From Tribonema minus (Eukaryota; Sar; Xanthophyceae; Tribonematales; Tribonemataceae), in the NCBI GenBank assembly GCA_017506865.1, contig JAFCMP010000001.1, positions 1,054,001 to 1,118,000 of the forward strand: a stretch of 64,000 nucleotides of DNA, given 5' to 3'. Made by a program: the position numbers and the translations under genes. Positions 1 to 64,000 of the stretch are shown piece by piece. The notes beneath the pieces are model-generated. The model worked only from the letters and a program-made list of their open reading frames with translations. It was not told where the DNA came from and did not search any database. Every line of letters starts with the position of its first letter. Positions within the stretch are counted from its first letter, which is position 1.

Positions 1-142
1 CCATGTGCAATCACTACACACACATTGTGGTATACTGCAAGTACCTCGAGCAGTGCCACGAATCTGTGTGCAAGCAAGTACCCCCACATCTAGCAAAGAA
101 CCACAAACAACTAGGCACTTCAAGTACTTGAACTACACGCAC

Positions 143-1206
143 CTCGCCGCGCCCCGCGCACGGCTCGCCGCCGCCGCCGCCCTCGCGCGGGTCGCCGCCG
201 TGCCACGAGTCCGTGTGCAGATAGCCCATCTCAGGGACGTCCATGAGGCAGATCTCGGTGCAGGGGAACGGGCCGCCGACGTGCCCCGCGGAGAAGTCGC
301 CCGGCTGCGGCGCGGTGCAAAAGTTCACATTGAAGTAAGGGATGGCAAAAGTCCACACTTGAAGTACATGCGTACAATGTGATAAAGAAGAAGAAAGATG
401 AGATGAGTAGGACGCACAGGGTAACGGGCCGCTGATGTAGGGTTAGGTAACCCTATTCCTAACCCTAACCCTAACCCGCGGGGAAGTCGTCCCGGCTGCG
501 GCGCGGCGCAAAAGTTCACACTTGAACTCCAAGTGCATGCATCATACAGAGTTCGAGTATGCACAGGGAAACAGCCCGTCGCCGTCTTCGGCAGAGAAGT
601 CACCGGGCGGCGGCGCGGCAGGAAGGACGGCAAGAGTTCACACTTTGAACTTAGAGTACATGCTTCAAGTACACTGCAAGTACACACAGGGGAATGGCCG
701 CCGACGTTCCCCGCGGGAAAGCCGCTCGGCTGCGGCGCGGTTGGATTACGACGGCGGAAGTTTACACTTGAAGAACATATACTGCATACACAACGCTTGA
801 GGAACGTGCGCGTGCAGGGCATGCGCGTGTGCTCGAACGTCAAGTGCACGGTGATCTACTGGGGCATCGAAACATTCGAAGCACATGCACGTGTACTTCA
901 TGTGCACGGTGCATCACTGACCATGTGCGGGGAGGGTGGAGGCTGACGCGTCTGAAGTCGTGGGCCGAGTTTTCAAACATGGGCGTCAGCTGTTTGAACT
1001 TCGAATGGCAGCGAAAGTGACAGCGCAATACGTACCCCTTTGCTGCATGCCGCGCACAGGCGCGCACGCACCGCATCAGCAGTGCTCAGCGGCAGCAGCA
1101 GCGCTCACCATAGTGGCGCCGGAGCGCGTCTCCGCCTGCCTATTTTCTTCGCCTGCCTATTTTCTTCGACATGTACCGCTCGATGCATGCCGCGTGCGGA
1201 CCACAC

Positions 1207-1262
<56 letters not shown>

Positions 1263-4200
1263 GCGCACACATCGACTACCCCTGATGTTGCATGCACAAC
1301 CGTCAGTACATACCGTGTGCAGGAGTGCTCCACGGCGGCAGCAACGCTCACCAAGGCGACGGTAGCGTGGACATACGCTTCCGTCTGACCCTAAAGTTGC
1401 ATGCATGCCCCTCAGTACGTATTACATACCGTACACAGCAATGCTCAGCAGCAGCGGCAGCAGCGCTCACCATGGTGACGGTCGCGCCGGCGCACGTCTC
1501 CGTCTGCCCTTCACACCTGCCACAAAACTCTTGATACATGCATACTGCATAAATACCAATACGTCAACATCGGCAGCAGCTCACCATGGTGATGGTCGCG
1601 TCGGCGCACATCTCCATCTGCCCCTAATACTTCCACAAAACCCTCGTTACATACGTACTGCATACACGACACGTCGAGTGTGTGTGTGTGTGTGTGCGTG
1701 AGTGTGTCAAGGCAGCAACGCTCACCATGGTAATGGTCGCGCCGGCGCACGTCTCCGTCTGCCCGTACCCCTCGATGAGGTCGCAGCCGAGCAGGATGCG
1801 CATGAAGGTGAGGACGTGCGGCGCGATGGGCGCGCTGCCCGTCACCACGAGCCGCAGGCGGTCCATGCCCAGCGCCGCGCGCAGCTTGGCAAAGATGAGG
1901 CGGTCCCAGAGGGCGTGCTTGTTGGTGCCTGCGGCGTCACGCGAGAGGGTGACGTGATGAGAAGTTGAAGTTTGCACTGAGTTGAGTAAACTTCAGCAAG
2001 TGAGGGCCGCGCGCAGCTTGGGGAAGATGAGGCGGTCTCACAGGGCGTGCTTGTTGGTGCCTGCGTGAGAGGGAGAGGGTGAAGCGATCAGAAGTTGAAG
2101 TTTGCAACTTCATGAGGCGAGCGCCGCGCGCAGCTGGGCGAAGATGAGGCGGTCCCAGAGGGCGTGCCTGTTGGTGCCTGCGGCGCCACGCAAGGGGGCG
2201 ACACCATTAGACGTCGAGGTCAGTGGACTTCGTTCAACAAAGCGAGCGCCGCGCGCCGCTCAGCAAACATGAGGCGGTCCCAGGGGGCGTGCTTGTTGGT
2301 GCCTGCGGCGCCACGCGAGAGGGTGACATGATGAGCACTCAAAGTGTACTAAGTTGACTTCAACAAGGCGAGCCGCGGGCGCAGCTTGGCGAGGGCGAGG
2401 CGGTCCCAGAGGGCGTGCTTGGTGGTGCCTGCGGGCGCGCAGCTCAGGGGTGAAACCGTAAGATGTGGAGGTGGTGTAGTGAGCAACATCAACGTGCCGA
2501 GCGCCGCGCGCAGCTTGGCGAAGATTGGGCGGTCCCGGCAAGCGCACGTGCTGGTACATGCCGCGTCAAACGAGGGTGAAACGATGAGCGCTTGAAGTAT
2601 GAGGACTCGGAGCATGCGCCTGCTGTACTTCAGCATGGCGTGTGGCGCGCTCCGCGTCGAGCAAAGACGAGGCAGTCCAAGAGGGCATGTACTACTTTGT
2701 GCTTTTGGGTGCCTGCTGTGGCGGGCATGCGGACAGCGCATCCGCACATGAAGTACGCATTCAGTGAACTCCAGCATGATCTGCCGCCTGCAGCGTTGAG
2801 CATGCGCGCGCGAAGAGGCGCGCCCTGAGGCCTGTCACGCTGTGCGTCGCTCTAGAAGCACTCCAGGCGGTGACGTCGTCGCTGGCGCAGTGTGTGATGC
2901 ACCCAATCCTACAGTAGTCCTAAACGGATCACGCACCATTGTGCAGGCCGCGGACCTTGGCCTCGCACGCGTGCACGAGCTGGCGCGCCCTGACGCCGCT
3001 GTCTCACGACCGCAAGCACGCTGACCCCCGATGCGTCGCTCTAGAACGAGATCAAGTACGCCAGGCGGCGCGCAGCGCACAATGCCGCTCACGGTAACCC
3101 TGATCCTGAGAGAAGTACGCACCGTTGTGCAGGCCGCGGACCTTGGCCTCGCACGCGCGCACGAACAGGCGCGCCTTGAGGCCGCCCGCGGCGAGCATGC
3201 CGTGCGTGATCTTGTCGTGGAGGCGGTTGAGGACGCGCGGCACGGCGGGCATCAGCACCGGCCGCAGCGCCGCCATGTCGGCCACGAGCTCCAGCGGGTT
3301 GTTGCGCCAGAAGCCCACGGGCGCGCCGCCGCAGAACACGGCGACCTGCGGAGGGTAAGCGTAAAGGGGGCAAACTTCAAATTGAAGTTGAAATTTACTT
3401 GAAGTTGAAGTTTAAAACACAAGTTGAAGTTTGTGTAATGGACTTGAACAGGGGTCGGCCACGAGCTCCAGCGGGCTGTTGCGCCAGAAGCCCACGGGCG
3501 CGCCGCGGCAGAACACGGCGACCTGCGAGGCGAGGGACGAGCGCGCAACGACTTCGACTTCAACTCGTGCACTGAACCTCAAGTGTGATTCCACCTGGAG
3601 TATGATGCTTCACCATAAAGTGTGATCCATCACCATTTGCACCCATTCATGAACATTGTGTGACAGCGAACATGTTGACCGGCCGCAGCGCCGCCATGTC
3701 GGCAATGAGCTCCAGCGGCAGGCATGTTCTGCACCAGTGGTGCCGTAGGTACGAGCGGAGCACTGTGCATGCGCTTGCCGCTTCAAGACGTGCGGCAACG
3801 GCAGGTGCGTCCTACTTCAATGGTGCAGTACAAGCGGAGTGCTTGCGCACGCAGGCTGCGCTTGCCGTTTGAAGTTGTACGGCAGCGGTAGGCACGGTGC
3901 ACTTCAATGAAGTACGCACCTGCGCTTGCCGCTCGAAAGTGTGCAGCAGCGGCAGGTATAATTAACTTCAATGGTGATGTACGCACCACTTGGCGCTAAG
4001 ATGTGCAGGTACGGGCTACTTCAACGTTGACATACAACAGAACATAGTGTATTACTTCAACGATGAAGCACAAGCGCACAAGCGGCGCAATGCCGCGCGC
4101 ACCTGCACTTGCCGCTCCAAGTCGTGCGGCAGCGGCAGGCGCGTCCTACTTCAATGGTGAAGTACACGCGGAGCACTTGCGCACGCGAGCCTGCGCTTGC

Positions 4201-5883
4201 CGCCTTGAAGTTCAGCGGCAGACACAGGTTCACTTCAATTGCGAAGAACGCACCTGCACTTGCCGCTCGAAGATGTGCGGCAGCGGCACGTACGGTTCAC
4301 TTCAATGGTGAAGTACGGTTCACTTCAATGGTGAAGTACGCACCTGCACTTGCCGCTCGAAGATGTGCGGCAGCGGCAGGTACGAGAAGTAGACCTCGTC
4401 CGGCGTGCAGTGCGCGAGGCCCATCGCGTAGCAGCCCGCGGCGTCCGACACCATGCTGCACGTCGCAGGCACGCACCGTTCGTCAGCGCCACAACATGAT
4501 GCGATGACCGTACGGAGCTGTTGATTCTCGCTGAGGGCGTGAAAAAGCCCACACGGTGGATGTCAAGCTCGATACCAGAGGATACATGCGCCTTCTGACA
4601 GAGTGCCGCAACGCGGATTGACAGTCGCTTCGATGCTTTTACTTGGAGAGCAAGAAAAGCATCCCGATCATTCCGATATGGTTGGAGGCACGGTGTAATC
4701 GTCAGTGCGCATGACTAGATTTCGTCTTGACAAACAGCATTTGAGGAAGGATTTCAATTTTCGAATCACCTGTGAAGAACGGGCTACGGTTAAAAGAAAC
4801 GCAGTGGTTGGCAGTGCGCAAGCATCACTGTCGCACGCAATGTGTTGACTGCCTCCGGCGTCAGCGACTCTGTGAGGTGCTTTCCGGTCCTGTTCTTCAT
4901 AGGCTTCATAGTTTACAGCACCAGCACCGCAGCGCTGCCTGACGCGAAATGTTCCACGGCTTGTGCATCACGGCCTGCGCATAAGTTTGCTGAAGAGCAT
5001 AGTGCAACGACCCACCTGACGCGCCGAACAAGCGCCCCCCTTCGTACTCATAATGTATGCGCAGCACCGCGACTCGCCAGTGCCTCATCAGAGCCACTCG
5101 CAAAAAGAAAAGACTCACTCGCTGCTGCGTGACTCGTCAATGACTCACTTTTCTACATAGAGTCACTCGCCAAATGATATGACTCACTTGACGTGCCGGA
5201 TGAGCGCCCCCTTGGGGTTCCCCGTCGTCCCGCTCGTGTAGCAGAACGTCGCTATGTCGTTCGCCGAGGGCGGCCGGTGCGGCCACGCCTCCAGGTGCGC
5301 GGCGCCAATTTCCTCGAGCTCGGACATGAGGTAGACCCTGAAGGAATGGTCAGCAGAGGACACAACGGACTTCAACTAGGGATGGGGTAGGGTTGGGCTA
5401 GGGTTAAAGTTGAGCCTCCAGGTGCTCGGCGCCTATTTCCTCGAGCTCGGACATGAGGTAGACTCTGAGGTGCGCAGCAACCGTCAACGGGGGGACACAA
5501 CGGCGTTCAATTGGGGTTGGGCTAGGGTTGAAGTTGGGTCCCCAGGTGACGCGGCGCCTACTGTATTGCTTAGAGCTCGGACATGAGGTAGACTCTGAGG
5601 TGCGCAGCAACCGTCAACGGGGGACACAACGGCATTCAACTAGGGTTGGGGCTAGGGTCGCAGTTGGGCCCCCAGGTGCGCGGCGCCTATTTGCTCGTGC
5701 TCCGACGTGAGATAGACCCTGAAGGGCGCAGAAACGGACGACCATGGGCATTGCGCCATTTGACGAGGGTTGGGGCTAGGGTTGAAGTTGCGCCTGCACG
5801 TGCGCGACGCCTGTTTCCCGGAGGGAGCACCACGCATGTCAGGCCGGCGACCTCCGCAGCGGCCCGACGGGGCCCAGCATGAC

Positions 5884-5918
<35 letters not shown>

Positions 5919-7982
5919 GCGTCCCCAGCGCTTCGCCCGCTGCCAAACACGCATACTTCGAAGTATGTACAGGCGTGGGACAGGGCAGCACCAGACCGAC
6001 AAGTCACGTCGATGGCGCGGCCGCCGCCCGCCGCGCACCTGAGGCCGGCGACCTCCGCCGCGCTGCGCGCCGCGGGCCCGACGGGGTCCATCGTCACCGC
6101 CGCGGCGAGCGTCGCGCACGCGCCGCCGCGCGCCGCCGCCGCGAGGCGCCGCAGCTCCGCCTCGCCGCCGCAGAGCACTGCCACGAGGCCTGTCTGCGCG
6201 ACCACGAACTCGACGGTCTCCGGCCCCAGCGTGTCGTACATGGGGACGGTGACGCCGCCGTGCGCGAAGGCGGCCTGCTCGCCGATGACCCACTCTGGAC
6301 GGTTGCGCGAGTAGAGGCCGAGGAGCTTCATGCCGTCGGCGTTGGGGGGGGTGAGGCGCTCCTGCTCGAGGCCCGCGGCGAGGCGGTCGACGCGCGCCAG
6401 CACCTCCCTGCGCAGTTTGTTTTTGTTTGTAGGCAAGAGATCGCGTTTGCTTAAATATGCTGATTGAATGTGCTTCAAGTACACGCGTGGTTCATGTACT
6501 CGCGTTGAAGCATGTCGATGAACACGGCGTGAGGCGCTCCTGCTCGAGGCCCGCCGCGAGGCGGTCGACGCGCGCCAGCACCTCCCTGCGCAGTGTTGTT
6601 GGGGTAAGTCAATGCCCACACATATGTTGAGTTGTGCTTCAGGTACATGCTCAGATGCATACTTTGAAGTCTGTCGATTACGTGCCATTCTGGACATACT
6701 TCGAAGACTGTTGATGAACACAGGGCAGGCGCTCCTGCTCGAGGCCCGCCGCGCCAGCGCCTCCCTGCGGATGGAGAAAGGGGTAGCACAAACCGCATAC
6801 AGGTGTAGATACAACACACAAGTATGCTGCCTGTGCTTGCCACACCTAAGGGACTATTTCGTGTGCTTATATGTACTCGAGGCCTGGTGAGAGGTGGTCG
6901 ACGCACATGACCGCCGAATTAGGCTTCGATGAATGCTTGCTCTCACACTTTGAAGCATATGAACAAACACAGCATCGGGCGCTCCTGCTCGAGGCCCGCC
7001 GCGAGGCGGTGGACGCGCGCCAGCACTCCTCTGCGGATGGAGCAAGGGGTATCACAAAACGCACAAAGGTGAAGGTAGAACATAAGCATGCTGCCTGTGC
7101 TTGCCACACAAAAAACTATTGTGTGTGGTTATTCTGATATTCAAACATGTACTCAAGGCCTGGTGAGAGGTGGTCGACGCAGCCGCCACCCCCCTGCGGA
7201 CGGCGGACGTGACATCATATGCCCCATGCCCCACATAAGTTGCGCTCAAACGAACGCAGCGTCACCGCCGCGGGTGTACGTATGGCAACGGCTGGCCCGT
7301 CCTCCGCGGCGCGCCGCACGCGCGCCAGCTTGAATGAAATCGAATCAAAAGATCGTGGAGCTCCAGGTGACAAGGGATGGTTAGCCGCAGGTGCCTTTCA
7401 CCAATGACCGTGGTCGCCGCTGCTGCAGCAGTTGGCCACGAGTCAAACAGTACCACCGTATCCACCAGTCAAAAAGACTTCTGTGTGCAAGCTTTTAGCG
7501 TTCGAGGCATGGGTGTTACAGTATTGGAATACCATGCACACGCACCTGCGGGTGGGGTATGTCCTTCCAACTGGAATACCCACCTACCTACGCACCAGTG
7601 CGGCTGGAATGTTGAGAATCATACTTGGTACGCGTGCCCGAGGCAATGTGTGCACATCATAGAATACCTGCACGCTGTTTCCGCGCGCGCACCTGTACGA
7701 CTGGAAAATGTACGGCGTCGGCTGCCCCGCGCTGTCCACCGCGCGGTGCCCAAGGCACGGCGCGTCCGGCGCCTGCGCAGCGCCGCGGCGGAACGTCTCG
7801 TAGCTCGTGTAGCAGCCGAAGAGCGCGAGCTGCGGGCCCGCGGCGGAGACGCCCGGCAGCGCGCAGCGCCGCGTCGCGCCCTTGCCCTCCGCCTCCGAGT
7901 TGGGCACGACGACGCTGTAGGGGATGCCCGTGCCGCTGCGGCGCGGCGGGCGTTCTAGGCAGTTGAGGTTGAGCTCGGACAT
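143..7982 (-). CDS. LACS: Long-chain acyl-CoA synthetase, 3' end off the left edge
   Basis: Activates long-chain fatty acids to acyl-CoA (ATP to AMP + PPi) for lipid synthesis or oxidation. Seven exons join in frame: 7982-7693, 6407-6039, 5337-5188, 4455-4344, 3345-3123, 1928-1726 and 304-143, about 503 codons; roughly 150-200 C-terminal residues lie beyond base 1. Every junction is GT-AG and the phases match. Visible family marks are SRNRPEW in exon 2, the AMP-binding loop YTSGTTGNPKG in exon 3, YLPLPHIFER in exon 4, PAVPRVLNRLHDKI in exon 5, GYGQTET in exon 6 and AGHVGGP plus DVPEMGY in exon 7. The start at 7982 is the ATG leading into the N-terminal YSVVVPNSE block. There is no obvious signal peptide. 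All introns are crowded with degenerate copies of the flanking exon edges, so naive gene finders will fail here. Family assignment is certain; chain-length preference and compartment cannot be read from the sequence. Confidence 0.93.
458..477. repeat. Interstitial telomere-like CCCTAA tract
   Basis: About three CCCTAA units inside the intron between LACS exons 6 and 7, beside the exon-edge copies. It is too short and internal to be a chromosome end. Confidence 0.8.
478..740 (-). repeat. Acceptor-edge copies of LACS exon 7
   Basis: Around 480-512, 590-625 and 690-740 the start of exon 7 (reverse complement PGDFSAG codons, preceded by the GCAG acceptor) recurs upstream of the real exon, each copy followed by the same AAAGTTCACACTTGAA-like intronic text. 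The copies are diverged and do not extend through the exon. Confidence 0.8.
1096..1626 (-). repeat. Donor-edge copies of LACS exon 6
   Basis: The end of exon 6 plus its GTGAGC donor (read on the plus strand from about 1721 to 1765) is repeated downstream in the intron near 1578-1612, 1463-1510, 1339-1380 and 1096-1132. Each copy keeps the GCTCACCAT..GG..CG core and is flanked by CAGCAG-type text. The farther copies are shorter and more altered. Confidence 0.85.
1204..1262. repeat. AGC/CAG trinucleotide microsatellite
   Basis: About 18 AGC units with one interruption, inside a LACS intron. It produces long poly-Ser/Ala/Cys reading frames that are artefacts of the repeat. Confidence 0.95.
1678..1700. 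repeat. TG dinucleotide microsatellite
   Basis: A (TG)n run just downstream of the exon 6 donor of the acyl-CoA synthetase gene. Confidence 0.9.
2007..2715 (-). repeat. Six-unit array of acceptor-edge copies of LACS exon 6
   Basis: The first ~60 bases of exon 6 (codons for GTNKHALWDRLIFAKLRAAL) with the preceding CGCAG acceptor recur at about 2007-2065, 2120-2190, 2245-2315, 2370-2440, 2498-2560 and 2637-2715, a period near 125 bases. Between units lies intronic text rich in TTGAAGTT. Units keep the GGCGGTCCCAGAGGGCGTGC core, but indels break the frame and none continues into the rest of the exon. Confidence 0.92.
2936..3000 (-). repeat. Donor-edge copy of LACS exon 5
   Basis: A second copy of the end of exon 5 (plus-strand text GTGCAGGCCGCGGACCTTGG and onward) lies about 180 bases into the following intron, ahead of degenerate sequence. 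Confidence 0.8.
3449..3720 (-). repeat. Acceptor-edge copies of LACS exon 5
   Basis: Two upstream partial copies of the 5' edge of exon 5: one at about 3449-3530 that keeps the acceptor and the VAVFC/PVGFWRN codons, and a shorter one at about 3670-3720 with the LELIADMAALRPV codons. The real exon starts at 3345. Confidence 0.85.
3777..4290 (-). repeat. Donor-edge array of LACS exon 4
   Basis: Short units of GCAGCGGCAGG / CTTGCCGCTCGAAG flanked by TACTTCAATGGTGAAGTA-type sequence occur near 3777, 3866, 3934, 4105, 4195 and 4255, then the real exon end at 4344. The intervening ACTTCAATGG/TGAAGT forms small inverted repeats. The exon's last 40 bases are in effect the terminal unit of a tandem array. 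Confidence 0.82.
5413..5720 (-). repeat. Acceptor-edge copies of LACS exon 3
   Basis: Three upstream copies (about 5413-5470, 5545-5600, 5668-5720) of the start of exon 3 (codons VYLMSELEEIGA). Each is followed by a TAGGGTTGAAGTTGGG-like spacer instead of the rest of the exon; the copy nearest the exon ends in an in-frame stop. Confidence 0.88.
5840..5882 (-). repeat. Donor-edge copy of LACS exon 2
   Basis: Plus-strand text GGCCGGCGACCTCCGC followed by GGCCCGACGGGG repeats the end of exon 2 about 200 bases into the intron, with the donor-side bases altered. Confidence 0.8.
5880..5920. repeat. CGC trinucleotide microsatellite
   Basis: About a dozen CGC units next to the exon 2 donor-edge copy, intronic. 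Confidence 0.9.
6531..7322 (-). repeat. Acceptor-edge copies of LACS exon 2 in intron 1
   Basis: The first ~60 bases of exon 2 (codons REVLARVDRLAAGLEQERL) with the GCAG acceptor recur at about 6531-6594, 6729-6772, 6977-7040 and, increasingly degraded, near 6881, 7161 and 7300. The copy closest to the exon is almost perfect, the next lacks part of the centre and the far ones keep only short blocks. Confidence 0.9.
7331..7388 (+). repeat. Dispersed ~58-base repeat, copy 1
   Basis: TGAATG..A..CGAATCAAAAG..AG..CT..AGGTGACAAGG..AGCCGCA is shared, with few mismatches, with 49621-49678 inside an intron of the PHTF gene. Both host genes are on the minus strand, so the two copies have the same orientation relative to transcription. 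Confidence 0.75.
7530..7650 (-). repeat. Donor-edge copies of LACS exon 1
   Basis: The text around the exon 1 donor (plus strand CGCGCACCTGTACGACTGGAA) is echoed twice downstream, near 7543-7585 (GCACCTGCGGG..AACTGGAATA) and 7590-7615 (ACGCACCAGTGCGGCTGGAA). Confidence 0.65.
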
Positions 7983-8139
7983 GGCGGCGGCGGCGGCGCC
8001 TGAGGGAGGAGGAGGAGCGGCGGCGGTTTGGTGTCGTGAGTGGAGTTTATTGTCTTAGCAACCTTCCACTGACGGAAAGTGATGTTTGCCGTGCATGATG
8101 ACGTGGGGTCGTGGGCGTGGCAGCCGCTTCAGAGATTGG

Positions 8140-8215
8140 AGTTGAGGTGAATATGAGCTCGGACATGGCGGCGGCACGCAACGGCGGCGGCGGCGGCGCC
8201 TGAGGGAGGAGGAGG
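8140..8215 (-). repeat. Copy of the LACS start-codon region
   Basis: The segment around the initiator ATG (plus-strand GAGCTCGGACATGGCGGCGG and the following GAGGGAGGAGGAG) is duplicated about 180 bases upstream of the start. A weaker echo with GGCAGTTGAGGTTGA lies at 8338-8375. So the 5' coding/UTR boundary is copied like the splice boundaries. Confidence 0.78.
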
Positions 8216-8379
8216 AGGAGCAGCGGTGGTGGTTGTTTTGGAGAGCGAACGCTCATTGTCTCGGTGCGCTCCACTCATGGAATGGTGCGCTTCACTCATG
8301 GAACAAGGATGACGATGTGGGTAACCAAAGGCCGCGCCAGGCAGTTGAGGTTGAAGTTGAGGTTGCGCATGGCAGATCA

Positions 8380-10255
8380 TCGCGTGCCAGCCTCTGAGAG
8401 AGGCAGAGTGGGCCAAGGACGCTGCAGTGGGTGCGGGGGCATTGCTGGTTCAGTGCTACCAGCCACCGAGCTTTTAGCTTGAGAGTTGACGGTGTCACCA
8501 CCGTGCAGCTGCCTCCTGTGTGGCTACTCCAAGGCGGTTGTCAACCTCATTATCGCTGATAGTACACTCCCCCCCCCACAACGACATGTCATGGAGCCAT
8601 GGCAGGCATCAGTAGTTTCGATCTACCGACTAAGATGAAGATGTGGTGGTGGTATTGGCGTTCATTCACGTAGAATGCTGATGCCGCTGTGGCGACTGGC
8701 CTGACCCAGGTCGTTGGACATTAGTTCTGATACATATGGACCAAGATTAACAAATTCAAACGCACATCGTTGCATAGGCCGCAACGCAACCTCCCGCAGT
8801 TATTTGAGCACCCGTACTGCATGCAAGCGTTGCATTTCGTTGGCCTGGTGTCATGAGCTGGAGCTGAATGAACTATTTTCCTCATCGTTTGAGACGCCAT
8901 TACACTGCATTTGCAGCAGCAGATTTTACACTTTATATTGGCATGACGAGGCAATTGGCGATCCGTCTGAATAAAATATTCACAGCACTTCATGATTTCT
9001 CAGATTGAAGGATCCCAGAGAGAGTTGAAGCATTCTGATCTGAATCTTACGCAGGTTTGCGGCGGCCTTGGTGAATCATCCTTCTGCACCGCTTACGCCG
9101 CGTTGAAATAAAGTGTGCTTTGTGCAACCAATCGCCTCAAACCAAAACAGTCAGTCCTAGAAAAAAGGATGCTTTTTGCTTTTCCTGCAACTTCACCTTC
9201 TGATCTCTGTGCCGAACGCCTTCGAGGTCCGGACGAGCTTGCGCTCGCTGGATTGCCAGGTCACGCAGCTGCTGCGATAGCTTCGCCTTCGCCCGCTCAA
9301 GACTCCAGTTGCCTTACTTCCGGATTCCTGAACCAAAGTGCAAGTGCAAGACCTACATGGAGGGTTTTGAGTGAGCAGTGCTCCGAAATATATGTTCACA
9401 ACGTGGTACCTGCACCAAGAGAGCGAAACTCGCCGAGCCAAGGGGGGGCGCATTGATGACCTGAAGATCTCATGTAGAAACTGCTATGTGGCATTTGTAA
9501 TGTTCTACATCATGGATAGTGAGGCCAGATGTGCAGATCCGAGTGATGTCTGAACCGTGTGTCCTCAAAACTTATGGGCATCCGCTTTCTGCAAACATGC
9601 GCAACCGTCCGTCGTCTCACGACACAGCTCGCTCTGAACGCAACATGCTGAATCTGCAGTGGCTGGCAAGCCTGGCCCGGACGAGTTGCCGTACTCAATC
9701 ATGCACAATCAGCTCAAATCGTATTGCTACGATGACTTATGCAGTCAGTAACAAGAGGACAGGCAATCAGCCCCAGGTGCAGGCATGATTACCACCATAT
9801 TACGCATGTCAATTGCACAGATCATACAACCAAGCAAATGCACTTGAGAACAGTATGCAGGGTAGTGTAAGCAAGCCCATGATGCTGCGGTGCATCAGCA
9901 CGCATTATCCATAGCAAATACAGCAGTGGCTGAGCCATGTACCATCTATCAGCAAGGCATGTGCACTGCGTTGGAAAGCGGAAACCTCGGGGTGCATACA
10001 CTTGTGTATTCACTGCAATTACAGCATACAGCATCCAGTGATTGGGGGATTGCGATTATCGCTCAGCCACACAGTTTCATCATATACGTCGGTGCTCGTG
10101 TCAGCTGTTCTCCATGTTAGTAGACTGCGGTTGCAGGTTGTATCTTTCCAGGTGTAATAGGCAACTTGTAGCACAGAAATGCGGCTCTCACTGATACGGC
10201 GGTTGTCCGCGTGGATCACCCTCTCTTGAACCGCAGCGCCTGTACACGCTCACGC
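8380..10255. other. Gene-poor stretch with one candidate exon
   Basis: No convincing gene. On the minus strand about 9298-9197 reads as a short amphipathic, coding-like segment (AKAKLSQQLRDLAIQRAQARP) followed by an AAG|GTGAAG donor-like site. No good acceptor or partner exon was found, so it is only a candidate. Confidence 0.3.
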
Positions 10256-10260
10256 CCTAT

Positions 10261-10506
10261 TTACTGTTTCTCATGCAGCACCGTGTGACCATCCTGCTCC
10301 ACTGGCATCCAGTAGCCATTGGGGTGGTCAATTCGCACCCACCCAGGGTGCTCCTGCACGTACCAGCCGTGGAGGACGCTGCCATTGCGCGGCCAGTCGG
10401 ACGCACTGGCAGTCGCCCCCATGCGCGGCTCAGAGCGCCAGAACATGCCGGTGCAACCCTTACTGCCGGCATCGAGCACGAACTCCTTTCGCAGGGCGGG
10501 ATCCAT
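10261..10506 (-). CDS. Small conserved-looking W/G-rich protein
   Basis: An 81-codon reading frame starting at the ATG of MDPALRKEF and ending at a TAA. The frame is open a further ~90 bases upstream but without another ATG. It contains the pattern GMFWRSEP ... DWPRNG ... LHGWYV ... PGWVRI ... GYWMPVEQ ... VLHE, a spaced Trp/Gly/Pro arrangement that looks like a compact beta-rich domain. I believe similar short domains occur in microalgal proteins, but I cannot name the family and assign no function. It could be a complete small gene or a last exon. No exon-edge copies surround it. Confidence 0.5.
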   Translation of the reverse strand: MDPALRKEFVLDAGSKGCTGMFWRSEPRMGATASASDWPRNGSVLHGWYVQEHPGWVRIDHPNGYWMPVEQDGHTVLHEKQ

Positions 10507-10747
10507 GCTTATCGAAGGCGCTGCACCTGGTTGATTGTCGTCCGTACAACTCTTTTCGCCAAAAATCCAGCTGACCACGCTGCGCCTGAACAGGCACACC
10601 TAGATCCAACTTCGAACAACTTCAAGTGACCGTTGTGGGAGAAACAGTTGAAGAAGGGATCCAATCCTCCACCTAGCGAAGCAGCAGCATGGGGCAGTGA
10701 TCACTCAGGCAGTGCTCACTCGGCAGCACAGCGGGCCGGAGCTAAGC

Positions 10748-13093
10748 ATGGCGCTGGACGACAAGGGCAGAATGATGCGAGGAAGAATAGAGTTTTTTGA
10801 GCGCAACATCCACAAGCTGTCGAAGCACCTCACCACCATGGTGGCGCAGCACAAAGGTGACAACATGAGTATCTTGACATGACTGTGGAAGGGATTGAAC
10901 TCCACTCTGTCAGGGCCAGTACACCTAAGGCAATGTCAGTCAGCATCTTGATGGTCTTTACCAAAGTAGAAGCGGCGGCTCACAGTGCCAAATGCAAAGC
11001 TCTGGGTCGTTCATTTGCTCTGCATATCTGCGCGATCGTTGTCAAACTGGACCTGTTACATTCACTTCTGTCGCAGTGCGCTGATAGAAAAGAGGTGGCA
11101 GGTCCATCAAACCTCGCAGTCCTGAAAGCAATCGAGGCAATAGTAGAGTACCGCGAGCACCTGCACCAGCACAGCACAGCAGCTTTCCGCAGATTGAAAA
11201 GACATGCCTGCTGCATTGTGCTGCTGCCACACTGCGACGAGCCCTCATTCACTTCAGGACCCCCCCCACACACAATACACTCCAATCCGCCTTGCTCTCA
11301 CAAACACCTTGCCCAACCCACGGCGAAATCGTGCTGTGCCAGCCGGCGTGGACGTCGGCATGAAGTTCAGCGAGAGGGTAAAGGACGTGGCGGCGCAGGA
11401 GCCCTTTGCGGACCTGCAGGACAGGCTCGTGGCGCTGAGCGAGGTCACGGAGCGCATCGCGCTGGAGCGCAAGGGCGCGCTGTGCGACCGCGCGGAGCAG
11501 CAGGTGCGCGGCGCGCGCACGCTCAGTTTCAGTGCATCCGGTTTCGGTTTCAGTGCATCCGTGGCTTTGCTTCGGTGCCTGAGCTGTACACGCCTGCGAC
11601 AAACTCACGCACCTGGCAACGGGTGACCTGCTCAGCTCCCCGCTCTGCCGGCGGTGGAAGCAGACGCAGGCCAGCTCGTCGCCCTAAGCCTAGCAGTGCT
11701 GTACATACCTACCCCAGACCCCTGGGCGACGCGCCCTCGTCCACCTTCTCGCGCTGCGCTGTGGTTCGCCTCGCATGCTTCTGCCTCTGACATGTTGGCT
11801 GATGGCACGGCGTGCGTGTAGCGTGTCTCGACATCGATACGCAAAATTGGAAGATCTTACTGTGTAATTGTGACCCGTGGTGCCGATGAAACTGCCAGAG
11901 TCGTCACCCCGCAGGAATATGAAGCTGTAACGCACAGCTATGCTGGATGCTGCTTATGCTAGCAGTTGAACACTGTGTTGCGCGGATGCCATGCGCTGAG
12001 CGCGTCAGGTGCTGGCGAAGCTGACGGAGGTGCAGACGCGCGTCATTGCCCCGACCAAGGCGCTGCTGAAGGACAGGGACGAGTGCATACAGTCGCTGGT
12101 GAAGGTGAGCTTTGACGCTATTGTCAGAAACTTCAACGCAGCTGGGCAGTCATGTGTTGCAGTTACAGCGCTACAGCCCCATGACAGCGCCACCCTGCCC
12201 CAATGCGGCGCCAATTTCGGCTCTGATGCATTTAGGGGTTTGTGGGTCGCGCTCGCTGTGGCAGCAATGCTGGCAGCACTGCTCAGTCAGACCTCGGCGA
12301 TGCGAGCCCCTCTTGATACGAGGGCCAGATTTGGGTTACGCTCAAAGTTAGGGTTAGCATCAGGGGGTAGGATGGCGTGTGTGCGTGGCACTGCATGGGC
12401 GAACACCAACTCCCGACCCGCTGACACAGTGTGACAGGTGATGTGCCACATGGGCGAGAACCGTCACGTAGGGCATCGGCTGTGTTCTGCAGGAGTGCGC
12501 TCGCTGACAGCTGCGACAGCGCACACTGCAGCCACAAGTAAGTATGGTCTCACACAATCAAACATTCGCAGGCGACGACACGTGCCCACCGCGGCGCGGG
12601 GGTCTTGACTCACGCGTTTGTTTGCCTCAGAGAACCAAAGTACGTTTTGAAGTTCAACTCAAAAAGCGCCAATCTTCGCTCCGGCGACGCTCCTGCAGCT
12701 CGCACCAGGCCGAAGCGAAGCACAATCTCATGGTGCAGTGTGTTGACCTGCAGCAAGTAGGTGTTAACACAACGAAAATGCACGCTTCTAGGTATGTAGG
12801 CTGCAAGTTTAAATATATACTTGAAGTATGCAGTTGAACTAAATGCATACTTGAAGTATGCAGTGAACTTAGACAGCATTTGTGCACTCCGGTGACGCTC
12901 CCGCTGCTCTCGCCAGGCCGAAACAGAGCACGACCTCAAGGTGCAGCAGGGGAAGGCGACAAAGGACACGCCGCTGGCCATCCTGGAGCTTCGGCACTGC
13001 CTGCGGAACACGGAGAAGGTGGTGGACAACAACATGGAGCTGTTCGAGGCGCAGCGCGTGGAGGACGTCAAGGTGGGTGGCAGCAATAAAACG

Positions 13094-13124
<31 letters not shown>

Positions 13125-14277
13125 GAGGGGAAAGACAGGAAGGATGATGTTGGTTTTGGGTTTTGACGTGCAGAGACAGCCACGAGTCATGCGGCAGCTC
13201 ACAGCTGGACGATGCGTGCGCGCATACGTGGGCAACGGTAGCAAGTAACAAGTGGTACTCAGGGTTTGACGCTGAGTGTGCATACGTGGTCCATGGTGGC
13301 AAGGAGAACATTGCAGTGCGAAACATGGAGCAGGTGACGGGCAACTCCATGGAGCTGTTTGAGGCGCAGCGCATGGAGAGGATGTCAAGGCGTGTGACAG
13401 TCACAGCGCAATGCACGCGCATACACGGGGCGTTAGTGCGAGGACAATTTGACACTGGCTTTGACACTGGCAAGCGATGTGGTGCCTGTTTTCTTCATAG
13501 GTGAACCACAAGTGCACCTCAGTGGCAGTTACACTGTAACGGTCCCATGTGTGTGTGAAGGCTTTGACCACAGTGAGAGGGTGGGAGCGGAGCTTATTCA
13601 CAAAGCAGACTGAGTTGTGTTGCTCTGCCGCTGCGTCGCACGGCGCCGCATGAGCCGTATGCAAGTGCGGGTTGCGCCCTGTCTCGCGTCGTCCGGAGAG
13701 TGCTGGATCTGTGCAATGCGCGTTGTCGGATATGATGCGGCAGTTTTGAACGTTGGCAGACATGTTTGACTACCGCGATGGAGGTTCACCGCTGCTGCAT
13801 GATGTACCGAGTGGTCGTAGGCGCGCGGCAGGGCCAGCGGCAGCCAAAATTACCCGCTCGTACAGTCCTTCAAGTTGAGATCAAAGGTGTCGCATAGGCC
13901 TGGATGACTCTGCTTCAAACAGCGTTGATGAGTGTTGTGCCGTTTGAGCGTGTGGCGCGTGGCTACACCCTTCCCTTTTACCTACTTTCACAGTCGCAAG
14001 TCAGTGTGCATGTGCTGTCACTGCTGCCGCCTCTGCACACGTCCCTCACGTCTCCCTCTGCAAAATCTTCTGACTCCCACCCTCTGCTCGCGCGCGCGCC
14101 TCCGCCCTTCAGGAGATACTGCAGGAGTTTGTGCGCTGCGAGATGTACTACCACTGCAGGGCGCTGGAGATGCTGGCGCCGGCGCTGCAGCACCTGAGCG
14201 GTGTGCACGGCGACGTCGCCAGCGACAACATTCGGCACGAGATGGCGAGCCTCAACACAAGACTCAACTACTCATGA
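10748..14277 (+). CDS. CIBAR: FAM92/CIBAR-type BAR domain protein
   Basis: BAR-domain membrane-curvature protein; in animals this family acts at the ciliary base and transition zone. Five exons join in frame: 10748-10856, 11343-11503, 12009-12104, 12917-13072 and 14113-14277 (228 aa, TGA stop). The order of motifs follows the family: RIEFFERNIHKL near the N-terminus, then GMKFSERVKDVA, DLQDRLVALSEV, VLAKLTEVQTRVIAPTK, QAETEHDLK-like segment, LRNTEKVVDNNMELFEAQR, and the C-terminal EFVRCEMYYHCRALEML. The protein is shorter than the ~290 aa animal proteins, mainly in the linker between exons 3 and 4, so a small exon could have been missed. All junctions are GT-AG. The gene implies a flagellated life stage. 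The predicted protein is almost entirely helical. Confidence 0.85.
12690..12745 (+). repeat. Acceptor-edge copy of CIBAR exon 4
   Basis: CGCACCAGGCCGAAGCGAAGCAC and onward repeats the acceptor and first ~35 bases of exon 4 (12917) about 220 bases upstream, preceded by the same GACGCTCC text. Confidence 0.85.
13092..13121. repeat. GA dinucleotide microsatellite
   Basis: (GA)n run a few bases downstream of the CIBAR exon 4 donor. Confidence 0.95.
13300..13390 (+). repeat. Donor-edge copy of CIBAR exon 4
   Basis: The last ~80 bases of exon 4 (GAGCTGTTCGAGGCGCAGCG region and GTCAAGG donor) recur about 300 bases into the intron with several changes and a broken frame. Confidence 0.85.
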
Positions 14278-15091
14278 CACGTGCTCACATGCCCGGGATA
14301 CATATGCTGGTTTCCTCCAGTGTCTGTAAATAAGCTTCTGCTGCACAATGACCACCTCCTCGGCCCTCCCTTCTACTGATCTGCACTTTGCCTGTGAGAC
14401 GTGCAACTTTCCCGACAGCACACTCAATTGATGTTGAGTTGGGCTGCTTCGCAGCTGCTGCATGCAAGTCCCTTTGATGGCGGCAATTGGGAGAAAACCA
14501 CTTCTTTCACTCCTTATGCGATGTGCGTCAAATCCTCAAAACATGCCTACTTTTTGCATGTGAGTCACGCAAATCGGAGGCATGTGCACCTACTGCTGCC
14601 ATGCACTCAAAGTCCTGCGTTGCCCTTGCAATGCCAATGATAGCGTTGCAGGGAGACCTTCCATCTCAAAATGATGAAAATAATGCTGCACTTGTGCTTG
14701 ACTGATGCACGCCCATCTGGCCATGACGAAGAGGGCATTACAGAAGCATTATGTGCCTATGTAGCCTCACGGCGAAAAACACTTCTTGATCACCACAGTC
14801 AGGTACTGTCGAATGCCACAGAGCAAGCAAGCACTGCTGTAGTGTGTCATCGACATCATGCGCAACGCGCAGTTGCAATACTGCCTCGTCTGACATTGAC
14901 CGCACATGCAATGCTGGTTTGCGAGTGCTCAGCAGCAATGGAGAGCCCTCATAAACACAACAGCCTCGTTGCGAATATTAAGGCGCACGAAGCAGCTGCA
15001 TGCTGACAAGCACAAATAAACACAAGCGGCTAACCATGCAGCATAAATGTGTCTTGTTGCCCATGATATACAGAAATGTGCACAGTGCATG
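14278..15091. other. Intergenic stretch, nothing recognised
   Basis: Between two converging genes. Short open frames on both strands have no recognisable domain and no convincing splice structure. Confidence 0.6.
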
Positions 15092-15685
15092 TCATTGTTG
15101 TGTCAAAGCGCCGTTCGGCTGCAGCACAACGTACGCCGGCAGCCACTGCGGCGTCGTGATGATGTCACCGAAGCTCGCAAGGTACTTGGATATGCCCGTT
15201 CCTGCCAGCACGGGCGTGCCACTGCCAGGCCCACTTCCCCCCGCATAGATCTGCACAGATATTGTCAAGGTGCTCTTGGGCACGCTTTCCCATGACCTCC
15301 CCTGAAGCATGTTGACGGGGTACAGCTGCAGCATCGCCGGCAGAGGGGCCTTGTCTAGCGCCACCTTGGCGCCAACAAGGGGTTTGCCGCCCTCGTTCTC
15401 TGACGCCGTGACGTACATCATGGCTCCCTGTGTGCCTCCCAGCTGCTTTCCCTCTTCCAGCTGCACCAGCACTTGCAGCACAGGCTCAGCCGCCCCACCT
15501 GCTCCAGCCTCGGCTGCTGAGACGGATGCTGGCTGCAACCAAGCTGGTGCAGCTACTGTCGCCGCTGTTGCCGTTGCCCCGCTGGCGGCTCGCTGCAGCC
15601 ATGCTCGCCGTGACGCTGTGGATGGCATGTGAGCTGCTGATGACAGCAGCAGCAGAAGCTGCAGCACCAGCAGCAGCAGCAGCAT
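15092..15685 (-). CDS. Probable thylakoid-lumen protein with twin-arginine signal
   Basis: A single-exon 197 aa protein. Residues 1-17 form a strongly hydrophobic Leu-rich signal peptide. After a short Ser/Ala/His stretch comes SRRAWLQRAASG followed by an Ala-rich hydrophobic segment ending near VSAAEA, which reads as a twin-arginine thylakoid-targeting signal. A signal peptide, then transit-like residues, then a Tat signal is the expected presequence for the lumen of a complex plastid. The mature part (residues ~60-197) has beta-rich blocks such as GAMMYVTASENEGG, PLVGAKVALDK, LPAMLQLYPVNML and STLTISVQIYAG. These resemble the C-terminal domain seen in c-type cytochrome biogenesis CycH/CcmI-like proteins, but that similarity is weak. 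Function unassigned. Its ATG lies 140 bases from the divergent gene at 15826. Confidence 0.72.
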   Translation of the reverse strand: MLLLLLVLQLLLLLSSAAHMPSTASRRAWLQRAASGATATAATVAAPAWLQPASVSAAEAGAGGAAEPVLQVLVQLEEGKQLGGTQGAMMYVTASENEGGKPLVGAKVALDKAPLPAMLQLYPVNMLQGRSWESVPKSTLTISVQIYAGGSGPGSGTPVLAGTGISKYLASFGDIITTPQWLPAYVVLQPNGALTQQ

Positions 15686-15825
15686 TGAGCAGGGTCTTGT
15701 CCCCTTTCCAAGGCTTGTTTACGAACTCAAACTTCAACGCGATCTTGAGGTTTCCTCGAAGTTGCAAAGACACAAGTAGAAGCTGATAGACACGTTACGT
15801 GGGTCCTGTCATACACGCTCACACC
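15686..15825. promoter_or_regulatory. Short divergent promoter between two presequence-bearing genes
   Basis: Only 140 bases separate the start codons at 15685 (-) and 15826 (+). Promoters and 5' leaders of both genes must fit here or overlap the genes. No clear TATA box is visible. Inference: shared bidirectional control of two probably plastid proteins. Confidence 0.6.
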
Positions 15826-17728
15826 ATGACGCGGATCCTGCTGGCCTTGGCTGGGTATTGCGTCTGCGCATGCGGGTTCGTTGTGCAGCCCATGGGCATT
15901 TTCAACATGCAAGAAAGATCTCATGCAGTGCGGCCACTGCATCACCGTGAGGTGGCAGTATCTACAGCGCTGGGAGAAGAGGCCACCGACAGTGCCGACG
16001 TGCCCGCATTGCAGCCCGACGTTTCCGTAGGTACGTGCTCTGTGGCATGCGTTCATGCACTCCACAAGATCCAACCGAGGACTTGTTGAACATAACATGC
16101 AACACCAATTGTTCTTACGGCTGTATATCTAGGCCTGCATAAATTCAAGAACGCCCATCAGCTTCAACTATTTAGGGTGGCCGTCTTGGATTGTCCGGTG
16201 GTGCTGCGAGAGTTGGCGTACGCAATCAGGACAAGGTGTTGCCGGTGCACGGAACTGTGTCTAGCATGTTGCCCTGTGACCAGCGTGACCATTCTATTAC
16301 CAGCGTGACCATTCTGGTCACTCTGACAGTAGAATGTGTTGTTTCACGCAAATAGCTCCTGGCTAAAGCGCGGGACTTGATGTTCAACTTGAACTTGATC
16401 TTGATACCAAAGAAACATCCCTCACCGCGGATGCTCCGTCTTCGTTGCGCCTGCAGCATCGTACGAGGCGCTGGATATCCGAGTTGGCAGGATTGTTAAG
16501 GCTGAGACGGTGCCGGACCCGGACCATGGCAACAAGCCTAGCCGCAAGTCAGTATCCCTACCTGCCTACGTGCATGCATGCATGCATGCGCATGCATGCG
16601 TTCAGGATTGTGGGCAACTGCCGCATCACCTCGCTATGACCATATATACATACTTAAAGTACGTTCTTGGAAAATACACAATGCTCGCACATCCTCCTTC
16701 ACCATCGCGCCAGCGCCATCACTGCTCCAAAGGTGTTTTTATTGCATCACTCAGGCGGCTCGGACGCTAGCAAGCGCGTGCGGCGCCTCCACTCCGATGA
16801 TGGCAGCAAGCTGCGTGCCCATTTGCGCATGCGTCTCGCTCAAATGTGCTTCTGCTGCGCTGCATCTGCCGCCTGCAAACGCCTGTTTGCTCTGCGCACT
16901 CCACTCCACCTCATCCACAACCCCCTCTGAGCACACCGCGGTGCGTTGTGTCGGACTCAGGTATCTCAGCCTGGTGGTGGCGCTGGGCAATGAGTTCCGC
17001 AGCATCATCAGCGGCGTGCGGCCCGTGTTTGACGTCGAGGAGGCCATTGGCAAGTCCGTGCTCGTGGTGGCCAACACGGAGGAGGAGGTGAGAGGCCGGC
17101 ACGTCACTTCAAGTGTTGCGATTGGCCATAAAGGAGCCACTGCTCGAGAACACGGCAGAACTACAGGGAAAGTGCGCGTCGACTTCGCATCGTGCGCCGC
17201 GTCGCAGTGTGAGATGTTGCCGCAATGCACTCACTTCCCTGATGCAGCATACCAACCCCCTCGAGAGTTAATTACGAACGCGGCATTATGTTCAGCCAGT
17301 GAGATGCCCGTTGCATTCCTCGGCGAGGTCTGTCATCACTGACACAGTGAAGGAGACCAACTTCAAGAACTGCAGTGACTCGATGTTACCGCAACGCACG
17401 CACTCCCTGGATGCAGCTTATCAATCTCCTAAGGATTCTGCTCGCATTGAATCACTGTACAAACTCAACATCGATGTGCAACCTGTGAGATACCCTCTTC
17501 ACCCCTCGCGTGGCCTCATCATGTGATGAAGGAGAACAACTTCAAGAAAATTCTCACGGATTTGCTGCTTGCCTGCTGCGCGTGTCGCAGGTAATCCTCG
17601 GGCGGCCCAGCAGGGGGCGGCTGCTGGTGGCGGCCAACTACAGCAAGGCGCCCATGCCGCGCACGCTGCGCACCGTGCTGCTCGGCGGCGGTCCGGTGCC
17701 CCCCGGCAGTCAGGTCACCGGCCTGTGA
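15826..17728 (+). CDS. Presequence-bearing tRNA-binding-domain (OB-fold) protein
   Basis: Four exons join in frame: 15826-16030, 16457-16547, 16961-17087 and 17591-17728 (186 aa, TGA). The N-terminus MTRILLALAGYCVCACG followed by FVVQP looks like a signal peptide with Phe at the start of the transit region, as in complex-plastid presequences. The body is an EMAP-II/ARC1/CsaA-type tRNA-binding domain: ALDIRVGRIVKAETVPDPD, then ALGNEFRSIISGVRP, GKSVLVVAN and a C-terminal RGRLLVAANYSK segment. This domain binds tRNA structure non-specifically and occurs as a free protein or as an appendage of aminoacyl-tRNA synthetases; here it is free-standing. Plastid location is inferred from the presequence. 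The exon 2 donor is GTCAGT, chosen because it restores the frame into exon 3. Confidence 0.82.
17205..17560 (+). repeat. Intronic tandem duplication (~165 bases) in the tRNA-binding gene
   Basis: TGTTGCCGCAATGCACTC..CCTGATGCAGC at ~17213 recurs at ~17385. AAGGAGACCAACTTCAAGAA at ~17347 recurs as AAGGAGAACAACTTCAAGAA at ~17527. The units alternate, giving roughly two copies upstream of exon 4. Confidence 0.75.
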
Positions 17729-19665
17729 CGTGCTCGCACGAGTCAGTGACTCGGAGTCATGCTTTCTGTTGTTGATGGACATTCTGTTTCTACATTTACA
17801 TGTGAGAAAGGCGCGGGATGTCGTTTGCTCGCTGCAGTTGTTGCCGCTGCGTCTGCTGTTTTTGCACGATGGGGCAAAGGCCAGGCGGTCCAAGTTGAAG
17901 TTGCAGTTTCCTTACGTTAGAGCGAAGCTGTTCTGCGCCCAACAAGTTATTTGTTGGTCCCGAGCACTGCTTCGTCCAGATTGCAGCAGAAGTGGGGCAG
18001 GCAAGGGTACAAACACTGAGTTCAGACCGACGTGGAGGTTTTGCCTGGTCAGGTGATATTCAGCGTGCGTCCGCACGGCATGCAACGACGTACGGTAGGT
18101 ATGTAGCGACAAGTCACAAATGCAGTTCTGAAAAACGGTCTTTGTGTGTCAATCATGACTACTGTCGAATGAAGCAATGCAAGAACCACACACCCTCAAA
18201 TGAAGCGATGTATAAGACGTGTGAAACGGCAGCCATGCCGTCAATCCGATGACTTTGGACCTCTCAACTTGAACTTCTTGGCGCCATCATACCATTGAGG
18301 TGTTGCTCCAGTTCGCGCAATGGCGCGCGCGCTACACCATGAGACTTTGCAAGTGTTTGATGAGCGCCGCAAAACGTATGCACATGCGCAGCTTCGTTGC
18401 CATGACTGCAGTATGTCACACGAGCTATGGCAGTTTTGTGGAGGCGCACTTGCTCGATGCCATCCGCATTGCACATTCAAATGTGGATCTTGTGCATGGT
18501 CCACAACAGCAAGCCACAAGACTAGTGAGTGTGCGCACATTGCACAAAAACCCACGAGTGCACGCCACCATACCAGACGCCCAAACTGGATGTCAACTGC
18601 TTTGCAGTTTGCATACAAACATACACAAACGCACCTCAGCTTGGAAGATGACTGCATGAGCAAAAGGTTCAAGGCACAATTGAGGAGAATGTGCGTCAAG
18701 AGAGCACCGGCTTTGTCTGAGATCATGTGAAGGCGCAAGTGTGGTTCAACAAGCGCACTTGCTCAGGTCAGCAGAGCAAAACACAAAGTTCAAGTGGCAA
18801 GCGCCTGAGCTTCACTGGCTCACAGCATTCAGACACACACGCACTGCAACAGACAAGACTGATTGAGGCAGGACGGCTGGGGTGCATGGGGTGCAGATAT
18901 GATCTTATCTTTGCCTCAGCCTTGGGGAATGCCGATAAACGCCAGGGGAAAGTTGGCGAAGCATTGCCGCACGGCAGTGCAGAAAGCACACAAGCGTGCG
19001 CAGCTCACTTGAAGTTGAGGTTGCACTTCCCACATACACACCTACACCACCTGCAGGGGGGCAAGAAGGCCAGGGGACAACGAGCGGAGCACTGATGTCC
19101 CCCGCCCTCCCCCCCCCCCCCCTCACGCATCGTCTGCACGAAACAAACATATAGAGCACAATGGTCACCCAAAAAACGCGCGCAGCCTCGAAGCTGCTGC
19201 CGTGGCAAGCCGTGCTTGCAGCCTACGGTGTCTGCCTTCGGTCGCGCTTCCCCCCCCCCCCACGCCCCCCTTTAGACGGAGGGGTGGGGGGTGGGGGTGA
19301 GGGTGCTAAATGCCTACTCAGGTCAAAAGCGCCCGCCGCATGCGGGCGCGCGTTATGCAAATGTCCGCTGCCTAATGTCTAGTCATCGTGGGACGCTATG
19401 TTGCATGTCTGTATAGTACGTTGGGCGGCGGCAGCAGCAGCAGCAGCAGTACTCGGCAGCTGCTGTCGCACCCCCCCCCTGCGGCCTCCGGCGACAGGCC
19501 GGCGCCACCCCCGCGCTTCCCCCCTCCCTTGGAAAAAAAACACAGTACACACAGCAGCGCTCGCTGCTGCGCGCCATCGCCCTCCACACCCCTGCTTCCC
19601 GTGACGCGCGCGAGCACACCTGCCCCCTCCTCCCCCCCCGCCCCCCAACACACACGCACACCTGC
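17729..19665. other. Intergenic stretch without a recognisable gene
   Basis: Several 60-165 codon open frames on both strands (e.g. around 18241-18738) lack domain character and overlap each other. The right end (19100-19660) has C-runs and GCA repeats just downstream of the HSF stop codon. Confidence 0.55.
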
Positions 19666-19669
19666 CGCC

Positions 19670-21887
19670 TCAAATGACGGGCTGGTGCAGTGGCGCGGGC
19701 GTGCTGAGCGCGTCCGTCCCCGCCTGCGCCGACAGCGTGCGCATCAGGGGCTCCCCCAGCCCCCGGCGGTGCGCAAAGTGCGTCAGGAATGCGCCCAGCG
19801 CCGCGCTCGCCAGCGGCATCGCAATCTCCGGCGCGTCCGGCGCCGCCGCCGCCGCCGCCTCATGCACTGCCGCCGCCGCCGCCGCCGCCGTCTGCGCCGC
19901 GTCCGCCGCTGCCGCCGCCGCCAGCGCGCTGTCGCCAGCTTCGGCGGCGGCGGCGTCGCCGCGCTGCAGCAGCGCCAACAGGCCCTCCGCGAGCTTCGCC
20001 TGCGCGCCGCTGGGCAGCCTGCTGAGGCTCGCCGCGAGGTCCGCGACCTCGGCGTCACGCGCGGGCGCCGCCGCTGCCGCCGCAGCAGCGCGCTGCGCAG
20101 GCGGCGGCGCCTCGCGCGGGGACGGCTCCGCGGGGACGTGCTGTGCGCCGCCCTCCGGCGCCGCGTCAAAGTCCATGAACTCGAGCCCCGTGGACATGCC
20201 GAGGCCGTCCAGCAGCTCGCTGTCGAAGAAGCCGCCGCTGCCGCTGCCGCCGCCGCCGCCGCGTCCGCCGCCGATGCTCATGCCGCGCAGCAGCGCGTCG
20301 GCGGTTGCAGCGGCGGGCTGCCGCTGCAGGGCGCCGCCGCCCACGAATGCGGCGCCATCCTCGTATACGGGCTCGGGCTTCACAAAGATGCTGCCGCCGC
20401 CGCCGCTGCTGCTGCGGCCGTCAACATCGCCAATCACGGGCAGCATGCGCATCAGCGCCTCCTCGTCCACCATCGCATCCAGGCCCGCGAGCTTACGCTT
20501 CTTGGGGCACACCGCCGCCGCCGCCGCCGCCGCTGCTGCCGTGGGCGGCGCCACTGCTGCTGCCGCCGCCGCCGCCGGCGCCGCCGCGGCCGTGCGGTCG
20601 TTCAGCAGGCTCTCCACGAGCGTGGTGAGCGAGCTGATGCGCTCGTCCATAGTGACGATGCGCGCCTGCAGCGTGGAGACCTCGCCCTTGAGCGCGTCGA
20701 CCTCCTTCTCGGGCGGCGCGACGTAGTGCGTCGCGCGCCGGATCGCGCTGAGCAGGTGCGGCGCGTCGCGCGCAAAGAGGTCGTGCTTGAACTCCCACCA
20801 CTGCGAGGTGTCGGCGTCGGCGGCGGCGCTGCGCTCGCGCGCGCCGAGCGGCAGCGCCGACTTGACCTTGCGGAAGCCGTAGAAGTTGAGCCTACAAAGG
20901 CGATGGGGTAGGGTTAGGGTTAGGACATGACTCATAAGCGTTGGCTGTGGAATGCACTGGCGTGTTGAGGCTTGTGCCCGCAGAAGGCAACGGCATCGGG
21001 CACTGGCGCGCGGGCACAGGCAGCTGCATCGATCGGCATGATACTGGTTGTCCCTGCAGAAGCCATGGGTAGGTATTGGGCATCGCAGGCATCACGTCGG
21101 AGTCCATGCTGTCAAAGCGACGCAGGCAAAAGACCGCGCAGACGATGATCACTTGCGCAAATACTGACACGGGCGGATGCGCAGCGTGCTGGTCCTGTTG
21201 TCTTGATGCCCACCAGCGATGTATCACATCAACAAGAGCTACAAGCGCGTGCAGTGCATCAGCAGTGCCTTCTCAAAAACGGAGTTGTGACTCACTGTCT
21301 GACAAAGCTGGCGAACTTGCTGTGCTTGAAGAAAGTCGGAATGACCTCCGCCGCAAAGCGCTCCGGGGACTTGATGATGAAGGTGTCGCCTCTTGCGCTC
21401 CATGATGCAAGGCTGGTGTCGCACGTGTTGATCATCTCATAGGTCTGAGAGGCGCAGACGACGATGGTGTGATAAGGCAGCGTTCCAAGATGACTGGTGT
21501 GTAAAAGGACCATCAAGGCAAGCACAAATGTGCCAGCAGCCTGCGGCTGTAGGGCACTGCCAGCTTCCAGGGTTGTACTGGTATCATCGTGTGGGGTGAG
21601 GCGCGGCACGTGCTCACACCAAAGGTTGACGGTGTCTCCCGAGGCGTGCAAACTCTGCCTAGCAGCGCTGCAACAAGTGACATGGCAGGCACACAGAAGC
21701 CGTCCTGAAATCTGTGAAGGCATCCGTGAATGCTCACGCTACACAACATGGCGCTGCTGGGCTCCAGACCTCAATTCTCCCAGGAAGGCAGCTATTTTAC
21801 CTTGCGCAAGAAGACCGGCTCGTCGCCTTGTTGTTCCTTCCGGCGCCGGGGCTGCGCGCGCATGGTGTAGTCACCCATGGTAGGCAT
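19670..21887 (-). CDS. HSF: Heat shock transcription factor
   Basis: Nuclear DNA-binding regulator of heat shock elements. Exons 21887-21801, 21444-21296 and 20891-19670 join in frame (485 aa). The DNA-binding domain spans the two splice sites: PVFLRK | TYEMIN...WSARGDTFII...FAAEVIPTFFKHSKFASFVRQ | LNFYGFRKV...WWEFKHDLFARDAPHLLSAIRR. It is followed by a heptad-rich trimerisation coiled coil (EKEVDALKGEVSTLQARI), a KKRKLAG basic nuclear-localisation-like patch, and a long Ala/Gly-rich C-terminal region encoded by GCN repeats. The ATG at 21887 (MPTMGDYTM) was preferred; an in-frame ATG at 21971 would add 28 residues. The 507-codon open frame on the opposite strand is a composition artefact of the GCN repeats. 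Phases at both junctions match other HSF domains. Confidence 0.92.
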
Positions 21888-21974
21888 GGCTGCTGCTGCT
21901 GCACCGTATGGCGCGCTGTATGGCGCGCTGACAAAGCAAGAGCGGGTGTGCGCCGGAGGCTTCAGTGACATGTT

Positions 21975-23790
21975 GACATGCATGTCAGCCTTGTCCGGGC
22001 GAAGATGCAGCAATGCGAGGCATCTTCGTATCATTGCAGGACCAGCAGAGCAGCGCAAGCAGCACTACGACTATCAGCAGCCAGCACTGGTGTCCTTCCA
22101 GTTCAAAGAAACGGTAGAGTACAAAGATCCACAAGCGAAGTGCCAATCTTCAGTTGCGCAGCGGCTTCAATCTGATGCAGACGAGGAGAGCACAAGCCCT
22201 GTACCTCTGGTGCCGACTCAACACGCACCTGCGCTTGTGCCCTCGGTGAAGGGACTGGCCTGAGGATCGTGGGTCGCCTGACGTGAGTTTGGCAAAGCGC
22301 ACGCTGCGCCTCTGATGCCGTGGCTCACCAGGAGGGTGAGACAACACTGCGGCGAGCGTGTGCAGCTATCTGCCGCACTGCTGTGACCACCGTCAGCCCT
22401 TGCCTCCCACTGGCTGGTGATGGGTAGTGGATTATAAAACACCACTCTACACACACAGCGCGCGCGCTGCTCAGCCAATTTTGCGATCTTGGTGAATATC
22501 ACTTTGTAAGTTAGAGGAATGAGGCTAGAAGCTGCAGCGCCGCAGTGGTCTGCGAGGGTGGCGGTGGCTCCCGATGCCCAACAGCTGCCATGTCACAGGA
22601 GGCGAACCTTTACGGAGGAGCGCAAGCCTGTACGCAATGTCGTGCACCAACACTGCAACGCAATGCCCACTTCGCCAGTCTTGCCAGAAAGCTTAGCCGA
22701 TGGCCTGTCAAGATCAATAACACTGGCGCTGGCGCGCTCAGGCGACCAATGGAGCAGGAGCAGCAGCAGTAGCAGCAGCAGCAATGGTGGATGGGGATAT
22801 CACGGTGGCGCAGCGGCAGCTTCTTCTCTGGATCTTATGCGAATAGGGAGGAGGATCATCGCCCTCTCAGTCGCTCCCGACGCAAAGTGAGCGCCAAACA
22901 TTTTATAACCTTACCGACGTTTGATCTGAAATCCATCTAGCAACTATTTGTTCAAATAGTGACGTGTTGTGACGTCCAAGTTTTCCAGCTAAAATCTCCT
23001 GACTTGGCAACATGCTTCAGTAAGCACAGTTTGCTTGCTCAATTTTCTTGTTCAGTGACTCATGGCTGCACTGCAAACGGACATCTTGGCTAGGAAATAC
23101 CGCACACCTGCACACATTGCTGGTCATGACAGAAGGTTGCAAGTTGAAGATATGCGGTGTTCAAGCTACCTGCACCGTGCTTGCAGCTCTATTGGTCTAG
23201 CGGCAATCACCACCTCAAAACAGTTCAACACGTAACATCAAGCATCCATCATTCATTGTTCTGCACTTCACAGCGAATCTGACATGGACAAGCAAGCCAC
23301 CACCCTGATCATGTTGGCTTAGCCCCCTGATTGTCCCTGGCTTCCCATCCCAGTATGTTTGTTGCGCGGAATTGAAACGCTCTCGAGAGAGGTGCAAGCA
23401 TTCATGTCGTACAGCCGTATCATGCACTCAGCGCCTGTGTTTCAAAGGCCACCACAATATGTATTCCCGTAATGCTGCATGTCAGCCTGTCTGCATGCAT
23501 CACGCACGCCACATCGCACAACGGCACAACGATGGCATCAGTCGTCTTGCATGCAATGATTCAGGTGCAACGCTGTCCCAAAAGTTCAAACATGACGTTT
23601 GCGAGAGATGGCCAGCAACACCGCTTCCGCTCAGACCCTGATGATCTTCTCAGTTCTATTTACAGCATGCTGGCATCCTTACGTAGCATGCATGCTTGTA
23701 TACTTCTATACCACGCATCATCACTTGCATGGCGCGTCACGCGCTGTGCGCAAGTACCCGCCGCTGAGGACCATCCTCTCAACGCAAGTC
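21975..23790. other. Intergenic stretch without a recognisable gene
   Basis: Only short overlapping frames; an AGC microsatellite near 22755-22784. It may hold the HSF promoter (right of 21971), but no TATA motif stands out. Confidence 0.5.
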
Positions 23791-23795
23791 CCATT

Positions 23796-26700
23796 ATGAG
23801 CGCTGCCGCCTCTCCACCCTTCCGACGCCAAAAAACGGCAGCGGTTGAGCGACTGCCTAACCCTAACCCTAAGCTCGCTGGAGCAGCGCCGCACCCGGGA
23901 CCTGCCGCTAAATTGCCGCGCCCTTGCACACCTGCCGCTCAACTGTTGCCCCCTTGCACACAATTCTATCGTACTCTTTCGTCCCCCCCCCAAAGCTCAT
24001 CACGCGCGCCGCCACCGCCCTCCCCCGCCGCAGCGGCGTACAGAAGCGGCGGCTGCTGAGCGACCGCAAGGGCTCGCTGGACCACTTCCGCTCGCGCAAC
24101 CTGCTGCTCAACTGCACCAAGGCGAGCATGATGGCGGCGTCGCCCATCTTCATGGAGATTGCGACGGAGGAGGCGGCGCGCGCGCAGGACGGCGCGCTGG
24201 ACGAGTACGAACCGGACTGGCAGGAACTGTTTGCGGACTTCCACAAGAAGGTCTTCAAGGTGAGGGGGGGGGGGGTGGCGCTGGGATGGGGGTTCTCTGA
24301 GGGCTTGTGGCCGCGTGTTTTGGCATTACATGCTAGGGACAAAGCTGGGTGAGTACGAACCCGACTGGCAGGAGCTCTTCGCGGACTTCCCCAAGAAGGT
24401 CTTCAAGGTGAGGGTCTGGGATGCTAAACAACGGGGGGGCTCTGCACGTTTGCGCAGGGGGCCGTCGAAGAGGTTGTCGTGTGGCACGCTACGCACAAGG
24501 GACAAAGGCGCTGTACGGTGGCGAGACCGACTGGCAGGAGCTGTTTGCGGACTTCCACAGGAAGGTCTTCAAGGTGAGGGGGGGCGGCGCTGGGATAGGG
24601 GGGGCTGGGGGGGTCTTTTCGCATTTGTGCCGGGGTTTGTCAAAGAGGACGCTGGATGGGGGCGGGGGTGCTCTGCGCGTCTGAGGCGGGGTCCGCCGAA
24701 GGGGTAGTTTAGGGTCAGGGTTAGGGTTAGAGGTTGTCGTGTGGCACGGTACATACTTGGGACTGGTGAGTACGAGCTCAAGTAGCAGAAGCTGTTCGCG
24801 GAGGCTGACTGGCAGAAGCGGTTTATGGATACCGTCAAGAAGGTCTTCAAGGTGTCTTCAAGGCGAGGAGCGGGCGCTATGATCACGTGTACAACTTGAA
24901 CACAGCGCGGTTTCATAGGGCAATGCCCACAGCTGTCGCATGCATATGTACCAATCAGAATGCTGGGTCGGGGTTCACTGCGAAGAGCGCCTGATCGAAC
25001 GGCCTGTCTCGTGAGAGATGGCACCAGCAGCAGCGCTGAACGCGGAGCTGAAGTCGATGCGCATCAGCTGCGACAGCGCTCGGTGGCAGCAGCGCTCTGT
25101 CAGCAGCGCTCCGCCCAATCTCGACTCGGTGCTCACGCATCAATACCTGCGGCAGTGCTCAGCGCCAGGGCCGCTGACTGAGTCTGCGCTCATCTGCAGC
25201 AGCGCTCAACAGTGCCGCTCAGCAGCGCACTTCAAGTCAGCGATCGAAACTTCATGTGCAGCAGCGGCCTAAACGGCATAGGTGCTCAATGCTGCGGCAG
25301 GCACTTCGGGACCGCCGGGCGGTGGCGGTCTGCCTGGCCGGTGCAGAAACCTCGCGCAGGCGCGGAACCCCACAAGGACGACGGATCAGTTCTTCCATAC
25401 CAGCATGCCCACAGCGTGACAGACCCCCTCGTCCTCACAGACCCCCCCTCTTGCTCCCTCTTGCTGCCTTTGCTGCGTTGAGCTTCCGTGGTCTCACGCG
25501 CGCGCGCGCGCAGATGTTCGCGCGCATCATGACGACGGACTCTCTCTGCGCCGCGTTCTGTGTTGTCTCGCGCGCGCTCGCGCAGACGCTCGGGCGCATC
25601 ATGACGACGGTCTCGATGCAGCGCGGCAGTGCTCAATCGCTGCGAGCTCACACCAGCATACCCACAGCGGAACACAGATCCCCCCGCGGCGCATGCGCTG
25701 GCCCCCCGTTCTTCACGGACCCTCCCTCTGATGATGAGATGTTGGACTTCTGCGATCTCGCGCGCGCGCAGATGTCCGGGCGCATCATGACGACTCTCCC
25801 TCCGCGCCGCATTCTGTGTCTATCTCGCACGCGCTCGCGCAGACGTTTGGGCGCATCATGACGACGGTCTCGATGCAGCGCGGCAGTGCTCAATCGCTGC
25901 GAGCTCACACCAGCATACCCACAGCAGAACACAGATCCCCCCGCGGCGCATGCGCTGGCCCCCCGTTCTTCACGGACCCTCCCTCTGATGATGAGATGTT
26001 GGACTTCTGCGATCTCGCGCGCGCGCAGATGTTCGCGCGCATCATGACGACGGGCTCCCTCCGCGCCGCATTCTGTGTTGTCTCGCGCGCGCTCGCGCAG
26101 ATGTTTGGGCGCATCATGACGACGGTCTCGATGCAGCGCGACAGTGCTCAATCGCTGCGAGCTCACACCAGCATACCCACAGCGAACACAGATCCCCCCG
26201 CGGCGCATGCGCTGGCCCACCGTTCTTCACGGACCCTCCCTCTGATGATGAGATGTTGGACTTCTGCGATCTCGCGCGCGCGCAGATGTCCGGGCGCATC
26301 ATGACGACTCTCCCTCAGCCGCATTCTGTATTTATCTCGCGCGCGCTCGCGCAGACGTTTGGGCGCATCATGACGACGGTCTCGATGCAGCGCGGCCTGG
26401 AGTGGCTCGCGGTGCGGGCGCTGCCGCTGCGCGTCGCGGACAGGCTCACCAAGGACGCGTCCAAGAGCGCGCTGCGCAAGCTGCGGCGCATGAGCGGCTG
26501 GACCGCGTTTGCCAAGGTGTGCACACGTGAGGATAGGCGGTATAGTTGTGCTTCTGATGCATGTAGGTTTTCAAAGTATGGGTACGTCGCCGAACATACT
26601 GCTGGATGTGCGTGAGCGTCTGGACTGCATGTGCCAAGGTGCGTAGGTACACCAGGGTCAGCAGTACATTCTGTGAAGCATGAGTATCAGAAGTCCAAAG

Positions 26701-27702
26701 CTGTCGCGTCGTTGTCGCACGGCTGCAGCTAAGCAGCAAAGTATCGCATAAGCTAAGGAGCATACATGAGGATTTCCAGAATGCTTATGAAACACGAGAA
26801 TCAAAGTACAGATGGCCACTATACTGCTAAGGCACATGAGTAGCTGGTTTGCGTTCGCCAAGGTGCAAACTCTGGATTGAGGATTGATCATAATACTGCA
26901 AAGGATACTTGAGGGAGTATTTGGCCAATCGTTGTTTTCAATGCCTCAAAACAGATATCATTTGTTCTTTCGTCTGGCATATCAACATGGTAGAGAAAGT
27001 GAGTGCTCAAAGCTACCTCTCGCATTCACGAGTGACCCTCCCGCTATCTGCAAGCGTGGACACGGCCGGCTGTCAAGCACGACTAGGCCAGCTGAGAGCG
27101 CAATGCTCTCACAACGTGCAGCGCAATCAAGCAATGTACGAGCCGCTCAACCAATTGATGAGCCGCTATGTGCAGTACTCTGCTGTACTATGTGCAGTAC
27201 TCTGTTGTACTCTGCGCGCTGATCTACAACCATCGGTGCATCGCATGACCCCCTCCCCCCTGCCCCGCCGCCCGCCTTCCTCCCCCCCTCCCACCCGCAC
27301 CCGACCCAGCTCGCCCGGACCTGCCTCTACAGCAGCGCCTTCATGTACCTCAGCCAGTTCCTGTTCGACGAGGCGGCGCTGCTCGTGCGCTACGCGCGCG
27401 CGGTGCGGCGGCGGCGCGGCGGCGGCACGCCGCACGCCGCGCCCCCCCCCCCCCTCTTCCCCCCCGGCATCCTTGCCGTCGCGAACGAGCCGCTGCAGCC
27501 GCCGCCCGGCGCAGCGCATGATGACGACCTCGACGGCCGCGCGCTGCTGCGGCAGGCGCTGCTGAGGGCGCGCTTCTACGCCCTCGCGCCGCTCGTGTCG
27601 AGCGCGGGGTTCGCGGTGGGCAGCCTGCTCGCGCCGACGGTCGTGTGGGGGGGCATCGCGGGCGCGTGGCTCGGGGACGTCGCCGCGTCGGCGCTGTTCT
27701 AG
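23796..27702 (+). CDS. Unrecognised, probably membrane-associated protein
   Basis: Exons 24044-24259 (or 24034-24259), 26355-26516 and 27310-27702 are clear, because phases match and the coding segments end exactly at GT donors and begin after CAG acceptors. A tentative first exon 23796-23843 (MSAAASPPFRRQK) would give 272 aa but needs a GTTGAG donor. Visible features: SLDHFRSRNLLLNCTKAS, DEYEPDWQELFADFHKKVFK, a basic segment RLTKDASKSALRKLRRMSG, an aromatic/hydrophobic stretch LYSSAFMYLSQFLFDEAALL, a Pro-rich linker and a C-terminal hydrophobic region ALAPLVSSAGFAVGSLLAP with VVWGGIAGAWLGD, likely one or two membrane helices. I do not recognise the family. It is surrounded by the densest exon-edge arrays in the window. 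Confidence 0.7.
24352..24860 (+). repeat. Donor-edge copies after exon 24044-24259
   Basis: Three copies of the exon end (EYEPDWQELFADFHKKVFK codons plus the GTGAGG donor) follow at about 24352-24410, 24520-24580 and 24766-24860. The first is close to identical, the second lacks the start, and the third is rearranged and has an in-frame TAG. Each keeps AAGGTCTTCAAGGTG. Confidence 0.93.
25500..26395 (+). repeat. ~257-base tandem array ending inside exon 26355-26516
   Basis: About 3.5 units, each with GCGCGCAGATGTTCGCGCGC-type text, ATCATGACGACG, TCTCGATGCAGCGCGGCAGT, a long GC-poor part and CGGACCCTCCCTCTGATGAT. Landmarks recur at about 25610, 25868, 26127 and 26383. The last unit runs straight into the real exon through its CGCAG acceptor and its first ~45 coding bases, after which unit and exon diverge. 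Confidence 0.93.
26608..26875 (+). repeat. Donor-edge copies after exon 26355-26516
   Basis: The exon end TGGACCGCGTTTGCCAAGGTG is echoed as CTGGACTGCATGTGCCAAGGTGCG at ~26618 and as CTGGTTTGCGTTCGCCAAGGTGC at ~26852. Confidence 0.85.
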
Positions 27703-27769
27703 GGCTAGGGTTGGCAAGCCTAAACCGTACTGCTTGGGGGCGGTCCGCAGCAGCGCTCAAGGGGGGGTC

Positions 27770-28110
27770 CTGCGGGGGCGTGGCTCGGGGACGTCGCCGC
27801 GTTGGCGCTGTTCTAGGGCTGCTCAGGGTTTGCGACGTGGCCCCCTCACCCTAGACGCTTCTGCCTGGGGGAGGGAGGGTCTGGAGCAGCGCTCAGCCAA
27901 GGGTCGCAGGGGGGGGGGGCGCGCGCGCGCGGGGCCTGGCTCGGGGGCGTCTCTGCATCGGCGCCGCCCTAGGGTTTATTTTTGGGCTAGCAATGTAATC
28001 CTGGGCAAGCTGCAGCAGTGCTCAACGCACGCGCGAGCACTCATGAGGCGCACGAGCAGGGGCATGGCTCGGGGCCGCCGCCGCCTTGGTGCTGTTCTAG
28101 GGTTATGGGT
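27770..28110 (+). repeat. Stop-codon-edge copies downstream of the gene
   Basis: The last ~45 coding bases with the TAG stop and following GGCTAGGGTT recur at about 27775-27820, 27935-27975 and 28062-28105 (GGCTCGGGGACGTCGCC...CTGTTCTAGGG). Units are separated by ~130-160 bases containing GCAGCAGYGCTCA. This is the boundary duplication seen at splice sites, but at a stop codon. Confidence 0.92.
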
Positions 28111-28114
28111 AGTC

Positions 28115-29135
28115 CTAGGGTTAGGGCGAGGGGCCTTATTCCAGCCCTCACCGCTTGTGGCGGTCAGTCCGCAGCAGTGCTCGGCAGGCCTGTCAGACGC
28201 GCCGGTGATGGAAGCGGATGGGACTTGAGACAGGGCTGCGCGGGTGATGATGACTGCCTGGTGAAGTTGTGGTCACAGAGCGCCGCCGCTTCCTTCACGT
28301 GCAGCACTCCTTAGTGTCCAGGCAATATGCGTGACACCTCGTGGGGACGCGTTCTGTATACCTGCTACAGTAGTTGAGCACTGAAACGATGAGACGTGAC
28401 ACGTAGCTGGCCGCCTCGCTGTCTTGTGCTGTTGTCTGCTGCATGGCGCCTGTCACTTTGCGTCGTCAATGGAAGTGCGCGCCTGTTGCTCGGGTGTCAA
28501 TCTCCACTGTCCACGGAGTCAAAGCGCGCACGATGCGGTCTTGTGCTGTCGCGATGCAGTCCTCCGATGGTACGGGTGTTGTATTTTGGAGCACTGCCGT
28601 GATTTGACAGATCTTTCAAGCGACCCATCTAGGCGTGTGCAACCGCACAACTTCAGTGCAACATCCACACAGAGAGGTGCTGTCAATTCAATGGCACTAC
28701 CACGCGCAGAAGACTGGCGGATTTAGGTCCAACTCGAAATGCCATGCAATGCCATGACCCCCCCCCCAACCCCTCATCCTTGCAGGTTGCGAATTCGAAA
28801 TTTGCAACGGTCTTTCATCTGGTACACTAGCTGGGTGTAGAAGCTCTTGCTTGCAACTACTTGCAGGAAGTCGCCGATTCACATCAGGTGGACGGCAGCA
28901 ATGGTCGCATAGCGCATGCGCAAGTGCCGTTTGATGCAGCGCAACTTGTTTTGAACACGCCAAGAAATTCTCAGGCAAACAGATTGGGCTCCGCTCCAAG
29001 CCCCTGCATGGCCAAACGCCCATCTGGGGGGCCAGACAGAGCAAAGCGAGATGTGCACTATGAAAACTCACGCGCATTGCCAGTCTCAAATACATGACTA
29101 TTTATATCAGAAGCGCTGGCCCAGCGCCGCCGCTG
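28115..29135. other. Intergenic stretch, nothing recognised
   Basis: Convergent 3' flanks of the membrane-protein and MAP65 genes; only short non-conserved frames. Confidence 0.6.
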
Positions 29136-29174
29136 TCATCGCCTGGCGCCGCTGCGGTCGCCGCCTGGCCGCGG

Positions 29175-29207
<33 letters not shown>

Positions 29208-29437
29208 GACCTGCGACCGCGGCGGCGACTGCAGCCCTGGCTGCCGCGCCAGCAACTCCTCCAGGCCTTGCATGGACAGGGGGCGCGGGTTTGCGTCGCC
29301 GTTGGCCCTGACCGGCAGCGGCGGCGGCGCCTGCGCCGCCTTGAGCAGCGGATTCCGCGGCGGCGGCAGCGTGTCCGCCGAGCTGCTGCCGCGCGCGCCG
29401 TCCGCTGCGCCGCCGCCGCCGCCGCCGCCGCCGGCCG

Positions 29438-32400
29438 CTAAGGCTTTCGCGAGCGGGTTGCTGCCCTCGCGCGCGCGCTGCGGCAGCTCTGGCGGCGCGC
29501 GTTGTGGCGGCACCGGCAGCGCCGCCGCCGCCGCCGCGGCGGCGGCAGCGGTGCTGGCAGCGCTGGCACTGCTGGCGGTGCTGCCGCCGTCGCCGTCCGG
29601 CGGCGCCGCGCGCGCGCGCGCACGAACGTGCTCGTGATGGTGAACGGCGCCTGGAAGTGCAACGCCGCCGCGGCCTCGTCCGCACCGCCGCCGCCGTCGC
29701 CCAGCGCCTGCGCGGACAGGCCGCTCGACCCCAGCGAGTACGAGCCACTGAGGTTCTTGCTGCCAGCGCCGCCAACGCCGCGCGCGTGCGCCCTGCGCGG
29801 CAGCGCGGAGCCTACGCTCGCGGCCTTCTTAGTGGCCGTTGCGGCGTCGGGGCGCGCGCTGATGGCCTCCTGCTTGGCGGACCACGCCGCCTCCGACTCC
29901 TGCGCCGCGGGTGCGTTCATTCGGGTCAGTTCAGCCAGGAGCGTGCATCCGATTGGAAGGGTGCATGTACAGCGGTGTGGCGCTGCGCACACGAGAGCGT
30001 GCGCATGCGTGTGCTTGAGCGTGCACCAAGTCCACGTAAACGAAGAGGGCATGGGGCACCCTGGCGGCAGTACTCGGCTTGGTCGGCTCCGGAAGCGTTG
30101 CCGTGCAGCTGTGCGGCGCGGCGCGCATGCGTGTGGTGTAAATTCATCGTGTGTGGTGGTGGGGTCCAGCATACCTCGAAGGCAATCGTCGCCAGGTGCA
30201 GCCTCGCACACGAGGGCATCTACTTTGGGAGTAGTATAAGCGCAAAGCGTGACGCTCCCTCACCTCCAGCAGGTCCAGGTACCGCTGGCCCCGGTACCGG
30301 ACGGGGAACCCCTCGGCCTGCTCCCACTGCGCGAGCGCCCTGCGCAGCGCGTCGGTCAGGCGCGGCAGCTTCTCCTTGATGCGCCGCTTCATGCGCTCCA
30401 CGCGCTGCAGCTGCTCGGTGAGACCAGAGCCGCGAGCTGCGGCGGCGGCAGCGGCGCGCGACGCGAGATCACAATGCGAGGCGGATTAGAGAAGACAGAC
30501 ATGGCAGCTTGTCGTTGACGCGCCGCTGCATGCGCTCCACGCACTGCAGCTGCTCGGTGAGACCGGAGCCGCGAGCTGCGGCGGCGGCAGCGGCGCGCAA
30601 CGCGAGAGCCAGTGCAGTCACCATCCCAGGCGGATTGGAAAAAGAGGCATGCACACACACACACACGCACACACACGCACGGCAGCCTGTTCTTGACGCG
30701 CTGCTGCCTGTGCTCCATGCGCTGCAGCTGCTCGGTGAAATTGGAGCGCGGCGGCGGCAGCAGCGCGCGGCGCGACCGCCAGTGCAAAATCGACATCAGG
30801 AGGGCCAGGAAAGCAAGCGAGGCGCGGCAGCTGCGCCGTTTCAGGCGCTCCACACGTTGCAGCTGCTCGGTAAGCCTGGTGCCTGGGGAGCTGCCGCGGC
30901 GGCGGCAGGACATCAAAGCATGCCGGTCCGACAACCAGAGCAGTCTCAATCCGAGCGCAAGGGGGCTGCATAGCTGCCGTCAACCCGGAGTCTGCTATTG
31001 TGGCTGCCGCAGCAGGAGCGCAGAGGCGCATGCAACACGCACTCTGCACTGCCTGCTGCTGTTCCTCCGTACCAATCACATTACGGCGGCAAGGAATGAG
31101 CAAAAGGATCAGTACAGCATGACCGTGCGCAGTGCAACTGGAAATCTGCTGCTGTGGCTGCTGCTGCTGTTTGCTGCAGCTGCTCAGCACATGATCCCTT
31201 CACCGGCCGTCGAATCCGTGCGCACTTTCACGCCATTTCAAACCCAACCGCCAACACCAACCCCCTGTCCCTGACCCTGACGAGAGCGTCGCTCCGGGCG
31301 GCGCACCTGAGTAGTCTATCTGCTGCTGCTGCTGCGCAAAGAACTCCTCGCGCTCCAGCAGCATCGCCTCGCGCTTGTCGATGCTCTGCTGCAGCGGCGC
31401 GATGCGCTGCGCCAGGTCCCGGAGAGCGTTCCGCGCGGCCATGCACCCTTCCAGCACGGTCTCGTTCCAGGAGCCTTCCGGCGCGGACAGCGCCTGCGCG
31501 TTCTGCGGAACCGCCTGCGCAGGCACGCGGGGGGGCGAAGCAGGGGGACGCAGGGCATCAGCGCTCGACCTGCGATAGCTCACCATACGCACCCGGGGTC
31601 AGAGCAGGGACTGCCTGGCTTAAGTGCTAGATGACACGTCGCTCACGCCATACAAGACCTGCGTCTTTGGTCGCGGTCGGGCGCTGCCTCCGGCCGTGTG
31701 TTGCGCGGAAATGTCCGCATGGCATCTGCACGTGCCGCGCGCGTCCGCTGCTGCTGCAGGGCACATGACTTTCTGCGAGGCATCGGTGCCGGCGGCTAGC
31801 GTCTGTGTCGTCATGTCTCCATCAACGCCCTATTACGAGTCGTATCATGTATGGCTTGGCAGCCGATGAAGCTGGCGGCGGCTGCGTCGAGCGCTTCCCC
31901 CCTCTCACCCCCTGCGCGAGCGCCTGCAGCTTCTGCGCGGCGCCAGTGCCAGCGGCGGCGCCGCCGCCAAGGGGTCGGCATTAGGGTTAGGTTAGGGTTA
32001 ACCCCCCTCCCCCCCCCCCTTCCTCCAACCAACAAACTGTTCCCCTCTCACCTCCTGCGCGACCGTCTGCAGCAGGTCAGCTTAGGGCTAGCGGTTAGCC
32101 CCCCCCCCCCCCCCCCCCATCCCTCCTGGCGGAAACCGCCCCCCCCCTCTCACCTCCTGCGCGGAAGCCTGCAGCGCCGCGAGCTGCGCCGCGGCCTCCG
32201 CGCGCGCGTCCGCGACCAGCGTCGCCAGCGCGCCGCGCTGCTCGGCGCGGCGCGCGCGCAGCGCGCGCTCGAGCCGCTCCATGCCCGCCTCCCCTATGCC
32301 GTCCGCGCCGAGCGCTGCCTCGAAGGCGTCGCGCTCCGCCTGCGGCGTGCCGAGGCGCGCCCACAGCTCGCGCAGCTGCGCCAGCTGCGCGGCCTGGCGC

Positions 32401-34186
32401 TCGCGCCGCAGCGCCGCGAGCTCGTGCAGCTCCTCTATCTGCGGCGGCGGCGGCGTCGGAATGCGGGGGGGCGGGGGAGCGGGGGCGCAGGGGTGAGGGC
32501 GCGGCAGCGGCGGCGGCATCGTCGGAAGGCGGGGGCTGCGTGCATCATGCCATGTGCGACGTGCTGCTGCGCGATGTCACCGAGATCGTGCAGCTCCTCT
32601 ATTTGAGGCAGCGACGGCGGCGCAGGCGCGGAAGGGCGCAGTAGTGCGAGCTTGAAGTTGAAGGTGATGGGTACTTTCAACGGCTGCAGCTGGCGAGCCA
32701 CGGGTTTGGGACCCCGAGATCATGGGAGGGGGGGGGAAGGGGGGGGGGGGTCCGGCGATGCACCAGCAGAAACAATTTTCAGCTGTTCAGTGCTCATAAC
32801 CATACAAACAATAACAGTAGCACAGCCATCCTGGACACATGCGGCAGCAGAATAAATGGCTACGAAGTGGGTGAAGGTATCTTTGAGCATCGCCTCCTGA
32901 GAACATCGCAAAGCAAGCATACCTACCGTATGTGTGTGCGCTCGTGAACGTGCGCATGTGTGCGCGCACGTCCTGTTGGTGTCCTGTAGGTGTGCGTGTG
33001 TGTACTCCGTGTGTACTCTGTGTGTACTCTGTGTGGGTACCAGTGAGTTTTGTGCTGCAGACGCACATACGTGCATGACCATGTGACAGTCAATGACGCA
33101 ATACTGTAAAATAAACGTACCTTGCCCAGCAGCCTATCGATACTATGTCTGTTGACGCCGACGCAGCTGGGATTGCTGTCCTCGGTTCGCTGCGTTGACG
33201 GTAGCGGCGGCGGCGGCAGCAGCAGCAGCAGCAGCAGTGGTGGCAGCGGGAGTGAGGCCTTTGTCCGCAACCGTACCTTGTAGATGCATCAGCTTTGTAG
33301 GCATGTCACGACGTATAAACTGTGGCGTGTTCTTGCTGTGAAAACGTCGCTCAGAGCACGCGCATGCAGATCAATCAGGAGGGTGATGTGCCGCCATGGA
33401 CACAGCCGAGGCAGAACTTGAGAACGCACGACCACCAGTTGCGCCAATGCCTGCAGTGAGAGTGGCGAACGCAAGCGCATCCCGCACTATGACGCTCTCA
33501 AAGCCTGCCGCAGAGACATAGCCGCAATGCTTACAGTACAACGCGCGCACGCGGCACTGCTCGGCGTCAGCACGCCACATTCGCTGGCGCACAAGCATCT
33601 GGGCGCCATCGCGCAGCAGGAAACTTGTCGCAGCGATTGCTCACTTGGAGGAACTGCAACTTCAAGCGAAATGCGGCAGAAAAGTTGTCGCAGCGATTGA
33701 CTAGGAACTGCAACTTCAAGCGCAACTTCTGAACACATTATGGCTCCACCAGCACATCATGGCTCCAACATCTGAGCTCGTCTGCACGGCAGCCGATGCG
33801 AGGAGTGACTGGAACTTCAGTGATCACGCGCTGGTCTACCATGTATACTCTATTCGGCTGACTGGCGCCGGCAGCACACTCGTTAGCACGCGCTCTTGGC
33901 ATGACAGATGATGCTATAGAGTGTGCAGCTTCAACTGCACCAGCGCGCTCATCGAATGTACAGTGCTGCAGAACACTGCCTTGTCGGCAGGGCGTCTGCC
34001 CGAGATGAAAGACTTGAAGTCTTTGGGCTCAAGTACTCTGAGGCTACACAATGCGCTCAGCTTCAAGTGCACCAGCGCACTTGTACACGCGGACCTACAT
34101 CGCATCGCTTGCGCACGCACAGCCTCGTCTGTGTAGCGGCACAGCCGAGATGCGCGCGCAGGCCCGCACTTTCTTCAAGTTGAAGT

Positions 34187-34219
<33 letters not shown>

Positions 34220-37200
34220 CTCACCAGCCGGGGCTCCTCCGTGAAGGGGTCGAGACTGGACATGACCTGGTAGTCCAGCGGCAGCTGCGGCTCCCAGCGC
34301 AGCTCCCGGAACAGCGTGTGGCACTGCAGAACGAGCGCGACGATGCGTTGCGCGCGCGCCGCTTTCTCCGCGCTCACCGCCTGCGCCTTGGCCTCGAAGG
34401 CGGCCAGCCGCGCGTCGCTGCGGCGCGCGGGGGTAGAAGTGAACGAACGTCATCAGAGGTGACTGGTCAAGCAGCATTTGTAGGTGATGACTGGGCGAAT
34501 GCTATAACGAGTACTTGAACTACGTGTACACATGGAGTATGCTTCAGCAGAATGGTATGATTCAACTGCAGAACGCGGCTGACCGGGCGGCACTGCGGCG
34601 CGCGGGGGTAAGGGTAAGTGACGGTCCTGGTGCAGCGTTCCAGCAGTGTACGTAGCGATGGGAAGGCGGTGACAGTCATACGCTTCCACGTCCACACACT
34701 CTTGAACACACATACGTATAACTACAGGTACCACTACATGAATACTTGGAGGTGTCATAGTTCGCTCGTCGTGTCATGCGGAGTCGGTAAACCCCATACC
34801 CCAGATGCCCGGCCTGAGATCACGCGCAGCGCTGTGCAGAGCCCTATACCCTACACCCTGTATACCCCACCTGAGATCACGCGCAGTGTCGCGCAGAACC
34901 GCATACCCCTATACCCTACATACCCCCACGCACCCACCTGATTGTCGTGCTGAGTCTATGACCTATAGCCCAAAAGGGTCACAGGTCGTACACCCCAAAC
35001 CCCTGCATACCCCAGACGCCCACCTGAGATCGCTCTCCGTGTCGTGCCACTCCGGCTCCAGCGGGTCCGCCATGTTCTCCTTGTCGCGCGCTATCTGGGC
35101 GTGCCAGCGCTGGATGGCCGCTCTCCGCCGATCCTCCTCCTTCTTCAGCTCGTCGCACCGCACCTCCAGCACCGCGAGGCGGTCCGTGAGCGTCATCGCG
35201 GCGACGTTGAAGTGGCTGCCGCCGTACAGGAACTGCTGCCGCGCCTGCGGGGCGGGGTGGGGGGGGGGGGGGGGGGGCGTAGGTGCGTGCAGCAGCGCGT
35301 GTCATGGTGCGAGCGGGCTTGTGCTTCAAGTACGAAATGGACTGAGTCATCGCGGCGACGTTGAAGTGACTGCCACCGTACAGGAACTGCTGCCGCGCCT
35401 GCGGGGCGCGGGGGGGGGGGGGGGGGGGGGGGGGGGCGTGCAGCAGCGCGCGTGACAGTGCGCGCGGGCTTGTACTTCAAGTACGAATAGAATGAGGGGT
35501 TGACTGTGTACGCTGAAGTCACAAGCGACATGTGTGTATGCACCACACCACAATGGTTGCTGCCGGACGCGTCGCGTGTGCCACCATTGGACCAGATACA
35601 GCCGTCAGTGACACATGCCCCTTCATGTGTGCTCTTATGTTGCATGTGTACTACGGTATAGTTTCCACGATGCGTGCACTCACCCTTGCCGCTTCCCTAG
35701 CCCTGACGCTAGTTGATATAAGCACACAACAGGGTGGCGGGCCGCCCATATACAGCAGCAGCGCCCTCGCTCTGCAAGCACCCAGTCATTTGTGCACAGC
35801 CAGTCTACACCTCTGATCTTCCTCAGCCATACTATTCAGCCTCACAGAGAGCATTTGTGACGTTCGCGTGCCGCAAACCCTTCTGGTGGTGCCGATACGG
35901 ATTGTATGCAGGCGATTAAGCCTTACACTGTACTACAGTTGTTGCACCTGCCCGCCGCCCGCCTGCCTGCCGCTGGCGCCGGCACAAGCACCGCTTGACG
36001 CGTGCCGCGTCATGCGCGCGACCTCTGCGTCCACATGCTCTGTGCACGCTGTGCAATCACACATCTTCCCATCTTTACGGAGGTCTGCGTTGAAGTTTGA
36101 GTTGAAGTCTCACCTCGCCGCCGCCCGCAGGCATTGCCGCGCCCGCGCGCCGCGCCATGCGCGCGACCTCCCCTGCTCCACGTGCTCGATGCGCGCGGTG
36201 AGCTCACACATCTTCAAATGTATATTCAGTGGAAGTTGAAGTATTACCTCGCCACCGCCGTGAGTGGCGCCACCTCCCGGCCCGAAATGAGCTAACGCAT
36301 CTTCAAGTTGAACTTCACCTTAATGTTAAAGTTGACCCTCACCTCGCCGCCCGCCGGCACCGCCGCGCCCGCGCGCCGCGCCATGCGTGCGACCTCCGCG
36401 CCGACGTGCTCGATGCGCGCGGTGAGCTCGTTGCGCAGGCGCAGCTCCGCCTCCATGCGCTCCTCGCACACGCGCCCGACGGCCTGCAGCAGCAGGTCCA
36501 CAAACCCCACGCGCTCCTCAAAATTGTAGCCGACCTGAGGGGCGGCGCGGCGGGGGAGCGTCACAGGCCGGTGGGAGCGTCACAGGGCCGGCGGGAGCGT
36601 CACAGATCGACGGTGGTGCGGCGCGTCGCTGCACGCATGCGCATATGCGTGTCGTGTGGCAGTTAGCGCGGCCCGGTCGCAGTGACAGCAGCAGGTCCAC
36701 GAACCCCACGTGCTCCTCAAAGTCGTGGCCGACCTGAGGGGGCGGCGCGGCACGGGGGGGGGGGGGTCGCAGGGCCGGCGGGAGCGTCACAAATTGCAGG
36801 TTGTGCGACGCGTCGCCGCGGGCGCACGCAGGCGTATGAGAGTGTGGCAGTCATTGTGATGTGGTTGCAGACACCGCAGTGGGACGCTGCCACTGACTGC
36901 ACGCGCTGCTCAGCGTTATAGTCGACCTGAGGGCGGGCCGGCCCCACTGCCTTAATTGTCTAAGCCTCTTCATGAAAATTGCCGTCTTGAACTTGCAGCG
37001 CATGCCCTCGTAAAGTGTAGATCGCACACTGGAGCTTCCTCATTCTCCTCCCCCCCTTTCCCATCTCTCTCTCCTTGCAAATCTGGCGCACATATAACAC
37101 AAACTTCCAACAACTGGCACCCAAACAACACAGCAGCAGGGAGCATGACGTCAACTGGTGACTCACCTCTTCCCACAGCGTCTCCATCGTGGCGGCCGTC

Positions 37201-37265
37201 TTGAGCGTGCAGCGTATGACCTGTTGCACCACGTACTCCGGCAAGTCACTGCTCTCGTGCGGCAT
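29438..37265 (-). CDS. MAP65: MAP65/PRC1/Ase1 microtubule-bundling protein
   Basis: Antiparallel microtubule crosslinker of the spindle midzone or cortical arrays. Eight exons join in frame: 37265-37167, 36534-36343, 35244-35024, 34417-34225, 32438-32154, 31514-31307, 30436-30264 and 29899-29438 (about 610 aa, usual family length). The protein is coiled coil throughout: METLWEE, then ERMEAELRLRNELTARIEHV, LTDRLAVLEVRCDELKKEED, HTLFRELRWEP, LAQLRELWARLGTPQAERDAF, then the conserved microtubule-binding core ARGSGLTEQLQRVERMKRRI, KEKLPRLTDALRRALAQWE, RYRGQRYLDLLEV and a Ser/Gly/Ala-rich tail. The order matches the family, including the RG..L..E, KLP and WE motifs. The tail looks frameshifted near a (CG)n run at ~29617: the other frame stays open with protein-like NPLAKAL and NPLLKAAQ blocks to a stop at 29136. 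The true C-terminus is therefore uncertain. Confidence 0.85.
30500..30915 (-). repeat. Acceptor-edge copies of MAP65 exon 7
   Basis: Three upstream copies (about 30509-30600, 30685-30770, 30830-30905) of the start of exon 7 (codons TEQLQRVERMKRR), each with GCTGCAGCTGCTCGGTGA and the GCGGCGGCAG acceptor region. An (AC)n run lies at 30653-30680. Confidence 0.9.
31890..32090 (-). repeat. Donor-edge copies of MAP65 exon 5
   Basis: Two copies of the exon 5 donor edge (CTCACCTCCTGCGCG...CTGCAGC on the plus strand) at about 31900-31940 and 32048-32080, with a telomere-like TTAGGGTTAGG between them. Confidence 0.8.
32099..32118. repeat. C20 homopolymer
   Basis: An uninterrupted run of about 20 C just downstream (in transcription) of the MAP65 exon 5 donor. 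Confidence 0.95.
34180..34220. repeat. AGC trinucleotide microsatellite
   Basis: An AGC run adjoining the donor of MAP65 exon 4. Confidence 0.9.
34800..34895 (-). repeat. Donor-edge copies of MAP65 exon 3
   Basis: CCTGAGATCACGCGCAG-type sequence at ~34816 and ~34870, embedded in CCCCAGACGCC/ATACCC text, echoes the exon 3 end and donor at 35024. Confidence 0.75.
35255..35440 (-). repeat. Acceptor-edge copy of MAP65 exon 3 with long G-runs
   Basis: 35348-35405 repeats the start of exon 3 (codons ARQQFLYGGSHFNVAAM) with its acceptor. Both real and copied acceptors are preceded (in transcription) by a long C-run, seen here as G-runs at ~35259-35277 and ~35410-35436. Confidence 0.9.
35945..36275 (-). 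repeat. Donor-edge copies of MAP65 exon 2
   Basis: Copies at ~36240-36270, ~36110-36200 and ~35950-36040 of the CACCTCGCCGCC...GCGCGCCGCGCCATGCGCGCGACCTC edge, separated by TTGAAGTT-rich text. The copy at 36110 keeps the longest stretch. Confidence 0.88.
36675..36935 (-). repeat. Acceptor-edge copies of MAP65 exon 2
   Basis: CAGCAGGTCCACGAACCCCA...GCCGACCTGAGG at ~36690-36740 and a reduced GCTGCTCAGCGTTATAGTCGACCTGAGG at ~36903-36932 repeat the start of exon 2 at 36534 (codons VGYNFEERVGFVDLL). Confidence 0.88.
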
Positions 37266-37679
37266 GGCGGCAGCTACAGAGTTGTAGTCGTAGATTGGCG
37301 GCGCGGGCGTGGCGACGGCGCCGCCGCTGGCGCCTCCGTGCGCATGCGACAGCCGCTCCTGATGAAGCCAGAATAGCAGCAGCGGCGGCAGCGGCGGCGG
37401 TAGCGGCAGCAGCGTGAGCTGTGCAGCACTCAGCAACACAGGCGATCATATAGACAGTTGTGGAGCTTCAAAGGCAAGATGACGACTTCAAAAAGCCTCC
37501 TGAGGCCGCACGGGGGGATGGCACCACTGCTGCACAACCGTTTTGCATGCTACATTTACTGACGCTCTGCGTACAGCGGCAGCGCAAGCAGCGTCAACTG
37601 CGACTCTCACCCACGGTGTTATCACAAGAGAGCAGTATTTCACTCCTGCGGCATGTAGGAGGCTACATGTGATGGACAA

Positions 37680-37725
37680 GGGTTAGGGTTAGGGTTAGGG
37701 TTAGGTTTAGGGTTAGGGTTAGGGT
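37680..37725. repeat. Longest telomere-like tract (TTAGGG)n
   Basis: About seven TTAGGG units with one TTTAGG variant, upstream of MAP65. It is internal to the window, so it is interstitial. Confidence 0.95.
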
Positions 37726-37729
37726 GCCA

Positions 37730-38500
37730 CCACTCCCACCGTCATGATTACATGATGATTTATGGATGCCGGCACAATGTACGCGTGTGTGAAAGAGCAG
37801 AGGTTGGTTGTGAGGTTGTAAGCAAGTATCCTGCAGCGTCGTGGCACCAATTTCTTGCAAAGCCTTGCCAACTGCTGCACGCCACATCATACATCCCGCT
37901 GTCACTGGCAGCTGCTGAACGCATACAGAGCTCAGTGACGAACTGCTGTTTGATCGTCCATGGACCGTTGGTGCATAGCTGAAGCTTTGGGACTTGCGCA
38001 GCAGCTGCACTTGTGTGTTGTGACTGTTGTGACTTGCCATGTCTGCAGCCATGAAGCGCGCAGTGTGGTCACCTTTCGAGCAGGGGAACATGCCGTGAAG
38101 CATAGCAGTTGAGGCAGGGGCCACATTGCTGAGCTGGGGCCAGAAGACAATTCTTGTGGGCGTGGCAAGTCAGCAGCAGTATCCTGGGTGAAGCTGACAG
38201 CAACCGCTGCACACTTTGCTGACTATGAAGGGGTGCCGACTTTGCGCTAGCGAACTGCGCCTTGCAGTACGCCACACGCAAAGACCTCAGCCAGTCCGCC
38301 ACCCGGCAGAACCGACACAACGCTGCTGGGCGCCATGCTGTCAAGGCATAACTTGGCTGAAGCGCACAACCCTGCCGATCGAATGACTTTGGCGTTCCCG
38401 TCACAAATTATATTTTGAGCACAGGAACGACATACTTGTAGGTAAGTGCTCGATGCAGGCACGGTCCTGGGGCTGCAAACTACATTGTTTGAAATGCACC
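37730..38500. other. Stretch without a supported gene
   Basis: Only unsupported short frames. On the minus strand around 38360-38280 there is a Cys-containing frame after a TTCAG acceptor-like site that might belong to the candidate exons to its right. Confidence 0.4.
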
Positions 38501-38515
38501 AGACTCACCCACTGC

Positions 38516-38854
38516 TGATAGGCATCCGATATTTTAGACTGGAGCCTCTCCTGCCGTTTCCGATCGGGCGACAGGCCTGCCGAGTGCTGCATGCTGGCCA
38601 ACTGCTAGTAGCAGGCGCTCCTGCAGCTGCCTAGTGCGTCCATACGCAGCCCACCCGCATTGCAGCCACGTAGAACCTCCCAAACCTCACCGATGTGCTT
38701 TCATCAAGGCACACTGGCAGCTCCTCCCCCCAGTGTGTCTGTCCCGTTGAGCTGCACTCAGGCCAGCAGCACTGCAATGTCCGGCACCTTGCGCCCGTAA
38801 CGGGATGTCCTAGACTGTGCAAGATGTGCCTGTACTTGGCAGCTGCACAGGTCA
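38516..38854 (-). other. Candidate exons of an unidentified gene
   Basis: Minus-strand 38854-38691 (AKYRHILHSLGHP ... HWGEELPVCLDESTS) is bounded by a TGCAG acceptor and a TCG|GTGAGG donor. Minus-strand 38600-38516 (SPDRKRQERLQSKISDAYQQW) is bounded by AGCAG and TGG|GTGAGT. Both phases are compatible. Residue composition looks like real protein, but I recognise no family and found no start or stop exon. Confidence 0.3.
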
Positions 38855-39011
38855 GTCTCGAGCAAAGAGCACCAATCAGTCGTCACAGGCTGCACAGTTT
38901 CACACACACACTTCTTTTTTTAACCCAGAACTTCAACAGTGGCGTGAACTGAAGTTGCCGAAAAACCCTGCTCCATCTGGCGCACGTCTGTAAAGGCACC
39001 TAAGAGGCTGA

Positions 39012-39228
39012 CTAACTGTGATGTACGACGATCACTGCTACGGCGAGTTCACATGGCCTGCGCTGCGCACTCGGAGCGCCTTCGGGTTCCTCAGCCCATA
39101 AAACTGTAAATCAAAGAGCTGGTGCAGTTCATGGGTGCCAAGTTGCCAACACCACTCAATCATCTGCAAGTGGGTTTTCTCACCAACACAGGTTCCATGA
39201 CGGCACTGAATGCGGCCAATGTCGGCTA
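39012..39228 (-). other. Candidate terminal exons of an unidentified gene
   Basis: 39228-39182 (ADIGRIQCRHGTCV) lies between CTGTAG and G|GTGAGA. A following exon from 39109 after TTTACAG reads in phase through LWAEEPEGAPSAQRRP to a TAG near 39012. No family recognised. Confidence 0.25.
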
Positions 39229-39234
39229 CAGAGA

Positions 39235-40510
39235 CGACACCACGCAACGATGGCCTTCGGCCCGCCCCCCCCCCCCCACTCCCCATTCGAATACATTCCA
39301 AGACTGCAGTAAATATGTGCGCACGGAATACGCGTGGAAGAAAGAGGCGCGGAAGCTGGCCGTGCAGCGTGCAACTAGTCGGTGCAGTTTAAAAGATGGC
39401 ACATCGCAGCAAACACCGTTCTTGCCACACCGTCACCGTGGATTCCTCTCAGCGCGATCGCTTGAACGTGCTACTGATGGTGCAAAAACTTAGATTCGCG
39501 AGACTGAGGAAGTTCAACGCGCCACGTAAACGGCTGAGCCTTCCTGAGAGGCTTGGAGCCACCATCAGACGTTCGCAACACTGCAGTGAACATGTGCGCG
39601 CATACGAGTGATAGAAAGATGTGCAGATCGCCATGCACCTGGTCGCGCAGGGCGGCACGCTGGCTTGCTCCGGTGGCACAACTGCGGGCACTGCATGCTG
39701 CCGCTTCGATGCCGCCCAGCACGGTTACTTTTTGAGGTGCTACAAAGCGAGACAAGGACTCACGAGAAACGCCAACAAAGCATGTAAAATGGCTGCAGAT
39801 GGCAGTGATCATGCTATGCTGCCAGTAGGCAGGCCCGGGCGCGCCCCTGTTGGTCCAGCAGCGCTCTATGCCACAGGCAAACAACGTGCTGTGGTGGGCT
39901 GGCTGCCCCCAGCAATGAGTCCACACTGTACGTACTGCCGCTGATTCGCATCCCCACGGTGCTGCTGCTTCATGGGTAGCCATGAGCAGCTTGGTGCATG
40001 TGCTTGTGACGCTGCTACTTGCTGCAGTGCTCAGTCTGTAAGGATATCCTGTTGGTGAATTCAATCACTATATTGTCATTGACCGCTCTTGCCACAGTGT
40101 GAAGGCAGTTCCATGAACGCAATTCCAAGGACCTCGAAGACCTACAGATTGGTGTTGATGCTCTTGGCAAGACACAAACAGCTGTTGAAGGTCACTGAAA
40201 CCACCATGAATGCATCAGCAAACTGGTGCAATGATAAGAATTTGTGCAAGCTCAACAGCCACAGTGTGGCACTGGTTATTTGTATTGCAAATAGTACTTC
40301 CGCGAAGTACGTTTCTTACAGTTTCTTGCACTACAGCGGTGCTGCAGTGCTATAGTGCACGGGCATAGAAACTGCAGTAGCCGGTCGGGTTCCGATAGAA
40401 GGCCAGCATCTGTTCCTTCGTTGAATGACACGACTCTGCAAACAATCGAAGCAACGGACTCTCCCGTCACAACGCTCTAGGTATACATGTCCCGCTGCCC
40501 AAGTGTGCAC
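39235..40510. other. Stretch without a supported gene
   Basis: Short frames on both strands, none with domain character. The missing 5' exons of the candidate gene at 39012-39228 might lie here. Confidence 0.45.
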
Positions 40511-40515
40511 ATTTA

Positions 40516-41095
40516 TCACCCAGCGCCGCCCCTTCCAAGCGCAAGCCGCGGAACGTTCGGCGGCACGTGCGCCGCCCCGTACACCTGCTGCTGCTGCCGC
40601 TGCGGCGGCGGCGGCGCGACGAACGAGCGCGCTGCCGGCGGCGGCGGCATCGGCGTAGCCTCCAGGGGCACATCAAAAAAGCGCGGATCGCGGACAGTGG
40701 GGGGGAGCGCCCCCCCCAGCGCCCCCCTTGCCATTATGCGGCCCGATGCGTTTTCCCCTAACAGTAGTGATTCCGACGCGCTGCCGCGAGGAACGACAAA
40801 GCGCGGGTCGTCGTACGGCGCTTCGTACGCCGGCCGAGACTGCGCCGCGCGGTTCGCACGTGCCGTCATCAGCGGCTCAGCTGCAGGGTGCTGCTGCTGC
40901 GCGCTGCTGGTGACTGGCAGGGGGGGCGTGGGGCGGGGGCTCGTGTAGTGAGGGCGTGGGCTCGGCGCTGCTGTCGTTGGTGGCGGTTGAGCGGTGTGAC
41001 GCACGGTCAGCTGGCGGTACGTCTGCATCTCCACGAGCTGCGCGGCCTGCGCTTTTGCCGCGCGTATCTCCTCATCTGGCAGATTGAAGAGCTCG
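40516..41095 (-). CDS. Proline-rich terminal exon, upstream exons not found
   Basis: An open segment from a CACAG acceptor (first base completes a codon) to a stop at 40516, 193 codons. It opens with ELFNLPDEEIRAAKAQAAQLV, an amphipathic helix, then continues as a Pro/Ala/Gln-rich low-complexity tail with the repeated motif DDPRFVVP / RDPRFFDVP. The composition is unlike the random open frames nearby. An in-frame ATG (EMQTYR region, 41028) could start a short protein, but the splice-like edge suggests a last exon. A run of G lies just upstream at 41102-41114, i.e. a C-tract before the acceptor. Function unknown; possibly disordered scaffolding sequence. Confidence 0.5.
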
Positions 41096-41114
41096 CTGTG
41101 AGGGGGGGGGGGGG

Positions 41115-42070
41115 CAGCGGGTGAACAGTGCTTTGAGCTGATTCTTGCTTGCGGCGTGAGACAGCCCAGCTGCTCATTACGACGTGTGCTGCAGGGTGTC
41201 TACGTCAACTGAGGTAGGTTGAGTTGTCTTCGGCAAAAGTGCACGATGTTCAAGCATGCTACATGACATGGCCATGCGACGTTCCCCATGTGCACCTCAA
41301 GGCCTCTCTGCTCTGCCTGGAAAGCATCAGCCGATAACGACGCCAAAGCAGGACCTGCACAGTGCCGTGCGCGGTCCTTGCATTTCCCACCGGCCGGCGG
41401 GTTCAAGAGCGCACTGTGAAGGCCAGCCGGTTGCCAAGCAAGCAACCAGTATGTTGGATCATAATACGGGTCAAGCGACTTGATCATGATGTGGGTGACT
41501 GTGCCGGGGCATGATGTCTGCAGGTGACGAGGTGCGGCTCGGAGCACTGCCTACTGACACGTCGAGGGCAGCGTGCGCACACACGATGGCACAGGATCAG
41601 GTGACACATGGCGCAGCCGCACATAGAGTGTCATCTGCGCTATTCGAGCGCTAGAATTATGCGGCCGTGAGGGAGTGAGTAAGCAGTACAGATGGCGCCA
41701 CTGCTGGCGCAGGCCCTTCGCTGTGTGAATGCCGGGCTGGAACAGCGCTCAATGAGTCTGGCGCAGGGGATAGAGGCAGGCACTTTCGCTGACGGCGTTC
41801 AGTGTAGTGGTGCGTGAGCTGCGGCATGAAGGCTGTCCGTGCCGTGCGTAGTCTTTATAGAACCTTACCCTCCACGGCTTCACCTGGAGTTGTACACATG
41901 TGCCGCTATGCACGTGGGGCGCTTACAGACTATGTTGCTCAGGCCAGACCTATGACGGCATGCGGCGTTCTCACTTTCACATCTACTGCTGTCTTTTGGG
42001 GTGGATGGCGGCTTGATTGCTTGATTTGTGCCTCATCAACCTGGTTCATCACCAAAATTAGCACTTTGCA
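41115..42070. other. Stretch without a supported gene
   Basis: May hold upstream exons of the proline-rich gene, but none could be joined. Otherwise unremarkable. Confidence 0.45.
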
Positions 42071-42072
42071 GC

Positions 42073-42426
42073 TTACCGTAGAGGCAAATTGCCGTCATTC
42101 GGCTCATCCCAGGCGCTTCCGTAGACCGCCCTTCCCTTCTCGTCCCAGTCAGCTCCGCCCTCCTCGTCTACCACCCTCGCCGTCTTGGTCCTCGCCGTCA
42201 GCATCATACGATTCGTGCTGTGCATCTTCTTCCTCTGTTGCATGGCCTGGATCTTCTCATCAAGAGCGGCTTCTCGTTCCTCCTCCTTCCTTAGTCGTAT
42301 TTCGTCCAGCTCCAGGGGCGTGAACATGCGTGGGCGCCGGGGTCTGAACAGAGTGTACAGGCTGCATATCACCAGAAATAGGATGACGGCCACCACTATA
42401 AGCGCTGCCTGAATGCCCTGCTCCAT
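42073..42426 (-). CDS. Small single-span membrane protein
   Basis: A single-exon 117 aa frame. A short N-terminus MEQGIQ is followed by one hydrophobic helix (residues ~7-27, AALIVVAVILFLVICSLYTL), then RPRRPRMF, so positive charges flank the cytosolic side. Next comes a highly charged helix LDEIRLRKEEEREAALDEKI with QAMQQRKK, and a C-terminal acidic/Gly/Trp segment. Signal-anchor topology with a cytosolic coiled-coil-like tail is likely. No family recognised. Mixed composition and codon use unlike the antisense frames support a real gene. Confidence 0.65.
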   Translation of the reverse strand: MEQGIQAALIVVAVILFLVICSLYTLFRPRRPRMFTPLELDEIRLRKEEEREAALDEKIQAMQQRKKMHSTNRMMLTARTKTARVVDEEGGADWDEKGRAVYGSAWDEPNDGNLPLR

Positions 42427-42928
42427 GTTGGTAGCCGATGACGACGGGAAACGGGTCTTGTTTTGTAGGTGCACCGTTCACAGCGTCTAACCTCAGCTGC
42501 AGTGCATGGCATGTTCATTCCGTTCAGACGTTTCGGATTCCGGATCCCGGGCGAAATCCCGGTTCCTGGAAAACGTTCTTAGTGTCTTTTTTAAACGTGA
42601 GAGATGGGGGGGATTGTCTTTCCTCGATATCTGAGCCAATTTGGCCCACAAGTGACACTTTTGAGCATACACCCACACTCATGCAGATAGAATCGATGCA
42701 GAGGTACAGCGTACAGAAATTACATACTTGACGGACGCTTGCAGCCGGTGAGGCCATGGCAGTGGCAACCTGTCACACATCTCATAAATTGCAGCACGCA
42801 ATCAAGGAAGGCAGCGAGCCATGCAAGCAGCACAGAACACACAGCCAGCAGCGATGGGTGCAGCGATGTATTAATGCCGTGCATGGAGACATGGGTATCA
42901 GGTGGCGTACACCAGTAAAGGCGGTGTG

Positions 42929-42958
42929 TGCCCCCCCCCCCCCCCCCCCGCCCCCCCA
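42929..42958. repeat. C-rich homopolymer run
   Basis: About 19 C, one G, then 7 C, intergenic, with no exon edge adjoining. Confidence 0.9.
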
Positions 42959-43445
42959 TCCCAACAAAGAGTGTTTCAAAAATGCGTTCCTGTATACACT
43001 TTTCACACCGAAGGTCTCTAGACATGACACAGAAAACCCAAGGGGCAGCGACAGTCGCGCGCGCGCCGCCGCGCATTGCTGCGAGCGGCACGCGCGCTCG
43101 CGTCGCAGCTGCCGCACAGACACTCCGGAAAGACGCGCAGCGCTACCTGGAAAATTGCGCTGCCGCGGCCACCAGTTTGGTGGCTCTTCCTGCCATAAGT
43201 GTAAGCTCAGTGCCAGGTACGGATGGTCACCGACCTCCCTACGCTAGCGGTAGAGCGGTACGCGCAACGCTACCGCTTGTGGCAATTAATCCCCGTGAAT
43301 GTGATCCCAGCGGAACAAATTAAACTCTCTGTCAATCGCGCAGCGCACGAGTCGTGCGCCGCCACGGCGCGCGCTGGAAACGGGCGCGCGCCGCGGCACC
43401 GCGCAACAGCGCTCCGCACCCTGCTGCAGCAGCGCTCGGCTGCAG

Positions 43446-44850
43446 CTACGTGCAGTCGCACGTGCCGTCGCCGCCGCGTGCGGGCCAGTAGCGGTCCTTG
43501 ACGGCGTCGAGGAACGCGCGCCACGCGGCCCAGTTGGCGCGCTTTACGTAGCGCAGCGGCGTCCAGCCGCGCGCGTCGCGCGTGAGCAGCAGCGCGGCGT
43601 CAGCCTCGAGGTGAAGTTGAACTATGTCCCAGCGCGGGCGACTCTCCCAGCATGTGTCGTGCGCCGGGACGCGGCCGAGGTCGTCGCAGCGCGTGAGCGA
43701 GCCGCCGTGGCGCAGTATGGTGGCGACGACGTCCGCAGAGCCCTTGCGGCACGCCTGATGGGGGGGGGGGGCGGGCGGGGGGGGGGGGGGGTGGGGTGAG
43801 GGGGTGGTGAGGGTGGCGAGTGTGTCACATGACACGGCTTCGGCCTGAGATATTATATGGTAGACATGGCAGTGCTGCTATGTGTACCGCAGGTGATTGC
43901 AACTCCGACGTCAGCGTGCGAGGTGGTGCCTAGACGTCAAGATTCCCCACAGATTTCAAAATGCATCGAAGTGGCTTTTTCTCAAAATCAAACTGATTTT
44001 GGCATGCGCGATATTAGTGGTGACCTCTGTAGACAATGTGGCGTCTGCATGCCATTGGCATGGCACCACGTATATGGCGTAGTGTCGTGCAAGCACGGTC
44101 ACCCGCCACATCACAAGTACGTGGCGCACCCTCAACCGCCGGCTTCTGCGCTGCGGCAACCCGCTGCCGGCACTGCTGCAATGTCCAGGCGATTGAGCGC
44201 TGCAATCACTCTACCTATTACGTTCGCTTGCGCAGCTTGCAACCACAGGTGGACGACCGACTGGACTGACAGCGAGAAGAGCACTTGTTGTCCAACAATC
44301 GCATGGTGAGCCACAGCGTCGAACGACCCTGGCGCTGTCAGAGATGCATGCCCATGACACCGACATTCAGCACGCGTTGCGTGGCCATGCAGTAGTACAC
44401 TCGACCGCTATCGCTACGCAAACTCACCAAGTGCGCTAGGCTCTCTCCAAACTTGTTGCAAGCGGACAGCGTCCTGCCCTCTTCCTCGACGAGCCTCAGC
44501 AGCTCCTGGACGGAGCCATTTCTGACCGCTGTGCCCATCGCCAGGTCATAGTCGGCCACCTCCTTGCTGGTTGGCGCCTGGTAGAAACCTCGCTCGAAGC
44601 TGTTGTGTTGTGGAATTGGGTACCCTCGGTCTGTCAGGATGTCAAGCAGGTGCTGTTCAGGATGCCGCTCGCTGGCATCCAACACGCGCTCCTGCTGTGC
44701 CTGCTGCGCGCGTATCAGGTGGCGATGCTGGTGGAAGGCGCACCCGGTGATGATGACGGTGGGCTTGAGCGCTTGCTGCTGCTGCCACGAAGCCGCCTTC
44801 TGCAGGAGTAGCAGCCCTGCCGCGCCGTCGTACTCAGCGTTGGGAGCCAT
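43446..44850 (-). CDS. Ankyrin-repeat protein, two exons
   Basis: Exons 44850-44428 and 43754-43446 join in phase 0 (243 aa, TAG). The second acceptor follows a C-rich tract seen as G-runs at 43760-43792. The N-terminus (residues 1-60) is a Gln-rich helix, followed by HNSFERGFYQAP and then ankyrin units: DLAMGTAVRNGSVQELLRLV, NKFGESLAHLACRKGSADVV with ATILRHGG, DDLGRVPAHDTCWESRPRWD with IVQLHLE, and DARGWTPLRYVKRANW with AAWRAFLD. Such repeats bind partner proteins. Short ankyrin proteins of this layout, with a conserved HD.CW block, seem common in marine algae as I recall. Cellular role unknown. Confidence 0.82.
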
Positions 44851-44859
44851 GGCTACAGT

Positions 44860-45550
44860 GTACTGGCGGGTCTGCACTGTGAGGTCATGGAGCGCCGTGG
44901 CGACTCCTTAATGGAACGCGTGTCGATGCTACGAACGCAGCTGACCAAACTGCGAAAACACCTCAGCTGACAGCGACGTTTCCACTTCTGGCGTGACACC
45001 TTCAAACGAATGTGGTCCCGCGGCTGACGTGCACAGCAATGGGGGCGCGTGCACAGCAATGGCGCGTGCACGATGCAGGAGGTGGTGGTGTGGTAGTTAG
45101 CTGGCCAGGCGTGCTGCAGCTAGAGCTAGACAGCATGAGCCACCGGAGCAGCCCGCCCATCACTTTCAACGGCGCACTCAGCAGGGTTCCTCGATCTCAT
45201 GTGACGTATATATATCATGATTCAAGCACTCTTGTTGCTTCTCCAGTACTAGAGGGGGGGGCACATGGAGGAGGACGTAGGGGAGGATCTCGAGATGCCA
45301 TGTGGCGGCGGCGGCGTCTGAGTGGTTGTCGTTGAGACACTTTCAGACTGTCACACGACATGTACAGCAAAGCTTCGAGTTAGATGCCATTCATCTGGGC
45401 TTTTTGTTTTAGGATGCAAGATTCATCATTGTCAGGAGGTGATCAACCTGTCAACTTGTGCCATTTCGATGACACCTTACGTGAACAGCGCAGACTAGGC
45501 TGCTGCGTTGACGCAAGCTTTTCGATTGCATAGGCAACCCGGCCTCCCTT
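44860..45550. other. Intergenic stretch
   Basis: Divergent upstream regions of the ankyrin gene and the small gene at 45666; no gene seen. Confidence 0.55.
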
Positions 45551-45557
45551 GGGCCTT

Positions 45558-45565
45558 TATAAATA
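45558..45565 (+). promoter_or_regulatory. TATA box
   Basis: TATAAATA about 100 bases upstream of the ATG at 45666, followed by a pyrimidine-rich leader. It is one of the few clear core-promoter motifs in the window. Confidence 0.6.
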
Positions 45566-45665
45566 CAAGTCCATACGTACAATATTACGCCCCCCCCTTT
45601 TTACCCCCCCCACTTCAGGTATTTCTTAAAGTTCAAAAATCTTTCAAAACAGCTTCTTTTACCTC

Positions 45666-45887
45666 ATGATGGCGCAACCCGGGGAGAAGCGCGGTCATCC
45701 AGATGAAGTGCAGCAACTCAGCGAGCTGGGACTTGGCACGAAAACCATGGACAAGCTGCAAGAGGCCGGCATCCAGACCGTCGCCCAGCTGCAGGATGCG
45801 CCCAGGAGGCTGGTGGATTTCAGGCATTGCGCTGGGGTCTTGCCGAAAATAGGGGCAGAAAGATGCTCCAAGTACATGACAGTGTAG
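45666..45887 (+). CDS. Small helix-hairpin-helix-like protein
   Basis: A single-exon 73 aa frame. LSELGLGTKTMDKLQEAGIQTV followed by AQL is the pattern of a helix-hairpin-helix of the RNA polymerase alpha-CTD type, usually a DNA- or protein-binding element; a reduced second half HCAGVLPKIGAERCSKY may form another hairpin. The next in-frame ATG is one codon later. The TATA box at 45558 supports transcription. It could also be a first exon, since the sequence after the stop shows no further coding signs. Function not assigned. Confidence 0.55.
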   Translation: MMAQPGEKRGHPDEVQQLSELGLGTKTMDKLQEAGIQTVAQLQDAPRRLVDFRHCAGVLPKIGAERCSKYMTV

Positions 45888-45889
45888 AT

Positions 45890-46680
45890 GAGACCCGCTG
45901 AACATGTTGACAAAGCAATCAGGACAACCCATCATGACAACTCCACCGCCTGATGGTTTGCATTTCTGTAATTTTGGCTATCGTCCTCTGGGCCTTCAAA
46001 TGTTGCCTGTCGCCTGTTTTGTCTCAGCGCTGTCTGAAATGTCGAGAGTCATGACCTATTGCACCAACGCACTCATGCCGTTATGCGGTGATTGTCTTTG
46101 CATCCGTGGTATCTCAGAGTGCATCGTCATTGGTGCGATCATCATTTGGGCCCCAGATTGGCAATGTTGCAGGCTGCAAGTACGCTGTGATATGTGCTGC
46201 GCAAAACTACAATCATCGCGGCCAGTGTGTGGCTGGGACTGCGCTATCGGCCGTTGCACACAACGCTGCTCAATCTCAATGGTTTTGATGCACACTCACT
46301 GGTACCTCGAGGCTCTCATTGATGCCATCACGTTCTATCAGAGGTGTCGTGAACATTTTGTCAACAAAGTAGGTCATGTCTAGTGTCACAGTGTGAGACA
46401 GCTGCTTGTAGTGTGCAGCAGCTGCGGCCCTTGTATGTGTCGACATCCCTTGCCTGGCACAGTGAGTCACGGTGTCCTGAGCGCATAGTGGCGTCACACG
46501 CTGCTGCAGATAAGACTCTCAAAGCGATTAATTAGAGTACACTCTTCAGGCCATTACAAGTTACAACGTCACACAGGACGTAACACGGCAGGCCTCTGAC
46601 TCCTTGCTTGCTTTGTTCATTATGAGTCATTGTGTCATTGCAATGACACAAATGATCACGCCAGCACCGTGGCACCTAGT
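45890..46680. other. Intergenic stretch, nothing recognised
   Basis: Convergent 3' flanks; a 159-codon plus-strand frame (45904-46383) has no domain character. Confidence 0.5.
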
Positions 46681-46685
46681 GTAGC

Positions 46686-47153
46686 TCACTGCCTTCCTGT
46701 TGGGATGCCTCTCAGCTTCGCAGCTATAACGGATCTCACGGCCACCACACTGCCATTGCATATCACATGCCTGGGTAGTCTGTCCATAAATGCGTCCTGC
46801 CGCTGTCTAGTGCTGCCGGACTTGACACAGTGCAGCCCTTCGCCTCCTAAATGCAAAGCCTTAGCGTCTAATAGAGGTGGCGGTATTTCTTGCAGACTCT
46901 GAGGAATGTCGATGGTGCTTTGGTACTGGCACTCCATCCCTCGTCGCCACAGCAACCGCTTCAAGCTGTCAGCCCTTTGTCGCAACACACTTGCTGGGTC
47001 CTGGTGTAACTCAGGTGCTTCCGGCATCAGAGCCTTCAGCAGTCCGATGTCCGAGCTTGTGGCGGACAGGTCGCATGCAAGCCGTGCTTGTGCCTGAGAT
47101 AACTGATGCAGCTGTTGCTCCAGTGCGGCCAGCTCGCCAAGATGGAGCGCCAT
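46686..47153 (-). CDS. Coiled-coil protein with SEP/UBX11-like end
   Basis: A 155-codon open frame ending at 46686. The N-terminal half is a coiled coil (LGELAALEQQLHQLSQAQARL), then a linker, then GSTRQRQDAFMDRLPRHVIC and NGSVVAVRSVI. The LPRHVI.NG.VV.VR pattern recalls the start of the SEP region in UBX-domain protein 11, a cilium-associated family, but I am not certain. No UBX domain follows. The ATG at 47153 is the first that keeps only protein-like sequence; the frame is open further upstream. A possible 5' exon at 47632-47540 (MAAPRRDGKNVTFFKTEI, ending AAG|GTGCGT) does not join in phase, so an intermediate exon may be missing. Confidence 0.5.
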   Translation of the reverse strand: MALHLGELAALEQQLHQLSQAQARLACDLSATSSDIGLLKALMPEAPELHQDPASVLRQRADSLKRLLWRRGMECQYQSTIDIPQSLQEIPPPLLDAKALHLGGEGLHCVKSGSTRQRQDAFMDRLPRHVICNGSVVAVRSVIAAKLRGIPTGRQ

Positions 47154-47639
47154 GCCTCCCAACGCTGTCACAGAGCACACATCATGATGTGTTTTAGTAA
47201 GACAGTGGCTACCAGCTCCGCCAAGATTAGGACACGTCGTGTACAATAATAATCTGTCCAACGGGTGCCCGAGCTGCAGACGGTGGTGCGCAGCCGAATT
47301 TGGCGACTTGTGGCGGACATGCATCGACCCTGGTCTCCTGTCAGCGTACACATCGCATGTGCACAAGGCTTAAAGTTCAGCGGCATGCAGAACTTGCGTG
47401 AGGGGTTGCCTGTCGTCAACATCAACGCACAAAGCCGGGTTGGGGGCTACTACCAAAAAGCATCGTGCGTCAGTGTTGCATGATGCCAGCGTCAAGAGGG
47501 CCAGTCGACCAGCACCCGCGCGCCTTCGCATATACGCACCTTGTCCCGCGAGGTGGTTTTCTGTTCTTTCTCGCTCTTGATTTCGGTTTTAAAAAAAGTA
47601 ACGTTCTTCCCGTCTCGTCTCGGTGCTGCCATTTCGTTC

Positions 47640-48640
47640 CTGTCAAACAGCTGCTCAAACAGGTAACGCCGTTGCAATGTTTGCAGCTTTCTTTTCTAAT
47701 TATCAATACCACTCGAAATTCCAGCACCAGCAAGCGGACGACATGCATCATTGCCTGAGAGAATGCAAAGGTTGCCATTCATTTTTGCCATGATGGCGTC
47801 AATGCTGAATTTGCGGAAATGCCGTTGTGCACATAGTGGTGCGATGCTTCACAAAGCAATGGCAGAAAAAGAGCACACCAAACGCGCGACAGCAGAGATG
47901 TGATGCGTGCACAGGGCTACTGCTCCATGCAGTTGTGTGCGTGCTATTGCCGTCATATGTGTTCTTACACAAGCCTTGCAAAGAAGGGATATATTCGACG
48001 TCACATGTGCTAGCAGGCCAGCAATTAAGCCAAACGGTGGTGCACCCCTTGACCTTCAGGGGGGTCAGAGCCCCTGAACACGTACGTCCCTGCGCAGGCC
48101 ACAAACGTACGGTTGAAGTTAGGGCTAGCCTAACCCTAACCCCATCCCTAAGCTTGAGACCACAACAACCAGTGCTGCATAAGCTACTAAACATGTGGCA
48201 TGCGAGGGCGGGGGAACACTTCATCCCCACTTACGAACTGGATGCAACACAAGAGTGGCAAACGCCAGTCTCGGCGTGCGAGGTCACGCCACACTCGGCG
48301 TGGCGCCTCGGCCCCTACTCACTGATAAGAACCATCGTTGCGGGCCGGAATACACAGTGTTGTCCGCCATCAGCGCTGCAGGGACCACAACGGCGTGACC
48401 GGTTAGCGCTTAACCGGCCACGTCCAGCATGGCATGTCGATAGGCACTCGCGCCCCCTTCCCCCTTCTTCCTTGATGCACTCCATCGAAGGGACTTTTCA
48501 TCGGCCGTGTTGAGGGCAAGCGGGATGCTGCAGTGCAGCGTCGTGCTCATGGGGTGGGACTGAGCGCTGAGGTGAAGTGCAGCACGCTTCATCTACGCGT
48601 CAAGGCACCTCAGACATGGAAATCGAAACGGTGCAGAGAA
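47640..48640. other. Intergenic stretch
   Basis: No supported gene; a CCCTAACCCTAACCCCATCC tract near 48129 and another near 48643. Confidence 0.5.
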
Positions 48641-48714
48641 CACCCTAACCCTAGTAGCGCACAACGCTGTGCGACGACAGGCGCGGCTTGACGACCACGC
48701 GCCTTTGGAGAGTG

Positions 48715-51700
48715 TCACAGCTTGAAGAGCTTGACGATCTTCAACTTGAAGCCGAGCGTCTCGCTCATGATGGCGGACAGCGCGGACAGGAGCACGATGC
48801 GTATGACGTTGACCAGCATGGGGTTCATGCGTATGCCGCTGATCTTGTTGGGGCTGTCGAGCTCCTTGAGGAGCTTGGTCGCCAGCGACAGGACCTGGTT
48901 GGAGACCTGCCAGGGGGGTTGAGGGGGGGTGGGGGGTCAAAGAGTGGCGAGGCCGGTAGTCGTGAGGCTTTCTGGTGCCTCAATCTTTGCCAACATGTGT
49001 TGTGGCTGTGCACACAGTACAATCAGTCTGCTGGCAGAGGCACCCAACCCATGTGGCACTCACATCTCAGATGTGCATGCCGGTGCTGCTCTGGCAGCTC
49101 GGTCGCTGGCGGCGGCGGCAGCGCATGCGCTGGGAACCCGCAGATGCTGAAGTGCCACCGCAATCACACCTCAGTGCTCAAACGCCTCTTCAATGTGGCG
49201 CCAGGTGATGTGCTGAAGCGCAATGCTAGCGTAACTCGACGACAGCCACGAGGTGACAACTGCCACCAGGCTGCCGCGACGGGCCGCCCTGCATCGTGTT
49301 GCACGGCAGCTTGCAGCAGACAGCTACGGCGCTGGTCAAGCTACAAGTACGAATGCATCAACTCTCAAGTATGGGCATACAACAATGTGAACATGTACCT
49401 GGTAGTTGATGGCTTTTTGTTTGTCGGGGCCTTCGGGCCGCGCGCTGTTGTGCAGGATGCGCAGCTGGACGTTGATCTGCTCTGTTAGCAGGACGCTGGT
49501 GTCGCAATATCTGTGCGCGAGGGCGAGACAGTGCAGTGCAACACAACAAGCGTCATGAGAGTCAAAGCCAGGTGGCTCGTGCACAGTGGCGTGAACTCAC
49601 TGTGAAAGTGTATGACCTGGTGAATGGAAACGAATCAAAAGTTTGTAAAGCTCTAGGTGACAAGGTGTGATGAGCCGCAAGAACCGTCGATCGCTTTGTG
49701 CGTACCAGACGCACCCGTGTGCGCAGCATTACTCAATTTGCTGATGAGCATGTGACTAAGAGGCAGCGACACACAGACAGAATCAGAACGTCGGCGCCGC
49801 TGCTTCCCCGGAACCTTCCTCGGCCCTGCATCATCTCAGATATATGTGTGAACAATGGAACAACGGGTGTATGCCATGCAGGCCATTGTCCAGCCCTTGA
49901 CACAAAAAATTGCCAGCCGAAAGCCCCTCGATGGGCAGCGTCAGGCGCACAGAATCGTGCCTTAGTAGCGCACACACATGAACAAAAAGTACACGTTGCG
50001 CAAGGTGCTGCGACACTCGCCTGTCGTTGGTGCGGCTGCCGAGGCTCGCAAAGCGCAGCACAAAGTAGCCCAGCGGGAAGCTCCACGCGAGCAGCTCCCA
50101 GTGCAGCATCTTGCCCATGACCTTCGCCTCCGGCTTGGCCAGCGCCTCGAACGCAATGACGCTCAGCAGACCCACCAGCAGGCAGAACGCCGCTGAGACG
50201 ACTGCATGAAGGGGGGGGGGGGGGGTAATCGGGGGGGGAGGTAGGGGGGGTACAAGCATGTGACAATTCGCAACTCCATACTTGAAGGAGTAGATGCACC
50301 GAATATCCACATCAACCCATACAACTGGTTGTGCTCACAGCGCGATATGTATAAATGCATGCCTCTGTTACCAGCAGGCAGAACGCCGCCGAGACGACTA
50401 TGTGTGGGGGGGCGAACGGAGAGGTATGGATGTGGAGTCGGGTGGGGTGGGGTTGCGGGGGGGGGGGGGGGGGGGGGGAGGGGCAAATGTGCTTGCACGC
50501 TGGGTAGGCAACTGCGTAATTCACAACACACCGTACCGTGTCACCGACATGTCACCCATTGGTGTACGCAGATCTGAGAGTTTGGCCTGCAGAATTCGAA
50601 GCCTACATGCCATTTGTTTGCCACCGCGGGTCGAGAAAGCATGAAATCTCACGCAAGCCCTGGCACACCCAAACAAGAGCGGCGCTCAATGCAGAACTGG
50701 GGCATGGCTGCGAGCTTTCATTCGGGAGCCTGTAGACATTGGAATCTGCAACGAAATAGTAAGGGGCCCGGATCGCGCGTCTCTTTGCATGCGTTCTCTG
50801 GCGCAGATCGTGTGCTGCGCTGGCGCCGCGTTGGGCAATGCGAGAATGTCACAACGGCCCCAGCAGTGCACGCGATCACAGTGGGACTGCAGTAAAACAT
50901 TGGAAACTCACTTGCGTCCGCCTCGCGCTGCTCGCGCCGCCGCCTCAGCCACGAGCGCCCCGCGCGCAGCGCCAGCCATGCGCGTATCGTGGCGGGGGAC
51001 TTGAGGGGGAAGTGCGGCAGGCCGTACTTGCGCGCGCGCCGGCTCGACGTCAGCGCCATGTAGTACTTGGCGTACTTGTATCTGATGAGCCACGCAAAAA
51101 ACGGTGGTGGGGTCTTTACTTCAGCAGATTCAGAGGGGGGTTCAGTAGGGGACAGTTTACAAAAGCACAAAAGGGAGGAACTGGACTTAGCACTTTGAGG
51201 GTGAATTGGGCGTGCTACACATGCACAACTGCTAGCTTGACGGCTCGACGCCAGAGCTATGTAGTACTTGGCGTACTTGTATCTGCAGCGCCATGCGAGA
51301 GACAGTGAAACGGTCAGTCGGGATTATAGCGTTCAGTTAACGGGGGGGGGGGGGGGAGTGGACAGCAGCAAGGAAGTCAGAAGGGGCTACAGGCAGCGGT
51401 TGGGGGTGGGGGTTGGCGTGCTGCTGTGCACAGCGCGACGTCAGCCCCATGATGTGCTTGGCGTACTTGTATCTGACGCGCCGCGCGTGAAGCATTGGGG
51501 GTCTTTACTTCAGCGGGGGATTCAGTAGGGGGCAGCTTACGGAAGTACGAAAGGGAGGCACTGGACTTCAGCACTTTGAGGGTGAAGTGGGCGTGCTACA
51601 CACGCACAACCGCCATGTTGACGACTCCACGCCATGTAGTACTTGGCGTACTTTCATCTGCAGCAACATGTTTACAAATTGCAGACGAGGTAGTTCAATG

Positions 51701-54700
51701 ATGAAGTTAGGCGGCAAGGCCACGCTGCCGTCAGCGCTGACTCGATGAAAGCGCCGTGCGGAACATGAAAAACTTGTGTGTGCAGGGGCGCGTGGGCATA
51801 GACAGGTTAAGGGTGTTAGAGGGGGGCAGGCTATGCACAGAGGCGCAAGTTGAACTCATAGTTGCCCTACCCTAACTCTGCACCTACGACGGAGCGCGTC
51901 ATGGCGCACACGAGGGCATAGAGTGTGGTGCGTGCTGTACATGCTGTATACCTCCATGGTTTGGACTTTTGAAGTAAAATGCATTGAGGAGTGCACCTGT
52001 CCACCTCGCTATTCTCGACCAGGTACATAGTGCACCTCCGGCCGTACACCGCGCCGTTCGCCTGCTTTCACTGCACTACTTCAGCTCCAACTTCTGACCC
52101 CCATTTCGCGTGCGCTGTGAGCTCAACTTCAAGACGGATCTTCTGCGGTACACACCAGCTCCGCCACCGCGGCCTCGAGGAAGGTGTGCCAGAACTGCAT
52201 GCGCCCACTAGCACAAGCGTTCAAGTGAATCTATCTACTGCCCTACCCTCATGTTGGCCCCTTGCCGCGGCGCGCGCTGTGACACACATGAGGGGGGTGT
52301 AGGGATGTCAGGGTACCCACAGCCAGCGCACCCCCTGTCGTCAGTTCCGTCGCCGTGCCTCTCAACTTCAACTTGCTACTTCAACACTAAGGCTCGCGCG
52401 CCGAGCCCTACTTCAACCACCACGACGCACCTCCTGCGGTACACCAGCTCCGTCGCCGCGAGCTCCAGGAAGATGGGCCACGAGATGTACGCGACGGCCA
52501 GCAGGCTCACCCCAGCGCTCAGCGCGCAGCTCAGGTCGCACGTTGAAACTTCGAACGCGCCGCCGTCGCCGCCGCCGCCGCTGCCGCTGCCGCCTGTAGC
52601 GGCGTCGTCACTACATGTTGAAGTTGAGGTTAAGGTTGAAGCGGCGGCGGCGCCGCGCGCGTGCGACACGGCGGCCGCGCCGACGAAGTGGTACGCGGTC
52701 GGCAGCAGCGCGGTCGCGGCGGTGCACAGCGCCGCCTTGCTCACGCTGAGCGCGGAGGACAGGGTGGCCAGGTTGGCGCGCGCTGCGGGGACGGGGGGGA
52801 CGGGGGTGGGTGGGGGAAGGGGGGGGGGATGGGGCATGTCGGTGAGCACTGCCCTATTGTCGCCGAAGGGGCTTGCCACGAGGACTGGCGCGTTGCGCCG
52901 TGTGCAGTTCATCGCACATCCGGCAGCAGAATGCAGTGCAGCGCACGGAGCGCCGATGCGTTCCATCTGCACAGAAGCGATGCAACGCAGTGAACGCAGC
53001 GCGACGCGCCGAGAGTGAAGCAAGCACGAGTGGAACAAGTGGAACAACAGTGCGAGCGCCGCGACGTGACGAGGCGGCCGTGCGGCCTGGTCGTCGCATC
53101 GCACATGGCGCTGCAATCGTCGAGGCGACGACACTCGGTACGGCGAGAACCAGGACTGGACCATGAGTTCAATGAGCATCGGAGCAGCGCCCTAAGCCCA
53201 ACCCCTACCCGGACCCTTGCTGAGAATGACATGGCACATGGCACACTGCAAGCGTCAAACAGACGGGTGCTATGAGGACGGTCAGGGCCGAGGCTCAAGT
53301 GCACTCCAAACACAACCACTCAGTCGCCTGCGCGGCACACGACGCACCGCGGACAGTGTCACTGACGTCGGCAGTCGGTACGGCAAGGCTCGAGAGTCGA
53401 ATTTAAGATTACAAATAGGGGCTTACAGTCGGTACGGCAAGGCTCAGGACACATGTCGATACTGTGCTCAATGGCAACGTGCACGCATATGAGATCGATG
53501 CGCGCATGAGTGGCGCACCAAGGATGGCATGTCGCACTTGGGGTTTGCCCAAATCCTACTCACGCCCCAGGACGATGTTAGCGTGGTCACAGCATAAGAG
53601 CGGTGGGGGCTGGCGGTACCGCTCTTATATCGTAGCCGTCGCTGTACCCACAAACATGTGCAGAAGCTCAACGAGAGACGCACCGAGGATGTCGTGGCGC
53701 ACTTGCGACAGCGGCAGGCGTTGAGCCAGCTGAACACCTATATGATCCTCCAGAGACGAGCAGGGATTCAACAAGTGACGCACCAAGGATGGCGTGGCGT
53801 ACTTGCGACAGCGGCAGGCGTTGAGCCAGCTGAACACCTATATGATCCTCCAGAGACAGAAGTTCAACAAGTGACGCACCGAGGATGGCGTGGCGCACTT
53901 GCGACAGCGGCAGGCGCGCCTTTTGCCTCGTGCCGTCCGGCGCCCACAGCGTCACCTTCACGGGCGCGGACGCGAGCTGCTCCAGCTTGTCGTCCTCGTC
54001 GTCCTGAGAGCGCAGGGGGCGGAGATGGGCGTCAACTTTAGGGTCAGATGGAGAGCGACTGGGTCTTCGCATCCCCGAGCACTGCGGCAAGGCGCTGTCG
54101 TCACCACGTGCTGAGCTTGAAGCTGAGGCTGCAGCAGGCAGGAGCCGCCTCAGCTTGCCGCCTGTCGTCGTCCTGAGAGAGCAGGGGGTTAGCGCTACGA
54201 TCCGAAGAGAAGAGACTGTGCGGCCGGTCCCGCACGCATGTATGCATGCATGCATGTATGGCTGTCTGAGCAGCCTGGCCGGCCGCGCGCCGCGAACCGC
54301 CCTTGGCCTGACGGTGAGGAGGGACGAAGCGCAGAGTCGCCGGTCATCATCGACCCTCGTGTGCAGCTGTTTGAGCGCTGCCAAGTGGCCCCTACATTCA
54401 ACGCACGCGACGGACGCGACCCCCCCCCCGCCTGACAAGTTTTGTCGTCCTGGGAGTTCACAGGGTTGAAGTTAGGGTTGAAGGCGGGCAGACTCTGCGC
54501 CCCTTGCACGGCTGCTTGAGCGCCGCCTAGGAGAATGGTGAGGTTCGCTCACCTCGTCCTCATCGTCCACTTCCGCGTCAATTGAACTATGGCTGGTCGT
54601 GCTATTCGCTCTTCTGTACGCCCTCTTCGCGCCCCCCCCCGTCAGCAGCAGCGCCAGCCCCTTCGCCACCCCCTCCTTCTTCCCCCCGCCCGCCTCCATT

Positions 54701-57186
54701 GGCTGATCTTCGACCAATGAGAGCCCAGCCGGCTCGTCCTCCTCGCTTCCGGATTCGCTCTCGTCGCCGTCGTCGCCGCCGCTGAGCAGCGGTTGTTGAA
54801 GTTGACTGGTAGTTGAAGTGACGTCGGCACGGTCCGCGCCCTTCTTTGCGACTGCTGAGCAACGCGGCAGCACGCGCACGTGGAAGTCAAGGTTAGGGTT
54901 GACATACGTAGTCAGGGTTAACATTCTCTACAGTATGTCCTCGCGTGGTTGGGCCTCATCAGCTGTGTGCTGACAGGCCCCATCTTTGCAGATTAGGGTT
55001 AGGGCCAGCATCCGTTTTACCCCGAACTCTGACTGCAATCTGCCTGCACACACGGGCGACGAGGAGCACAATGCCCGCCGCATGCGCCGCAATTGCTCGC
55101 TGGCGCCGCAGCAGCGGCAGCGGCGGCCGCAGCAGCGGCAGCGGCAGCAGCAGCGTCAGCATCAAAGGCAGCGGCGGCTGCAGCGCCGCTGCCGCCAGCA
55201 GCGTTCCTGAACTTATCATGATGTTTCACACCTCTGCTTGTGCGGCAAGAAACCGTTGCTACAGGCTGGCAGGCATTGTGATTGAGCAATCCGCCTGCAA
55301 TCGCGCGGCAGGGAGGCGGAGCACTCACCGCCCTTTGCCGCCGCCGCGGCGGCAGCAGCGCCAGCAGCAGCGGCGGCCGCAGCATCGGCAGCAGCACCGG
55401 CAGTGCTCGGCTGGTGCTGCCGCGCCGCCGCCGCCGCCGCCAGCGCCGCAGGGCCCGCCGCGGCCACCATCGACCCGTAGCCGACCGCCAGTATGAGCAG
55501 CAGCAGCACCGGCAGCACGGCGTGCATGTAGACGACCTGCTGCGGGCCGATGGCGCTGGGGAACGCGCCGCCGCAGCCGGGGTACGCGCGCGCGGCGTAG
55601 GCGTACAGGCTTATGGCCTGCGCGGCGTAGAGGAGGGAGCCCCCGGCGAACTTGCGCGCGCTGATGCGTGCGCGCCACCAGCGCCAGTTGAAGGGGAATG
55701 CGAGCATCTTCGCCATGCCGACCCAGACCTGGAGGGGGGTTGAGGGGGGGGGGGGGGGGGGGGGGGGGGGAGTTAGGGAGGAGTGCGGGAGTTGATTGCA
55801 GCGTTGTGGCATCTTCGTGCTGTTGGGGTTAGGGTTAGGGTTAGGGTTGGGCAAGCTGATGCGGACGAGCCACCAAGCAGTTGGCGGCTTCTTGGCCATG
55901 TTGACCGCAGCCCCAGCAGCGCCGTCACATGCCCACACTAGAGGTCACAAGCTGGAGCGGGAGGGTGAAGGAGGGGGGGGGGGTTGCGCATAGTAGCATG
56001 TCAGTGCTACCGTCAAGCGCACTGCTGTCACCATTGCAGCAGCAACCACTTTTGCGGGTGCCCCATTTTCGACATACAGAGAGTGGCATCAAACTTTATC
56101 GTTGCTCAGGTGCATCAAGAGGGACCAGTCGGTGATGGTGCACGGCCGGAAAGGTTTTGCTATTCCATTCTGTCACATGCTGTTGCACGTGGGGCGGTGG
56201 CGCTGCTGCTAACCCTAACCCTAACCCTGAAGCAGGTCATCAGCTGTGGTAGACCAGTGATATATATGAGTGATGCCTATGCAGTTTCAGATGGAGAGCC
56301 ACTGCTCGACTCAAAAATGGAACCAGGTCATCAAGGTCATCGCCCTCACCAGGTCTCTATTCTTGAATGGCTTTGTGTCCGAGTCAACGTGGTCCTGTAT
56401 ATCTGCGCATTCGGTCACGTGCAACGGCATTCTTGCATGTAAGCTGATGATCAATCATCTATGCTGCTGACGCGAGTACCGCTATCTCCCCCCGCCCCTC
56501 CCCCGACTGACAACAAGTGACACTACGTTTCCTCGCTGACTAGAGCAGACGGCCGCAGCACCTGGTTGACAGATTAGGCTTGCTGGGGACTGCTCGGAGA
56601 GTCGTGTGCACTACGCACAGAGACACATTGTATTGAATTGCAGCGTGCATTGCTCATGTCAGAATGAGGAGCAGCGCGCTTTGATGAGGTTGCTACCGCT
56701 GACCTACTGCAACGTGTTGTGAACCACTGCACGGTTGTCCGGCTGCGCAGCCATGTTGAACTAGCCAAAATTCCATCGTTGCATCGGAAGAGCAAGCAGA
56801 AGAGGCAACGACATCTGGCCAGCAAGCATGCAACCGCGAGCGTATCAGCCCAAGCTTTCAGACACAGCGCCCACACAAGATCTACAGACATGACCAATTT
56901 GCATCGCGCCACGTCAAAAGCTTCCGACTTCGCAGACACACAAAGTCAGCTGAGGCATATGACCAGACAAGAGGAAGGCTCCAGCCAGTAAAACATGCAA
57001 TGTACCACATCGAGCACTTAATGAGTAGGATGGCTCCAACTGGAATCAGCATGCTGCTGACTACAGTAGTGTGTGTTCATCATATCCAGGGTGCCATGCG
57101 CCCTCACCTGCCACATCGTAAAACTCCGTCTGCTCCTTCGCCAGCTTGATTACTGACGGCAGCTCGCCGACAACATCCATGTCCAT
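48715..57186 (-). CDS. PHTF: PHTF-family multi-pass membrane protein
   Basis: Family known from animal PHTF1/2, ER membrane proteins. Exons 55728-55329, 54854-54553, 54003-53880, 52782-52431, 51081-50912, 50201-50021, 49510-49399 and 48906-48715 join in frame (~610 aa). A first exon 57186-57108 (MDMDVVGELPSVIKLAKEQTEF) is likely but ends in phase 1 while 55728 begins in phase 0, so at least one N-terminal exon is missing. Landmarks: MAKMLAFPFNWRWWRARIS with hydrophobic helices; an acidic Ser/Glu loop; KVTLWAPDGTRQKARLPLSQV; RYKYAKYYMALTSSRRARKY with GLPHF; WLALRAG; SVLLTEQINVQL; LATKLLKELDSPNKISGIRM; and a C-terminal VIRIVLLSALSAIMSETLGF with KLK. The order and the YAKY, TEQIN and LLKELDSP blocks are diagnostic. 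The intron 50020-49511 has a GCGAGT donor, a GC-AG intron required by phase. Confidence 0.87.
49621..49678 (+). repeat. Dispersed ~58-base repeat, copy 2
   Basis: Partner of 7331-7388, in an intron of the PHTF gene; identity is high over CGAATCAAAAG, CTCTAGGTGACAAGG and GAGCCGCA. Confidence 0.75.
50205..50480 (-). repeat. Acceptor-edge copy of the PHTF exon at 50201, with G-runs
   Basis: 50370-50402 repeats the first ~30 bases of the exon (CAGCAGGCAGAACGCCGCCGAGACGACT). Both copies are preceded in transcription by a long C-run (G-runs at ~50211-50222 and ~50457-50478). Confidence 0.88.
51090..51670 (-). repeat. ~200-base acceptor-edge array of the PHTF exon at 51081
   Basis: Copies of the exon start (TACTTGGCGTACTTGTATCT on the plus strand) at ~51266, ~51457 and ~51640, each followed by GGTCTTTACTTCAGC, TTCAGTAGGGG.CAG.TTAC, GGGAGG.ACTGGACTT and GGGCGTGCTACACA. 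Whole units, intron included, have been duplicated about three times. Confidence 0.92.
52135..52210 (-). repeat. Donor-edge copy of the PHTF exon ending at 52431
   Basis: TGCGGTACACACCAGCTCCG...CTCGAGGAAGGTGTGCCA repeats the exon end (TGCGGTACACCAGCTCCGTCGCC...) about 290 bases into the intron with small insertions. Confidence 0.85.
53500..53870 (-). repeat. Donor-edge array of the PHTF exon ending at 53880
   Basis: Copies at ~53770-53860 and ~53680-53760 carry GCGACAGCGGCAGGCG plus TTGAGCCAGCTGAACACCTA and TATGATCCTCCAGAGAC; a worn copy lies at ~53510-53550. The two near copies are almost identical to each other over ~75 bases, more than either is to the exon. Confidence 0.9.
54170..54475 (-). 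repeat. Acceptor-edge copies of the PHTF exon at 54003
   Basis: TCGTCGTCCTGAGAGAGCAGGGGG at ~54167 and TTGTCGTCCTGGGAGTTCACAGGG at ~54443 repeat the exon start and CTCAG acceptor. Confidence 0.75.
55740..55910 (-). repeat. G-run, telomere-like tract and acceptor-edge copy near PHTF exon 55728
   Basis: A run of ~26 G at 55745-55770 (C-tract before the acceptor), (TTAGGG)n at 55825-55848, then 55857-55905, which resembles the exon start (MAKKPPTAWWLVRIS versus MAKMLAFPFNWRWWRARIS) as a diverged copy. Confidence 0.75.
56209..56229. repeat. Interstitial CCCTAA tract
   Basis: Three to four CTAACC units within the long N-terminal intron region of the PHTF gene. Confidence 0.85.
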
Positions 57187-57304
57187 GGCCGGTGCACGAA
57201 TGCTGTATTCAAATGCCTGCATCAACAGGCTTCACTTCACGCTCAAACTGCAAGTTGCTGTTGAGGTACAGCCTCGCCCGTAACAACAGCCGTAGAGAGT
57301 TCCA
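57187..57304. promoter_or_regulatory. Divergent promoter between PHTF and LRRC61-like genes
   Basis: 118 bases separate the proposed PHTF ATG (57186, -) and the LRRC61-like ATG (57305, +). No TATA box is visible. Depends on the PHTF first exon being correct. Confidence 0.5.
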
Positions 57305-60300
57305 ATGTCCTCGAAACGCAACAGCAGTAGTGCTGGCAAGAAGAATGGGGCGTCCTCCGCAGGCGCAGCAGCGTCTGCTGTGCCTGCTGTGCAGATCACA
57401 CCCGACCTGGTCAAACGCACCACTGGCGAGTACGATCTGGAGATGGTGCAGTGGCTTGACCTCAGCAACAGGGGCATTAGAAAGATAGAGTGCCTGAGCA
57501 ACTGCATCAGCATGATCGACCTATGCCTGTCCGGTAACAGAATACGGCACGTAGAGGGGCTGGAAGCGCTAATTTGCCTGCAGAGGCTGGACCTCTCCAG
57601 CAACAAGATCTCGCGCATAGGCAAGTGCAAGAAGTTTTGGATGCTGCGAATCGTATGCTGTGCCAACGGTGACATAAAAATCTAGAGCAATGAGTGTTTT
57701 GCCGTTAAAGACATAACCTTAGCAACAAGTACGTCTGCCATCATGAAAGCTGGCGGCATGTACAACAGACCAAAGGCGCTGCCTCCGTACAGATGGTGGC
57801 CCGAGTCATTCAAGCTGGAGTGTTGGAGTCACAACATGGGCAAACAAAGCTGGTGAGCCAGCAAAAGCCAGAGCATTAAACTTACAGCGTGGGTAGGCAA
57901 AAGCTGGCAGTTGTTGTGAGCAGCAGCACCGGTTGGAAACAGTAAGGCGCGCATGGATGGTGGTTGCCGTTGGCTGCTCAGCCACAGTCGATGGCTGTGT
58001 CGTCTGCTGATTGTGAGGATCAGACGCAGAACCGATGTCCGCATTACTCAGCACGTCGGCTTCGGGTCATGCAATACGTCCAGCATCATGAAGAGACGAT
58101 CTGCGACGAGGGATGCGTGCTGTACACGATGAGACGGTGAGCGTGGCGATGACGAGAGAGGAGTGCGGCGAAGACACTTGCTGCGTTGCCGCCGCGCGTC
58201 GTGTCAGCTGGGAGTCCGTCCAAAACCCCAAAGCTTTTGGGCGCAGCCACTTCAGCAACTGTCAAAAAATTGAGTCCGTGCTTTCAATGACACCAATGCT
58301 GCCCCATCTTCCCGTCTCTCGTGCCTCGCAGCGGGCCTGGAGACGCTGCAGGCGCTGCAGCACCTCGACCTCAGGGGGAACCAGATCACGAACGTCGACG
58401 ACGTGCGCAGCCTGTCACAGGTCAGATGCGGGTCCTCATCTCACATGTCTGCTGCATGCTGATAACCGCGCGCACGTGAGCACGGCAGAGGGAGGCGCAG
58501 CATCGTTGCCTACTTGTCAGGCAGTTAGTTGCATGGAATGATGCGTCGCGCAGGTGTCTGCGCTTGCACTCTGAAGCTGCCCAAAGCCAGTGAGATGGGT
58601 CATGCTTTTCCGAAACTGTGCATCGTCCGCAAGAGTCAGTACAATCGGGTGGCTAGCTAAGCCGTGCACGAATTGGAGGCCGCAGAGGCTGCAGTTGGTC
58701 TCGTTGCATTGTGACCAAAGGCATGTAAGGAATGCATCTCAGCGGCGACCCTGCCGTTGAATCTGCAACGGAGTTGTTGCTGTTGGCGCGGCGGTCTGCG
58801 GCCGCTGCGCAAGGGCTTGCTGAAGAGCCCAACTAGGGCTGGACAGCGGAGGCGGTGAAGCTGCATTTGCCGCGCAACGCAACCCGACAAGCTACACAAC
58901 TTCAAGACAACACCACTTGGGCCGGTGGAACTTGGTCGTGTACACAAGCAGGCTGCGCTGAAAGCGCCTGAACATCGCGCCCTTACGACCATGAGCGCAC
59001 GCGCATCTGCTACGCTTTGCCTCGTTCGCGCGCGCAGCTCAGCAACTTGAAGCATTTCTACCTCAAGGACTATTCGGGCGACAACGCCAACCCAGGTGAG
59101 CTGTCAGCACATGCAGCAGTGCTCAGCTCTCACACGCAGCAACGCTCAGCATGCGCATGCAGTAGTGCTCATCACGTGCACATGCAGCACTCTGCAGGCC
59201 TCGCATAACCTGTTGTGCAGCAGTGCTCAACATACCATGACATGCAGCAGTGCTCAGCGTCGGTAATGCTGCAGCGCGCACCTCAACGTGCACCTCAGAC
59301 GTGCAAGTGAAAGCGGTAAGCAGACACGTGCAAGCGGACGTGTGCTGTGGCTGCGCGTCACCATGCCATGCGCATCGTTGCACTTTACTTCCGACCCCAA
59401 GTGTGCACCGTTAGCCCTGACCCTAGTGCCATGCCCGCCCCCGCTGCCGATGCATCGCGTGCAGCTTGCAACCACCCTGCATATCACATTGTCGTGACGA
59501 AGTGCCTGAAGCACCTGGAGATCCTGGATGGCGAGAGCTTGAACTTGCGACAGGTGTGTGTGCGGCATAAACGGAATGTTTGCTGAACGGCTGCTCTGCC
59601 TTATGCTTGACTTCTGGAAAAGGGTACACCTGCGGAAAATAATCTTCCCCTGAGGAGTAGAGTGGCCAGCATGAAGTAGCTGAAAAGCAAAGCGCAATTG
59701 CCGAAATGACATCTGCAGGGGCAATTGCCGAAATGACAACTGCAGGGGCAGCTATGCAGTGAATTGACAGCACTCTAAAGCGTACCGAGGGGCGATGGAA
59801 CAAGGGCTACCTATCTCATGTCTGCCACGAGTTTTGCAGCTGGACTGCTGTGGGGCTGCATCCCCGTTAGGGCCTTTGCTGATATCCAGCTGGCATGCAT
59901 ATACACTTGCTCAAAAGGGCCATGCCTGCAAGCTCGCTACATGCATACATCGATAAACACAGCATTCAGGCTGAGGTAGAGCCATGAAAACATTGTGATA
60001 GCCAGTAGCTCCCGCGCTCAGGGCAGAGACCACACCTATTCGTCAGCCGCTGACTGCTCGCCGAAGCTGCTGAGCCTTTTTTCCCTCTTTGACTTTACGC
60101 CATCATGCATCATCGCTCAACCAACCCCCCACGTCCCCTCGCTACGCGCCGTGCCGCGCGACGTGCAGTGCATGGCGGACGTCATACTGGACCGCGTGCA
60201 GGCGGATCCCGAGGCGGCCAAGCCGCTGCCGCACCAGCGCTGGTGCGCCGCCGCCGACTGGGCGCTGCCGTCTGTCGAGGCAACCGTTGACGACGCCCTT

Positions 60301-61356
60301 CAAGATAGCATCGGTGGTTTGCAGGTACAACCGATCCTTCCTCTGCCACCGCCCACTTTGTTGTTGCACTGCCAGCAAAGCTGCCCTGTGCACGTAAGGC
60401 TAATAACCGTTGGAAATCTGGGCTATGCAGGCAGGCACAAAGCTACCAGTGCATAGCAGCAGAGGAAGCAGGGGACGCTGGCCGGTGCGGAAGTAGACAA
60501 GTGATCATTTATCAGACCAAACACAATCCCGTCGTGTGGGGACACAAACTTCCTCAGACAGAACCTGCCAGAACTTGCAAATAAGCTTCCAAGAGCAACT
60601 TGGTTTGAACCAGTGCTTCCAAGAGCAACCTGCAGAAGAATCCTGAGCTCTTCCTGCACTACCAGTAATACCCCATATTCCTATAAGTGTCAAAAGCAGT
60701 CTGGCACACGAAAATGACTTGAGAGAGCAACTCATAACTCAGCTGGAGCGCTGCTGCCGACTGGGCACTGCTGCCTGCAGAGGCCAGATTACGCTCTTCT
60801 CAGCGGCATCGGCAGCCTCCAGGCGCTCCAGTTGCTGCACCTGCCCACTACTTGCTGCGGCACGGGGGGTTGGTGCATGAGCTACGGATCTGCCTGTTTA
60901 AATCATTCTTGAAGTGCAAGACAACCACTGATACATTGTGACTCATTCGATGGCTCCTACTCTTAGGTGCGTTGCTTTTCCACAGAGCACTGCCTCTAGT
61001 TGTGGATGCTGACCAGGTGACTACACATACAACTTACCAAGCCGATGTGCGCAGTGCCCAGCACTATTGATAGCTCATGCTTGGCAACCTGCGACCCAGG
61101 CCAAGCAAACACAAGTAGCGAGGTGCAATTGGGGACAAGGACTTAAGAACCAATGCTAAGCGTGTCTGCCACCCTGTATCCTCCTGTCCTGTTGAACTCA
61201 GCCAGTCTCAATGGCACAGCGTGTTGAGCAGCAGCGATCACGTGTCTGTGCGCGCTGCAGGAGGCGCTCAAGTCCTGCGCAGAGGCAAGCCGAGAAGCGG
61301 ACCGCCTGCTGCGGCAGATGGGGGACCCCGCTGGCGAGGGCCCTATGAATGGATAG
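57305..61356 (+). CDS. LRRC61: LRRC61-like leucine-rich-repeat protein
   Basis: Exons 57305-57620, 58332-58420, 59038-59095, 59465-59553, 60169-60324 and 61261-61356 join in frame (267 aa, TAG), close to the ~259 aa of animal LRRC61. Order: Ser/Ala-rich start, ITPDLVKRTTGEYDLEMVQW, LRRs LDLSNRGIRKIECLSNC, IDLCLSGNRIRHVEGLEAL, LQRLDLSSNKISRI, LQHLDLRGNQITNV, the LRR cap LKHFYL..NP..NHPAY, CLKHLEILDGESL, and a helical C-terminus KSCAEASREADRLLRQM. The family is typical of ciliated cells; the LRR face binds a partner protein. Intron 1 needs a GC donor (ATAG|GCAAGT) to keep the LRR frame; reading through gives a stop soon after. Other junctions are GT-AG. Confidence 0.87.
59105..59262. repeat. 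Array of GCAGCAGTGCTCA words
   Basis: At least five spaced copies of a near-palindromic word (GCAGYARYGCTCA) separated by CACATGCA/ACGTGCA text in LRRC61 intron 3. Confidence 0.85.
60740..60820 (+). repeat. Donor-edge copy of LRRC61 exon 5
   Basis: GCTGCTGCCGACTGGGCACTGCTGCCTG...GGCATCGGCAGCCTCCAGG mirrors the last ~80 bases of exon 5 (GCCGCCGACTGGGCGCTGCCGTCTG...GCATCGGTGGTTTGCAGG) about 450 bases downstream, with indels. Confidence 0.8.
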
Positions 61357-61359
61357 CTG

Positions 61360-63055
61360 AGCATCTCCACCGCGGCGCATTTGTTGCACCATTTACATCG
61401 TAGACACTGTATGGCATACAGTGTTTACAGTGTATGCAGACCCACTCATGTGATGTAGCCTGCACGTGTAGACGAGACGCGCTGCATGCGCTCAAATCGT
61501 CTGGCTGCAGTCACGCCGTCTTCCTGCAATGCATTTGAGCTGTGGAGCTGAAGTATACATGTCCACAGCAGATGCTCAGATGCCTCAACTACGGGTCAAG
61601 ATAGGAATGCGCGATGACACTGCACCTCTCCTAAGCACATTTGATGGTGCGGTGACTGTTGCCTGTGCGCTCATGATTGCGGCAGTGGACAATCCCAGTA
61701 GACTCGGAGCTACGAATGATTATAATCAATTGATCAATTGACAAGATTACTGCAGTGATGCTATCCCCTTTTTGCATGCAATATTATAGCCCCTCCTATT
61801 GCACATCATCGGGTGCACTGCAAGGCCGTTGCATGGCAAGTGCGTATTTCAACAGCTCAGTGAAATGACATGCACTTCATGCAGGAGTGTCAATCGGCTG
61901 GCTGTACCATGCCTTGATTTGCCATTGTCACCTGCTGAGTTGCAATGACATGTTACAAATTCTCTAAGTTCTTTCATTGTGACAAATGCTTGTCTGATGC
62001 TGGGCGCCCTGGTGGGTGACCAGCGCTTTCACCCATCACCAGGATCCATCGACAATGTCGCCAGCTGCGCTTTGAGCAGAACTTTAAGACACAGTCTTGA
62101 TAATTTCTGCACACGACTCAGGCTGTCATGCCCTTTATCAAGCAGCTGAGTCGGCGCCTGGGCCAACATTTGCTTTGCTATTTGCCTCTGGTGTGACATG
62201 CAACAGTTCAGCAGGCGCCGGGCCTAACTTTTCAACGCCATATAGGGGTAGGTAGGCTACAGCAGTATGTAGTGAAAACCGAGATTTGTCGCTCAAGAAC
62301 ATGATGAAGGAGGGTGTTACACAGGTAGCATTGCAACCTGCTGCATCATGCCAGCCAATGGTCTGGCAGGAGCTGGCCATCTACATGATATGCATAAAGC
62401 ACCAGGATTCACTGCGAATACAGCAAGGCAGCTGGAGACGCGCTCTTGCCACATACTTCTAGATTATGTGTCAACGCAGGGCAGAAGGATGGCAGGTCAC
62501 ACAACATCGCATCAGAGAGTTTCAGCTACCACCTGGGGCTTCCTGTATGATACCGCCGGTGTTTGTCCTGAAGTAGCTCCATATTAGTGGTCGTAACCCT
62601 GCGCCCTAGCTAGCAGCGACTGAGAGTGATTGCCACTACTCTTCCTAGAAACCCGCTAGAGCAAGATTGAGAGAAGCCCCCCCCCCCATCTGAACGCTGG
62701 ACTGTGCAGCTAGCTGCGATGACACTTGCAAAGATACAGGTAAACTGTAACCTGTCTCAATTGCCTTCTCTGTTGTTCTCTGATTTCCCAGGCACCACAA
62801 CCAAGAGTCACCATCAACATGGCGTCTCAGTCATCCCGCACCACACATGACCACTCCGCACACCATGGTGCTCACTCGTATAAAAGGTCCACGCAGCTGA
62901 ATGCACAGAGTAACAACCAGAAGCAGCAAGTGTAGCAACAACAAAGCGCTTGCTCGCGCAGGGGCAGCAGAGCCTTGTGCTGCTTGTTGTCCTCTATAAT
63001 CCAGAATAAAATCTGCAAATCTGCATGCGCACACCAGCAACTACCTATGCAAGTT
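61360..63055. other. Intergenic stretch without a recognisable gene
   Basis: AT-richer than the rest of the window; only short unsupported frames. Confidence 0.6.
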
Positions 63056-63126
63056 GGAAAACTACACCAAAGTGTCTGATGACAGGACCTGACGCTCAGC
63101 GCCGCTAGCCCTGTGGCGCGTCCGCC

Positions 63127-64000
63127 CTAAGCGACGCCGCGTGAAACGAAGCTCTCCGCGGCGCGGCGCCAGTGCCGCCCCACCACCTGCGCCTGCACAT
63201 CCCCGAACCCCAGCTGCTGCAGCACGTCCGCCCCGCTGGTAGCGCCGCCTGCATCCAGGTCTAGGAGGCGGCCATCCGACTGCGGCGGCAGGCAGCAGTT
63301 GGCGACGCCGCCTGCGAAGCGCGCGCCGGCCGGCCCCCTCCTCGGCGACGGCACCCACCCCCCAGGAGTACTCGTAGTCGCGGGGTTTAAAGGCGTCGTC
63401 CGAGGCGCTCAGCCAGAGCGACAGCACGTGCGCCAGGGCCTCCGCGGCGGTCGCGCCCGGCGGCAGCACGAGCGGCCGCCAGTGGAACTGCCGCAGCAGG
63501 GCGGGGGTCAGGCGCGCCAGGCACTCCCCCGTCTGGCGCTGCTCCTCGCAGTCGTGCCGCAGGTGCGCGTGAATGATGCGCGCGGGGTCAGCGTCTGCCG
63601 CGACCTTCTCTCGCGCATCGACCAGCATACCGCCTTCGGCCCAGCCCTGGGGGCCGGTGGAGTCCTGCTGGTACGTAATAGCGTATGAGAACTGCCCCGC
63701 GCGAGCGGAGGGGACCACCGCCACGCCGGCCTTGAGCAGCAAGTGGAGCGCGTACATTGACTTGTTCAGCAACGGCGCCTTGGTGTATGTAGAGAGCCCT
63801 TGCGCAGAGGAGCAGAGGCTGGCCCGCCTGCAGCAGCGGCGCAGCAGGCGAGCGAGCCTCCTTGATCGCATCCAGCAGCCCTGCGACACAGTAAAACTCT
63901 TCCTCCAGCTGCAGGGTGTCCCACTGGTAATCGCTGAAGTTTGAGGGCACCACCAGCCTGCGGTTCCTCAAGAAACCCAGCACGTACTCGAAGGAGGGCC
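63127..64000 (-). CDS. KCTD/BTB (T1) domain protein, 5' end off the right edge, frame breaks
   Basis: Starts beyond base 64000. 64000-~63840 encodes the second half of a KCTD-type BTB fold: FEYVLGFLRNRRLVVPSNFS, DYQWDTLQLEEEFYCVAG, LLDAIKEAR. KCTD proteins oligomerise and often serve as cullin-3 adaptors. The coding signal then changes frame near 63840-63800 into a clearly protein-like segment (LNKSMYALHLLLKAG, FSYAITYQQD, LVDAREKVAADADPARII, LLRQFHWRPLVLPP), and again near 63355-63311 into LPPQSDGRLLDLDAGG...VSRGVA with a stop at 63127. The second change can be a 43-base GT-AG intron (63354-63312). The first has no good intron, so it may be a sequence error, an atypical intron or a decaying gene. 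Upstream residues are missing. Confidence 0.7.

Follow-up and report, generated by a model that had tools for sequence, protein, structure and literature searches.

Tandem genomic duplication is a listed mechanism of intron gain (PMC3443670). In the model as outlined in that source, an exonic segment containing AGGT is duplicated and a new intron results. The potato RdRp gene provides an instance, in which an intron was gained through a tandem duplication that crossed an intron-exon boundary (PMC4974935); as recounted there, this was one event in one gene, and the new intron uses a donor site that was recruited. The DNA considered here, a single contig of the xanthophyte Tribonema minus (Xanthophyceae), resembles the model in that local tandem duplication has given extra copies of splice sites. 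It differs, however, in that the copies lie in existing introns, which they lengthen, and in contrast to the potato gene they occur in many genes, as arrays of up to six copies, on both acceptor and donor sides. The original prediction held that no described system builds introns in this way; the potato gene contradicts that claim. Nor do our data show introns being built by duplication, as the introns that contain the copies have their own splice sites at other positions. In the curated genes described below, edge copies are found on the same side of the intron as the edge itself, with its own type of splice site, and no intron takes its donor and acceptor from two copies.

Self-comparison of the window, the whole 64,000-nucleotide stretch that was analysed, gave 86 repeat pairs, of which 82 are direct and less than 1 kb apart. 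When the next 200 kb of the contig were added (264 kb in all) there were 347 pairs, with 233 direct pairs within 1.5 kb compared with 3 inverted. Local-repeat clusters combine exon with non-coding bases in 25 of 26 cases in the window and 77 of 98 across the 264 kb. The smallest period of a cluster has a median of 148.5 b (middle half 113.5-189, n = 98), and the arrays, whose unit appears to be an exon edge plus the adjoining intron, have periods mostly of 110-190 b. They consist of direct, head-to-tail copies of a local segment, regularly spaced and with common inner ends, as expected of tandem genomic duplication. An Rfam search of the window gave no match. The motifs ACTTCAA/TTGAAGT are enriched in introns.

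For three genes with homology-curated exons, 22 of 39 introns carry a copy of the edge of an exon beside them, at a null rate of 0.64% per test: 5/6 in LACS, 4/7 in MAP65 and 13/26 in an importin gene that lies outside the window. Exons outside these three genes are predictions. In the control that came with the original prediction, and with low-complexity windows removed beforehand, 58 of 315 tests of 40-b exon edges gave a match in the adjacent intron, compared with 6 of 119 for exon-internal 40-mers (Fisher p = 2e-4), and none of up to 1500 random cross-gene pairings reached the match threshold. The central claim of the original prediction, that exon edges are copied at many gene boundaries, is confirmed, with corrections (Table 1). 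It is borne out on curated introns for LACS and MAP65, and on predicted exons for a PHTF-like gene (five clusters; Pfam PHTF1-2_N match), the 23796 gene (three clusters; no Pfam match) and a FAM92/CIBAR-like gene (one cluster; its FAM92 Pfam match is under the curated cut-off). For LRRC61, also named, the case is weak, being one 43-b pair at 81% in the window self-comparison that is missing from the 264-kb search. The proposed copying across a stop codon is present in the sequence, in the 23796 gene, and copies are thus found beyond splice sites, after a stop codon too; an additional degenerate copy near 27935 was seen by eye. For a start codon the sole candidate, at 7961-8227, is a weak 73% match.

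Table 1. Exon-edge copies and local arrays in the window (window coordinates).
Feature	Position	Strand	Copies and remarks
LACS intron 1	6348..7029	-	start of exon 6039-6407 at 6526-6585 (97%), 6727-6753 (partial), 6978-7029 (96%)
LACS intron 2	5287..5818	-	start of exon 5188-5337 at 5414-5463, 5542-5593, 5668-5718; full tandem array, ~124-b period
LACS intron 4, donor side	3770..4384	-	end of exon 4344-4455 at 4254-4294 (98%), 4103-4139, 3920-3958, 3856-3896, 3770-3809
LACS intron 4, acceptor side	3257..3718	-	start of exon 3123-3345 at 3454-3522 (97%), 3687-3718 (partial)
LACS intron 5, donor side	2800..3185	-	end of exon 3123-3345 at 2939-2999 (92%), 2800-2832
LACS intron 5, acceptor side	1866..2689	-	start of exon 1726-1928, six copies from 2003-2060 to 2646-2689; spacing 117-134 b
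LACS intron 6, donor side	1110..1767	-	end of exon 1726-1928 at 1585-1626, 1471-1518, 1110-1140 (weak)
LACS intron 6, acceptor side	261..741	-	start of exon 141-304 at 687-729 (86%)
MAP65 intron 1	36487..36933	-	start of exon 36297-36534 at 36686-36733 (90%)
MAP65 intron 2	35192..35496	-	start of exon 35024-35244 at 35346-35398 (96%); full 154-b tandem unit
MAP65 intron 7	30357..30906	-	start of exon 30264-30436 at 30503-30575 (92%), 30674-30738, 30820-30874
PHTF-like gene	50174..54188	-	exon/intron clusters 50174-50412, 51040-51670, 52130-52480, 53661-53916, 53974-54188; predicted exons
23796 gene, arrays	24194..26428	+	24194-24601, 25484-26428; predicted exons
23796 gene, coding end and stop codon (TAG 27700-27702)	27647..28108	+	27762-27820 (92%), 28056-28108
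FAM92/CIBAR-like gene	13002..13400	+	single 84-b pair, 81%, between two predicted exons and including their edges

The arrays are in tandem register. All six copies in LACS intron 5, for example, end 53-63 b into the exon, and homology of the intron parts is found for 24 of 35 pairs of neighbouring units (p 0.01) and for 15 of 21 nearest copies; none was detected in the remainder, and some of the other 11 pairs adjoin exon parts that are 97-98% identical. An origin by copying just the exon with its splice site, as from RNA, was dropped as an explanation because the copies of an array have common inner ends and mostly homologous intron parts. Identity to the exon across the 68 scored copies is 76-98%, not 100%, making an assembly artefact an unlikely source of the repeats.

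The copies decay as non-coding DNA. In the 24 homologous pairs, exon and copy differ at 6.9% of sites and copy and copy at 14.2%, the twofold divergence expected if only the copies drift. Mean identity falls with order outward from the exon, from 0.925 (n = 26) to 0.886 (n = 14) and 0.873 (n = 9). Gaps are not multiples of three in 19 of 20 cases, and the splice dinucleotides are retained in 13 of 21 copies for GT and 18 of 23 for AG. Differences by codon position number 60/770, 69/777 and 104/766 (7.8, 8.9 and 13.6%); the higher divergence at third positions (p 3e-4) is what synonymous substitutions in the exon would produce, and would also be compatible with weak constraint on the copies.

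The copies also appear to be spliced out, as is seen for one gene from a transcript protein and for another from protein relatives. The near-identical transcript protein P0002 of the importin gene carries every segment a single time, against as many as four in the genome, and its spliced alignment gives 27 exons with one copy apiece; the proteins of two LACS relatives, inspected by eye, likewise have no copies. A database protein on the contig, P0001, does count some copies as coding, in contrast to P0002. Gene-prediction software can thus take intronic copies for extra exons, and other predicted T. minus proteins may hold false internal repeats.

The probable explanation, in our view, is many short-range tandem duplications, tolerated at exon ends, whose copies then decay neutrally. 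The non-coding DNA of this alga would undergo many such duplications, with units mostly of ~100-220 b, and a unit that straddled an exon end would leave a surplus exon edge and splice site within the intron. This would be tolerated because the outermost splice site remains in use. Further rounds would insert units, usually closest to the exon, and the copies would decay by substitutions and frame-breaking indels. With the exon side under selection, exon-edge copies would stay recognisable longer than intron-only duplications, so that the pattern would seem more boundary-specific than it really is. That only the terminal copy is kept as exon, as originally proposed, is supported by the register, shared inner ends, intron homology in 24/35 pairs, non-coding decay and the transcript of one gene. 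That the duplications have no function and arose as accidents of mutation is our inference, as is their molecular route: the one very young event, a 391-b unit with 1 mismatch, shows a blunt junction that lacks microhomology and, although a single case, fits staggered breaks followed by fill-in and end joining.

Could the copies serve as alternative exons, whether of the mutually exclusive or the cassette type? Many retain splice sites, some have an open frame, P0001 includes some as coding and divergence is highest at third codon positions. Against this, they are partial edges rather than complete, coding-conserved exons, nearly all of their gaps break the frame, first and second positions also differ (8-9%), and neither the importin transcript protein nor the LACS relatives contain them; this reading is very unlikely. 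Still harder to credit is that introners or another mobile element family carry the repeats. PMC7789003 records introners for the stramenopile Aureococcus, and the intronic motif enrichment noted above would suit such an element, but what is repeated is in each case an exon edge of the gene that contains it, different from gene to gene, and across 264 kb a dispersed match of at least 60 bits was found in 16 of 205 introns compared with a local match in 70, rather than one element in the introns of many genes. Gene conversion is somewhat less unlikely. Old arrays might be kept similar in their exon-derived parts by short, recurrent conversion from the exon while the intron parts drift. In importin intron 5 and at the head of LACS intron 4, exon parts of 97-98% identity do adjoin intron parts that are not clearly homologous, identity falls sharply past the splice site, directly beyond 6 splice-site bases, and exon and intron divergence are weakly correlated (Spearman 0.44, p 0.13, n = 13). 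The drop in identity also tells against the probable explanation given above, as do the 11 unit pairs in which intron homology went undetected, the rejection of neutral co-duplication for 14 of 21 nearest copies, and exon parts fresher than the intron parts would predict: intron parts diverge 2.5x as much as exon parts, where ~1.6-2 is expected. Against conversion, copy-copy divergence in alignable arrays is similar for exon (14.2%) and intron parts (19.0%), and conversion, once considered the main cause of the fresh exon parts, was downgraded to a rival that we regard as improbable.

Are exon boundaries themselves the target? A process favouring exon ends, for instance one in which breaks or template switches are positioned by a unit of nucleosome size or by the change in GC from exon (0.71) to intron (0.59), would differ from short-range tandem duplication as set out above only in placement, and is compatible with it in all other respects; our estimates for the various readings are not mutually exclusive. 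Among introns with a local duplication, 58 of 68 have one at a boundary (20 of 38 once exon-derived sequence is masked), whereas neutral simulations with uniform placement mostly give 34-55% (72% at the oldest ages; masked, 22-46%). Unit length is close to nucleosome size. Yet introns holding both kinds of array were scored as boundary only, which inflates the ratio, the simulations assume ancestral intron lengths, ages and gap rates, and exons outside the three genes are predicted. The masked excess, moreover, shrinks to 20 boundary introns vs 18 others (8 vs 6 in an earlier count), which suggests no excess and does not differ from a geometric expectation of 0.46 (p 0.42). On detectability as the sole cause the results conflict: the masked counts suggest no excess, uniform-age simulations give a detection bias of only 1.2-1.3, and clustered-age ones leave an excess. 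We conclude that detectability accounts for part of the over-representation at boundaries, the exon, unlike its copies, being free of decay, with roughly a 3-5-fold odds excess left in the clustered-age simulations at the best-matching age and none in the simpler count; some bias of duplication to boundaries may remain. That a duplication of about nucleosome size is aimed at exon edges, so that in this lineage introns would lengthen from the splice sites as discarded edge copies pile up, seems to us a doubtful proposition, though less so than gene conversion.

Other described systems share single features with these arrays. Exon homologues in neighbouring introns are known from tandem exon duplication and mutually exclusive exons, but those treated in PMC9013439 include some with expression evidence, whereas the T. 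minus copies are partial, decaying edges. In that survey ~2% of exonic bases in human, 0.08% in fly and 0.06% in worm have homologues of this kind at 80% identity; on this one contig, 10.8-16.5% of exonic bases are matched at >=80% identity by non-exonic sequence nearby, a rough comparison given the different method. Direct repeats at intron-exon borders are reported in PMC11782384; they measure 4-30 b, lie at the borders or close to them and are read as insertion scars, in contrast to edge copies of 22-131 b deep within the intron. Introners also bring repeated intron sequence to algae and protists, but as dispersed families common to several genes in the descriptions of PMC9860276 and PMC7789003, whereas the T. 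minus repeats are private to each intron. T. minus would be a natural laboratory for intron lengthening, and for the way in which the spliceosome passes over decoy sites that are near-perfect and lie 100-200 b away from the true site. The class of mechanism is already known; the scale and repetition look new. In the literature cases compared here, as their sources present them, intron sequence derived from tandem duplication is described in single genes or tallied across species, whereas in the T. minus importin gene 13 introns are affected.

The original prediction held that exon edges recur in the adjoining non-coding DNA at gene boundaries, and they do so far beyond chance: copies of a flanking exon edge are present in 22 of 39 curated introns, against a null rate of 0.64% in 2820 cross-intron tests. 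All results concern one 264-kb stretch of one contig, made up of the window (C1:1054001-1118000) and the 200 kb that follow it on C1, which measures 2,451,431 b in a source genome of 158 Mb and 554 contigs. Genes were predicted with a self-trained HMM, from whose training a GTGAGT-like donor and a CAG acceptor emerged (the starting values were canonical). Importin, LACS (long chain acyl-CoA synthetase) and MAP65 were curated via protein-to-genome alignment; the importin guide differs from the genome by about six residues and one skipped exon, and the MAP65 alignment was noisy, with core exons picked by hand and some edges uncertain. T. minus (class Xanthophyceae) proteins encoded on C1 are LACS (P0121) and JKP88DRAFT_260879 (P0241).

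Genes and sequence features, in coordinates of the window or of the joined 264-kb stretch
Feature	Frame	Position	Introns	Remarks
LACS	window		6	guide P0121, which is a T. minus gene model
Importin	joined stretch, beyond window	65.2-89.3 kb	26	guide P0002, transcript-derived
MAP65			7	guide a relative at 48% identity
Importin exon	joined stretch, beyond window	78184-78333		150 nt, in frame; skipped in P0002, kept in relative P0003
Repeated coding end	window	27647-28108		includes stop codon
Tandem repeat, 257 b	window	25501-26396		3.5 copies, ~93% matches; lies within or next to the 23796 gene
Dispersed repeats	window	7334-7524, 45251-45405
Dispersed repeats	joined stretch	115654-115831, 181504-181662, 256591-256773, 262751-262897
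Interstitial (AGGGTT)n array	window	37679-37725		~eight units; just upstream of MAP65 coding region
Reverse-transcriptase-like open frame	joined stretch	258155-259914

Across 30 genes, exon-edge copies occur in 65 of 150 introns, a count that leaves aside introns shorter than 250 b and 14 doubtful genes. In a comparison of boundaries with exon interiors, made at a single threshold, matches to the neighbouring intron were obtained for 58 of 315 exon edges and for 6 of 119 exon-internal windows. Whole-exon queries returned 58 copies; 44 of these extend to no more than 3 b from the boundary, and on the inner side copies reach 22-131 b into the exon. The stretch holds 347 repeat pairs, 233 of them direct and within 1.5 kb and 3 inverted; distances between repeated 14-mers show a steep increase at 100 b and thin out past ~650 b, and the smallest period of 98 repeat clusters has a median of 148.5 b. 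With 29 of 302 exons relabelled beforehand as copies and predicted proteins below 60 aa excluded, 77 of these clusters mix exon and non-coding sequence, 14 are intron-only, 4 intergenic and 3 exon-only.

The arrays are best read as abundant, iterated microduplication that straddles the boundary. Repeat units occur in regular order; in LACS intron 5, six copies of the exon head are spaced 117-134 b apart, and each reaches 53-63 b into the exon sequence. Of 35 neighbouring pairs of units, 24 have homologous intron parts between them. In these 24, exon parts differ by 0.069 per site between exon and copy and by 0.142 between copies, the relation predicted when the exon is preserved and each copy drifts; the corresponding values for intron parts are 0.175 and 0.190, and gaps there are many. 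Copies become less identical to the exon with their order from it (0.925 for 26 copies, 0.886 for 14, 0.873 for 9). The most recent duplication, a 391-b tandem event beyond the window, shows one mismatch and a blunt junction. The stop-codon case noted originally was also recovered, on a predicted gene model, implying that, if the model is right, splicing itself is not required for the process.

Functional use of the copies is unlikely. Each importin segment occurs once in the transcript-derived protein, and the genome carries three further copies of some exon starts. Differences between importin and LACS copies and their exons fall at 60 of 770 first, 69 of 777 second and 104 of 766 third codon positions; the modest excess at third positions is significant (p 3e-4), and copy drift together with synonymous exon change would give it. 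Among the gaps in these copies 19 of 20 are not multiples of three, and splice signals are kept in 13 of 21 (GT) and 18 of 23 (AG). The LACS relatives P0122 (65% identical) and P0123 (63%), judged by eye on their sequences, lack the repeats. A database protein on C1, P0001, counts some stranded exon copies as coding, so that false internal repeats may exist in predicted T. minus proteins. Separately, the exon missing from P0002 probably reflects an exon-skipping isoform.

A mobile element is an unlikely source of the copies, in keeping with the original view that they are not an element with its own sequence. The stretch contains repeats about 125-195 b long that are dispersed over intronic and intergenic sites in either orientation, some of them 100% identical; the best 12 of 109 non-local pairs form at least two groups, whose size resembles that of MITEs or SINEs. 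The reverse-transcriptase-like frame, judged by its motif, is likely to belong to a retroelement. Relative to base composition, introns are also enriched ~25-50-fold in AACTTCAA/TTGAAGTT and in telomere-like TAGGGTTA/TAACCCTA; the core motifs seldom occur in exons.

Boundary-straddling duplication fits less well for several arrays in which an exon part of 97-98% identity is joined to an intron part with little or no homology. For 14 of the 21 nearest copies the data reject neutral co-duplication, under an assumed gap rate that may be low for introns. Of most interest is a possible targeting of exon edges by the mutation. Boundary arrays are commoner than expected in the unmasked count, at 58 introns with boundary duplication versus 10 interior-only, introns with both being scored as boundary. 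With exon and exon-copy sequence masked, the counts are 20 and 18, indistinguishable from a simple geometric expectation of 0.46 (p 0.42). Simulated boundary shares are 0.34-0.50 unmasked and 0.29-0.46 masked for uniform ages, and 0.41-0.72 and 0.22-0.41 for clustered ages. At the age best matching the masked/unmasked detection ratio, the observed values lie ~3-5-fold above expectation in odds, an estimate resting on assumed ancestral intron lengths, assumed gap rates and predicted exons.

Local tandem duplication, as first proposed, remains the best reading, and the novelty claimed for it narrows to scale, the kind of mutation being already known. One source counts tandem genomic duplication among seven proposed mechanisms of intron gain (PMC3443670) and another describes a duplication crossing an intron-exon boundary in potato (PMC4974935). 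Among the literature matches listed, which covered few subscription papers, neither arrays of this kind in Tribonema nor boundary duplications at this scale were described; this silence is weak evidence of novelty. Exonic bases with a homologue at 80% identity or more number 806 of 4886 (16.5%) in importin and LACS and, once 14 doubtful genes are excluded, 3465 of 32210 (10.8%) in predicted exons. This share of 10.8-16.5%, obtained with BLAST within 1.5 kb and non-exonic partners only, a measure unlike that of PMC9013439, compares with the values given at 80% identity in that paper for human (~2%), fly (0.08%) and worm (0.06%).
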